This document shows, in pieces, positions 1 to 64,000 of a stretch of 64,000 bases of DNA (positions are counted from its first letter, which is position 1; each line of letters begins with the position of its first letter). Both the position numbers and the translations under genes were made by a program. Where the stretch lies: positions 35,895,183-35,959,182 of the forward strand of contig JASXTE010000002.1 in NCBI GenBank assembly GCA_030280995.1, given 5' to 3'. The stretch comes from Hemileia vastatrix (Eukaryota; Basidiomycota; Pucciniomycetes; Pucciniales; Zaghouaniaceae). The notes under the pieces were generated by a model that had not been told where the DNA came from, searched no databases, and worked only from the letters and a program-made list of their open reading frames with translations.

Positions 1-1680
1 ATCAGAGGCAAAATTAAGCTAGTCAGAGGGACTAAAAGGAGGAAAATTGTTTGTATGATTAGAACAAGAAGTAGTAGGATGAGTAAAAGCTGGTATCAGA
101 TCATAGGGAACGAGGAATATTGTCCTTCTGAGAATTGGCTGATGCTGAGGAAGATACTTTTATAAATCATATCAGTAAAAGTATAATTCTGTGAAAAATG
201 GGTAGTTTAAATTATAAAATTGTCCCTTTCTGCAATACACCATTTCTCATGTGGTCAATTTAGGTTCTGTGAAACAGGATGGCAAGAGGTTTGCTAATTT
301 TCATAGTATTTTATTTTTTGATAACCATAAAAGTGAAGGTGTTACAGACTTGGTCAAAAGTTTCCTTCTGAAGGACAGTGTAGAAATACTCTTACAGTTG
401 CTTTCTGTAAGATGAATCTAAGGGAGTTGGATAAACTAAAGAAAACACTGTCACTTTATTTTAATAAAGAGTTCGCAATTAACTAAGGTAAAATCTCTAC
501 TTGATATAAAATGACCAATAAACTATTTGATATTAATGGTATTGAGATGTAGAATTAGTGTTCTTTATAATGAGGGAAATAAATACAACAGTGAAGCTGT
601 ATTTGTAAAAGTTATATAAATGATTGAATAATATGTTTTTATGAAGATTTTATTTCTATGATTTAGTTGTTAAATTTAGATCCCTGATGATGTGACCTTT
701 AAAATGGTACACTTTAAGTTAATATATATGATTATGAATGAATTTAATAAAATATTATGTAAGAGTGTTATGTTTATAAGGGTGTCACAATTATAAAATT
801 TGTTGTGTAAAATTATAATGATTGTTTTTAATATGCATTGTTGTGGTTGTTTGTTCTCTTGTATGTATCTGTATCTCTCTCTCTCTGTACCTAATTTTCA
901 GTTTTCAGGATTTATATGCATAGTGTGTCACATGCCCTACCTTCCCTAACTGGAGAATTCTGGAGCTCATCCGGAGCTTATCCAGAGAACACCGGAGTTA
1001 GTACAGAGCTCATCTGGAGAGTTTTGGAGCTTGTATCAACTTTTGGACTCAATTAGATACCTTAAAATACAAATAAAAAATCTAGAAAAAATATAGATGA
1101 TAGAGCTACTTCTCCTTTATAATTCATTCTATTTTTTGTACTCTGTGTAGCCTTATTCAGATAGTAAATAATGATAAAAGGTAAGTAAATTATGAAAAAT
1201 GAAAAATAGCCAAATATAATTTATAAAAATATTAAAAAAGTAGAAAAATAGTAGAAATTCCTCAAAAATTCCTAAAGGTTTTTGAGACTCCTGAATTTAA
1301 TTTCTGTGCATTTTTCAATCCTATCATTGCATTTCCTGTCTGTTAATTATTCATTTAATCTTGACTGTTAGAATTAACCCTTTTTAAACCACTTTTAATA
1401 CCTAATATCTTTAATAGAACCATTTTGAAATTAGATTGGCTTTTCCAATCTCAATAACCATCTCACAAAAATATTTTTTAATTTACTCCAGTGCCCTACT
1501 TAGCTTTAGACTTCCACATCTTCCCTCCAATAAAGAATGTCCCCAGTCTTTTAATTTTGCATAACTGGTTGTACACATATTCATCCTCTCTTCATCCTCT
1601 TCAACCAATTGCCTTAACTATTCCTGAATATTTCCTCCTTTATTTTTAAATCAATATCATCATCAATATATCATCAAAAG
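1..1680. other. AT-rich degenerate flank, no gene recognised
   Basis: No open reading frame of convincing length. A plus-strand frame is open from position 1 to about 171 and reads as basic, Trp-containing protein, possibly the tail of a decayed repeat, but no family is recognisable. A CT microsatellite lies near 872-888, and imperfect repeats of a GGAGCTCATCCGGAG-like motif lie at about 950-1035. Nothing else stands out. Confidence 0.5.
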
Positions 1681-1689
1681 AACTTTCTG

Positions 1690-2041
1690 TCCCATGTGAG
1701 CTTTGTGCCAAATACCAGGTTTCTTTTCTAATTTCTAGCCCTGGTCTTTGTGGAAGAACCAACTGTGATCTATTCAGGCTTAAGAAAATCAAGTGCAATC
1801 ATCGAATTATACTTTCCAGAACTAAATTCTATACTGGACAAGCCACTTTTCCTGATCTGACTATCCCTAAAAAGAGATTATTAAAAATCCCCACCTTCTT
1901 TTGTAATATAAAGGCCAAAACAGCTTCTTCATCTAATAATCCCAATCCTGAGATTCCTCCTCCATCTCAAGATCCTATTCCTTTTAAGCCAGTTTCTCCA
2001 TTCATTTTTTCTGAAACATTATTTCCTGGCTCAAAAATTTA
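1690..2041 (+). pseudogene. Degenerate Cys-rich, Pro-rich reading frame
   Basis: A plus-strand frame with no start codon of its own contains closely spaced cysteines (a C-x2-C pair, later C and N-C, then a basic L-K-K-I-K-C), followed by a Pro/Ser/Lys-rich stretch that ends at a TAG near 2041. The order (Cys pairs, basic patch, proline-rich tail) matches the reading frame split by element D at 3356/11451, so the two look like diverged copies of the same repeat-borne gene. No catalytic domain is visible. It could be a decayed transposon-borne DNA-binding protein. Function unknown. Confidence 0.35.
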
Positions 2042-2494
2042 GTCTTTAAATTTTAATTTAATAATTCTCCTACTAATCCCAAATCCAACTACTATCTCTT
2101 CAACTCCTAAGCTATTGAAATCACCAATACAGATGAAGTTGGCCAGGGGCTGAATTATTACATTAATAATTATCTTAATTTTCATAGATATCACTTTCTT
2201 GATTCTTGTGATTATATGAAGTGTGAATTTCAAACTAATTTATAGGAAACTCCTGCTAATAATATTGAAGATTTAATGAAAAGAAGAATTTTAATGAAAA
2301 GCTTTGATAATGATGTTGAAAGATTCCAAAGGAATTTTTTATTTTTATTGTCTTCTACTCTTTAAAACTTTAATACTTCTATTATTTTTAGTGCTGATAA
2401 CTATTAATTTCTGGTTGATTTTAATTCTTCTTTAAATTTCATTTAATTGTCATATTTTGAAATAAATTTTTTATAAACCATATTTGCCATGTGA

Positions 2495-3110
2495 TTATTC
2501 CACTACTGAGAGAAAGGTTTGAATCCCTTCAGACTCTCCTCTACCAGTCTCCATCATTTTCACAGCATGAGAGAGCAGGCCTTGCCAATGTGCCAAATTC
2601 TTTGGATTCCATTCCCATTGGGCTTTCCCTGAGCCAAATACTATGATTCTATTCTCACCATAAAGTCCTCCAAGCTTCGACCTAAATATTATATCAAGGA
2701 GACCCATTAAATCCAAATCCTATCCTTCTTCTTTGATTCAGAATCACAACATTTAAATAAATTTACAACCCTTTAAAATCACTCCTACTTTTATCATAAA
2801 TCATAATTTTCCAGACATTCTTAGCACCTATATTTTTGACTTTTAACAATCTTCATCAGTAACCTTTAAAATCTCCATCTTTCTTTAATCCTAAATAACT
2901 CCCTTTAATGACATCTCTATTGCCTAAATTTAGTTGCACTGTTTTGATTAATGACTTAGTTTTCCAAATGAGTGAGTACCAATTTGAGTACTGATGAACC
3001 AGTGATAAATTAAAAATGACTGAAATGAATATTGCAATTGATTTATATTCCCTCCTTATATCTTTGAAACCCAAATTTTAATTGATTGCAAATTTATAGT
3101 CTTGTTGGAC
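2495..3110 (-). pseudogene. Degenerate minus-strand coding remnant
   Basis: Two short minus-strand frames (2856-3074 and 2495-2716) follow one another and have protein-like composition. The second has a Trp-rich segment (W-E-W-N-P, then A-H-W-Q-G). They may be one decayed protein broken by stops. I do not recognise the family; a decayed retroelement gag or pol segment is possible but not shown. Confidence 0.25.
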
Positions 3111-3355
3111 TAAAGTGAAAGTAATTTATGTCATAGGGGACCAATGATTGACATTTTTTCTGTTTGTTTCCAGTTTAAGGTCTTAGAGGACCAAATCTCT
3201 ATAGCTCATTTCCAGTTTTAGGTCATAGTAGACCAAAGATTGTGTTGATTCTATCTGGCTACTACTTTCCTTGAGCCCATTTTTACCATGATTTTCTCAC
3301 TTTCCTGTTTTCCTATCCAGGCTATCCTTCCCATCCTAATTTTCAAATTTTGAAG

Positions 3356-3418
3356 ATGACTCCTTCCAACTTCACTGCTTCTAATAAAAAAGCTTGTGGT
3401 TACTGCTCCTTTACCCAT
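3356..3418 (+). pseudogene. 5' part of Zn2Cys6-like gene split by element D
   Basis: ATG at 3356 opens a frame of 21 codons that reaches the insertion point of element D; the last bases CCCAT (3414-3418) are the target duplication. It contains the first C-x2-C pair. Taken with the continuation at 11451, and read across only one copy of the duplication, the cysteine spacing is C-x2-C-x6-C-x14-C-x2-C-x6-C. This resembles the fungal Zn(II)2Cys6 binuclear cluster. The site was therefore coding-like before the retrotransposon landed. Confidence 0.5.
3414..3418. repeat. Target site duplication CCCAT, left of element D
   Basis: CCCAT directly precedes the left LTR at 3419 and recurs directly after the right LTR at 11446-11450. 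Five-bp duplications are typical of Ty3/gypsy integrases. Confidence 0.93.
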
Positions 3419-4554
3419 TGTCAGTCAGTCGTCTAGAAGAAGGTAAGAAAAATAGGAGAAAAGGAGGAGAGAAGGAGGAGGACAAGGGAAAATAAAAGAA
3501 ATAAATTACAATAATATATTTAATTTATTTAAGAGGGAAACAACGGCGAGCAACTTTGAGAGATGAAAAAAACTTAGAATTTATTAATAATAATACTATT
3601 TAATGTAAGGGTTCTGCGCGGCAAACACTTTTAATTACTATCAGACTTAAAGCAACCTTTAATTTGTTATATAGACTTTTAATTAGAATTGTATTACTAA
3701 TAAAAAAATATAAACGTAGTAAAATAGTATTTAATTTGTTGAGTGTATAATAAGTGATCATGCTACAGGGGATTATCCAAGGCCCTTTTATAGGCAATGG
3801 GTCCTCTGAAGCGCCACTATGTTTGTAAATACAATAGTTAGAATAGAATAAAACAAACATATCAAAGAGTAAATGAAACATAACAATGTAGAGAAAAACA
3901 TGAAACAAATAATTAAAACCCCAATTAAGAATTCAATTTCCCCGCCATTAATTCCCAAATCAGTAAGTAAAAATAGTGAATAACTAAACAAGATTGGAAC
4001 ATAGGAACTATGAGAAAAATAATTCCAAACAGATGGTACAGTCTGATTTAAGGATATTTTTAAGTGAAACAAAAAAATACTTTGACGCAACAAAACATGT
4101 AATTAATCTCAATTTAGTATAAATTAATTAATTGTTTTTTTCTGACACAATTAAGGGTCAAAAGAAGCGTCATCAATTATTGTTTAGTATTATATGAAAG
4201 GTGTTATTTAATATATAAATTTAAATAATTAATTTAAATATATTATAAGTCAATTTTACGCTTATAATTATAATATATGTTTTTCAATTAATTAAATATA
4301 AATTTATAATTATTAAATACATGAAAATGTGCCATTATTTGTAGAAAATATTATATTATGTTCAATTTAAATGTATATAAAAATTTATATAACCAATAAA
4401 ATTAATATAACACTTGTATATAATAAAATACTTATATAATTTTATTATGCAATAAAATATTAATTTATATTCATTAAATACAATTCTTACCCACTCTTTC
4501 AGGATTTATAAGTTACATATCATTTACTGGACTCCTGGAATAGCCTGGCTGACA
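3419..4554 (-). repeat. Element D 3' LTR (left copy)
   Basis: 1136 bp, same length as the copy at 10310-11445. It begins TGTCAGTC and ends GCTGACA on the plus strand, giving matched TGTCA/TGACA termini. Small open frames inside it (about 3600-4090) recur in the other LTR and are not considered genes. Confidence 0.93.
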
Positions 4555-4570
4555 CTCACTCACTCTAAAA
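4555..4570 (-). other. Polypurine tract of element D
   Basis: On the minus strand the purine run ending AGAGTGAGTGAG abuts the TGTCAGCC start of the 3' LTR. This is the expected plus-strand primer site. Elements C and B have near-identical runs at the same place. Confidence 0.75.
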
Positions 4571-4588
4571 AAAACAATAAAAAAAATG

Positions 4589-6640
4589 CTAAGATTTTTT
4601 CTTTTTGTATTTTTTCAACAGAGTAGGCAGATTTGAAATTTCCTTGCCAGGTATCCATGCATCATGTTCAGATGATTTGTTCTTATATCTCAATAAATAT
4701 TCAGTACCTCTTTCAGAAGTGATAATTCTATCATTGAGAATTTTATCAATTTCTGCTGTTTCTGTGACTTCCTGAGGGTTCTTCTTAGGTATTCCTCTTC
4801 TTTTTGGAAATAAGTGACTGTTGGAAGTATAAGGCTTAAGCAAAGAAATGGGAAAGACAGGATGTTTCCTATCATATGGAGAATACAATACAACTTCTAC
4901 TGCATTATCACCAACCATTCTTTTAACAACAAATGGTCCTACAAAAGGATCCTTTAATTTGTGGTTACCTTGTAAATTGAAATGGACAGTAGAGATCAAC
5001 ACTTCATCACCCTTGTTAAATGTGTATTCTTTATGGGATTTATCACATCTTTTCTTTTCATATTCAAATGCTTTATCAATACAACTCTGAGCATGTTTTC
5101 TGCATAGCTGTTGCATTTGCATAAAAGATTTTACACCAGGGTGTAGTTCCAACTTAGCTAATTTATTATTGAGAATCTGAGCAGGAGTGTTTGGGACATA
5201 ACCTAACCAAAGCTCAAAAGGCTTTTTCTCAGTGACAGAATGAACAGTGCTATTATATGCAAATTCAAGACCAGGCAAAAGAGTGACCCAATCATGAGTA
5301 AATCTGTCATTGTCTTTATATTCTAAACCAAAGGCACAATACCTTCTAATCATATCTTCCAGAGTTTTAATCATTCTTTCAGCTAGACCATCAGTCTGAG
5401 GATGGTGAGCTGTAGACAATTTTAACTCACAGCCACAAATATCCATCAAAGAGGTCCAAAACTCAGAAGTGAATTTTGGATCCCTATCAGAGATAATGGC
5501 TTTTGGAAAACCAATAATATTAAACATGTAAGACCACCATAAGAAAGATAATTCTTTGGTGGATAAATCTTTGTGGGTTGGAATAAATTTGCACATTTTT
5601 GTGAATCTATCCACTATTACCCAACAAGAGTTAAAGCTGTCTTTACCTGCAACAGGAAGACCAGTGACAAAATCCATATTAATGATTTGCCAGGGAGCAC
5701 TAGGTGCTTCAATATGTTGTAATAACCCTGCTCTCTTACCTGTTAACCTTTTAGATTTTTGGCAGGAATCACAAGATTCAACATATAATTTTGTGTCTTC
5801 AGACATATTAGCCCACCATGCAGTGTTTTTGATTCTAATCAATGTTTTTTCAAGATCAAAATGACCAGCTAATATGTCATCATGACAGAGTTTGAGGATA
5901 GTTTCTTTCATTGAAGGAGGAATTACAATTACATTGGTAAGCTTCCTTCTATAATATATATAACCATCTTCAATAGAGAACTTTCCTTTATTTAAAGCAT
6001 TTTGGTACTTTGCAGGAAGAGTTTTTATTAATGCTTGAATTGAAGCATTCTTAGGATCATTTAAGATAGTAACCAATTTATTTAAATAAGAATCTTTATC
6101 ATATGAATCCAGTTTTAACTGTAATAACTCCTCTTCCATATCAACTATAAATATACCATGGATATGAACAGTATCATCTTCAGGTACATAAGCAGGATTT
6201 GAGTCATTATTTGGCAGAGGCAATCTGGAGAGCATATCAACATTAGAGTGAACATTTCCAGCTCTATGGATAATTTTCATCCTTCCTCTGTATTCTTGAA
6301 CAGCAAGTTGCCACCTGAACATATGTCTGTTAGGTGTCTTGAGGTTTAAGAGAGACTTCACAGCACTACAGTCAGTTACCAACTCAATATTTTGGTCATC
6401 CAAATAGTAATGAAGTTTCTCAAGAGCCCAAACAACTGCTAAGCACTCCAATTGAGTGGCACCATATTTCAATTCACTATTTCTTAAGGTTCTTGAAATA
6501 TAACAAATTACAACCTCTGAGGATTTATCATTAATAATTTGCTTTTGGTGAAGGGCAGCACCCAGACCAATAAAGCTAGCATCTGTATAAAGGACAAATG
6601 GCTTGTTAAAATCTGGAAGAGCTAATATAGGGGCTGTCAT
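4589..6640 (-). CDS. pol: Pol fragment: RNase H, integrase, chromodomain (element D)
   Basis: Open frame of 683 residues without internal stops. RNase H (about 8-140) has catalytic-type acids at D20 (in Y-T-D-A-S), E65 and D90. The integrase zinc finger is H253-x6-H260 with C290-x2-C293. The DDE core has D323 (N-M-D-F-V), D385 (S-D-R-D) and E421 (A-E-R-M), all present. The C-terminal 56 residues (from about 628) have chromodomain spacing (E-I-D-K-I-L, Y-L-L-R-Y-K, W-I-P-G), placing the element among chromoviruses. The listed ATG is internal: coding continues upstream into the deletion junction near 6641-6690, where protease and RNase H meet in different frames. The enzyme could integrate DNA, but this copy cannot make cDNA by itself. 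Confidence 0.9.
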   Translation of the reverse strand: MTAPILALPDFNKPFVLYTDASFIGLGAALHQKQIINDKSSEVVICYISRTLRNSELKYGATQLECLAVVWALEKLHYYLDDQNIELVTDCSAVKSLLNLKTPNRHMFRWQLAVQEYRGRMKIIHRAGNVHSNVDMLSRLPLPNNDSNPAYVPEDDTVHIHGIFIVDMEEELLQLKLDSYDKDSYLNKLVTILNDPKNASIQALIKTLPAKYQNALNKGKFSIEDGYIYYRRKLTNVIVIPPSMKETILKLCHDDILAGHFDLEKTLIRIKNTAWWANMSEDTKLYVESCDSCQKSKRLTGKRAGLLQHIEAPSAPWQIINMDFVTGLPVAGKDSFNSCWVIVDRFTKMCKFIPTHKDLSTKELSFLWWSYMFNIIGFPKAIISDRDPKFTSEFWTSLMDICGCELKLSTAHHPQTDGLAERMIKTLEDMIRRYCAFGLEYKDNDRFTHDWVTLLPGLEFAYNSTVHSVTEKKPFELWLGYVPNTPAQILNNKLAKLELHPGVKSFMQMQQLCRKHAQSCIDKAFEYEKKRCDKSHKEYTFNKGDEVLISTVHFNLQGNHKLKDPFVGPFVVKRMVGDNAVEVVLYSPYDRKHPVFPISLLKPYTSNSHLFPKRRGIPKKNPQEVTETAEIDKILNDRIITSERGTEYLLRYKNKSSEHDAWIPGKEISNLPTLLKKYKKKKS

Positions 6641-6690
6641 TAAGCAACTTTTTAATTTATCAAAAGCTTTTTGACAGTCATTATTCCAGA
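6641..6690 (-). other. Deletion junction removing reverse transcriptase
   Basis: Protease and its G-N-D-I-L tail run to a stop at 6681, and the RNase H linker (W-N-N-D-C-Q-K-A-F-D) starts immediately after in another frame. In element C the same two segments are separated by the whole RT domain (about 23850 to 22500). D therefore lost roughly 1.2 kb of RT. Confidence 0.85.
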
Positions 6691-7961
6691 GAATCCAGTT
6701 TCACACCAAACATGGTTAAAATATCATTTCCCATAATAAACCAATTGCTTAAATTATCATTTTTCATGACAACAAACTCACAAACAGCTCTGACAAAACC
6801 ACCATTATATTTGAAGAATACAGAGGTTTTGTATTTGCCAATAGGAAATAAGGTAGAACCATACCCTCTCCATTTTTCAGAAGTTATAGGTAATAATTTA
6901 CTCAAATATTCCTTATCCACTGAAGACAAAGCTTTTTCAGATACTACACTTCCTCCAGCACCAGAATCAAGAACTACATCAACATTTTTACCATTAATGA
7001 TAACAGGTGCCTTTAAAGGGGATATAGGAATAGAATTGTTAGTAATATCTCTAATCATCTCAGCATTTTCTACTGAAGATAAATTCAATACACAATCTTC
7101 AGATATATTATTTAAATAATGGACATCATGTTCCAACATTAAAACATCTTTAACAGATTCATTGTCATAGGAGATATTACTTTCACAGTCACTGGAAGAA
7201 TTATTGACATCAAGTTCAACTTCATTAGTGTCTTCATTTTGTTCAACAAGATGAATTTTCTTGTCACAAACATGACCCTTCTGCCACGGTTTGTTACACT
7301 TATAACAAGTATTTGTTGCATATTTTTTAGGTGCAACTGGGGCAGAGGGTTTACCAGATTTTTCTGGGAGCTTTATAGAGGGTTTATTCTGATCATTATA
7401 AGATTTACCAAGGTAATTCTTTGGTTCATATCTATGGTTGAGCAGTACTTCATTACAGATATTAATGAAAGAAGAATTTTCCCTTACATGCTCAGTTCTA
7501 GCAACAATCAAATCCCTAAGAGAATTTGGTAATTTATACAAGATTTTATCTCTCCAAATATCATAATCCATCTTTGGATCAATTGCTCTAAGGATTTTAG
7601 TTATTTTCATCAGAAAAACAATGAGCTTTTCAACAGAGGAGAATACATATCTAGTATTTTCATACAGTCTCTTTTGAGCTAACCTGAATTTTGAACCACC
7701 AAACTGATTCTCAATCAAGGATTTCCAATCATTCCATGTATAATGATTGTTATCTAAAAGGACAGATTCATACCACATCAAGGCTACATTGGAAAATAAA
7801 GAAATTAGCTTAGAAACGATTTCCTCATCAGGTAGTTTATAAGATCTCTTTAAATTATCAATTCTTTGGATAAAGTGTTGCCAATCAGAGGAAGAATCAC
7901 CATCAAAGGTAGGATATTGGTCTAACTTAGGCCAATTTTTCTGACTACTGGGATGGTCCAC
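6681..7961 (-). CDS. gag: Gag C-terminal half, zinc knuckle and protease (element D)
   Basis: 426-residue frame. Residues 8-180 form the retrotransposon gag (capsid) domain, containing W-P-K-L-D-Q-Y, S-D-W-Q-H-F and Q-F-G-G-S-K blocks also found in elements B and C. A zinc knuckle C219-x2-C222-x7-H230-x-C232 follows, the C-x-C-N-K-P-W form common in gypsy gags. An acidic linker leads to an aspartic protease with D-S-G-A-G-G. The same frame continues upstream through a stop at 8013 into the 8013-8249 segment, so the real gag was longer. Confidence 0.85.
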   Translation of the reverse strand: MDHPSSQKNWPKLDQYPTFDGDSSSDWQHFIQRIDNLKRSYKLPDEEIVSKLISLFSNVALMWYESVLLDNNHYTWNDWKSLIENQFGGSKFRLAQKRLYENTRYVFSSVEKLIVFLMKITKILRAIDPKMDYDIWRDKILYKLPNSLRDLIVARTEHVRENSSFINICNEVLLNHRYEPKNYLGKSYNDQNKPSIKLPEKSGKPSAPVAPKKYATNTCYKCNKPWQKGHVCDKKIHLVEQNEDTNEVELDVNNSSSDCESNISYDNESVKDVLMLEHDVHYLNNISEDCVLNLSSVENAEMIRDITNNSIPISPLKAPVIINGKNVDVVLDSGAGGSVVSEKALSSVDKEYLSKLLPITSEKWRGYGSTLFPIGKYKTSVFFKYNGGFVRAVCEFVVMKNDNLSNWFIMGNDILTMFGVKLDSLE

Positions 7962-8012
7962 TTTTTGGTTTGAATTATTTATTATTAATAATTCCTGAAG
8001 TTTAGCCAGGTG

Positions 8013-9622
8013 TTAAGAAATTTCATTATTTACAGAAACAGCTGGTGCATAACCATCACAAGATTTTTTGCTAGTAGCAAAAGATTTTACAGACTCATTT
8101 TCAGTTTGTTTAATGGTTGAAATATGAGGAAGAAAGGATGAAATTTGCTCAGGTTTTTTCCATTTATTTTTATGCAGCTTATTTACAGAAATCTCATTTA
8201 GTTCATTATTGATGGTTAAGGTTGAGAACTTTTCCTGTAGGTCAGACACATAGTTTCTTATTCTTGGAATTTCAGATATCTGGTCATTTACTTTTGCAAG
8301 AGATAGAACATTTCTGTCCTCAGAAACTGAGTACTTAGTGCATGGAAATCATTTTTTAGCTTCTTAAACTCATTTTGCAGAGATTTTATTTCATTCCTGA
8401 ATGAATAATTTTCCTCAATAAGGGGTTTCAATTCACTCAAGGTCTTATGTAGACTGATATTTCTATCTGAGATAGCTCTATGGTCACTTCTTATTTGTTT
8501 TTGTTGACTAAGAACAATATTCAAGGTTTCTTTGATTTTTAAATAAGCTGTATTTTGTACAGAAGAACTCACTTTACATTGCAAGTGTAAATTATTTAAT
8601 CTATCATTTTCATGGATTAACACATCTCTCACATGTTTATCTTTCACAATATTAAAATCAAGGGTATCTTTCAATATTTCCTCAGAAGTTTTTTCAATTA
8701 AGGTATAGATTTCAGGGGGAACAGAATCATTTTTAATTTCAAGAGAAGGATTAATTAAAGATGAAGAAGTTAAATGTAAAGGTTCATCAAATGACAATTT
8801 TCTAATTACATCAATAGGGCTACTAGTTACAGGAAGCTGTCTTTTAACAGGTTTAACTGTTCTTTCACCATGTTCAATAATATTACCTGCAGAAGAAGAT
8901 TTATTAGAAAACATACCCAAGTGACTATCAACCAAATTACTTACCATGGCAGAGGAGGAAACTTCCCCTGGGACTGGGTTTGGGATTGTGCTTGGGCCTT
9001 CTTTCTCCTGCCTTGTTGGTAGGGATGAGGAGGTGGATGGAAATTGGGTGTTCTGGATGGGCCAGGCTGATGATGAGGAGGGTGTTGCACATTCTGTTGG
9101 TAGTGACTCATTAGATAATCCCATTTCCATTGCTCTACTTCCATAGTATTTGGCTTTTGGATGGTTGAGCTGGGTGGCTGTGAAGGTTGAGCCTGAAACT
9201 GAGGCTGATTGGGATGCAACTGAGGAGGGGCCTGGGCCTGAATCTGGTTCCTGAGTTCTTGAACCTGATCCCACAAGGTGTCTACCTTTGCTTTGTACGT
9301 CATATTTTCTTTCTTCAACTCTTTTATATGACTGGATAGGTTGCTGATTTGTTGTGGCAGAGGAAGCTTTTTTATTTTGAAGCCTTTTGGAAGACCTTCT
9401 TGAGGCACTAGAGGCTTTACTTCCTTCTGTGGTACTGGGGGAAGGGGGTTTGGTTTGTTTGCATTTCATGTCATTTCCACATCCTGCAGTATGTGAATTC
9501 TTTGTGTTAGCATAAGATTTTTTATGTCCAACTTTTGAAGAACTTACACTGTCAGCATCATAGTCAATTTCAATTTCATCCACTTGCATGTTATCCATTT
9601 TTTCAGCCAAATTGCTGGACAT
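8013..9622 (-). pseudogene. gag: Gag N-terminal region with frameshift (element D)
   Basis: ATG at 9622 opens 444 codons to 8288. The first about 240 residues are Ser/Pro-rich and disordered, with a basic S-K-R-L-Q-N-K-K block; the last about 150 are predicted coiled coil. A frameshift near 8250-8288 leads to the 8249-8013 frame, which then shares frame with 7961-6681 through a stop. Compared with element C, where one 803-residue frame covers all of this, D's gag is broken in two places. The segment 9408-8941 also carries the overlapping +1 frame. Confidence 0.8.
8941..9408 (-). CDS. Overlapping +1 reading frame inside gag (element D)
   Basis: 155-codon frame lying wholly inside gag, +1 relative to it. 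It encodes G-F-K-I-K-K-L-P-L-P-Q-Q, then a heptad-like helix (N-L-S-S-H-I-K-E-L-K), a Gln/Pro-rich stretch, a Trp motif (V-E-Q-W-K-W-D-Y-L), and a tail P-H-P-Y-Q-x-G-x-R-R-K ending in P-W. Element C has a 156-codon counterpart with the same order and the same relative frame, and element B has a broken one. No known domain is recognised. A small accessory or structural protein is inferred; how it would be translated (leaky scanning or frameshift) is not visible. Confidence 0.6.
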   Translation of the reverse strand: MPQEGLPKGFKIKKLPLPQQISNLSSHIKELKKENMTYKAKVDTLWDQVQELRNQIQAQAPPQLHPNQPQFQAQPSQPPSSTIQKPNTMEVEQWKWDYLMSHYQQNVQHPPHHQPGPSRTPNFHPPPHPYQQGRRKKAQAQSQTQSQGKFPPLPW

Positions 9623-10294
9623 ACTAGTGGGAAGATTTTAATTTACTTCTTATTTTTTTAAAAAAAATAATAAAAGTTAGTTAATAATTGCTCCAAATAA
9701 TAAAAAAAATTTTTTAATTAAATTATAGAAAAAAAAAATTTCAATATAAAGTAATAATTATAAAAAATTAATTTAAAAAAAAATGGATTGAGAGGTTAAA
9801 TTGGGAATAAACAATCAAGTTAATTCAACCAATTAATTACCAATATTAAATATGGCAATATATTTGGGACTAAGCACAAAGTACTTTTAAGTCAACCAAA
9901 ATTAACAATAATTAATAATATAAAAAAAATTAAATTAATAATTCAATTTGTATTAATAAAAATGTCAATTCTTCTAGGACTAAGAGGATTAACACTCTAT
10001 AATGGTCAACTAGGAAAAAAAAATTCAATAATTGAACACTTACACTCAGTGAATCAGCAATTAAGCCACAATCACTGTTATTGCAGTAAAAATATAGTAA
10101 TATGAGTGAGAGGTGCAAAGTTGAACTTACTGTAGTGATCGAAAAATGACTTCAAAATAATATAAGAATTAATATAATATAAACCTAAGAGATTGAACCC
10201 AAGTTCGAAACACAGTTGCGGCAAAAGTTTCGTTTTTGCTAGGTGGTCCATGCGTTTTGTCGTTCGTCGCCAGGCTCGATCGTCGTCGTCGTTT
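9623..10294 (-). other. Untranslated leader of element D
   Basis: AT-rich leader between primer-binding motif and gag ATG. It contains at least two copies of a GGACTAAG ... GTCAAC motif (about 9868-9898 and 9977-10010) that also recurs in the leader of element C, so it may serve RNA packaging or another cis role. The part next to the LTR (10200-10300) is less AT-rich. Confidence 0.55.
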
Positions 10295-10309
10295 GGAAAG
10301 GTCCCCAGT
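10295..10309 (-). other. Primer-binding site of element D
   Basis: Reading the minus strand, the 5' LTR ends in ...CGACA and is followed by ACTGGGGACCTTTCC. A TGG start two bases inside the LTR is the expected complement of a tRNA CCA end. Elements C (TTGGGAACCTTTCC) and B (AGGGGTCTTTCC) keep the same block in the same place. The tRNA is not identified; it does not look like initiator Met. Confidence 0.65.
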
Positions 10310-11445
10310 TGTCGGTCAGTCGTCTAGAAGAAGGTAAGAAAAATAGGAGAAAAGGAGGAGAGAAGGAGGAGGACAAGGGAAAATAAAAGAAATAAATTAC
10401 AATAATATATTTAATTTATTTAAGAGGGAAACAACGGCGAGCAACTTTGAGAGATCACAAAAACTTAGAATTTATTAATAATAATACTATTTAATGTAAG
10501 GGTTCTGCGCAGCAAACACTTTTAATTACTATCAGACTTAAAGCAACCTTTAATTTGTTATATAGACTTTTAATTAGAATTGTATTACTAATAAAAAAAT
10601 ATAAACGTAGTAAAATAGTATTTAATTTGTTGAGTGTATAATAAGTGATCATGCTACAGGGGATTATCCAAGGCCCTTTTATAGGCAATGGGTCCTCTGA
10701 AGCGCCACTATGTTTGTAAATACAATAGTTAGAATAGAATAAAACAAACATATCAAAGAGTAAATGAAACATAACAATGTAGAGAAAAACATGAAACAAA
10801 TAATTAAAACCCCAATTAAGAATTCAATTTCCCCGCCATTAATTCCCAAATCAGTAAGTAAAAATAGTGAATAACTAAACAAGATTGGAACATAGGAACT
10901 ATGAGAAAAATAATTCCAAACAGATGGTACAGTCTGATTTAAGGATATTTTTAAGTGAAACAAAAAAATACTTTGACGCAACAAAACATGTAATTAATCT
11001 CAATTTAGTATAAATTAATTAATTGTTTTTTTCTGACACAATTAAGGGTCAAAAGAAGCGTCATCAATTATTGTTTAGTATTATATGAAAGGTGTTATTT
11101 AATATATAAATTTAAATAATTAATTTAAATATATTATAAGTCAATTTTACGCTTATAATTATAATATATGTTTTTCAATTAATTAAATATAAATTTATAA
11201 TTATTAAATACATAAAAATGCGCCATTATTTGTAGAATATATTATATTATGTTCAATTTAAATGTATATAAAAATTTATATAACCAATAAAATTAATATA
11301 ACACTTGTATATAATAAAATACTTATATAATTTTATTATGCAATAAAATATTAATTTATATTCATTAAATACAATTCTTACCCACTCTTTCAGGTTTTAT
11401 AAGTTACATATCATTTACTGGACTCCTGGAATAGCCTGGCTGACA
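10310..11445 (-). repeat. Element D 5' LTR (right copy)
   Basis: 1136 bp, nearly identical to 3419-4554. It begins TGTCGGTC and ends GCTGACA on the plus strand, followed directly by the second CCCAT at 11446-11450. It would supply the promoter for the minus-strand transcript. Confidence 0.93.
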
Positions 11446-11450
11446 CCCAT
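11446..11450. repeat. Target site duplication CCCAT, right of element D
   Basis: Second copy of the duplication found at 3414-3418. Confidence 0.93.
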
Positions 11451-11979
11451 CAAGAGTGCACTTACACCTATAAACAGAAAAGATATACCTACAACAGGGC
11501 CTGTCTCAACTGCTTTGAAAAGAAGAGAAAATGCTATGGCCTTAAATATGGCTCATTCCCCCTTCCTGCTACCAGTTTTGCCTCCCATTTCAAGCCTTCT
11601 ACTTTTTTTTAAGTCATTCACCCCTAAAATTCCTACTCCTTTCAAACAAACAGCCTTTTTAAATACTCCTTATGACTCTGAATTTCTGGGTCCACCTCCT
11701 TCTGCTCTTTATTCTGCTCCTTCTCTCCAACCAATACTCTATTCTGTCATCCCTAGAACTCCCACTGCTCCAAAAGCAATTTTGAATCCACCTAAATTAG
11801 TTCTGTATGTTTCTCCTTCTCCTTCTTTTTTCTCTCCACCTCCTATAACAGAGCCTATTCCTCCTCAACCTAAATTTAGCAGCCCTCATTGTTCTTCCCC
11901 TTCATCAAAAAGACCCAGATCTCCTAGTCCTCCAATAATTTGCTGTAAGAAAAGAAATATTCCAACAGTTAATTAATAT
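11451..11979 (+). pseudogene. 3' part of Zn2Cys6-like, Pro-rich gene split by element D
   Basis: Continues the frame opened at 3356. It supplies the third cysteine, a Tyr/Lys-rich linker and a second C-x2-C-x6-C (C-L-N-C-F-E-K-K-R-K-C). A run of eight T near 11602-11612 breaks the frame; an alternative frame (the open frame 11515-11976) then continues as a Pro/Ser-rich tail ending in a basic C-C-K-K-R motif. The gene has both a retrotransposon insertion and a frameshift. Zn2Cys6-type regulator is the nearest match by spacing, but the 14-residue linker and lack of a downstream regulator domain leave this uncertain. Confidence 0.45.
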
Positions 11980-13428
11980 CCAATTCCTGCTCCTTTCAGA
12001 GACATCCTAACTTTCCAAAAACTACCTTCATATCTCAACATAAAAAATCCATACTCTTCCCTTCTTGAAGAAAAATTTCTGCCAAGCCTTACTTTAAATC
12101 TTGAGATTGACACAGTTGACTCTAGTAAGAAATTAATATTTTTATTCTTCTTTAAAATCTTTCTCTTGATTTTTTATTGATGACATGATCTAGATTCTTC
12201 TGGCTCCTTTTATTCTCCATATGTTTTCTTTATTCCTGATCCAGAACCCACGTCAGCTATGGTGAAATGTAATGAGTTCACTCAAAAATTATATTCTAAT
12301 TTCAAAATTAACTTATCCCATTAGCAAGATCATCCTCCAAAAGATCATGCAGAAGTATTTGCAAGAGAGCAAGTTTTGAAATATCAGTTTAAATTGGCCA
12401 CTTGGCTTGACCATAAACAATGTTGTCAATTTGAAGAAATTGAAAGATTTAATAGAGCATCTCCTAAAACCTTCACTGTGCCATCTTCATCAAAAGAGAA
12501 ATTTCCTTAATTTTTCAGGCTCCTGATAGAAATTTTAAAGAAACTAAAAATATAAATATAAATATTATAAAAGACATACTTTTATTTATTTAATTATTAA
12601 TTATTATTATTATTATTATTATTACTATTACTATTATTATTTAATAATGCTATAAAATTTGTAAATTAAAATCAAAAATATAAAGATCCCCCCCAGCCAT
12701 TTGATAAGCCATACCCCTGACATCATACCCACATCCAAGTGCACATTGATGTGGGATACACAAGAAAAGAAATTGAAAAAAAACATAAATTATTTTTTTT
12801 TAATTTGAAAAAAATAATAAAAAAAATTGAAATAATCACTTGGTGGGCTTTCTCCAATTTTTAAAAATGATTGTAGGCACCAGTGATCATTATCTCTGAA
12901 AAAATTAATTTTAAAAATTTTAAAATGAAAATAAAATAAAATTTTAACTAAAAAAAATCAAAAATAAAATTTCATAAATAAAAAATAAAATTTAAAAAAA
13001 TCCTTGAATCTGGCTTCAAATGAGTGTAATCAATTGATGTTGTGTTGATCCAGTTTAAAGTCTTAGTGGATTTTCTATATAACAAAAAACAAAGCCAGGA
13101 TTACACTTCAAACAGGGAAACTATGGTGACAAACATTGTGGGGTAATTGTGTATAGATCATCCAGCCCATAAATTACCCCCAAACTTGCCAATATTAAAT
13201 TTAGAAGGCTCCCCTGTGAATACTTCTACCAAATCAATTACATTCCAACTACATTTTTCACCATAAAATTTAAGAAATTCAAATTTAATGATTGATAATT
13301 TTAACAATAGTTTTAGTTTATACTCTCTTTCAGAGTAAATCTTCTTTTAAACAATGGTAAAGTAGTTTATCTTCATTTTGGAGGAGATATTCAGAAAAAA
13401 TAGTTGTTTGTACATCCTCATTTTGGAG
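11980..13428. other. AT-rich spacer, possible 3' end of element A
   Basis: Scattered plus-strand coding-like fragments persist to about 12510, then low-complexity AT DNA with an ATT microsatellite near 12596-12645. On the minus strand a purine run, GTTTGGGGGTAA, near 13170-13190 lies downstream of the element A integrase and could be its polypurine tract, but no matching LTR pair is visible. Confidence 0.4.
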
Positions 13429-14860
13429 TTAGACTTTGGTACCCATAGTTCCCCTAGGATAGATCTGCTTGACTTGATCAGCAGCTACCCCCTTCTTCAA
13501 AACAACTCCATTCAACTCTTCTAATACATATGAACAACCAGATAGTTTTTCTCTAATTCTATATGGTCCATTACACCTGTCTAAAAACATTCTTCCCCAC
13601 TGACTTTTCAAACTCTTATTATACACCATGACCATATCTCCAAATTTCAAAGGATTCCTTAACCTATGAGCCAACTTATTATCCCAATATCTAACTTAAT
13701 GATTCCTAATATTCATCATTTTCAAATATGCCTTTTCTAGAGTTTCTTCTTTCTTTTCAAGCTGAACCATTCTTGCACATAATAATTCTTCAGTAGTTTT
13801 GACCATGTCCCAGTCTATTACAAGATATGAATCCACCTCTAAATCAACTGGTAAAACTGCTTTCTTTCCAAAAACTAGTTTGTATGGTGAATATCCAGTT
13901 GTCTTTTTGAAAGTGATTCTTTCATAAAATAAAACTTATGGTAAATAGTGCCTTCACTTTTCAGCACTTTCTCCACACATTTTAACTAAAGCATCTTTGA
14001 TAACTTGGTGCCTTCTTTCTACCATTACTTCAGCTTCAGGATAATAAGGGGTTTCTACCCTAACCTTTGATTCAAATTTTTATATAGCCTTTCTAAACTC
14101 TTTCTTAAATTCAGAACCTCCATCAAATGTCACCAACTTCATTACTCCATACCTATATACCCAATTTTCATCAAAAAGTCTGCCACATTCCTGGCATTGA
14201 AATTAATGAGAGGTGCTGCCTCTACCCAACCAGATACTTTATCTCTGGATACAATCAAATATTTATATTTCCCCTCCTTAATATGAAAAGCATTCAAACT
14301 AACCCTACCAAAAAGAGTGTTTTCACCGGTTTCATGTCCAGGTTCTTTTGGCCTTAAATAACCTCTCCTTTGACTTCCTTCACATGACTGAGCCTAATTT
14401 TAAACAGAAAGCTTCCTTCCTGGCCACCAAAATATCTCAGAAATTTTTCTATAAGTTTCACCAACTCCTCTATTCCCATAATCTTCATGCAGTGATCTCA
14501 TAACTAATTCTTGCCCTTTCTTTTGAGTGATAACTACTTGAAGAATTGGATACCTACTCTTCATTAATTTTCTTCCGGAAAGATAAAATTCTGGTGACTT
14601 CCTTTAGATAGCCACCCATTCATCATTATCACAATTATCTGTCCTTTCTAACTTTAAGAAATATTTAACCATTTTATAAAAAAATTGTGTCTGTCCCCAG
14701 AAATTATCTTGAAGATCCATTAAAATTATATCTATGGGCACTTCCCCATCTCCTAGATCATCTGCACTTGAATGAGTCAAAAATTTTTTTTATTCCTAGA
14801 AATTGCCTTTTTAGCATTAAAGATTTTTAATTTTCCATCTTGGAACCTTCCAACCTTTTA
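13429..14860 (-). pseudogene. pol: Element A integrase, decayed
   Basis: Minus-strand integrase of an older Ty3/gypsy lineage with many stops and shifts. In order: a zinc-finger region (H-E-D-Y-G-N-R-G-V, then F-W-W-P and C-E), a core with V-S-R-D-K-V-S-G-W-V-E and later T-F-D-G-G-S-E-F, an F-G-K-K-A-V-L-P-V-D segment, and the GPY/F module (N-G-P-Y-R-I) in the open frame 13674-13429. The frame order is kept although it cannot be translated through. It is the last part of the element whose other parts lie at 32.6-34.1 and 44.8-46.4 kb. Confidence 0.75.
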
Positions 14861-14871
14861 TCAACCACATT

Positions 14872-15272
14872 TTATTCTTTCTCCTTTATACCGTTTTCAG
14901 CATCATCATCTTCATCTTTGTCCAACCTCCTTTCAAACAAATTTTTATTAACACCCATCCTCTCTTTAACCAAATTTTCTAAAACTCCAACATATACACC
15001 ATTCACCAATTTCTTACTATCCCACACTATTTCACCATCCTCATCCATATACACAACATCTCCAACCTCTTTTTTACCCAATTTATCTACACTTTCATCA
15101 AACTCCTTAAGAACATAATTTATCATATTTTTATTATTTTCCAGTTTATCCTCACAGTGGAGGCCATCATCATCTTTATCCACAGATATTAATTCTTCCA
15201 GTTTAACCTCATGGGGGAGGTAAGGAAATTCTTCAGAATCTTTTGTACTGGCCTTAATCACAGGTATATCTT
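14872..15272 (-). pseudogene. pol: Element A spacer between RNase H and integrase
   Basis: A 129-codon acidic frame (15261-14872), rich in Asp, Glu and Lys. It directly continues the RNase H tail that ends at 32621 once element B and one copy of its ATCTT duplication are set aside: the frame is open through the join. That shows the B insertion was clean and interrupted a then-open or nearly open frame. An acidic linker at this position is known in related basidiomycete gypsy polyproteins. Confidence 0.65.
15268..15272. repeat. Target site duplication ATCTT, left of element B
   Basis: ATCTT precedes the 5' LTR at 15273 and recurs at 32616-32620 after the 3' LTR. Confidence 0.9.
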
Positions 15273-16445
15273 TGTCAACCTAGATATCCCTAGGACTGAG
15301 TATTTCTTATGCTTAAAAAGAAAACCTTAAGTACATTAAGCTTATATCTTAAAAAAAGGTTAAAACAATAATATATATGATTATATTACCTATATATATA
15401 ATTATTACTCTATTATATAAATTATAGTAGTTAAAATAGCTTATCCATAGCCTAATAGCACTTATTAAGGTGTTAATGGAGTCATAATATACTTATCTTA
15501 AGTGATATTAAGTAATGATTGACATACATAGGCTTATATGTATACATAAATTTCATATTCAGTAAAATATGCAGTATATTATGTATATTTAGGTATATAA
15601 GTGGGTTTTAGACTCTTAATAGCCTATAACCTTTATTTTTCTGCCTATTTTAGGTCATATGGACGTATCCAGTGGACTCACAATGCCTACAGAAGCATAT
15701 ACATCTATTTCAGGCGCATACACTCAGTCTGGACAGCTTAATCTGCTTCCTTGGATGGATATTCATGGATTTATGGGTTGGGAGGTCATTTCTGGGTTAA
15801 TATGGATGCTTGGGGATGTTATTGGGGGCTTGGACATTTCATTTTTTTCCTTTATATTCTTTGGGTTTCATTATATTCTCTTTGGATGAGTTATTTTACC
15901 TGTTTCTTTATGGTATCCGCTTTTATCTGAATTTTATATTGATGGTATGGGTCTGTGTTATCATTAATTGTGATGGAGGGTCCTTAATGGAGGTCTGGAT
16001 GTTGAATCTGCTTGAATTGGACGCCATGGGGAGGTGATGGGACCTCACAGTTCTGTAATTGCTAGGGATAGCAGTGACATCATCTGGATTGAAGGTCTGT
16101 GCACTCCAGTGGATTTTGGTATAAGTAAGGGAGGATTTTGACGGTTATTAGACATCATTCACTTACTATAATTCAAATAAAAATTATAACACAATTATTA
16201 TTATTCAAAGACATATTATAAAGCCATTATAAATTGATATTATCTTTATATAAGCTAAAACTATATTATATTCATCTATTTTCCACCACTAGCACACATT
16301 TAAATCCAAGTATTGCGAGTTTTATTTGAGTACAACTATTTTATTAGTCTTCCCCTGAGGTTTAATCACTAAATCATTTATTACTAAGTAGTAGGACCAT
16401 TAATAAATACTATTAAATCATACTTAAATACTAGATACACTGACA
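15273..16445 (+). repeat. Element B 5' LTR
   Basis: About 1173 bp, TGTCAACC ... TGACA, matching 31440-32615. It includes an open frame at 15659-15889 that is repeated in the other LTR. A CAGT...GGACTCACA stretch following TTTTAGGTCATATGGAC is well kept in both and may be transcribed leader. No TATA box is singled out. Confidence 0.9.
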
Positions 16446-16460
16446 ATCAGGGGTCTTTCC
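16446..16460 (+). other. Primer-binding site of element B
   Basis: ATCAGGGGTCTTTCC directly follows the 5' LTR and aligns with ACTGGGGACCTTTCC in D and ATTGGGAACCTTTCC in C. It is probably the decayed form of the same tRNA primer site. Confidence 0.6.
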
Positions 16461-16883
16461 TTAATTTTTACTTATTATTTAGTATAAGCCTTGGGAAGTG
16501 ATTTTTACTTTAGTATAGCTCAAAATAACCAATTATTTGGGTCTTCATAATATTAGTGGGTCATAATAACTCTGTGATTGCGGAAAAGAACCCTTATAAT
16601 AATTTTACTAATTTTTTATAATAAAAATTAGGTATTTACAGTAGTAACTGTACCCACTTGGTAAGCTATTTATTCAACCCAATAAAGGTCTAGTTAAACT
16701 TATTATTTTATTTTTAACAGATTTTTTTGAATTTTTATTACATTTTATTTAAATAAATAAAGATTTAAATTCAGGGTAAGCTCCAGTGCTTTTTATTAGT
16801 AATAAAATTGCTAATACTTTTAATCTACTAATTCCAATAGGTTTTCCTCTCTGTAGAAATGATATATTGTTATTTTTATCAAT

Positions 16884-19592
16884 ATGAGTGCTCCCCAGGA
16901 CAATGTAAGTGAAAAGCCTGCTTATAATACCAGGTCTAAAGCTAACAAAAACATTGTTCCAGGACATAACCATGGAGGGTCAGTCATACCCCCAGGCAGA
17001 GCAAATGAGCATAGAGGAAAAAGACCCCCTCTTAAAAAAGATAACCATAAAAAAGACGCCTCCTCCTCTTCAGGATCAACTATCCCATCTGGAAAAACAG
17101 ATATTGAAGTTGGAGGAATCAAAGTCCCTCATGCTCAAGGAGGTAGAGCAATTACAGAACAATTGCAAGGTAGGATTTCAGCAGATGAACCAATCTTTGG
17201 CAGAGCTAAAGGGAGGCCAGCAAAGTCAGTAACCCCCTATCCCAGGAGGGTCACATCACTCCCAGGAGAAAATACTAGTAGACAAATGGAAGTGGGATTG
17301 GTTCCATCAACAATGGTCCAGTCACAACTGCAACAAGGATCCTCCTCCTCATCAGTATTCCTCAGTTCACCCCAACAAGGGAAAACAAAGCTGCCAAAAA
17401 TCAGGGCTCACACAAATCCCGTGTTAAGTAGAATACCCTCTAACATTGAACACAACACTGATAATTACAATGTAGGTAATATTATTGATTTCAAATCTGT
17501 GCAGAAAATAGAGGAGGACTGAAGAGAATCAGGTTTTAATGTAGATACACCTGACTTGTCTTTTGTCAATCACAACAGTGGTATTTATAATACAGTTAAT
17601 CCTCAGTTTCCACCACTTACTAGTGAGATGAGAAGTTCACAAGATAGTGATAGAATTGTGAAGGAAGACATGGAGAATTTTAACAATAATCCAACTATCC
17701 ATAGAATTGTTTCAGCATTGTGGAATAGAATGACTGGCTGTGAGGAACAGACAGTTAAGCTCATTAGTGATACAATTTCATCCTTAACATTAAATATTTC
17801 TCATCTGGCAACACGTAATAAAGAATTAGATAGTGAACATTTGTCTCTAACTCTTAAATATGATTCATTGAGTAGTAAATATAATGAACTTTCAAACAAA
17901 TTATGTGAGTTAGAAAAATTGTATGAAACACATTTATTGAAAACTGAATTAAGAACTAAGTTATCTTTTGCCCAGACAAATCAAAGTGTCTCTGAGCTGC
18001 TACAAAGATTAACTAAAGTTGAGATTGAAACTGCCATTCTACTAATGAACCAGGATAATCATAAGTATACTCAGTATAATAATAATCCTCTAATTGGCAA
18101 AAGTGAATCTCATTCCTTCCCTATACCCCCACAACTAAAACCATCTGGTGGTAGTGTCAAATCTGAAAATGTAACTCACAAATCCGTACAGGAGGAAATA
18201 CAAGACCATTTATCAAGAGTAAATGAGTTGTTGAGTTTACCTAGGATTAGTGAAATAAAATCCAATCAGAAGAACTGGCCTAAGATAGATCAGTACACAA
18301 CTTATGATGGGGAAGCCAGCTCTGATTGGCAACATTTTATCCAAAGAATTGACAATTTAAAATTCTCATATAAGTTACCAGATGAAGAAATAACATCAAA
18401 ATTAATTTCTTTATTTAAGGATGTTGCTTTATTATGGTTTGAAGCTATTTTTAGTGAGGGTAAAGATTACTCTTGGGCTGAATGGAAACAACTAATTGAA
18501 AAACAATTTGGGGGCTCTAAATCCAGACTCACACAGCAGAGACTTTATGAGAAAACAAGGTATAATCTGTTGAATGGTGACAAACCTTTGGTATTTTTAA
18601 TGAATCTAAATAAAATATTAAAAGCCATTGAGCCTAACATGGATTTTAACTTATGGAAAGATAAGATAATATATAAATTACCTATATCTGTCAGAGACAT
18701 TATTGTAGCTAGAACAATTAATGTTACTGAATATTCTGACTTTACTAATATTTGCAATGAAATATTACTAAACCATAAGTATGAATCATGGTATTCCACT
18801 TATAAAAAAAATGTTGAACCTGTGAAAAATCAGAATTCAAAAACACTTCAGGAGAAGCAGAAAAAACCTACTGCACCTGTAGTACCAAAAAAGTATGAGA
18901 CAAATACTTGTTATAAGTGCAATAAACCTTGGGTTAAAGGTCAAAAATGTGAGAAGAATATAAATATTGTTGAAAATCAACATGAATCTGAAATTGAAAC
19001 AGAGAAAAGTAAAGATTCAAGTGATTATGACAGTAATATCTCATATAGTGATGAAAATGAAGTCTGTATGTTGGAAGATGATTTGTCCATCTTTGACAAT
19101 CCAATATTAAATATGGACTCAAATAAATCTTTAATGAATTTTGAGGATGCTGAAATCATTAAAGATATACAAGCTGATAACTTTAGAATGACACCTATTA
19201 CGGTTCCAGCTATCATTTCTGGTGAAAATGTTAATATAGTATTGGACACAGGAGCTGCTGGTTCTGTTGTTTCTACTAATACATTGCAGAAAATCGATAG
19301 TGAATATAAGTTTAAGCTTGAACCCCTTCAAAGTACAAATTGGAGAGGTTTTGGATCAGTACTACATCCAATTGGTAGATACAAAACTGCTGTTTTTCTT
19401 TAGACATCAACATGGTTATGTAAGTGAAACTTGTGACTTTGTAGTAATGGATAATACTAACTGTAGTAACTGTTTTATCATTGGAAATGATATTCTGACT
19501 TAGTTTAGTGTGAAATTAGACCCTGTTAATAACAATTTTACAATTGGAATGAATGGTAAAAGGAAATTTAAAATAAATTCTTTTAACACAGT
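16884..19592 (+). pseudogene. gag: Gag-protease of element B
   Basis: ATG at 16884 opens 212 codons to a TGA at 17520-17522; the same frame resumes and runs to a TAG at 19401-19403. The first part is basic, Ser/Pro-rich; then a Leu-rich coiled coil; then the capsid domain (W-P-K-I-D-Q-Y ... F-G-G-S-K-S-R-L) around 18270-18800; a zinc knuckle C-x2-C-x7-Q-x-C (18910-18950) in which the usual His is Gln; and an aspartic protease with D-T-G-A-A-G near 19248-19265. After a frameshift at about 19395 the protease tail continues to the element C insertion at 19593. Counterpart of 6681-9622 in D and 23800-26458 in C. Confidence 0.85.
16909..17430 (+). pseudogene. Overlapping +1 reading frame inside gag (element B)
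   Basis: A +1 frame relative to gag is open from 16909 to a TAA at 17230-17232 (107 codons), and after that stop stays open to about 17430. It has the same order as the frames in D and C: Lys-rich start, P-P-P-L-Q-D-Q-L-S-H-L-E-K coiled helix, then V-D-K-W-K-W-D-W-F and a short basic tail. The W-x-W-D motif survives although gag here is diverged, which supports a shared protein-coding origin. The stop makes this copy non-functional. Confidence 0.5.
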
Positions 19593-19597
19593 CTTAC
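19593..19597. repeat. Target site duplication CTTAC, left of element C
   Basis: CTTAC precedes the left LTR of C and recurs at 28180-28184 after its right LTR. Confidence 0.9.
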
Positions 19598-20410
19598 TTT
19601 CAATGGGTCCTTTTGGTCTAGAGGATTTATTTGAGGTTTATACAAGGATTTTTAGTGATTACTGAACTTTCAAAGGCAAGGTACGTATTTTCTTAATCTA
19701 ATTGATTTTTTTACTCAATTTAAGAAGAGGTGAAGTTTTAATATTATTATAAATTATATATTTTAGAACTACGGTGATGTAAATACTAATGATTATAAAT
19801 TATAGTAATAAATTTGTTTAACTGAAGTAATATAAAAGTTGTAAAGTAAGTAAGGAATGGTCCGAAAAGTACAAAAAGAGAAGGCCTTTTATAGGCAAAA
19901 ATGTGAGAAAAAAAGACATGGAGTTAACACTACCTAATACAAGGGTGTGAGAAGAAAAACCTAGCTAAAGAGAGTATATGAAATATCAAAAAGATATATT
20001 AAATGGTATGTCAATAAAGGTATCATTTTTATTTGAAATAAAACCTGAGTTCCCTTAGACTGTCACATTTAATACAAAACATTTGATTTAAACTTTTGGT
20101 TCAACGGAAATCTAAATTTCTCAATGAAGGTATTTGAAATTTTTTAAGATTTTTATTATATTTTAATATTATTTTTATTCCCACTCATCTGTATTATTGA
20201 GCACGGTGTAAGGGAGTAAAAATATATATGGGACAATTACTTACTTTTATTAATTATTTAAATTACTTAGTGCACTTAGCTAGTTAGTTGTAAGTAATAC
20301 ATAAGCAGGGAATAAATAATTGATTACTAATAAGGATTCAAAAAGGCTTGGCTTCATCTCAGTAAAATAATTAATTATTTTACTGGATAAGTCTAGTAGC
20401 CTGGCTGACA
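19598..20410 (-). repeat. Element C 3' LTR (left copy)
   Basis: 813 bp, same length as 27367-28179. The outer end reads TTTCAATGGG where the other copy has TGTCAATGGG, so the terminal TG has mutated. It ends GCTGACA. Confidence 0.92.
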
Positions 20411-20426
20411 CTCCCTCACTCTAAAA
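20411..20426 (-). other. Polypurine tract of element C
   Basis: Minus strand AGAGTGAGGGAG next to TGTCAGCC of the 3' LTR, matching the tracts of D and B. Confidence 0.75.
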
Positions 20427-20444
20427 AAAACAATAAAAAAAATG

Positions 20445-23385
20445 CTATGATTTTTTCTTTTTATACTTTTTTAGTAGAGTAGGAAGATTAGATATCTCCT
20501 TCCCAGGTATCCAAGAATCATATTTAGATGATTTATTCTTGAATCTCAATAAGTATTCTGTACATTTTTCAGCAGTGACTATTATGTCATTCAGAATTTT
20601 TTCAATTTCTGCTGTCTCAGTGATTTCATTTGGGGTTTTCTTTGGTCTTCCCCTCCTTTTTGGAAATAAATCACTATTGGATGTGTAAGGTTTCAGAAGA
20701 GATATTGGAAAAACAGGATGTTTTCTGTCATATGGAGAATACAAAATAACCTAAACTGCATTATCTCAAATCATTCTTCTGACAACAAATGGACCAACAA
20801 ATGGATCTTTCAATTTGTTATTACCTTGTAAGTTAAAGTGGACTGTAGAAATCAACACTTCATCACCCTTTTTAAAAAAGTGTATTCTTTATGGGATTTG
20901 TCCTATCTCTTCTTCTCATATTCAAATGATTTTTCAATAAATTGTTTAGCATGATTTCTGAAAAGTTGTTGCATTTGAAGAAAAGACTTTACACCAGGAT
21001 GTATATCCAATTTAGGTATTTTTTTATTGAGAATTTGGGCAGGAGTGTTTGGAACATATCCAAGCCAGAGCTCAAAAGGCTTTCTTTGAGTAACAGAATG
21101 GACAGTGCTGTTGTAAGCAAATTCCAACCCAGGAAGTAAAGTAACCCAATCATGAGTGAATCTGTCATTATCTTTATGCTCAAGGCCAAAGGCACAATAC
21201 CATCTTATCATGTCCTCTAAAGTCTGAATCATTCTTTCAGCTAAGCCATCAGTCTGAGGATGATGGGCAGTAGAAAGTTTCAGATCACAACCACAAACAT
21301 CCATCAGAGACATCCAAAATTCAGGAGTAAATTTAGGGTCTCTGTCAGAGATTATGGCTTTAGAAAAACCAGCAGTATTAAACATATGAGACCACCATAA
21401 GAAAGCTAATTCTTTAGTGGAAACATCCTTGTGAGTAGGGATAAATTTACACATTTTAGTGAATCTATCCACAATAACCCAACAAGAGTTATAACTGTCT
21501 TTTCCAGCAATTGGTAGTCCTGTTACATAATACATGTTTATTATTTGCCATGGTGCATCAGGAGGTTCAATATGTTTCATTAATCTTGCTCTTTTACCAG
21601 TCAATCTTTTGATTTTTGGCAAGAATCACAAGATTCAACATATAATTTGGTGTCTTCAGACATATTAACCCACCAAGCAGTGTTCTTAATTCTGATCATT
21701 GTTTTTTCAAGATCAAAATATCCAGCTAATATGTCATCATGACAAACTTTCAAGATGATTTCTCTCATAGGAGGAGGAATAACAATAACATTACTCAACT
21801 TTCTTCTATAATATAGATATCCTTCATCAATTGAAAATTTACCTTTTTCCAAAGCCTTCTGGTACTTTGGTGGAAGGGTTTTAATTAATGCTTGTATTGA
21901 AGCATTCTTTGGATCATTTAATATGGTGCATAACTTTTTCAATTCATTGTCCTTATCATATGAATCCAGAATAAGCTGTAATAGCTCTTCCTCCTTATCA
22001 ACCACATATATCCCATGTATATGAATAATTTTATCCTCAGGGTCATAAGCACGATTAGATTCATTATTTGGTAAAGGTAACCTTGATAATATATCCACAT
22101 CTGAGTGAACAATACCAGCCCTATGAATAATTGTCATTCTCCCTCTGTATTCTTGAACAGCCAACTGCCATCTGAATATATGTCTGTTTGGTGTTTTCAA
22201 GTTCAAAAGGGATTTAACTGCACTGCAGTCAGTGACAAGTACAAATTTCTGGTCATCTAGGTAATAATGAAGCTTTTCTAGAGCCCACACTACAGCTAAA
22301 CATTCCAGTTGAGTAGCACCATATTTCAATTCACTATTTCTCAAGGTTCTTGAAATATAACAAATTACTACTTCTGATACTTTATCATTCATCACTTGTT
22401 TTTGATGGAGGGCAGAACCAAGACCAATAAAACTGGCATCAGTGTACAAAACAAATGGCTGAGTAAAGTCAGGTAAAGCAAGAATAGGTGCTGACATCAA
22501 ACAGTGTTTCATAGTGTCAAAAGCTCTTTGTCTTTCAGTACTCCAGACAAAAGCAACATCCTTTCCAGTTAATTGGGTAAGGGGTAAAGCTATTACTTGG
22601 TAATTTTTAATATACTGTCTATAGTATCCACACATTCCCAAAAAACTTTGGAGCTCTCTAACCATAGTAGGAGCCTTCACCTGTTGTATGGCTGCCACTT
22701 TGTTTTGGTCAACACATATCTGTAAGCCTGAAACAACATGACCAAGAACTTTTAAAGAATAGAAACCAAATTTACATTTCTTCAAAGCAAGTGTCATATT
22801 TATTTCATCCATTTTCTGGAATACTTTACACAGGTGGTTAAGATGGTCCTCAAATGTTTTTGAGAATATAATGATATCATCAATATAAATCATCATCCAT
22901 CCTTCAATTATCTCCTGATGGAATGTGTTATCCATGACTTTTTTAAAAACTGAAGGGGCATTTTAAGGGCCAAAAGGCATCCTAATGTACTTATAAATAC
23001 CCATATGAGTAGCAATCATCAGAAAATTCTGAGAATTTTTCTCAACAGGTACTTGGTGATATCCCTTGTTACCATCCAAACAGCTGATATATTTAGCTCC
23101 CTGTAAAGTAGCATGTATAGAGCTAATTCTAGGTAAAGGGTAGATATCATCAACAGTATAAGTATTTAGTGCTCTATAATCACCACATAACCTGGCTTTA
23201 TCTTTCTCATAAGAAATTAGGACAGGTGAGATAACAAAATATTTAGGTGTTTCAACTACCTTTTCAATAATATTCATTTTTAAAAGGGTAGAGATAATGT
23301 CTTCAATATCTTTTCTCTTTGTGGGAGAAGCAGGATAAGGCTTCTTCTTGTAACTAGGTAGTATATCAGTTAATCGACAAGACAA
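20445..23385 (-). pseudogene. pol: Pol of element C: RT, RNase H, integrase, chromodomain
   Basis: RT begins in 23385-22963 (L-C-G-D-Y-R-A-L-N; D-G-N-K-G-Y-H-Q) and, after a stop in F-G-P-*-N-A-P, continues in 22935-21601 with the catalytic Y-I-D-D. RNase H follows with Y-T-D-A-S, then the integrase zinc finger (H-D-D-I-L-A-G-Y, where the second His is Tyr; C-D-S-C). A frameshift near 21610 leads to the integrase core (21622-20903) with S-D-R-D-P-K-F and A-E-R-M; the first core Asp position reads N-M-Y-Y-V instead of N-M-D-F-V, a loss. A stop (R-*-D) and a frameshift precede the C-terminal piece 20744-20445 with the chromodomain. It is transcribed, if at all, from the LTR at 27367-28179. Confidence 0.85.
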
Positions 23386-24046
23386 TTAAAGTTTCATTTC
23401 CTCTTTAACTAATCCCAGTTCATGTGACCCATGAGAAAAGGCCATAGGAAAAGACTTTATCAAGTTAATGATGGAATCTTTATCCTCACCAGAAAGTTGT
23501 TCTCCAAAAGAGGCATTGTCAATTTCAGACATAAGGGCATGCATTTCTTTTGTAGATCTTCCTTTATACTGAACCACAGAATTACATGTTTTCATTTCTG
23601 GTTTTAATAATTTTTTAGGGGAGGAAATCTTAAATTTTCTCTTCCCATTCATCCCCATTGTGAAAAATTGGTTTGAGGGATCCAATTTAATGCCATATTT
23701 GGTTAAAATATCATTCCCTATAATAAACCAATTGCTTAAGGTATCATTTTTCATGACAACAAAATCACAAATAGCTCTTACAAAACCATGGTTATATTTA
23801 ACAAAACACTGTGGCTTTGTATTTACCAATGGGTGACAAAACAGAGCCATAACCTCTCCAATTTTCAGAAATGATAGGCATCAGTTTTGATTTATAGTCT
23901 TGATCCACTGAAGCAAGTGCTTTTTCAGATACTACACTTCCTCCAGCTCCAGAATCCAGAACAACTTCAATGCTGGCTCCATTGATCAAGACTGGTGCCT
24001 TGAGAGGGGCAATAACAATTGAGCTATCCTCAATGTTCTTTATGAT
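23386..24046 (-). pseudogene. pol: Protease and linker of element C
   Basis: A TAG at about 24047 separates gag from this segment in the same frame. The aspartic protease motif D-S-G-A-G-G-S-V-V lies in 23989-23798. A frameshift near 23820 moves to 23850-23386, which holds G-N-D-I-L-T and the linker to RT, ending at an in-frame TAA after E-E-M-K-L. Element D has an unbroken protease in the same place. Confidence 0.8.
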
Positions 24047-26458
24047 CTAAGAATCTTCAACTGTAGATAAATCATTATTATCAATATCAATAGTATTTAA
24101 ATAATGTATATCCTCTTCCAACATCAAGATTTCTTGTTGAGATTCATATGAAATATTGCTGGCACAATCACTTGATGTATCATTCAGTGCTACTGTGTCA
24201 TCAGCATGCTCCTCTGTTTGTTCTACAAGATTTATCTTCTTATCACAAACTTGGCCCTTCTGCCAAGGTTTGTTGCACTTGAAACAAGTGTTTGTTGTGT
24301 ACTTTTTAGGTGCAACAGGGACAGAAGGCTTCCCATCCTTTTCCAGAGGTTTCTGTTGAAAAGTTGAAGGTTTTTCCCAAGTGGTTCTAGGAATGAATCT
24401 TCTGGAATCATACCTGTTGTTTAGAAGAATTTCATTACAAGTATTGATGAAAGAAGAAGGTTCTCTGGTGAACTCAGTCCTAGCCACTATCAAGTCTCTC
24501 AAAGACATTGGTAATTTATAGAGGATCTTGTCCTTCCATAACTCAAACTCCATCTTTGGGTCCATAGCTCTTAATATTTTAACAAGTTTCATTAAGAGCT
24601 CAATAGGTTTATCAGTAGAAGAACTATATTTAGTTGCCTCATACTGCCCTTGTTGAGCCATCCTAAACTTAGAGCCCCCAAATTGTGCTCTAATTAATTT
24701 CTTCCAATCTTCCCATGAGTAATCATTCCCATCTAATAGGACAGATTCATACCACATAGGGGCTACATTGGTAAATAAAGAAATCAACTTAGACACAACT
24801 TCCTCATCTGGGAGTTTGTAAGAGTTTTTCAAGTTATCAATTCTGCAAATAAATTGTTGCAAGTCAGAAGAAGAATCACCATCAAATGTGGGATATTGGT
24901 CAAGTTTTGGCCAATTCTTTTGATTTGAAGAAGTTTCCTTAGTACTAGCTTGTTTCTGAGTAAGAAGCAGCTGTAACTTCTCCAATTGGGCTGTAATCTT
25001 ATTGTTAAATCCCTCTGTTGAAGATCCTGGTGCATCATCAGTTTTTGGTGGAAACTCAGTGGTATCAACAGGTATTTCTGGATCAATTTTTACTTTAGAT
25101 GAACTAGCCACAGGTAATATTTGAGCATCCCGCACTATATGTTCTTTCACAGAAATGTCATTCAACAATGAATTCAATTTTTCTTCAATGGTTGTTAGTC
25201 TTGTTTTCATTCTTGGAAGACTAGATAAACTCTCATTGATAGTTGCAAAAGATAACTGATTTTTATTTTGAAAAGATGAATAATGGTCATTCAATCTCTT
25301 CAGATTCATCTTATCTATCTCCAGCTCCTGGCAACAGATAGATACAGTATCTTGTAATTTAGACAAATCATTTTTGATATTTTGCCACAAAGCAACCTTC
25401 TTTTCATGAGTTGCCTTATAATTAAACAAATCATCAGAAACTTTCTGCAATTCACTCCTTAAGGATTGATACCCTTGCTCAGTTAATAAACCATTAAACT
25501 TTTGATTTAATTGCATATTGTTCATAATATGATTCTGCTTTTCAATAATATCTCTCAAGTACTCATCATTAATCTTTGCTACATCTGGAGTGTTTCTCAA
25601 TAAGGAAACTGAGTAACTTTCCAGACTCTCATAAAACTCAGGGTCAAGAGTTTCATCAATCACAGCCATATCAGGATTAATCATTGAGGTAGCAATTAAA
25701 AGTAAAGGATTAGATACATGAGTGATTTTTCTACTACTCCCAGCCTCTACAGGTCTCAAGGTTTCATCCTCTCTTCCAGATTTACCTGAAGGAACAGAAT
25801 CAGCTACAAGAAAAGGTACTTGAGAATCAATAGAGGGGCTTACCAAGGCTTGCTGGGTATGACCATATTTGGCTTCCTTCTTCTTTTGCCTCCTTGATAG
25901 GGATGAGGAGGTGTGGGGTTTACCTGGGTGGGTCTTGACGGACCTGCCTGAGTCAACTGATGCTGGTTTTGAGACAGGTTGTCCCACTGGGTGTTTAACC
26001 AGTCCCACTGCCACTTTGCCACTTCCACCTTCTCCTCCTGGGACTGGGGAGCCAATCGTTGTTGATTCTTGGGGGGAAGAGGTTTCTTCTTCTCTTGAAG
26101 GAGGGTATCTATTTTTCTCACCTTCTCTTCCAGAGAATTTAACTTTGCCTTTATTTTCAATTCTTCTGCCTTTAACTCCTTTATGTGAGATGACAGGTTC
26201 TTTACTTGTTGGGGCAGTGGCAACTTTTTTATTTTGAAGCCTTTTAGAAGTTCTTCTTGTGGTTTTACCACAGCCTTCTGATCCTGAGGTTTGTCTACTA
26301 GGACCTCCACTTATTCCATCTCCACATCCTGTTTGGGGCAAGGATTTATTAATCTGAGAAATTCTTTTTGTTAAAGGAGAACTTACAGAAGTAGGCTCAT
26401 CATAGTCAATCAAGTCAAGTTCCTCTTCACGTGCAGCAGAACTACTTTGGTCATTCAT
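24047..26458 (-). CDS. gag: Gag of element C, 803 codons
   Basis: One long frame from ATG 26458. Residues 1-250 are basic, Ser/Pro-rich with an S-K-R-L-Q-N-K-K block shared with D; 280-440 are coiled coil; about 520-690 the capsid domain; then a zinc knuckle C-x2-C-x7-Q-x-C with Gln instead of His, and an acidic tail. Length and order are what the broken copies in B and D would have had. The frame stops at a TAG just before the protease; since D is open at the equivalent place, this is probably a mutation and not a programmed stop. Confidence 0.88.
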   Translation of the reverse strand: MNDQSSSAAREEELDLIDYDEPTSVSSPLTKRISQINKSLPQTGCGDGISGGPSRQTSGSEGCGKTTRRTSKRLQNKKVATAPTSKEPVISHKGVKGRRIENKGKVKFSGREGEKNRYPPSREEETSSPQESTTIGSPVPGGEGGSGKVAVGLVKHPVGQPVSKPASVDSGRSVKTHPGKPHTSSSLSRRQKKKEAKYGHTQQALVSPSIDSQVPFLVADSVPSGKSGREDETLRPVEAGSSRKITHVSNPLLLIATSMINPDMAVIDETLDPEFYESLESYSVSLLRNTPDVAKINDEYLRDIIEKQNHIMNNMQLNQKFNGLLTEQGYQSLRSELQKVSDDLFNYKATHEKKVALWQNIKNDLSKLQDTVSICCQELEIDKMNLKRLNDHYSSFQNKNQLSFATINESLSSLPRMKTRLTTIEEKLNSLLNDISVKEHIVRDAQILPVASSSKVKIDPEIPVDTTEFPPKTDDAPGSSTEGFNNKITAQLEKLQLLLTQKQASTKETSSNQKNWPKLDQYPTFDGDSSSDLQQFICRIDNLKNSYKLPDEEVVSKLISLFTNVAPMWYESVLLDGNDYSWEDWKKLIRAQFGGSKFRMAQQGQYEATKYSSSTDKPIELLMKLVKILRAMDPKMEFELWKDKILYKLPMSLRDLIVARTEFTREPSSFINTCNEILLNNRYDSRRFIPRTTWEKPSTFQQKPLEKDGKPSVPVAPKKYTTNTCFKCNKPWQKGQVCDKKINLVEQTEEHADDTVALNDTSSDCASNISYESQQEILMLEEDIHYLNTIDIDNNDLSTVEDS
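25840..26310 (-). CDS. Overlapping +1 reading frame inside gag (element C)
   Basis: 156-codon frame fully inside gag, +1 relative to it, with ATG at 26310. It shares with element D the blocks K-G-F-K-I-K-K-L-P-L-P-Q-Q, N-L-S-S-H-I-K-E-L-K, a heptad-rich helix, V-A-K-W-Q-W-D-W-L, and a tail P-H-P-Y-Q-G-G-K-R-R-R-K ending P-W. Length (155 against 156), ends and relative frame match D. The gag frame over the same bases is low-complexity and aligns poorly outside short blocks, suggesting selection on this frame. Function unknown. Confidence 0.62.
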   Translation of the reverse strand: MEVLVDKPQDQKAVVKPQEELLKGFKIKKLPLPQQVKNLSSHIKELKAEELKIKAKLNSLEEKVRKIDTLLQEKKKPLPPKNQQRLAPQSQEEKVEVAKWQWDWLNTQWDNLSQNQHQLTQAGPSRPTQVNPTPPHPYQGGKRRRKPNMVIPSKPW

Positions 26459-27350
26459 TTTAAGCTTTAACTGAAATGAAGAAGAGAGACAATAAGATGA
26501 ATTAGTTTTTTATTTTTAATTGTTATTTAACAGAAATAAAATAAAAATAATAATAAAAAAATCTATTTAGGATAAAAATCAACTAAAAAATTAATTTATT
26601 AATTCAAAAATAATTTTAAAACCAGGATTATAATATAATCAACTGAAGAAACAAATTAAAATTAATTAATAATAATTATTTTCAGGATTTAAATCAACTA
26701 AATAATTACCAGGACTTAATGTCAACTGAAGTAATCAAATATGAGTTTTATTAATTAAAAAAAAATTTCTTATTGAACTACCAGGACTCAAGGTCAACTG
26801 AAGAAATTTAATATGAATTATTTATTAATTAAAAAATATTATTGTCAGGACAAATTGTCAACTGGAACAATTAAAATTTAAATTAATCAGGACAAATTTC
26901 AGCTGAACGATTATAATTATTAATATTAAAAAATAATTATTTTATTGCTTCTGGGACAAAGAACACTTATTGGTCTATTATGGTCAACCAGGAAAAATAA
27001 AAAAAAATATAATAATAAAAATTAAATTCCAAATTACCAGACACCTCCCCCTGTAAAATGAGCATATTAATGCCACTTGCAGACTGCTGAGTAAAAGGAA
27101 ATATGTAGCAAATGAAGAGTGAAGAGTAACCCACAAATAGTAATATCAATAATTACCACGATATATACGACGTTTAGTCAGTATATGAACTTAAGTTTTG
27201 GAGCGCGGTTTGATTCCCGTTTGCAGCAAAAACTTTTGTCATGTGACGTATGACGTTCGACATTTTCTTGCCTCTCTTGTCCTTTACAGGTACTCGTGCA
27301 CCAATGGTCCCTTCAATTACGCCTCAATTAATTCTGCACCATCAATAATT
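26459..27350 (-). other. Leader of element C with repeated GGAC...TCAACTG motif
   Basis: About 0.9 kb between gag and primer site. From 26620 to 26960 there are about seven imperfect copies of CAGGAC-N6-10-TCAACTG, spaced roughly 30-75 bp (near 26623, 26683, 26711, 26783, 26835, 26888 and 26950). Related GGACTAAG ... GTCAAC copies occur in D's leader. They may be packaging or primer-associated RNA motifs. No tRNA gene is supported here. Confidence 0.55.
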
Positions 27351-27366
27351 TGGAAAGGTTCCCAAT
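27351..27366 (-). other. Primer-binding site of element C
   Basis: Minus strand: LTR end ...GACA then ATTGGGAACCTTTCC, equivalent to the D site ACTGGGGACCTTTCC. Probably the same tRNA primer. Confidence 0.65.
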
Positions 27367-28179
27367 TGTCAATGGGTCCTTTTGGTCTAGAAGATTTATT
27401 CGAGGTTTATACGAGGATTTTTAGTGATTACTGAACTTTCAAAGGCAAGGTACGTATTTTCTTAATCTAATTGATTTTTTTACTCAATTTAAGAAGAGGT
27501 GAAGTTTTAATATTATTATAAATTATATATTTTAGAACTACGGTGATGTAAATACTAATGATTATAAATTATAGTAATAAATTTGTTTAACTGAAGTAAT
27601 ATAAAAGTTGTAAAGTAAGTAAGGAATGGTCCGAAAAGTACAAAAAGAGAAGGCCTTTTATAGGCAAAAATGTGAGAAATAAAGACATGGAGTTAACACT
27701 ACCTAATACAAGGGTGTGAGAAGAAAAACCTAATTAAAGAGAGTATATGAAATATCAAAAAGATATATTAAATGGTACATCAATAAAGGTATCATTTTTA
27801 TTTGAAATAAAACCTGAGTTCCCTTAGACTGTCATATTTAATACAAAACATTTGATTTAAACTTTTGGTTCAACGGAAATCTAAATTTCTCAATGAAGGT
27901 ATTTGAAATTTTTTAAGATTTTTATTATATTTTAATATTATTTTTATTCCCACTCATCTGTATTATTGAGCACGGTGTTAGGGAGTAAAAATATATATGG
28001 GACAATTACTTACTTTTATTAATTATTTAAATTACTTAGTGCACTTAGCTAGTTAGTTGTAAGTAATACGTAAGCAGGGAATAAATAATTAATTACTAAT
28101 AAGGATTCAAAAAGGCGTGGCTTCATCTCAGTAAAATAATTAATTATTTTACTGGATAAGTCTAGTAGCCTGGCTGACA
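27367..28179 (-). repeat. Element C 5' LTR (right copy)
   Basis: 813 bp, TGTCAATGGG ... GCTGACA on the plus strand, followed by the second CTTAC at 28180-28184. Confidence 0.92.
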
Positions 28180-31100
28180 CTTACACATTGAGTCAGTAAC
28201 ATATATTCTGTGCAAAGGAAGAGAATCCAATGAGATGGAACTTCTGGAAACAGAAATTTCAAAAGCATCATTTGGCACTCAGATAAGTGAAGCTGAGAAA
28301 AATAATATTTTGGACTCAATTAAAGAATTTCCAATGGCTTTTGCACATGGTACAAATGAACTTGGCCTTGTAAAAGATCATGAAATGAAGATTATTTTAA
28401 CCTGTGATATGGATAATATTCCTGCTATTCTTAAAAAGAAACCATACCCTGCTTCACCAATGAAGAGGAAAGACATAGAGGATAATATTAAGATGTTATT
28501 TAAAATGAATATTCTTGAAAAGGTTGAAACTACACCAAAATATTGTGTAATAATACCAGTGCTAATTTCTTATGAACAAGATAAAGCAAGACTGTGCAGT
28601 GATTATAGAGCATTAAATACATTTACAGTAGATGATATTTATTCCTTTCCAAGGATTGCCTCTATACATTCTACCCTCAAAGAAGCTAAGTATATAAGTT
28701 GCTTAGATGGAAATAAAGGGTACCATCAAATTCCTGTTGAAAAGAATTCACAGAACTTCTTGTTGATCACAACACACATGGGAATTTATAAATATGTCAG
28801 GATTCTATTTGGACCAAAAAATGCTCCATCAGTATTTCAGAAGTTAATGGATATAACATTCCATAATGAAATGATTGAGGGATGGTTAATGGTATACATT
28901 TATGACATAATAGTGTTCTCTAAGACATATGATGAACACTTAATCCATTTAAAGAAGGTATTTCAGAAAATTTATTAAATAAAAATGGCCCTTGCATTGA
29001 AAAAATGCAAATTTGGGGTTGAATCTTTAAAAGTGCTTGGTCATATTGTATCTGGATTACAAATATGTGTAGAACATAATAAGGTGGCTGCAATAAAGAA
29101 TATTGGCATTCCTAAAAATGTAAAGGATGTAAAATCTTTTCTTGGTATGTGTGGTTATTATAGACAATATATAAAAAACTACCAATTAATTGCTGCACCA
29201 TTGACCACACTGATAAAGAAATCAGAAGCTTTCATTTTGAATAATGAAAGACAACAGGCTTTTTATACGTTGAAAGAATGTTTAATGAAAGCTCCTATCT
29301 TGGGATTACCAGATTTCCAATTACCTTTTGTATTAAATAAAGATGCAAGTTTTATTGGTCTGGGTGCTGCTTTGAATAAAAAACAACTTATTGAAGGAAA
29401 AATTTCAGAAGTAATAATTTGCTATATTTCACGTACTCTAAGAAGTAGTGAATTGAAATATGGTGCTACTCAACCTGAATGTTTGGCAGTAGTATGGGCT
29501 CTTGAGAAGCTACATTATTACCTTGAAGACCAAAAATTTGAGTTAATAACTGGCTTTAGTGCAGTTAAGTAACTCTTAAACATGAAAACTCCTAATAGAC
29601 ACATGTTTAGATGGCAATTAGCTGTACAAGAATACAGAGGACGGATGACTATTACACATAGAGCAGGAACCTTACACTCTAATGTAGACTTTTTATCTAG
29701 AGTACCTCTACCCAATAATGATGATAATCCTGCTTTTGTTCCTGAATCAGAGATTATCTACATTTATGGCATTTATATTGTAGATCTTGAGGATGAATTT
29801 ATGCAATCAATCCTTGATATGTATGCTTTAGATCCTGACTTGCGTAAACTCACTACAATATTAAATGATCCATCTAATGCTTCAATGAATGTTTTAATAA
29901 AAACATTACCAAATAAGTATAAAGAGGCATTAGAAAAAGAAAATTTTCCATTGAGGATGGTTTTATATATTACAGGAAAAAATTAAGTAATGTAATCGTA
30001 ATTTCCCCTTCAATGAAGGAGTTAATGTTAAGTATATGTCATGATGATATATTAGCAGGTCATTTTGACTACCATAGAACATTAACCAGAGTAAAAAACA
30101 CAGCTTGGTGGATTAACATGACTGAGGATGTTCAAAAATATGTTGAGACATGTGATTCTTGTCAGAAATATAAAAGATTAACAGGCAAAAGAGCTGGTTT
30201 ATTACATCAAATTGAGCAGCCAAAAGCTGCATGGGAAATAATTAACATGGAATTTGTAACAGGTTTGCCAATAGCAGGGCATAAGAGCTATAACTCCTGC
30301 TGGGTATTTGTAGATAGATTTACAAAGATGTGTAAATTTATTCCTACCCACAAAGAGGTTTCTGCAAAGGAGTTAGCTCTTTTATGGTGGACACAAATGT
30401 TAAATATAGCAGGTTTCCCCAAAGCAATAGTTTCTGACAGAGATTCTAGACTTACTTCTGAGTTCTGGACATCACTTATGGATTTTTCAGGGTGTCAATT
30501 AAAACTTTCTACAGCACACCATCCACAAACTGATGGGCTAGCGGAATAAATGATACAAACTTTAGAAGATATGATAAGAAGATATTGTGCTTTTGGTCTT
30601 AACTTTGAAGACAATGACAAATTCAAGCATGATTGGGTAACCCTTATCACAGGTTTAGAATTTGCATACAATAGTACAATACATTCTGCCACTGGAAAAA
30701 AGCCATTTGAGTTATGGTTGGGTTATGTACCTAATACCCCTGCTAAAACTCTTAATAAATTACCTAGATTGGATATCCATCTGGGTACTAAATCTTTTAT
30801 TCAGATGCAAGAATTATGCAGAAAACATGCTCAAGAATGTATAAATAAGGCATTTGAGTATGAGAAGAAAAGATGGGATAAAGCCCATCAAGAACAAATT
30901 TTCAAAGAGGGTAATGAAATCCTTATTTATACACTACATTTAAATTTAAATGGTAATGTTAAATTGAAGGATCCATTCATTGGACCATTTGTAGTTAAAA
31001 AGATGGTTGGTAACAATGCTGTTGAGGTTATTCTATATGCACCTTATGATAGAAAACATCCATTATTTCCTATTTCTCTTATAAAACCATACCAATCTAA

Positions 31101-31327
31101 TGATACTGCTCTATTTCCAAGAAGATCAGGAAGGCATAAACAAAACCTGAAGAAATAGTTGAAACGGCAGAAATTGAAAAGATACTTAAAAAGAGACACC
31201 TTACTAAAGAAAAGGAGTTGAGTATCTATTAAGATTTAAAAATAAATCAAGTGAATATGACCAGTGGATTCCAGAAAATGAAATCTCTGATCTTAAAAAT
31301 CTCTTGAAAAAATTTAAATCAAAATAA
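28180..31327 (+). pseudogene. pol: Pol of element B: RT, RNase H, integrase, chromodomain
   Basis: Resumes the B reading after element C. RT (28235-28978) keeps the D-G-N-K-G-Y-H-Q block but its Y-I-D-D motif reads Y-I-Y-D, destroying one catalytic Asp. RNase H (28985-29572) ends at a stop in S-A-V-K-*. Integrase spans 29582-29986, 30013-30549 and 30550-31158: zinc finger H-x6-H and C-D-S-C present, the first core acid is Glu (N-M-E-F-V), S-D-R-D is present, and a TAA follows the A-E of the third site. The chromodomain (about 31160-31327) is frameshifted. A dead copy, more decayed than C. Confidence 0.85.
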
Positions 31328-31424
31328 TACTGTTTATTAAGTATATGTATGATAGAAAATTTAAAAAAATTTCTATTCACTTCTTACTTTTAATTAAAAT
31401 GTCTTAACATTTTTTTATTGTTTT

Positions 31425-31439
31425 TTTTGGGTGAGGGAG
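31425..31439 (+). other. Polypurine tract of element B
   Basis: GGGTGAGGGAG abuts TGTCAGCC of the 3' LTR, matching the minus-strand tracts of C and D. Confidence 0.75.
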
Positions 31440-32615
31440 TGTCAGCCTAGATATCCCTAGGACTGAGTATTTCTTATACTTTAAGTAAGATAATCTTAAG
31501 TAAATTAAGCTTATATCTTAAAAATAAGGTTAAAGCAATAATATATATGATTATATTACATATATATATAATTATTACTCTATTATATAAATTATAGTAG
31601 TTTTAATAGCTTATCCATAGCCTAATAATACTTATTTAGGTGTTAATGGAGTCATAATATACTTATCTTTAGTGATATTAAGTAATGATTAACATACATA
31701 GGCTTATATGTATACATAAATCTCATATTCAGTGAAATATGCAGTATATTATGTATATTTAGGTATATAAGTGGGTTTTAGACTCTTAATAGCCTATAAC
31801 CTTTATTTTTCTGCCTATTTTAGGTCATATGGACATATCCAGTGGACTCACAGCGCCTACAGAAGCATATACATCTATTTCAGGCGCATACACTCAGTCT
31901 GGACAGCTTAATCTGCTTCCTTGGATGGATATTCACGGATTTATGGGTTGGGAGGTCATTGCTGGGTTAATATGGATGCTTGGGGATGTTATTGGGGGCT
32001 TGGAAATTTCATTTTTTTCTTTTATATGCTTTGGGTTTCATTAAATCTCTTTTGGATTACTTATTTTACCTGTTTCTTTATGGTATCCGCTTTTATCTGG
32101 ATTTTCTATTTATGGTATGGGTCTGTGTTATCATTAATTGTGACGGAGGGTCCTTACTGGAGGTCTTGGTGCTGAATATGCTTGAAGTGGACGCCATGGG
32201 GAGGTGATGGGACCTCACAGTTCTGTATTTGCCGGGGATAGTAGTGACATCATCTGGATTGAAGGTCTGTGCACTCCAGTGGATTTTGGTATAAGTAAGG
32301 GAGGATTTTGACGGTTATTAGACATCATTCACTTACTAAAATTCAAATAAACATTATAACACAATTATTATTATTCAAAGATATATCATATAGCCATTTT
32401 AAATTGATATTATCTTTATATAAGCTATAACTATATTATATTCATCTATTTTCCACCACTAGCATGCATTTAAATCCAAGTATTGTGAGTTTTATATGAG
32501 TACAACTATTTTATTATTCTTCCCCTGAGGTTTAATTACTAAATAATTTATTAAAAAGTAGTAGGACCATTAATAAATACTATTAAATCATACTTAAATA
32601 CTAGATACACCGACA
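31440..32615 (+). repeat. Element B 3' LTR
   Basis: About 1176 bp, TGTCAGCC ... CCGACA, followed by the second ATCTT at 32616-32620. Confidence 0.9.
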
Positions 32616-32620
32616 ATCTT

Positions 32621-34147
32621 TATAAAATTTCTCTGAGCCAGAATTCTCTTTGGTAGGTGGTCTTCTTGATAATCCATCTGGCATGGTAAACATCTTGCCA
32701 GGCTTTTGAGCTAAATAAAAAAAAATTCTGAATAAAAGCTACCAAGCTAGTCATGGGCACATTTGGTAAACTTGGATAATTAATCATTTGGATTAAAGAT
32801 TTAGCATCAACTTTTAATTCAAAGTGTTGTCCCCATAAGATACTTCAAAGTTGCTTTAAGATTTTTGCAACACCTGAAAGCTCTAATTTAGGTTGTTAAT
32901 ATCTTGATTCCACCTTACTACATACTACAGATTCATACCTATTTGGTCTAATATAACAAGCTTTTTCCATTTGAGACAGAACCTCCCCAGAAGCAACTTG
33001 ACTTGAATCCACTGTTAAATAAATCAGGCCTGCATATTTCCCATAATCTAACTTTTGCAGGATAATATATTCCCCTACTACGTTTTTTAATCTAAAGAAA
33101 GCCTCTTCACACTCGTCATCCCACTTCCAGTCAGTATCCTTCCTAGTCAACCATCTCAAAGGAGCATCCAATGAAGAAAAATCCTTGATGAGCATTCTTA
33201 AACACACATGCCTAAAAATCCTCTGACTTTGGTTGTATTCTTTAGTATTTTCCAGGAATGAGTTATATTTTCTTTCTTCTTTGACATAATACTACCCTCT
33301 TTACATACCCCATGACCTAATATTTCTAAAGCTAGAACACAACAAGAAAATTTCAAACCTGAAATAGTTAAACAGCCTCTTCAATCCTAAAAAAAATTCT
33401 CTCTAAAATAACATTGTATTCCCAGATAGATTTTTGTATCCCTGGATTCTCCTTCAATACTTCATTACCATAATCTGTTGAAGGTCCTTTTATACCACCA
33501 TAATCAATAAATATACCAGCATATTGTGGAATTTTGTCTTGTAGAATCCATTCCATCTGAGCTTGATAAACAGCAACTGAGTTGTTTGCTCCTTGAGGTA
33601 ATCTTGTTAGTTGTAGTCATCCAAGTGGTGCATCAAAAGTTGTAAGTGGTCTTGAGTCCAGATGCAACTCACATTCATCATATACCTCCATTATATCTCC
33701 TAAAAAATAACACAATCTCCCTGGAAACATCTCTACAAATTCCACTGAACTAGGTGGTATTCCTGCATCTTTCATTGTAACCCTATTTAGTTCCTTTAAA
33801 TCATGAACTACCCTAAGCTTTCCATTAAGTTTTCTATTACAGAATACTGGACTTGAATAATTTGATGATGATTTTTTGTATACTCCAGTTTTAATTCTTT
33901 CTCTAATGAGTTCAATGTAATCTTCTTTTATAGTAGTGGGTATTGGAATTGGCTTCTTTTGCCATGGTTCATGCAAAACAACTAGAATATTTTAGGGCTT
34001 CCCATAAGAATTCTTTAACATACCTCCCTCTTCTACAAATACAATAGCTTTCTCACTCTTAGCCATTACATCCAATAACAACCTTTTTTTCCCACCTGAA
34101 ATCTATCCTTCAGGTCCAAAATTAACAACCTCTAATATCTTGACAGT
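32621..34147 (-). pseudogene. pol: Element A reverse transcriptase and RNase H, decayed
   Basis: Minus strand, many stops. In order: RT start (33976-33617) with P-W-Q-K-K-P-I-P-I-P and V-H-D-L-K-E-L-N-R-V-T; a finger/palm piece (33556-33368) where the expected F-I-D-D reads F-I-D-Y and which contains K-E-N-P-G-I; RNase H start (33207-32896) with W-K-W-D-D-E-C-E-E-A-F and T-V-D-S-S; and the D-G-L-S-R-R tail near 32655-32680. The N-P-G-I and D-L-x-x-L-N-R-V-T signatures mark a gypsy lineage common in basidiomycetes, distinct from B, C and D. Interrupted on the right by the TIR element at 34148 and on the left by element B. Confidence 0.75.
34145..34147. repeat. 3-bp target duplication AGT, left
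   Basis: AGT precedes CACCAC at 34148 and recurs at 44756-44758 after GTGGTG. Confidence 0.8.
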
Positions 34148-34185
34148 CACCACGGGAAGTCTAGGGGTGAATTGCTAGCAATCCT
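34148..34185 (+). repeat. Left terminal inverted repeat of the 10.6-kb element
   Basis: About 37 bp matching the inverse of 44716-44755 with a few mismatches; GCTAGC core at 34174-34179. Confidence 0.82.
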
Positions 34186-34689
34186 CTCTCTTGAAATTTA
34201 GAGTGTCCCTTAATTATGCCAGGTTTATGAATACTTTATAAACATAAGTAAATTAGAGTTAGATTTACATTTATTCTCAGATTGATTTTAGACAGAATAT
34301 CAACTGATTCCAAATTATGCACAAGTTGATCCTCCAGAACTTGATTTTGGTCCTCTGATGAGAACAAATTGAGCACAAATTGATCTAACCTAAGCTTATG
34401 CATATATAATAATTCAGGATACTTGCTCTATTAAATTTGATAATAAAAAAAAATATTGATGAATTTATATAAAAAAAATTATTATGTAAGATATTAAATT
34501 ATAAATTTAGGCATCATAGGAGGGCACGTAATAGAACTTAATTATACTATGTGACACCTTAATACTGTATCACGCATTCTGAAACATTTAAAACAAAATG
34601 AGTCATAATGGGCAATGAAATTGCTTGGACAGACTCTTTCAAAATTAATACTGACCATAATACACAAGTATGAAACCTTGGCATCTATC

Positions 34690-37600
34690 CAATAAAAGAT
34701 TTTCCTTCTGATAAAAGGATTTTTCTCAGTTACTACCTGCTAAAAAGTGTCCTTCTGTGGTTTGTCTGACCTTCAGGGGGGTAATTTGGCCACATCACAC
34801 TACTTCTATTTCCATGATTGACCAAAACATCATCCTCATTCCCATCTAAAGAGTTGATCTCATCTGACAGTGGCTGATCAAAGGGGTCCACCACAAGTTT
34901 AGCCAAAATTTTGGTGAACACTTTTTTGATGGATAGTGACTAACTGGTGCTTTCTGAAATTGTCCACCTCAAGTTAGGATAAACTTCAGGAGGATAAATT
35001 TATTATGAATACCAAATTAACTGAAGAATACTTTTGCCCTAGCTACTCTGCATCATAAAAGTGTCCAACTGAGGTTTAGCCATAATTCAGGTAGACACTT
35101 TTGGAAAGGCACAGTCTGATGGGTTTAATATCTATATATGGCAATAAGTATCAGTTTTTTATCAACATGGAGCTAGAATTAATTTAATATGGCCAAAGTG
35201 TCCACCTGAAGTTTGGCCAAAATACATGTGGAAATTTTTATGAGGATTACTTAATGAAATGAAGAAGACTTGCAATTACTTTCCATCATAAAATTTTCAA
35301 ACTTAAGTTTATAGAAAATTGTGGTGACACTTTTTCCAGATCCAGTCATATGGGATCAACTCTCTATATGGCAATGAGAATCAATTTTTAGTCAATCATG
35401 GCATTAGAAGTAATTTTATATGGAAAAACTTTCCACCTGATTTTTGGCCAAAAATAAGTTGGAAATGTTTATGAGGAATACTAGATTAACTAAAGAAGAC
35501 TTGCACCCTACTACTGTCCATCATAAAAGTGTCCACCAGAAGAATTCTCAAACTTGTGGTTGACACCTTTGGCCTGGTCCAGCCATATGAGATCAATTCT
35601 GCATATGGAAATGAGGATTTAATTTGGTCAATCATGGTACTAGAAGTAATTTGATATAGATAAAGTGTCCAACTAAATATTGGAAAAAAATCAGTTGAAA
35701 ACTTCATTTAGTTTTTCAAAAAATCAAATTAAGTAAAATTTTATTCCTGATGATGCCCATTTTATCCAACACCTCTTCTGAGCCTTGAAAGTAGGCATTT
35801 AGCTTGAATTTTGAATTTCATATAAAATCCCTATTATTCAACCTATTTCTTTTTATCCCTTTTTTTTCTTTTAGATATCAATTAATTTTATGTAAAACAA
35901 ATCATTTTCATAATTTTTTACCTGTATTTAATAGAATTATTAAAGGTTTAACATCACCCTGTAAGCATTTGGCACCTGTTTTTTTGCTATGCTAATAAAA
36001 ATAATAATATACTGGTAACAAAAAATTGATCAAATGATAATATATTAATAAAACAGAAAGATCAAATACCAGTGGATATGTTTTAAAAAAATACCAGTTG
36101 CACTGAAGAAGAGCTGCACCCTAGATACTCACCATCAAAAAAGTGTCCAGCACAAGTTCGGCCGAACTTGTGCTGGACACTTTTGGTCAGTTGCAGTTAT
36201 ATGAGATCAATTCTTGCTATGGCAATGAAAAAAAACTTTTGGATAAAAAACTTCACTAGAAGTAGTTTTACATAGCCAAATTTTCTACCTAGATTTCATC
36301 CAAACCACAGGTGCACAATTTTTTATCTTTGAAAAAAAGTCAATTTAGTACAATTTATCCCTGATGGCTCTCATTTGCTTCAACACCTCTACTGGCTTTT
36401 GATAGTAGGAATATTACTTGGATTTCTTTTTTCATATTTGATCCCTTTAACTTAATTTTTTATTCCTAATATTGCTTTTGGATATCAATTAATAATTTTT
36501 ATAATAAATTATTTTCATATTTTTATACATTTATTTAATAATATTATAAATGGCATAAAATCACCTGGTATGCATTTGGCACATGAGTTTTTTCTATACT
36601 TATAAAATTAATAGTATAATGGCAACCAAAAATTAATCAAATGATATTAATGAGTGAGGAACAAATATAAAATACCAGTAGACATGTTTGTAAGAAATAC
36701 TAGGTGAACTGAAGAAAAATTCTACCCTAGCTACTCTACATTAAAAAAGTGTCCAGCACAAGTTTGGCCGAACTTGTGCTGGACACTTATGGTCAGGTGC
36801 AGTCAGATGGGAGCAATTCTCTCTATTGAAATGAAGATAAATTTTTGATAAAAAATTACACTAGAAGTAGTTTGATATGGCAAAATTTTCATGCTGAAGT
36901 TTTGGTAAAGCTCAAGTGGATTTTTTTTTTTATTTTTACAATAAGAAAATTTAGTGCAAGTTTAGCCCTGATTGTTCTAATTTAATTCAACATCTCTTTT
37001 TTCTGTTTATGGCAGGAATTTAACTTGGATTTTAATTTTTATCTTTCATTTCTTTTATTTTACTTTATTCCTCTCATATTGCTTTTGGATAGAAGTTTAT
37101 TTTTTGTAAAATAAATCACTTTCATATTTTTTTACCTTTATTTAATAATATTATAAAAGGTGTAACATCACCCAGTATTCATTTGGCACACAATTTTTTC
37201 TATACTGATAATATTAATAATATAATGGTGACAAAAAATTAATCAATTGATAAATATGATTGAGGCACAAAGATTTAATAACAGTGGAAATGTTTATAAT
37301 AAATTTCAGATGATTAAAAATGACTTGCACCCTGGATACTATTCATGATAAAAGTGTCCAGCACAAGTTTTGCCAAACTTGTGATGGACACTTTTGGTTG
37401 CATGCCATCAGAAGCAATCAATTCTTTTTATGGAAATGAGACTGAATTATCACTCCATCATTGCACTGAAAGTAGTTTTACATAGACAAATTGTCCCCTG
37501 GAAGTTTTTCCAAACCTAAGGTAGACAATTTTTTCCTTTGGTAAAAAGTAAATTTGATCCATGTTAATCTATGAAGGTGCCCGTTTTTTCTGAAGCCTCT

Positions 37601-40600
37601 ACTGGCTCATGATAGCAGAAATTATACTTAATATCTTTATTTCATGTTTGATCTCTTTAATTTTAATCTTACCCTTTTATTTATCCTTTAGCTTTTAAAT
37701 ATCAATTTTATTTTGGTAAAACTGATAACTTTCACATTTTTTTATATTTATTATATTATATTATTAAAGTTGTAAAATCATCCAGTGTACATTCATTACA
37801 CATTTTTTTGCTATACTAATAACATTAATAATATAATGGTGACTAAAAAATAATCAAATAATAAATATGGATGACACAGAAAGATCAAATACCCATAGAC
37901 ATTTTTAAAATGAATATAAGATTAACTGAAGAAGACTTGCACCCTAGCTACTCTCCATCATAAAAGTGTCCAGCACAATTTCAGCTGAGCTTGTGCTGGA
38001 CACTTTTGGTTGCATGCAGTCAGATGGGATAAATTTACTCAATGGAAGTTAAAATGAATTTTTGCTCAATCATTGCACAAGAAGTAGCTTTATACTGCTA
38101 TACTATCCTCCTGATTTTTTGGAAAACATCAGGTGGACACTTTTATTAATTTTAAAAAAAAGAAAAAATATTCCAAATCTAGAACTGGTGGTGCAATTTT
38201 GGTCTGAAAACTCAAATTATCTTTGATGGCAGAAATTTTATTTGAATGTTTAATTTCATATTTAATCACTTTTATTTTACTTTTTTGTTCCTGTTTTTGC
38301 TTTCAAATATCAATTTGTTTATTGTAAAACTAATTATTTTCATATTTTTTTTACTTTTATTTAATAAGATTATGAAAGATGTAGCATCTCCCAGTATGCA
38401 TTTGGCTTACAAATTTTTTCAATACTAATAACATTAATATTATAATGGTGAAAAACAATGAATCAAATGATAAATATGAATGACTCAGAAAGATCATATA
38501 CAAGTGGATTTGTTTATAAGGAATACCTGATGAACTGAAGAAGACCTGCACCCTAGATACTCACCATCATAAAAGTGTCCAGCATAAGTTCGGCCGAACT
38601 TGTGCTGGACACTTTTGGTTGCATGCAGTCAGATGGGATAAATTACTCTATGGAAATGAAAATGACATTTTGCTCAATCATTGCACAATAAGTAGTTTGA
38701 TATTGCCAAAATGTCCTCCTGATGATTTTTCAAAACTCATCAGGACACTTTCTTTGGTTTAACAAAAAAGAAAATATAGTGCAAGTTTAGCCCTGGTGGT
38801 GCACATTTGATCTAACACCTCTACTTGTTATTGATAGTGGGAATTTTCCTTAGATTTCTTTTTCTTATTTTATCCCTTTTATTTTACTTTTTTATTGCTC
38901 ATATTGCTTTGTATATCAATTTTTAATTTTTAAAATAAATAATTTTCATACTCTTATACCTTTATTTAATAATATATGATTAAAGGTGGAACACCACCTG
39001 GTATGCCTTTTTCACACAAGTTATTACTATAGTAATAACGTTAACAATATAATGATGACAAAAAATTAATCAAATGGTAAATTTAAATGACACAGAAAGA
39101 TCAAATTCTAGTGGAAATGTTTATAAGAAATCCCTTTTGAGTTTAAGAAGATTTGCTGTATGCCTACTATCAATTATAAAAGTGTCCAGCACAAGTTCGG
39201 CCGAACTTGTGCTGGACACTTTTGGTTGCATGAAGTCATATGAGATAAATTCTCTCTATGGCAATAAAAAATGATATTTCAATCAATTATTGAAGTAAAG
39301 AATGTTTAATATTGTAATATTGTCCCCTGGATGTCTGTCCAAACCTCAGTTCAAAATTTGTTAGCTATACATAAAATTAAGTTTAGACCAAGTCTTGACC
39401 TAGGGGTCCCCAACTGTCCCAACACCACTTCTGGCTCTTGATAGTAAAAATTTTACTTGTATTTTTTATTTCGTATTTGATCCCATTTATTTTCATTTTA
39501 CTTTTCTATTACTCTTTTTAATTTTAAATATCAATTTATTTTTTTAAAAACTAAACATATTCATATTTTTTTAACTTTATATAATAATATTATTAAAGTT
39601 TTAACATCACCAATTTTGCATTTGGCATGCAGGTTTTTGCTATACTAGAAACATTAATAATATATATGGTGACAAAAAATTAATTATAAGATAAATATGA
39701 ATGATAAAAAAAAGTTAAAAACCCAATAGAAATGTGAAAAACAAAAAACTGATGTACTGAGAAACACTTCCACCCTAGCTACTCTCCATCATAAAAGTGT
39801 CCAGCACAAGTTCGGCTGAACTTGTGCTGGACACTTTTGTTCAGGTTCAGTCAGATGGGATCAATTCTCTCTGTGGCAATTAAATTAAAAAAAATTCTAA
39901 ATAATTACATTAGAAGTAGTTTGGTATGGCTGAATTATCCACCTTGAGTTTTTCCAAACCTCAGGTGAAAAATTTTTTATCTTTAAAAAAAATTAATTTT
40001 TATCAAATTTAGCCCTGGTGGCACCCATTTGTTTCAACACCTCTACTGGCTCTTGAAGGCAGGAATTTTTCTTGAATTTTTCTTTTTCATATTTGATCTC
40101 TTTTACTTTACTTTTTTATCACTCATGTTACATTTGGATATTAATTTATAATTTTGGAAAAGAAATCATTTTCATATTTTTTTAACATTTTTTAATAATA
40201 TTATAAAAGGTGTAATATAACATGGCATGCATTTGGCGCACAAGTTTTTTCTGTACTAATAAAATTAATAAAATTCTAATGACAAAAAATTAATCAGATT
40301 ATAAAATATGAATAACACATAAAGATCAAATACTATTTGACATGTTTTAAAAAAATAACAGTAGCACTGAAGAAGACCTGCACCCTAGCTACTCTCCATC
40401 ATAAAAGTGTCCAGCACAAGTTCGGCCAAACTTGTGCTGGACACTTTTGGTCAGGTGCAGTCAGATGGGATCAATTCTCTCTATGGAAATGAAAAAAATT
40501 ATTTGATAAGAAACTTCACTAGATGTAGTTTGATATAGCTGAATTATCCACCTAGAGTTCATCCAAACCACAGGTACACAATTTTTTATCTTTAAAAAAC

Positions 40601-43345
40601 AATCAATTAAGTACAATTTATCCCTGACGGCTCTCATTTGCTTCAACATCTCTATTGGCCTTTGATATTAGCAATAATACTTGGATTTCTTTTTTCATAT
40701 TTGATCGCTTTAAATTAATTTTTTATTCCTCATATTGCTCTTGGATATCAATTAATAAATTTTAAAATAAATTTTTTTAATATTTTTATACATTTTTTTA
40801 ATAATATTATAAAATGTGTAACATCACTCAGTATGCATTTGGCACACAATTTTTTGCAATACTTATATAATTAATAATATAATTAAGACAAAAAATTAAT
40901 CAAACAATATGTATGAGTGAGGCACAAAGATAAAATACCAGTAGACATGTTTGTAAGAAATACCAGATGAACTGAAGAAAAATTCTACCCCAGCCGCTCT
41001 CCATCATAGAGGTGTCCAGAATAAGTTCGGCCGAACTTGTGCTGGACACTTTTGGTCATGTGCAGTCAGATGGGATCAATTTACTGTATGGCAACAAAAA
41101 AATTTTTTTATCAAATTTCACTAGAAGTAGTTTGGTTTAGCTGAATCATCCACCTGCTGTTCTACCCAATATCAGGTGTATAATTTTTTATCTTTAAAGA
41201 AAAGTTCACTTATTACAATTAAGCCCTGATGGCTCCCATTTGCTTTAACACCTCTACTGGCTCTTGATAGCAGGAATTTTACCAGTATTTTTTTCATATT
41301 TTAACTCTTTGACTTTTATTTTACTCTTTTATTCCTCTTTTTACTTTTAAATTTCAATTTAATTTTTGTAAAACTATTCCTTTCCATATTTATTTACATC
41401 TATTTTAAAAAATTATTGAAGGTATAACTTCACATGGTATGCATTTGGCACACAAGTTTTTCCTATACTAATAACATTAATAATATAATGGTGATAAAAT
41501 ATTAATCGGATGATAAATATGAAAGATACAGACTGATCAAATACCAGTAGACATGTTTATGAGAAATACAAGATGAACGAACTGAAGAAAATTTCCACCC
41601 AAGCTACTCTCCATCATAAAAGTGTCCAGCACAAGTTTGGCCAAACTTGTGCTGGACACTTTTAGTCACGTGCAGTCAGATGGGATCAATTCTCTATATG
41701 GCAACAAAAAAACATTTTTTTATTAAACTTCACTACAAGCAGTTTTGTTTAGCTGAATCATCCACCTGTTGTTCTTCCCAACCTCAGGTGTATAATTTTT
41801 TATCTTTAAAAAAAAGGTCACTTATTACAATTCAGCCCTGATGGCTCCCATTTTTTTCAACACTTCTACTGGCTCTTGAGAGCAAGAATTTTACTAGTAT
41901 TTTGTTTTTCATAATTGATCTCTTTGAGATTAATTTTACCTTTTTATCCCTCATATTGCTTTTTTATATCAATTTATTTTTTGTAAAACAAATCATTTTC
42001 ATATTTTTTTACCTTTATTTAATAATATTATAAAAGGTGTAACATCACCCGGTATGCATTTGGCACACAAGTTTTTGCTATACTTATAATATTAATAATA
42101 TAATGGTGACAATAAATTAATCAAATGATATATATGAGTGAGGCACAAAGATCAAGTACCAATGGACATGTTTATAAGAAATACCATATTAACTGAAGAA
42201 AAATTCTACCCTAGCTACTCTCCATCATAAATGTGTCCAGCACAAGTTCGGCCGAACTTGTGCTGGACACTTTTTGTCACATGCAGTCTGGTGTGATCAA
42301 TTCTCTCTCAATCATTGAACTAGAAGTTGTTTGATATGGCTAAATGGTTATGCTGAAGTTTTTTTAAACCTCAGATTGGCACTTTTTTGTTTTTCAAAAA
42401 AGCAATTATAGTCCAAGTTTAGCCTCACTGGTGGACATTTGCCCCAACATGTCTACTTGCTCTTGATGGCAGTATATTTATTTTAATTTTTTATTTCATA
42501 TTTGATTCCTTTAATTTTACCTTTTTATCCCTCATATTGCTTTTGTATATCAATTTATTTTTTGTAAAACAAATCATTTTCATATTTTTTTAACTTTATT
42601 TAATAATATTATAAAAGGTGTAACATCACCCGGTATGCATTTGGCACACGAGTTTTTGCTATACTTATAATATTAAAACATAATGGTGACAAAAAATCAA
42701 TCAAATGATAAATATGAGTGAGGCACAAAGATCAAATACCAGTGGACATGTTTATAAGAAATACCAGATGAACTGAAGAAAAATTCCACCCTAGCTAACC
42801 TCCATCATAAAAGTGTCCAGCACAAGTTCAGCCGAACTTGTGCTGGACACTTTTGGTCACATGCAGTCTGATGTGATCAATTCTCTCTATTGCAATGAAG
42901 ATGAATTTTTCTTTAATAATTGCACTAGAAGTTGTTTGATATGGCAAAATTGTCATCCTGAAGTTTTGTTAAAGCTCCAGTGGATTTTTTTTTATTTTTA
43001 CAAAAAAGAAATTATAGTCCAAGTTTAGTGCCACTGGTGGGCGTTCACCCCATCATGTCTACTTGCTCTTGATGGGAGGAATTTCACTTTAATTTTTTAT
43101 TTCATATTTGATCCCTTTAATTTTACCTTTTTATCCCTCATATTGCTTTTGGATATCAATTTATTTTTTGTAAAACAAATCATTTTCATATTTTTTTACC
43201 TTTATTTAATAATATTATAAAAGGTGTAACATCACCTAGTATGCATTTGACACACGAGTTTTTGCTATACTTATAATATTAATAACATAATGGTGACAAA
43301 AATCAATCAAATGATAAATATGAGTGAGGCACAAAGGTCAAATAC
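34690..43345. repeat. Satellite array, about 608-bp unit with central palindrome
   Basis: Twelve well-kept units have a near-perfect palindrome (aaaagtgtccagcacaagtt and its complement around TTCGGCCGAA, 46 bp when perfect, e.g. 36139-36184) near 36.14, 36.75, 37.35, 37.96, 38.57, 39.18, 39.79, 40.40, 41.01, 41.62, 42.23 and 42.81 kb. Three older, shorter-spaced units lie at 34.74, 35.05 and 35.53 kb. The flanks of each palindrome also repeat (e.g. TATGCATTTGGCACAC and ATGATAAATATGAGTGAGGC). No coding potential is conserved between units. Confidence 0.9.
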
Positions 43346-43940
43346 CAATTAATCAATAGTTCTTTTTAATATTATAAATTTTTTGATTAAATAAAATGGT
43401 AATAATGAATTATATTTTTCATCCACCATTCCACTCTAATGATTCCCACTGCACAAAAAGGGTTCACTTGGTCCTTTCTTTACTGCTTGTGCATATATTT
43501 TATTGCCCACAGTACTACAATTTTTTGTAGTGATTATCCCACATCTGATTCAGGAATATTTTTAAATATAAGTTTTTTTTAAAAAAGACCTTATCATATC
43601 CAATATCCCACAAAAAATACAACCTGTTTTTGTATTAAAGCCCGTTAATTATTAAGAAATTGTTAAAATAATTAGATTAGACCCTGGCACAGCTAGATCC
43701 ATACCAACTGACCTAAAGTCTTTTCAATATTGAAAACAATTAAATAAAATTATGATATCATACTAAATTATGGGCACCAACCATAATTCAGCACTTCTCA
43801 TTTGCTCTGCTACAAAATGAGTGCATGTAGCATTTTTCTAACGTCGGACTGTTTTTCTTCCTTCCCTCACACCTTTAGTCCAGAATGAAAATTTAGTATG
43901 AGTTTTGGTCAAAATGGTTTGCCAATGTTATCTGTATGCA
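43346..43940. other. Right unique part of the 10.6-kb element
   Basis: Non-repetitive AT-rich DNA between the satellite and the TGCATA block. No gene or second copy is visible in this window. Confidence 0.5.
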
Positions 43941-44355
43941 ATATGAATTCATATTGCATATTTCTATTTATGCATAAAATATACTCGTTAAGCATCATTT
44001 TTTTTGCATTTTTCAATCATTATGCATATTTATGCATATTCATATGCATATTCATTATAAAGATTTATATGCATATTAATATATTTTATTCATATACGTA
44101 TATGCACCTTTTTTTTGCATATTCAATATGCATATTTTTAATGCATATTCAATATGCATATTTTTATGCATATTAAATATGCATATTTTTAATGCATATT
44201 CAATATGCATATTTTTAATGCATATTCAATATGCATATTTTTATGCATATTTTATGCATATTTTTATGCATATTCAATATGAATATTTTTTATGCATAAT
44301 CACTATGCATATTTTTTTGCATATTTTTATGCATATTTTTTATGCATATTTATTC
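43941..44355. repeat. TGCATATT short-motif repeat block
   Basis: Dense runs of ATGCATATTCAATATGCATA-type units of about 22-27 bp, most regular at 44120-44350. Because ATGCAT and ATATGCATAT are self-complementary, the block is also a string of small palindromes. Small plus-strand open frames here (43898-44484) are repeat by-products. Confidence 0.88.
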
Positions 44356-44715
44356 TTCATAGTCATTATGCATACACTTTGGATAGGCAATTCACATCAA
44401 TTTTTAGCATGCAATAAGTATCCACCATGCAAATTCAAATGCATATGCATCTATATCAAACACGCAACATATATTCAAGTTTAATATTTGAATATTAAGG
44501 TATGCTAAGTGATGTTGTTCAACCTTTTGCCAAACCTGAGATTAACTGATGTTCAATGTGGTTCTTAAGCTCTGCTCAAGGAGGGATTGTTCTGGATTCA
44601 ATCTGTGACAGTTTATTTTTTCAATGTTTTTTCATCAGATTTAAAAACATCTTTCTGACAGTTTCAGGATGGTTTCCCAACAGTTTCCTGACAAATTCCT
44701 AATAGTTTCAAAAAG

Positions 44716-44755
44716 AGGGAACTGCTAGCAGTTCACCCCCAGATTTCCCGTGGTG
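44716..44755 (-). repeat. Right terminal inverted repeat of the 10.6-kb element
   Basis: Ends ...CCCGTGGTG, inverse of the 34148 end, with CTGCTAGCAG at 44722-44731 and AGT duplication at 44756-44758. Confidence 0.82.
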
Positions 44756-44758
44756 AGT

Positions 44759-46387
44759 AATCATAGAAGTTTCAGAAAATTCAGGCAGGCTCTTTACTAA
44801 AGGAAAATCATATTGATCTCTTGATAAAGCTGGGCTTCTCAAAGGGGGATTTAATTCATCTGGAAGAGGTTCATCAATTGGCCTAATTTTATTTGCTACC
44901 TTTTTATTTTTTTGCCGTTCCAACTTCCACTTTTACTTGAGATACTTGATCCATTATAGCTTTGCCATTATATAATTTGTCATAAAAATTTTCTTCAGCT
45001 TCAGAACCAGAATCAGAAATAGAGTAAGTTAAAACATGATTTTTTTTCAATATTTTCATTTTTATCATTACCACCCCCTTTTGCTTTGTTGAATTCATCA
45101 TATAATTTTACAACAGCTTTTTCCCCTTCATTTTCCACCATAAAATCACCAGTCAATAAAGTGTGAAGCTTAACCTCTTGCTGTAGGAATGAAATAGAAT
45201 CATCACAAATATTATTTTTTTGTGAATTAATTATACTAAGATTTATTTGTTGATTTTGATTTGATAATTACAGTTTATCCTCTTGCTGGAGGTTTTAAAA
45301 TAATCCACCACTAAAATCACCATAATTAACCAAATTTATTTTCTAACTTCTATCCAACATAATAAATCCCATCTTTCCCTTTGAACCATTTTTAATTTTT
45401 ATAGAATAATTTTATAAAGATAATAAAAATATAGAAAAATCAAACCCATAATGACATTTCAATGAAATATTAACAGAAAATAATTAAGAATCCACTTGAT
45501 TTATCTCTTAGTGAGCTGACCTATTGAAATCTGGGATCTATTCTTGAGGAGATATTGCCACATTAGAGCAATCAGCCCTAATTACACTTAAAAATTAGGG
45601 CCTTCATAAACTCTTGAAGGGAGTAAAATAATACAAAACAATCCAAATAAAAGATAAAGAAAACTCAACTGATTTAAAGGCATTTTATCCTCATTTTTTA
45701 GGAATTAAATTCTTAAAATCCCTTGGTTTAAGTCCATAAATTTGCCCAAAAGTCATTTTCACCAATTCCAAAAACCACAAAAACAAATCCTCAAAATTTG
45801 TCCTACCAAAGGACATAAAAATTAACACACCTATTTCCAAATTTTAGGTGAATCCAAAGTATTAACCCCATCTTTAAGCACCTCTGAACCCTTCATTAAT
45901 GCTGAAATAATATTATCCATCACATCCTCTTGACTAGCCTCTACTGGCCTTTCATACTGAAATTTCTTTTTAAGAACCTTGGCTCTGGACACCTCTTGGG
46001 AACCCACATTACCATCTTTATCTTCAATAACCCTAGCTCCATCTCCAACTTCTTTCACTATTGCAGATCCATTAGCCATATTCAACTTTTTATGAAAGAC
46101 AGTCTCTGCTTCTAAAGTAAAAACCTGAGAGAAATAATCCTCAGTATCCAACTCCAAATTAACCATCCCAAAATTTTCCATAAAATCTAAATATTCTACA
46201 TCAATTATAATAGCTTTAGTATCTACATAAAAAACTAATTTCCCAACAAATTCATCTTCCAAAACTTTATCTTCAGGTTAACCAAAATCTTCAGGAATAG
46301 CTGAGTCCAAAATTTCCAAAAAAGATACCTCTTCTACATCTTGAGTCAACAAAGTGTCTTCTCCTGAGTTTAGTTCAACAGTATTAT
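44759..46387 (-). pseudogene. Element A pol N-terminal region, decayed
   Basis: Minus-strand fragments: 46387-46278 and 46262-45831 (acidic, Val/Glu-rich, 143 codons in the second) separated by a stop, then 45101-44904 and, after a shift, 44923-44759 with K-K-V-A-N-K-I-R-P-I-D-E-P-L-P and S-R-D-Q-Y. The last block resembles the segment upstream of RT in the same gypsy lineage. Reading continues at 34147 when the 10.6-kb insertion is set aside. Upstream it is cut at 46387 by another CACCAC terminus, so gag is not in this window. Confidence 0.6.
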
Positions 46388-46660
46388 CACCACAGAAAAA
46401 ATGGGGGGTATTGCTAGCAATACCCCTTGCTTGAGCTCCGTTGAGCCACAAATCTATGCTTGAATTATGCACACATCATCACCATGTAGGAAATTGTTTG
46501 GCCTTACATTTAGTCAGAGATTTGTCACAGATTGAGCTCAAGATGAACCTACATTGATCACCATTTGATCTTGTAAAATCCTAATTTGATCATCAGTTAA
46601 GCTCCCTTTGATCTCACTTTGATCTAACATAAGCTTTTGCATATCCAATATGTCAACTAT
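46388..46660 (+). mobile_element. Left end of a further CACCAC TIR element, right end unseen
   Basis: Begins CACCACAGAAAAAATGGGGG, then GGTATTGCTAGCAATACC with GCTAGC 26 bp from the end, the same layout as the 34148 and 50814 ends. The next 250 bp resemble the left subterminal region of the 10.6-kb element (shared GATCTAAC-TAAGCTT-TGCATAT). The preceding triplet is TAT. No matching GTGGTG end occurs further right in the window, so the element either runs past 64000, which would place the dioxygenase gene inside it, or is truncated. Confidence 0.6.
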
Positions 46661-48331
46661 TCACTTTCAAAAAGATTCATAATGAATTTCACATGGAATA
46701 TTAGAAACGAAACCAGTAATTTTGAGTAAATGTCTCATCAAAATGATTAATCTACAACAAAATACCATCAAAATTCAATCTGATTACTGAAAACTTTTGT
46801 TAAAATGACTAATAGATATTTAAATTGGAAAATAATATTCCATTTCTCAATTTCAAATTCAAAATATAAATCCTCGTTTGAAATGTGAATTTTGTAGATT
46901 CCTTGCCTTCCTATATTATGAGTAATATTTGAGGTATTTTACACCTTTCTAAATATGGTGTTGTGCTGCTAGAAATTATCTCTGTTTCAATTCAACTTTA
47001 TTGAAGCTTGAGTCCAGAATGATAAATATTTTATAACTATTTTGAGAAAAAAGTCACTAGTAATGAATTTAGCCTTTTATCTATCCTTTATTAAACCTCA
47101 CTTAATCCTACTTAAATCCAAATTGACCCACAAAAACCTTATTTGGGATATTTTTTAGCCCAGGATGATTCAAGATTGGAGCAAAATATTATTTTAAATA
47201 TCCAATATGCCTATTGATTAAATTTCTTCAAGCTTACTTTAAATTCACATTAACATTAACTTTCACAGGAAATATTAAACACAAATCTTGAAAATATAGT
47301 ATTTAAAATCATAATAAATATAATATAATATGCTTACAACAAAATTTTCTTTCTGGATTAATTGAAACAAAAAATTGTTCATTTGTGAAAATAGAAAAAA
47401 TACTATCCATCCTGAATTTAGAATTCATTTTTAAAAATTTAATGCCCCCTCACTTTCAAGTTTATCATGTATTTCGAAAATTATATTTTTAATAATTTTG
47501 TGAATAGTACACCTGAGATATAAACTTGGGGATATCAAAAACTAAAACATCAGCAAATTGAAATGTTTTTTATTGTTATGAAGGGAAATAATGATTGAAA
47601 AACACCATTAGAGCAAGTTTGATTTTGAATAATAGGCATACTTTCTCATGTAAATTTCAATAAAAATAATTTTTATTCTTACTTAAGTTGCGGTGGATAC
47701 ATTTGAGCTCAAAAAGAATTAAAATTGATAAAATAAGACTTCTATAGTTCATATTCAAAAATGAAATCACCCTTCATTATCTACCTGTAAACTATTTTAA
47801 ATTGAATAATTTCAAAGTCAGTATATACTGATGTTATTTTTTCTTCTAAAAAATTTATTATATAGATTAATAGTCATAAACAGTTGACATAGATGTTAAA
47901 TTTATATAAGCAATCTTTAATTCATAAAATGATAAAACTATCTTTTATGTAAAAAGTGATGAAGGAAAAAAATATTATTAAATTTTTGATGCACTATCAA
48001 TAAAATTGAAGATAGAGCATATCAAAAGTTTAAACTTAATTTCAATTTTGATATCATCATTTTATTTTATTTTACTTGAGTAGAAAACAGATTTTAAATC
48101 TCAATATAATTTTAAATCCCATTAGTTTGTAGATTTCAACATTTGAAACTATGAAATAAATATTTATGAAAGAATTTTACAATATTTGCCCTTCTAAAAA
48201 CTCATAAATCCAACTTCAAATCTTCTAACCTTCACAAGTAACCACAATGCATTCTGAAAATACTCTATATTTAAATAATTAAAGGTAAATAAAATTATGT
48301 TTTTATTCTTTATTTCAATTTTTGATAAATA

Positions 48332-48362
<31 letters not shown>

Positions 48363-50070
48363 ATTTCTTAAAAAGTCTAAGAGGGAACTTAATAGTGGTT
48401 TTGGCATTAGATATATAGATTCAACTTTCAAAAAATTTGTTTGGAATAAATTACAAAGACAAAAAGGATATATTTTGATGAAAGAATACTGATTTAGGTT
48501 CTCTTAAAATATTATTAACCATTTTTATGGAATATTAATCCATGGTTATCATTCTTTATGATATTATCATAGAATTTTTTCCTTTTTTAATATAATGATT
48601 TTCTATTGTGTGGTATGTAGGCTAAGATAAGTTTAAAAGATTTATTGAAGATATATATACCAGAAACAGTATAATCTGTAGATTTATAACTATAACTTAC
48701 TTTTCTGATGTTTTACATCATTGATAAGTAGCTCATGCATTACACAAGTAAATAATTATAGTCTCTGGAAATAATTCCTTGTGAATTTCAAATTTTTTGT
48801 TATTCTTAAAATCATTACTCAAATAAACTAAAATTTCTTCAAATATTGATTGAAAGAAGGAGTTACAAAATCTTATTTTGTAGTTATAAAAGTTTGAGTT
48901 ATTTTTCATATTATCAAGTATAATGAACATTTGTAAATTTTAACTTGAAAACTAGTGATCATAGCAAAGTAATACTGGAAGAATCAGATAAAAAGGGTGG
49001 AATAAAGTCATAGCACAACAGGAAATGATACAAAATTGTTGATTTTTATCTCATAAAATTCAACTTATTTTTAACATATTTTACCACCTTTAGATAATGT
49101 TTAGTGGATTTTAACATTATTATAACAAGCAAACTTAACAATGTTTTGATTTTTTTAACAAAAATAAATATTGTTAGATCATTTTTTTAAAAAATATGAC
49201 TTATTTTTATGCTTTATCTACAATAGTTAGTAGTTTTTTTTGCAGAAATTACTTGTTTTGATATTCTATTTTTGAATTTTTTAAGAGACTTCATTGCATT
49301 AAAGTTTTGTAATAATTTTTCATTAAAGCATCATATTTTAAATCTAGAGAATTGGTTTTGAAATAATATATATTTTCATGTTAATTGACTCATTATTTTT
49401 GGATTGATAAATTATGTTAAAATTGGGATTGCTTATTTCTAGTGAGTGTACATCATAGTTTGTTTTCAAATCAAAGATTAATAAATGGTGAAATTTGGTA
49501 AAATTCTAAATATCTTTTAAAACTTTTTGATTTAAATAATGTTTAATGTTATGTAATCATTCTATAAGTAGAACACAGTTAAAATCTGATAATGGTACAT
49601 TGCTTTCAATTTCTAATACTAAAATTCTATTCTACTTGAAACAATGTAAACTAAAGCTTGGTATCTCATAAGAAACTCACAATTTTCAAAAATCATATTT
49701 CCAACTTTTTAAACATGATACACATTAAAATATATTTTTAGAATAATTTCCTAATTAGTTTCAAATACTAGAAAATAATGACCTCAATTTATTTTAATAC
49801 TTAAACCATTCTGATGAGTGAATTTCACAATCCTCTAAGTAACATATGGTTACCATTTATACACATATGCATGATTTCTCCTTTTGTTTAATTTTAGCTG
49901 AATCTAAAAAGTAAAATCACATGTTGAATATCATCTATAGATAAACTTCTTATATTAGAAGCTAATATTTCATATGAGAAATTTGTTATTGAGTTTGGGA
50001 AACATTAATAAGTTTTGGGTATTATAATTGAGCCATTTATTCAAGTAAATAAAAAAGGATGACGTTCTAA

Positions 50071-50113
<43 letters not shown>

Positions 50114-50810
50114 AAAATTAATTATATAGTAGCATTTAACCATGTTTTTATACTAATGTCATATAAAAAAAGGGATTGAACTAAAACTTTCAGTAACGAA
50201 AATAAAAATAAGATAAGTTAATATTCTTGTTTATATTCTCATATTTTTGAAATGGCTTACTTAAGGGAGAAAATTATTTGGTTTTAGAGTACAAGAATTT
50301 CTAGATAAAAATCTTCACAATATAGTTTGACCCTCTCAAAAAGAAAATTCCTCAAATTTTACTATCACATTTTATATATTTGTTAAGTAATAGAAAATGG
50401 AGTTGTGTCTTTGACAATGAAGCTTTAGAAAATGAAATAAATGATTTAAATTTATAATATAATTTTTGAAACAATAAATCATGTATTCAAAAAAAATTAT
50501 ATATCTTACAATCAAGATAACAGTATTAATTAAGCAACTCTAACAACTTTGGAAAGAAACAAGAAAAAAATAATTAGTAAAATGCATAAGTTATTTTTGG
50601 AATTTAAGGAAACTTAATAGCTCTACCTGTAAACTAGCCTTAAAGCAGGTTTGGATTTAACATGTGGAAATTCATACATAGTACCCTTCCATCATTAGAG
50701 CAGAATAAAATTTATGTAGTTTTATTTTTTTAATTTATAATAGTATTTTTATTTTTGGCTTTTTCATTAGTATAACTATATATTTTTTAACTTTTTTGTT
50801 TTTCATAACA
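46661..50810. other. AT-rich DNA without recognisable genes
   Basis: About 4.1 kb of AT-rich sequence with no frame longer than 65 codons. Contains TA microsatellites near 48331-48362 and 50080-50110. I see no second copy of it in the window. Confidence 0.6.
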
Positions 50811-50813
50811 TAA

Positions 50814-51644
50814 CACCACGCAATATGGGGGGCGGACTTGCTAGCAAGTCCGCAACCTTGAACCCTAATTCATATCTTTTTGAGCACACATTGAGGAAGT
50901 GATGAAACCATCATGAAGAAGTATTGAATTTACTTTGAACACAAATGGGGCTACAAGGGCTGGAAAGGCTGGAGAGAGGGGTGAGGAAGGGTGTATGGGG
51001 TAGCGAAAAGGTTGGGAAAGAGTTGGAAGGGAAGATTAAGGGTTCCGAGGCATTTTAAATGAAGAAAAGGGTCTGGGAGAGGTTGAGAGGGGTGAAATGG
51101 GGATCAAAAGAGGATGGCATACAATGGGGCTGGGAGGATAGTGAAAGGCATGGGAAGGGAAGACAAACATGTGTTGATAGAATTGAAAGGGATGGAGATT
51201 GGTGCAAACAGAGTGTGAAAATAGGAGGATGAACTCTGTTCTTCGGGCGAAGAACAGAGTTCACTTCCATAAAATATTAGCTGAAACAAAACAGAGTGTG
51301 AAAATAGGAGGATGAACTCTGTTCTTCGGGCGAAGAACAGAGTTCACTTCCATAAAATATTAGCTGAAACATAGTTTTCAATTCTGTAAAAACAGTTGTA
51401 GGTAATAGAAAAAGTCACTGATCTTCAAAAAATACTTTGCATTGAGTAGACTCATGGAATGATTTTTTCTGGCTTCCATTCAGTTATCCTCACACTTTCA
51501 CTATGTTTTCAATATAGATCCATTGTTATTTGTGTGATACTTCAAGTGAAAGTTCAGTATTACTTCAGTCTGAGTTCCATCTGATTTCCATCTGACTTCA
51601 AGTTGCGGACTTGCTAGCAAGTCCTCCCCCTATATTGCGTGGTG
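50814..51644. mobile_element. 831-bp CACCAC TIR element, copy 1
   Basis: Starts CACCACGCAATATGGGGG and ends in the inverse, with GGACTTGCTAGCAAGTCC in both ends and TAA duplications (50811-50813, 51645-51647). Near-identical to 63016-63846. It contains an 83-bp tandem duplication (51208-51373), each copy holding a 34-bp palindrome around TTCGGGCGAA (51230-51263, 51313-51346). No coding capacity; minus-strand frames of 61-71 codons are by-products of the repeat. A small non-autonomous (MITE-like) member of the group. Confidence 0.92.
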
Positions 51645-51647
51645 TAA

Positions 51648-53100
51648 GTTCAAAGCTGCACATCACTACTTCAAGATGAAACTCCATATAATGTAATCAA
51701 GGAATGATATATTATAATGAATTTTACTAGAGACTTTTCAAAAATGGTGATTAAGAATACTTATTATAATTTTTTAAATTTTTATTATTATTCTATCTCT
51801 TGAAAGGAGATGGCCATATCTCAATTTAATTAGTTTTTCTTCAGAAAAATTTATTCTTGATCTAAATAAAATTGCATCACTATTAACTAGATGTTATTAT
51901 ACAATTTTAACAATTTTTTTATCTGAACATAGTTGAAAGTATGTATAAATTAAAGTGTTTCCACATAGTCTTACTATTATCCCACCATTATTTTCACATT
52001 TAGATTTCATTATAACTGTAAAATAAGTTTTTCAATAATTTTAATAATACCTTAATATTTAATAATTTAGTTACATAGTAGATTTTTTATCCTTTTTTTT
52101 TATGAGGCTTATTATATAAACACTACTTTTAGATTTTATCCATTTTGATGTCTGATAATTTAAATTTTCATTTAACTACCCAAATTATATCAAAAAAAAT
52201 TCAAAAGTATATTTTTTTAATGTACTCTTTTTGATAAACTTATCATTTCTTATAGGTTATTCTTCAACTATTTATTGTAATTAACTACCCACTCATTTAT
52301 GGTCTGTTATTGTTGTTCATTACATACAGTTAAAATAAGGATACTCTCATATTATATTGGAGTTTTAAATTAAAAAGTAAATACTAGTGGCTGGTATTAA
52401 ATATGAAGTTGTTATAACTAAGTTGAACATTAATTAATTATTAAATGGCATTTTATATTACAAATTTTATTGAATGTATATAAAAATAACACTCAAGAAA
52501 TATATATAAGATATATATATAACCATTGTATATCAAAAATGAAGTACTTATCAACATGGTCTTTTTAAATGATTTTCAAATTTACTTATAGAGACATTAA
52601 TATTACCAATTCAAATTTTATATCAAATACAACAATATTATTATTTCATTTTTAATTATTTTACAAAAAATTTGAGTTTCAAAGTAATTTAATTCAGTAT
52701 TTAATGAATGTTTTTGAAAAATATTTTTAAAAATAGAAATAACCCCTCACAAAAAAAATATAATTTTTTTTACTTACAATTTGCACCATATTTCTACCCT
52801 TAAAATATTTGTATTCTTCTAACAAAAATATTTTTTAAATAAATTTAAAAATTTTTTCATTATTCAATTACAAAATGTCAAATTTATAATTTATTTTACC
52901 TTACTAAAAAATTTAGTTGAAAATTTAATTTTGTATTTCCAAAAAATAAACTTAAATGTCAAAAATTAAAAAAACAAAATTATAAATATAATTATGAGAA
53001 AGAGGTAGATTAAATTTATAATATTCATATAAAAATAATTCATATATTTTATGGTGTTTGAATTTTAAATTTAATGTATTAAAAATTAATTATTAAATAA
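51648..53100. other. AT-rich DNA without recognisable genes
   Basis: No frame of note on either strand; poly-A/T tracts and one TA-rich stretch near 52500. Confidence 0.55.
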
Positions 53101-53784
53101 CCAAGCCAAATGAAATTGGCTTGGATTTTTGGTATCACTAGCACTTATTTTTTTTCTTATACTCACATTTTATTTATTTATTTTTTTTTCTAGATTTCTC
53201 CTTTTTTTTATGATTTTTAATGTTTTTAAGACCAAAGTTGCTTTCAAACAACTTTGGTCTAACGTTTCTCTCACTTTCCCACCAGATTGCACCTGGTAGG
53301 GAAAGTCGCTTCCATTTTAGAGACCAAAGTCCCTTTCAGGGACTTGGTTTCTCTGTGTGCATTGCACAGCCAGAAAAAAACTGGCTGTGCAATCCACTGC
53401 ATGCAGCACATGCAACATGCATCGCTGCTGCAAGTAATGCGCATTGCATGCAGCAGAAATGCGTGTTGCAGGCTGCATGCAGCGCGCATATCTCATGCAG
53501 CTGACTTGATATCAGCTGCATGAGATATGGTAGCAATTGTGCAACGCGCGTTGCACACTGCTTTGGCCACCTCCCAGCCTAGTAAATTAGCTGGGAGGGT
53601 GGCAAACATTACAGCAAGCAATCAAAGTCGCTTTTAGCGACTTCGATTGCTTGAAAGAGACACTTCCAGCCAGGGGAAACCTGGCTGGAAGTACTAAATT
53701 GCAATGTAAGGGACCCAAGCCAATTTCAAAGGCTTGGGTCATAAATTAAGGTTTCTAAAAAGCAGCCAGTATAAATCTGGCTGC
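53101..53784. repeat. Cluster of thirteen different DNA hairpins
   Basis: Consecutive inverted repeats with 8-18-bp arms and short loops: 53101-53124, 53229-53260, 53273-53306, 53319-53354, 53361-53393, 53398-53482 (nested), 53488-53528, 53538-53557 (loopless, TGTGCAACGCGCGTTGCACA), 53566-53603, 53615-53653, 53662-53692, 53712-53740 and 53762-53784. From 53229 on most bases are in stems and gaps are about 4-20 bp. Arms differ from hairpin to hairpin apart from shared words (CAGCCAG, CAAGCC, ACCAAAGT). The region is far less AT-rich than its surroundings. Frames of 66-94 codons on both strands (53220-53536) reflect this composition and are not called genes. Confidence 0.88.
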
Positions 53785-54828
53785 AATAAAAAGTAAATTT
53801 TTTAAATAAAATACATAAAAAAATAAAAATGTGTTCAAATAAAATATACAACACTCTTCAGCCAATAAGAAACAGCCTTCCATTGTTACACATAGAAACA
53901 AAATCAAATGTTTCTTTCATCAACATTGGCCATGTTTCAATATTTTGAACCAAGTAAGATCAGGAAAAAGGTCACGGCAAAAAAATTGCATAATTAAAAG
54001 TCTCCCAATTTAATATGGTGCGGAGGTTCATATTTTAGAAATAGGTGGTGCACATTATAGTTTCCTTTAAAAAAATTCAAAAATGAATTAATTTTGGCGC
54101 AATGTAAATTTAAATGTGATGAGTGTATGTTTTTTAGCTACGTGAAACATGGTAGCTAGAATTATGTGGCGTCAATTTTTTTTAGATGTGAAATTCAGTG
54201 TTCCACAAATGTGCATCTGTACAACATGCAGCCAAGTAAATTCTAGCTGGAATTAGTATATGCATGGGAAAAAATGATCATGCTGTGTACAGCGCCTTGG
54301 CAACATCATTCTTGGAATTTAGATGAAGTTTATCATATGACTTGGTGAGCTGCATTTTTTTGAAAATGTGATCAGTGAAAATTCATGATATATACATCTG
54401 TTTGCCACCCAATTTATTTTTCCTTTCTCTTTCTCACTTACCTTTTTCAAAAATTATCAATCATATTTTTGCTTTATCATTTTGAATTATTGGTACTATT
54501 TTCTTGACCTTATCTGATTACCGGTAAGCAAATTTTTCTTGCTATTGCATTTCATATCATTTTGGTTTGTTACACTTTTTTACACTTTTGACAAGTTAAT
54601 CTAATGATTCTAATTCTGAATTTATTTTTATGGTATCTTTTACTGTACCCTTTCGATTCATTATAAAATAATTCTTTTTCAGTTAACTTAAAGTTTTTTT
54701 ATTTGTTTGTCAATTTACTTTTCTTTATTCCTTATCAAAAATGTTCAATTTATTTATCTAACCATTTATTTTTTAAAACAGTGATTATAAAATAAACTTT
54801 ATAATTAATTTTGATCAATAAGCTACAA
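53785..54828. other. Region upstream of the dioxygenase gene
   Basis: About 1 kb without a gene. It should contain the promoter of the gene starting at 54829. A C/T-rich run (TCCTTTCTCTTTCTCACTTA) at about 54419-54440 is the kind of pyrimidine tract often seen near fungal start sites; no clear TATA box is assigned. Confidence 0.4.
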
Positions 54829-56740
54829 ATGGAAGAAGATTTTATAGACATGTAAGTTCATGTTTTGCTTATCATTTTTCTATATTTCTTTAATACTTTC
54901 TCAACCATTATATTATTAATATGAAAAGTAAAACATCATCTCGTACTTGCTGAAAGCATACAGGATAATGTTTTGCTTTTCATAATAATAATTAGATTGT
55001 TTGTACTTTACCTTTAATTTATTGATTTTTAAGTTGTTTCAAAGTCTTGTACTTGCTGAAAGCATACAGGACAATGCTACAATTTAAAAATTAATAATTT
55101 ATTGAAGTATAACTTTCTAAGTCAATATATTGATCAGAGCAAGATTTTTCATTTTATATATGTGGATATCATAATTCCGTAAATTTTTTAATATTACTAG
55201 TGTATTGGAGTTATACTTTCATTATATTATTAATATTAAGTGTAGAGCCAAATCTCGTACTTGCTGAATGCATACAGGATAAAGCTATACTCTTTATATG
55301 TATAATTTAATAAAGTATACCTTTGAAACGCTTTCTTAATATTTGAAATAAAGAAAAAGTATATAAATTTACTAATATGTAGATATGCTAACTTTTGTAT
55401 TTCTAATATTGAAGATATGATAAAGTTAAAGGTATCATTGACTGATAATTGAAATTATGTTACTATTTTCTAATTTTTGATTTTTTTCTATTTTAAATCA
55501 AAATTGAATTCTCTTAGGATTGAACCATCAATGAGTAACGATTTGAAAAAAAAAAACGGCCAGGGAAGAACTCTAACAATAGGTGGGCAAAAGACATTGC
55601 TACTGGAATGAAACTTGTAAACGCTCTTGGAATGGATACAAACGGGAAGAAGCCACATTTCTATGCACGATCTTATGCAAATAATATGACAGATTGCAAT
55701 AATTATTACAATTTTTTTCCTGGATGTAGTATTTATAAACCAAAAGGTGTCTTAATACCTAATGTTCTTGTGCAGACTTTTGAAATTCATGAGCTCAAAG
55801 AACTAGATATGTTAGAAGCTATGGTGCGATGCATTAAGGATCTTTCTTACTGCGAACATGAAATTAAAAATAATGGTTATCATCAAAGAGCTGGTGGTTT
55901 TGGAAAAATGTTTGGTGGTGGCTTTATTTTAGATAGAAAGAAATCTTTACATATTCGTAAGTATCACTTTTTTTAATTTAAATACTGAATTTTTGAATGC
56001 TTTTCCTTGCAGATGAATACACTGATGATATTGTAAAAACGGATGAATATAAAAAACGAATGAAGAGGATTGCAATGTACTTTGAATATTTTTTTAAAAA
56101 AATATCATATGTAAAGTACAATGAGGCAACTAATCTTTGCGCAAAACTTGGTATTCCTGGATTTTCAAAAGTTTCTAGTGAAGAAGAGGGTGTACCGTTT
56201 GCTAGTAATTTAACTTGGACATCTGGAGGGAATGGTAATGGGTTCTCTAATGAGGTTCATCTCGATAAGGATGCAAGTGAGTATACTTTAGGAATATTTT
56301 TTCCTAAAGATACAGAAAAAAACACCATTCATATGAAGTATGATAAGACCCAACCACGACAAATAGGTGGAGAACTTATGTTTCCCGAAATTCGAAGTAA
56401 AATCAACTTTGAAGCAACTAATGGAATAACAGTGACATTATGGCCTGCCAATCAACTAAGGCATTTTACCTCAAGATGTCATGAAATTCCTGGCTTCACT
56501 AGGATAGGTTCTTCTATTCAAATCAGCACTAGACTTTTTCATGCTATAGAAAAGCTTAATGTTTTTGATATTGATATTTCAGAATACTTAGAAATTAAAA
56601 AAGAAAAATTTAGGTTAGAATATTTGATTAGTGCTTTGAGAGTTTTTTTGAAAAGAGATGACTTAATAGAGGAAGAAATAGAATCAGCAAAGTATTATTT
56701 ATCTAATGTTAAGACAAATCTAAAAAATCTAGATATATAA
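54829..56740 (+). CDS. Tet/JBP-like 2OG-Fe(II) dioxygenase
   Basis: Exons 54829-54851, 55518-55956 and 56013-56740, with GTAAGT donors and AG acceptors; about 396 residues if the A-run at 55546-55556 (eleven A) is counted one base longer, since the upstream frame (M-E-E-D-F-I-D, then M-S-N-D-L-K-K-K) and downstream frame (N-N-R-W-A-K-D-I) differ by one there. From ATG 55608 the rest is fully open, 358 residues. The catalytic double-stranded beta-helix shows the iron ligands H-L-D in N-E-V-H-L-D-K-D-A-S-E-Y-T-L-G-I-F, G-G-E-L-M-F-P, and a distal R-H-F-T with a following G-S-S-I-Q-I-S-T-R. This pattern matches the Tet-like 2OG oxygenases expanded in rusts and other basidiomycetes, expected to oxidise 5-methylcytosine. 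Convergent with the gene at 57540. Confidence 0.82.
54937..55290 (+). repeat. Three ~30-bp direct repeats inside intron 1
   Basis: Near-identical TCGTACTTGCTGAAAGCATACAGG-type blocks at 54937-54970, 55045-55078 and 55253-55290, with looser similarity on both sides. Each resembles a branch point plus acceptor (CTGAA ... CATACAG), so they could be alternative or decoy 3' splice sites, or a regulatory element. Confidence 0.7.
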
Positions 56741-57539
56741 ATATTAAAAATTTATATTATATATACACAACTTAATGCAAATTTAAACATGATAAATACT
56801 GGGAGTAGCTGTAACATTTTCAGTTTTGATAATTATAGTATTATCTATTTTTTTTATTTGTGAAATAAAATAATTTTTTTTCATAATATTATAAGAAAAT
56901 TTTATTTACTTTTGAGGAAATATATAAGTTGTGAAATCTTTAAATGTCATTTTTATTAAATTGGTAGCAAAGGTTCTAAAATAAAAAAAACTATAATAAA
57001 GAATTTGAAATATATTAGCCATAAAAATGTGCTTTTAATGCTACCAAATTAACTGTATAGTATTTTAGGTCAAACAGGCTTATTAATAAAAAAGGTAATA
57101 ATAAAGAGTTGAAGAAAGAATTTTGAATCAATAATAGATTAAATTGTATTTTTTTAAGAATGTACTCATTTAATTATTTAAATTGTTCTACTTCTGATTA
57201 AAAATGTTACAATCAACGAAAATATTTGTAATAAATAATAGATTATATAATATTAAAGGTAAAGTAACAAAACTAGAGCAGTTATCATATTTTTATATAA
57301 ACAATAAAATATTTAAGAATTTAATACAAGTATTTGAAATCATATAAGTAGATTTTAAAATCTTTGTTATTGCTGGACTTACAATAATTTTTTTTAATAA
57401 TTAATTTAGAAAATCATGTCAAAGGTTACTTAATAAATTTCAAAGATGGTCACATTTTTGACGTATTTGAAGGAAAATAACTTGAATTATACAAGATATA
57501 TCATATAGACAGAACTTTATCTATTTACATGTTGGAATA
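56741..57539. other. Intergenic space between convergent genes
   Basis: About 800 bp of AT-rich DNA holding the 3' ends of both genes. No gene, clear terminator or repeat is seen. Confidence 0.5.
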
Positions 57540-59970
57540 TTAATTTATTGAAAGGCTATGTTTAGCAAAAAAAGGTGATACTGGCTGAATGGAGCTCCAG
57601 TGATTAAGAAAATCTGCAGAAATAGCCCTAGCAATTCCCGGAGGACTTGGGGTATCAAATTTTAAAGGAAATGGATCACACTTGCCTATAAAAGGTTTTA
57701 TTAATGTTAAAATATAGTTATTTAAATTTTTCCAAATTATTTCTTCCATCAAATGATTTTTTTTTTCATGTAAATTAAGAAACTTAACTTCTGATATTAC
57801 CTCCAAGCAATCAGCTGCTGAAGCCAATCTATGATCTTGAGAGCTCAGAAATAAACCACGGACACCATCAATTATATAGAATGTGAAAGATTGATATCGG
57901 TGGTGGGAGTATTCAGAATTTATTTTGTTTAGTGCAGCCTTTTGTTTCTCTCTCATTATAGTCAGTTCAGTATTTTCGTTTTTCTCACTTGATTGTTGAG
58001 CTTCACTAGTCTTGCCACTTGATATTGTTGCAGCACAATATTTTGATTTAAGAATGATAATTGACATAATTATATCAATGATAATATTGCTGATTTGAAG
58101 AAGAGTTGACATTGATATATCACGGGTTTGAAGTGCAGTGGGACCAACTTCTAAGCCATCAGAAATCGGACTCTTCAGATTTGAAAGGTGAGCTAGAAGC
58201 TGAAGACCACGTTCAATTGGACAATCTGAGTTAATGTTTTGATGTGATGGAAGCTGGCTGAATTCATGTGCGGTCAGATAAAGTGAAGATGATATAAGAG
58301 ATACCCATGAAGAACGGCAGTGGTCACTTGGGATCATTAATCTCATGAGCATTCGGATAAGATTGGATTCAAAGTGATCCGTTTTCTTTGTTGAGGAAAG
58401 AATTTCAGTATTTAAACCATCAGGATCACATAAATCTTCCATTTTTTTGAAATCAATATTATTGAGTACCCATAGCTGTGAGCTATCAATCTCTAAAAAA
58501 ATATTTGCTACAAAAGGAAAAAAAAAATAAGTAAAAGAACAAAAGTCAAGACTAAAAATTATGGTAACTTACATAACTCAGTAAGTTTTGAAAGCCAATC
58601 TTCTCCACAAGATTTTTCCCAATGAAAAGTAAACATTGGAATATTTGACATGGGTTCTTGGGAATAAGTAGAAGAGCGTAATTCGAGGAGAGTAACAATT
58701 TCCAACCACGACCTGAGGACCTTTGCCGTGCTGATTCTACCTTTATAAAAATTATGAATTTTACAGAATTCCTCCTGCAAACCAGATTCTTTTAGAACTG
58801 AGGGTGAATAAGTTAGAGGTTTTTTCGATATCTTGATTGGAGTTGATTTCATTGGTAGAGAAGCTTTCAGAATGGTCAAAGTAGGTAATTTAGGAGGTGA
58901 TGTGTATTGCTTCTTAGAAATGAAGGAAATTGGTGATGAGCTGTTTGAATCATCATCTTTATCAAACATATCAACATGTCTTGAAGAAGATTTTAAACTT
59001 TGCTTTTTTTGATGAACAAGCATAGCTTCATATTCTGATAGTTGATCATCGCTATTTTCATTGCTCTTTTCATCATCTTCATCAGGGAGAGGGCGTTTAT
59101 GGATGGAACAATCTACAGCAGGTGAGTTTCTGGTACAAAATATCAAAAGAAAGATAAAAAGTACAATATGTAAGCAATAAAAGAGATATATGATTGAATT
59201 TTAAAGATAAAAGAATAACAATAAAAAAAAAGGAAACAAGAATATACTCATTATCAAAACCTTTGCTTTTTTTTTGAGATTTATTATTTGATACATCAGA
59301 AAATTCATTAGCAGAAGCCGGTTTAATACGTGGAACAAAAGAGGAGCCTTGGGATAATCTCTTTTTCTTGGAGCGGATAACAGGTGTTTCAAGATTTTCC
59401 TTAGAAGTTGAAGCATGAGTTGAAGCTGATGGTTCATCTGTCTCATCATCATCCCTAATGACAATGACTTCATCAGGAGGAATCATACCCTCCTCATAAG
59501 CTACAAATATATATGAAGAAAAAAAAATATTAATAATCTTATCTACTAATTTAAAAGGAGACAAAAAAGGTGATGAACATACATTTTTCAAGGCTTTTCA
59601 CATATTGGAGTAATTCATTACAAGGGTTAGATAAATATGAAGGAGAAGGATTATTGTTAAGGATCTTGACAAGCTCTTCTGTTTTATCTCTAGCCAATTC
59701 AAGTAAATTGCGATACTGAACTCTTGTTATTTCCTGCCTCTCTTTGCTAAGTACAGGAGGGTTAGGTGCCATGCCATGTGGCAGACATGGTGCAAGCTCA
59801 AAAGCTTAAAAGCGAGTATCAATCAGAGAGTGGGATGAAACACATTTGGGTGCTGGAAAATTAAATTTTTGAAAAAAAAAGATATAGAACATAAGTGAAA
59901 TATATAAATTAAGAGAGAGGAACATGATATACATACAAAGTGGAGGTGTAGGATTTTGTATACTAGACAT
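57540..59970 (-). CDS. Spliced gene of unknown function, convergent with the dioxygenase
   Basis: Four exons are secure: 59772-59583, 59500-59248, 59129-58573 and 58507-57540, introns 82, 118 and 65 bp with GTATGT, GTATAT and GTAAGT donors; lengths sum to 1968 nt (655 residues). An extra first exon 59970-59937 (ATG, donor GTATGT) joined to an acceptor at 59805/59806 keeps frame and gives 677 residues. Residues about 1-70 are helical; 70-300 are acidic, Ser-rich and disordered with basic nuclear-localisation-like patches (R-S-K-K-K-R, K-K-S-K); the C-terminal about 350 are Leu-rich, helical, with no signal peptide. No family is recognised. Proximity suggests it works with the Tet-like protein, for example as a DNA-binding partner, but that is inference. 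Confidence 0.75.
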
Positions 59971-60994
59971 ATTGATTAATGAATATTAAAAAAAAGTATT
60001 CGATATCAAAAAATTATGATGTAATATGATGAATAATTATAAGAAACTCTATTCTAGAAAATTGAAGTTGATATTTTAATAGGATAAAAAATTGAATAAG
60101 ATTAAAATTAAAGTGAGGATGAAAGAAACAGAAAACATAAAGAGGGGGATTTTATATTATTTGAGCTTTTTTTAACATGTATTATTCATAGTGGGGTAAA
60201 CTGAGTAACATGCTAAATCACAATCTGTTTATATTGAAGCGAAATTTGATGTAGCTAACAGAAAATACTAGTAATTCTTTGGGGACTTTTAGTGTGAAAA
60301 ACAAATAATAACAAATTTATATCCCATATTCAAATTGCCACGGGTAAATACAAAATTTTTTAAATTAGAATTTACTCCTAAACAATGGAGATACACTTAA
60401 TTAGTATATTATATGAAAAAAAAGGATAATCCTTTATGAATATTTGTTAAATTTAATTTCAGATGACAATGCGAGATTCACATATATACTGATATGCCTC
60501 ATCAAACAAGAAATGAATTATAAATATAAAATTGGTAACAATAGAATTTAAGATAAGAATTTGTTTTTTAAGTGACAGGAGGAGTGTCAGGCTAGGGTGT
60601 GGGCACCGTGACCAAACCTTTGATAAACTTGGATACAACTAAGGGAAAAAAAAAATTGAATAGTTTTATTTTGCAATATATCTTAGTCTGCACAAGATAT
60701 TGCATTGTTGTCCCTAACTATACCAAAATTGTTACTTTTCAAAAGTTATAGGACTACTAAGTTGATAAAATATTATTATGAATCACCCAATGAAATACCT
60801 TAAGCAACATTCAAAATTATTAAAATATTAATATTCAATTTGAGATTTGGATTAGCTAATTTTTCACAACTTACCACAGTTTTGATTAATATAATAAAAC
60901 TTGAAAAAAATTGTTGAGATAACCTAGAAATGGGTGCAAGAAAATGATGAAACATATGACTTGAAACTTAACTCATACACTATTGATAAACTTC
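59971..60994. other. Upstream region of the unknown gene
   Basis: Promoter-side DNA of the minus-strand gene, AT-rich. GTGTCAGGCTAGGGTGTGGGC at 60575-60605 is a less AT-rich island whose first bases resemble the TGTCAGCC LTR start, but no LTR follows. Confidence 0.4.
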
Positions 60995-62945
60995 ATGGAT
61001 CCTGATTAATTTCTATCGAAATTAATTTTGAGACTAGCATATTGAATTTTAGCTATGACCAAGTACTGTAAGTGCCATGGTTTGTATTCAATATATTGGT
61101 GTTGAAATTAATTTTGATAGGAATCAACAAGTATCAGATGGCACCATGCATGAAACACTGACAGAAACCATCAAATTTATGAGGCAATGAACCTCATAAT
61201 TTCGATCGAAATTAATATAGACCCCTGCATATTGAATACAAGCCATTTCACATGGACTACACAGACATAGATAAAATTCAACATGCATGGCTTAATATTA
61301 ATTTTGATCGAAATTAACCAAGGCATTAAAACATCAATTTTTATATGGTGTACTTGATCAAACCAGTTTATCTAACTTCTTAGCTTACCTATACTTATAG
61401 GAATTTTATGCATAGTCCATGTCCATATTAATTTCAATCGAAATTAATGTTGACTAATACATAATGAATACATGCTATGCCACTTACACTTTCCAGGCAT
61501 AGCTACCATTAAATATGCCAGTATCAAAAATTAATTTCGATCGAAATTAATGAGCATGATAATCATGAATTTCTGGAGTCAACTGCTTATTTTTATGCAT
61601 GGTGCCTTGCCAACATTAATTTCGATCGAAATTACTTTTGATACTGGCATATTGCATGTATATATGCCTGGAAAGTGTAAGTGGCATAGTGTGTATTCAT
61701 TATGTATTGGTCAACATTAATTTTGATCGAATTTAATGTTGACATTTGAATATTGAACCCAAGCCAGAAAACAACCCAGAAGATTCTTCATAAAACTTCC
61801 CATTAATTTCGATCGAAATTAAGGCTGACCATATACATATTGAATGGTAGTTATATCTGGTCTGAGTAAGTGGAGATTACTTATATTCAATATGTATTGG
61901 TCAACATTAATTTTGATCAAAATTAATGAGCATTTTGATCATGAACTTTTTCAGTCAGTTAGTTGTTTCAATGCATAATGGCATTCCAACATTAATTTTG
62001 ATCAAAATTAATGTTGAAATGATATAATGCTTTTTTGCATGACATGTAAAGGACGGCAAGTATTTTTAAGTATTGAAATTTACTATACATGTTGAGGGTA
62101 AATATAAAATTTACATATCCATATTAATTTCTATAAAAATTAATGTTGACCAATACATAATAAATAGTAAATATGCCTGGCTAGTGTAAGTGGCATAGCT
62201 TTTTTTCAATCTGCACTTGGCAACATTAATTTCGACCGAAATTAAGGTTCATGATTATCATCAATTTATTCAGTCAGTTGCTTACTGTTATGCATGGTAA
62301 CATGTCAACATTAATTTTAATAAAAATTGAATTTGACATGCTACCAAGCATTTTTATGTAAGATGAAAAGTAGGGCACTCTATTGTTAAGTAAACACATT
62401 ACAATGCATATTGAGCATGTAAATATCATTTACACATTAATATTAATTTCAATCAAAATTAATGTTGACCAATAAACATTGAACACAAGCTTTACAACTT
62501 ACACACACCAGATATAACTACCATTCAATATGTATATGGTGCTCACTAATTTCGATTGAAATTAATGAGCAGTTTTATGAAGAATTTTTTGGGTCGTTTG
62601 CTGGTTTGGGTTCAATATGAAAATGTCAATATTAAATTCTATTGAAATTAATGTTGACCAATACGTAATGAATACACACTATGCCACTTACACTTTCCAG
62701 GAATAGACACCATGCAATATGCCAGTATCAAAAGTAATTTCGATCGAAATTAATGTTGGCAAGGCACCATGCATAAAAATAAGCAGTTGACTCCAGAAAT
62801 TCATGATTATCATGCTCATTAATTTCGATCGAAATTAATTTTTGATACTGGCATATTTAATGGTAGCAATGCCTGGCAAGTATAAGTGGCATAGCGTGTA
62901 TTCACTATGTATTGGTCAACATTAAATTCGATTGAAATTAATATG
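60995..62945. repeat. Dispersed array of about twenty TTCGATCGAA palindromes
   Basis: Copies of TTAATTTCGATCGAAATTAA recur every 80-130 bp. Intact cores TTCGATCGAA start at 61201, 61536, 61621, 61808, 62739 and 62824. Variants include TTTGATCGAA (61303, 61722), TTCAATCGAA (61433), TTCGATTGAA (62551, 62927), TTTGATCAAA (61912, 61997), TTCAATCAAA (62448) and TTCGACCGAA (62231). The spacers are themselves repeated in both orientations: 61516-61680 is inverted at about 62705-62866. No open frame. Confidence 0.9.
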
Positions 62946-63015
62946 GATACATAAATGTGACATAAAGAGGTATGGACCATCAATTTGTTGAAAATACATT
63001 TTTATATCTCATACA

Positions 63016-63846
63016 CACCACGCAATATGGGGGGCGGACTTGCTAGCAAGTCCGCAACCTTGAACCCTAATTCATATCTTTTTGAGCACACATTGAGGAA
63101 GTGATGAAACCATCATGAAGAAGTATTGAATTTACTTTGAACACAAATGGGGCTACAAGGGCTGGAAAGGCTGGAGAGAGGGGTGAGGAAGGGTGTATGG
63201 GGTAGCGAAAAGGTTGGGAAAGAGTTGGAAGAGAAGATTAAGGGTTCCGAGGCATTTTAAATGAAGAAAAGGGTCTGGGAGAGGTTGAGAGGGGTGAAAT
63301 GGGGATCAAAAGAGGATGGCATACAATGGGGCTGGGAGGATAGCGAAAGGCATGGGAAGGGAAGACAAGCATGTGTTGATAGAATTGAAAGGGATGGAGA
63401 TTGGTGCAAACAGAGTGTGAAAATAGGAGGATGAACTCTGTTCTTCGGGCGAAGAACAGAGTTCACTTCCATAAAATATTAGCTGAAACAAAACAGAGTG
63501 TGAAAATAGGAGGATGAACTCTGTTCTTCGGGCGAAGAACAGAGTTCACTTCCATAAAATAGTAGCTGAAACATAGTTTTCAATTCTGTAAAAACAGTTG
63601 TAGGTAATAGAAAAAGTCACTGATCTTCAAAAAATACTTTGCATTGAGTAGACTCATGGAATGATTTTTTCTGGCTTCCATTCAGTTATCCTCACACTTT
63701 CACTATGTTTTCAATATAGATCCATTGTTATTTGTGTGATACTTCAAGTGAAAGTTCAGTATTACTTCAGTCTGAGTTCCATCTGATTTCCATCTGACTT
63801 CAAGTTGCGGACTTGCTAGCAAGTCCTCCCCCTATATTGCGTGGTG
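63016..63846. mobile_element. 831-bp CACCAC TIR element, copy 2
   Basis: Near-identical to 50814-51644, same length, flanked by ACA (63013-63015, 63847-63849). The palindromes around TTCGGGCGAA lie at 63432-63465 and 63515-63548. Only a handful of single-base differences from copy 1 are visible (e.g. GAAGAGAAG for GAAGGGAAG), so both are recent. It lies just beyond the TTCGATCGAA array. Confidence 0.92.
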
Positions 63847-63849
63847 ACA

Positions 63850-64000
63850 TTATTTGTTTTTCTTAAATAAAATGTTACTCTCTCTCATATCACTTTATAA
63901 CATTTACCAAGCTGCTTTGAAAAAAAACAGAATACATAAAATTCAATATAAGATAGCTATATTACACAGAAGATCACCGTTATACCTAAGTTATGATGAT
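63850..64000. other. Right edge of the window
   Basis: AT-rich sequence with no recognisable feature. Confidence 0.5.

What the first reader, a model, noticed from the sequence alone, without database searches (positions are those of the whole stretch)
34148..63846. Three separate repeat arrays share one palindromic core, TTCG-NN-CGAA
The 608-bp satellite centres on TTCGGCCGAA, the 61-63 kb array on TTCGATCGAA, and the 831-bp elements on TTCGGGCGAA. The flanking arms are unrelated, but the TTCG..CGAA frame and its two symmetric CpGs are common to all. In AT-rich DNA this is unlikely by chance and suggests one binding or modification activity acts on all three.
Basis: partly seen in the sequence, partly recalled or inferred. 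Interest (0 to 1): 0.86.

Follow-up and report, generated by a model that had tools for sequence, protein, structure and literature searches.

The report
CpG palindrome arrays in fungal transposons
In a stretch of DNA from what is probably a rust fungus, three different sets of repeats, at least two of them inside jumping genes, are centred on the same short mirror-like sequence containing two CpG sites, which looks like a shared docking or modification site but has not been shown to be one.

Summary
TTCGNNCGAA occurs 16 times (0.02 expected), only at the centres of three palindrome families: F1 (608-bp units), F2 (61.0-62.9 kb), F3 (831-bp elements). The two 831-bp copies are 827/831 identical, so three families are the real sample; a CpG-containing shared 4-mer arose in 0 of 2 million random trios. 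F1 and F3 lie inside complete CAC..GTG elements with 3-bp target duplications, as in rust EnSpm/CACTA transposons; for F2 this is inferred. In a CpG-poor window (o/e 0.19) CpGs concentrate in the cores, which are also where the palindromes mutate, mostly to TpG/CpA. Arms differ, with compensating changes that structure or neutral template switching could explain. Best reading (0.36): multimerised CpG-dependent docking sites, working like plant VANC anti-silencing arrays, perhaps with the nearby Tet-like dioxygenase gene. Nothing shows binding or methylation; the genome search did not complete. Against: a tandem array in the 10.6-kb element and all seven terminal palindromes (core GCTAGC) lack the motif; neutral palindromic satellites remain a strong rival (0.30). 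New variant of a known kind; mechanism unproven.

The parts
34148..44755 (.). Element A: complete 10,608-bp CACCAC-TIR element, TSD AGT on both sides; its only ORF of 100 aa or more is a 118-aa one through the ATGCATATTC repeat; contains F1
34743..35706 (+). Older, decayed part of F1: about 231-bp units, 9 degenerate palindromes at spacings of 76-137 bp; 2 of 9 cores are TTTGGCCAAA, the others further decayed
36139..42854 (+). F1 A-type: 12 copies of a 46-bp palindrome centred on TTCGGCCGAA, 580-615 bp apart; a weaker B-type palindrome starts 112-138 bp after the start of each
44079..44374 (+). ATGCATATTC-type tandem array in element A that lacks the motif (counter-example)
46388..46426 (+). 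Element D: unpaired left end CACCACAGAAAAAATGGGGGG with terminal palindrome GGGGTATTGCTAGCAATACCCC; no matching right end found in the window
50814..51644 (.). Element B: 831-bp CACCAC-TIR element, TSD TAA
51206..51371 (+). F3 in element B: 83-bp unit twice, each with hairpin TGAACTCTGTTC-TTCGGGCGAA-GAACAGAGTTCA
55608..56740 (+). Tet-like 2OG-Fe(II) oxygenase gene: exons 55608-55956 and 56013-56740 with a 56-bp GT-AG intron (start codon uncertain); candidate partner
   Evidence: Pfam PF20515: E 1.3e-23, profile 22-208 of 211, for the spliced 358 aa; E 2.5e-22, profile 67-208, for exon 2 alone; intron printed
57540..59805 (-). Several ORFs of unknown family, possibly exons of one gene; nothing above a Pfam cut-off
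61005..62942 (+). F2: 20 palindromes like ATTAAT-TTCGATCGAA-ATTAAT, spacings mostly about 102 or 85 (three of 130-132); spacer segments present in both orientations
63016..63846 (.). Element C: second 831-bp element, TSD ACA, 827 of 831 bases identical to element B
63408..63573 (+). F3 in element C: 83-bp unit twice with the same hairpins

Best explanation
F1, F2 and F3 are multimerised docking sites carried by related EnSpm/CACTA-type transposons (F2's carrier is inferred). The site is a symmetric palindrome with two CpGs, TTCG-NN-CGAA, which would suit a homodimeric, CpG- or methylation-sensitive DNA-binding protein encoded by an autonomous family member or by the host. Repeating the site lets even gene-less copies recruit the protein. 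The likeliest purpose is anti-silencing: marking the family's copies for removal or blocking of cytosine methylation, possibly with the neighbouring Tet-like dioxygenase. SHOWN: the sites; the two-level anatomy (terminal GCTAGC palindrome, internal TTCGNNCGAA palindromes); CpG concentration in the cores; conservation of the palindrome within the F1 unit; CpG-focused change; a Tet-like gene nearby. INFERRED: binding, dimerisation, methylation state, anti-silencing, and that F2 and the Tet-like gene belong to element D.
For: Core sharing beyond chance. In the F1 unit the palindrome is the most conserved 46-bp window: mean column identity 0.962 against 0.832 for the rest; its non-CpG cells differ from the consensus in 10 of 504 cases. 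The window is CpG-poor (o/e 0.19), but in the F2 array the TCG context alone is high (TCG 1.25; ACG 0.16, CCG 0.14, GCG 0.07). CG against TG+CA: F2 22-bp palindromes 20:16, F2 spacers 4:283; F1 10-bp cores 14:10, F1 spacers 15:849. Each F1 core CpG is CG in 7 of 12 units; in the 7 other columns where at least 9 of 12 units have CG, TG or CA, CG is seen in 1-2 of 12. TIRs CAC..GTG and 3-bp TSDs match rust EnSpm, with three TET-bearing families described from P. striiformis (PMC12730594, parts 1-5 of 7 read). VANC proteins bind a short motif in tandem arrays in noncoding parts of their own transposon and cause loss of methylation (PMC5735166, parts 1-2 of 6 read). TnpA of the CACTA element Spm is linked to demethylation (passage in PMC10398659).
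Against: No binding protein, transposase, methylome or expression data. One window, hence three families, and a post hoc motif. The Tet-like gene is not shown to lie in the same element as any array, and it had no relatives in two word-based searches. One tandem array in element A lacks the motif. 30 of 64 core CpGs are lost, so many copies are no longer intact sites and the cores are not protected from deamination-type change. CG concentration does not prove retention: most spacer TG/CA may never have been CpG, and over the whole 46-bp F1 palindromes, arms included, CG against TG+CA is only 14:104. Array homogenisation could also keep the palindromes alike.
Confidence: 0.36

Rival explanations
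1. Neutral palindromic satellites. Hairpin-prone sequences were amplified inside transposons; template switching between arms makes them symmetric and flips spacers, and gene conversion keeps units alike. The shared core is remote common ancestry or coincidence, with no binding activity.
For: Compensating arm changes in F1 (56 cells changed on both sides against 29.7 shuffled) and spacer segments in both orientations in F2 are both products that template switching is said to give: homogenised arms and spacer inversion (start of the abstract of PMC8604942 in the listing). Tandem arrays homogenise.
Against: Does not explain why the part common to all three families is a CpG-containing core in a CpG-poor sequence, with unrelated arms.
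Confidence: 0.3
2. Transposase or accessory-protein sites in the manner of Spm TnpA, used for synapsis or excision rather than anti-silencing.
For: CACTA elements use repeated subterminal motifs (recalled; the listing shows papers on it). Palindromes recur in these elements at fixed places: GCTAGC lies 25-26 bp from all seven ends in the window.
Against: The TTCGNNCGAA sites are internal: from the coordinates, F1 A-type sites begin 1,991 bp from the left end and stop 1,901 bp from the right end of element A, and the F3 hairpins lie 416 and 298 bp from the ends of an 831-bp element. The terminal palindrome is the better candidate for a transposase site and has another core.
Confidence: 0.2
3. 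Host silencing or chromatin sites: the palindromes are recognised by a host factor such as a methyltransferase or a centromere-type protein.
For: The changes fit methylated CpG: 10 of 11 in the F1 CpG columns and 17 of 23 in F2 are transitions. CpG-preferring 5mC is reported for a rust fungus, and CpG loss in transposons for A. psidii (passages of PMC8063080).
Against: A transposon should lose sites that silence it. No CENP-B box in the window on either strand.
Confidence: 0.1

Closest known systems
TET-bearing EnSpm (CACTA) transposons of Pucciniales (Kojima 2025, PMC12730594)
   Same: CAC..GTG ends, 3-bp TSD, a Tet-like dioxygenase gene in the neighbourhood, CpG-poor surroundings
   Different: In the main text (parts 1-5 of 7 read; term search of the main text) 'satellite' does not occur and 'palindrom' once, about the ends of transferred TET genes; supplements were not seen. 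The complete elements here (A, B, C) show no dioxygenase gene and no transposase.
VANDAL/VANC sequence-specific anti-silencing in Arabidopsis (PMC5735166, PMC10398659)
   Same: Short motif multimerised in tandem repeats in noncoding transposon DNA, the repeats differing between related elements
   Different: The VANC21 motif YAGTATTAY has no CpG and is not palindromic; no VANC domain was seen in the proteins tested here
Maize Spm/En with TnpA
   Same: CACTA-type element whose protein is linked to demethylation (passage)
   Different: TnpA motifs are subterminal (recalled); the sites here are internal palindromes

Membership tests
EnSpm/CACTA of rust fungi | 5'-CAC..GTG-3' termini | tested here: met
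   Elements A, B, C: CACCACG..CGTGGTG
EnSpm/CACTA of rust fungi | 3-bp target site duplication | tested here: met
   AGT, TAA, ACA on both sides of A, B, C
EnSpm/CACTA of rust fungi | DDD/E transposase with C(2)C and H(3-4)H motifs | tested here: inconclusive
TET-bearing transposon | Tet-like dioxygenase gene inside the element | tested here: inconclusive
   Gene present at 55608-56740; right end of element D not found in the window
VANDAL/VANC system | Encoded VANC protein (DUF1985/DUF287) | tested here: inconclusive
   Neither domain among the Pfam hits of the translations tested, but the autonomous element is not in view; only a works-like claim is made
VANDAL/VANC system | Loss of methylation at target arrays | not testable with these tools
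   No methylome
CENP-B box satellites | NTTCGNNNNANNCGGG (consensus recalled) | tested here: not met
   0 matches on both strands of the window

The most novel reading that the evidence does not exclude
A fungal counterpart of plant VANC anti-silencing: transposons carry arrays of a CpG palindrome as self-recognition tags that direct a transposon-encoded Tet-like dioxygenase, directly or through a partner protein, to demethylate the whole family, including gene-less copies with unrelated internal sequence.
Probability: 0.17. Interest if true: 0.88.

Novelty: new variant of a known kind. Interest (0 to 1): 0.56.

Why it matters
Why fungal DNA transposons repeatedly carry Tet-like dioxygenases is open; their function is stated to be without experimental validation, and action without target specificity is only speculated on, for mushrooms (PMC12730594). 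A CpG palindrome shared by otherwise unrelated arrays would give the question of targeting a concrete cis-element, testable by methylome and DNA-binding assays.

Tried and rejected
Chance as the whole explanation: rejected. CENP-B box: absent. Matches to degenerate patterns of the F1 palindrome and of the 831-bp right end in viral contigs: 0 and 0, as expected for a fungal sequence. Homologues of the Tet-like protein by word search: none for exon 2 at E 0.001 nor for the spliced protein at E 10, although Pfam recognises both. Solved structures by sequence, exon 2 only: two chance-level hits. AlphaFold model of exon 2 without an alignment: mean pLDDT 36, not used. Rfam in 46-64 kb: nothing above gathering scores. 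A TCG over CCG preference in the F1 core changes (TCG hypermutation is stated for Pucciniomycotina in PMC12730594): 6 against 4, from the columns, decides nothing; window-wide TCG (0.16) is no rarer than ACG (0.16), both below CCG 0.25 and GCG 0.24.

Papers on palindromic satellites in rust or CACTA transposons: none evident in the listings (10 of 34 papers listed, none of the 10 holding 'Pucciniales'; 5 of 5 listed); this covers only that open library and those terms, and titles and abstract starts only.

Covariation: cells rest on paralogous repeats and are not independent events. Against structure: the number of pairs with changes on both sides (10) is reached by 158 of 500 shuffles and by slid versions (up to 12), and the number of pair types by 150 of 500. 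For structure: 79.8% of cells pair (shuffled 72.0, slid 49 at most), 56 cells with changes on both sides (shuffled 29.7, slid 26 at most), covariation score above all 500 shuffles.

Full report
WHAT THE WINDOW IS. The window is 30.4% GC with CpG observed/expected 0.19. It holds Ty3/Gypsy-like elements: a search with one of their ORFs found 1,188 relatives; among the 120 listed, the rows that bear an organism name read Austropuccinia psidii MF-1, at roughly 37-57% identity, one further row is named only 'jgi:hypothetical protein', and unnamed rows reach 66%. It also encodes a Tet-like 2OG-Fe(II) oxygenase (PF20515). I take it for a rust fungus or a close relative, species unknown (inference). 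Low GC with CpG loss in transposons is described for A. psidii (passages of PMC8063080).

THE OBSERVATION. TTCGNNCGAA occurs 16 times against 0.02 expected, in three families only: 5 in F1, 7 in F2, 4 in F3. Because copies within a family are related and the two 831-bp elements are identical at 827 of 831 bases, I tested families rather than copies. Three random half-palindromes drawn from the window share some 4-mer at the same distance (0-2) from the centre with probability 2.6e-4, and a 4-mer containing CpG in 0 of 2,000,000 draws. An estimate from 4-mer frequencies gave 9.2e-5 for any shared 4-mer and 3.5e-7 for two further families matching TTCG. The motif was defined after seeing the data, so these are guides, not strict P values.

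THE CARRIERS. Element A (34148-44755, TSD AGT), element B (50814-51644, TSD TAA) and element C (63016-63846, TSD ACA) are complete, with inverted ends CACCACG..CGTGGTG. All seven ends in the window, one of them the unpaired left end at 46388 (element D), carry a second palindrome with core GCTAGC 25-26 bp from the tip, with arms that differ between elements. CAC..GTG ends and 3-bp duplications are what Kojima gives for EnSpm of rusts, with three Tet-bearing families from P. striiformis (PMC12730594, parts 1-5 of 7 read). No transposase was found in the 18 translations given to Pfam; not every frame was tested. F2 and the Tet-like gene lie 3' of element D's left end, but no right end was found in the window, so their membership is inferred.

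F1. Twelve 46-bp palindromes, consensus AAAAGTGTCCAGCACAAG-TTCGGCCGAA-CTTGTGCTGGACACTTTT, recur every 580-615 bp. A weaker B palindrome starts 112-138 bp after each, and nine decayed palindromes in older 231-bp units lie to the left at 34.7-35.7 kb. In the 12 aligned units the palindrome is the most conserved 46-bp window: mean column identity 0.962, rest 0.832. Of 21 changes in 552 palindrome cells, 11 are in the 4 CpG columns (10 of them transitions) and 10 in the other 42. Each core CpG is CG in 7 of 12 units; in the 7 other columns where at least 9 units show CG, TG or CA (and at least one shows CG), CG is present in only 1 or 2.

F2. Twenty palindromes (at least 16 of 22 positions matching) stand mostly about 102 or 85 bp apart, three gaps being 130-132. 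Related spacer segments occur in both orientations, including a 97% inverted pair 61422-61658/62711-62947. Changes: 23 of 80 cells in the CpG columns (17 transitions), 17 of 360 elsewhere (7 transitions). TCG is at 1.25 of expectation in this array, against 0.16 for ACG and 0.07-0.14 for GCG and CCG.

F3. Each 831-bp element has an 83-bp unit twice, with hairpin TGAACTCTGTTC-TTCGGGCGAA-GAACAGAGTTCA. Element B has 11 CpGs and element C 12, four of them in these cores. The centre is a G.G mismatch.

CpG BALANCE. CG against TG+CA: F2 22-bp palindromes 20:16, spacers 4:283 (Fisher 1.8e-18); F1 10-bp cores 14:10, spacers 15:849 (6.6e-17); over whole F1 palindromes with arms 14:104. So CpGs are concentrated in the cores, not in the arms. 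This does not by itself prove retention, because the ancestral state of spacer TG/CA is unknown. Conservation of the palindrome, concentration of changes at CpG, and survival of 34 of 64 core CpGs together fit sites that are methylated at times, hypermutable, and held by selection or by array homogenisation.

ARMS. Across 33 F1-type palindromes (32 distinct) 79.8% of cells pair (shuffled 72.0), and 56 cells have changes on both sides, against 29.7 +/- 3.7 shuffled and at most 26 when slid; the covariation score is above all 500 shuffles. But the number of pairs with changes on both sides (10) and of pair types (28) is reached by 158 and 150 of 500 shuffles, and slid versions give up to 12 such pairs. 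Symmetry tends to be kept while arm letters change. A structure-reading protein or a cruciform could do this; so could template switching, which is said to homogenise arms and invert spacers (start of the abstract of PMC8604942, listing). I cannot separate these.

HOW IT MOST LIKELY WORKS. The common element is a symmetric site with two CpGs, repeated in arrays whose other sequence is unrelated. The nearest mechanism in print that I saw is VANC, which binds a short motif in tandem arrays in noncoding parts of its own transposon and causes methylation loss there (PMC5735166, parts 1-2 of 6 read; PMC10398659, passages). A Tet-like gene 5 kb from one of the arrays makes an anti-silencing role attractive. 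I hold the docking-site reading at 0.36, the form with a targeted Tet-like enzyme at 0.17, and neutral palindromic satellites at 0.30.

AGAINST. One tandem array within element A has no such core; terminal palindromes use GCTAGC; no genome-wide test was possible because the genome search did not complete; no protein partner was identified; the Tet-like protein had no relatives in the word-based searches, and its model was too poor to use.

Noticed in passing
53090-53890: A cluster of many different hairpins (20 inverted pairs in 53000-54100); as RNA it folds to -345.8 kcal/mol against a mean of -196 for 20 shuffles, z -40.7. Three hairpins (53229-53260, 53322-53350, 53615-53653) look related by eye, with similar letters around CTTTnA and different stems. 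No Rfam match in 46-64 kb. Lies upstream of the Tet-like gene; unexplained.
   Followed up: partly
34174, 44724, 46413, 50840, 51613, 63042, 63815: All seven CACCAC element ends in the window carry a palindrome with core GCTAGC 25-26 bp from the tip, with arms that differ between elements.
   Followed up: partly
61422-62947: F2 is a mosaic of inverted segments; about 450 bp (61422-61871 against 62497-62947) is inverted-duplicated at 88-97%.
   Followed up: partly
57540-59805: Minus-strand ORFs of unknown family next to the Tet-like gene; possible partner protein.
   Followed up: partly
3600-11400 and 16000-31200: Ty3/Gypsy-like retroelements in several states of decay.
   Followed up: no
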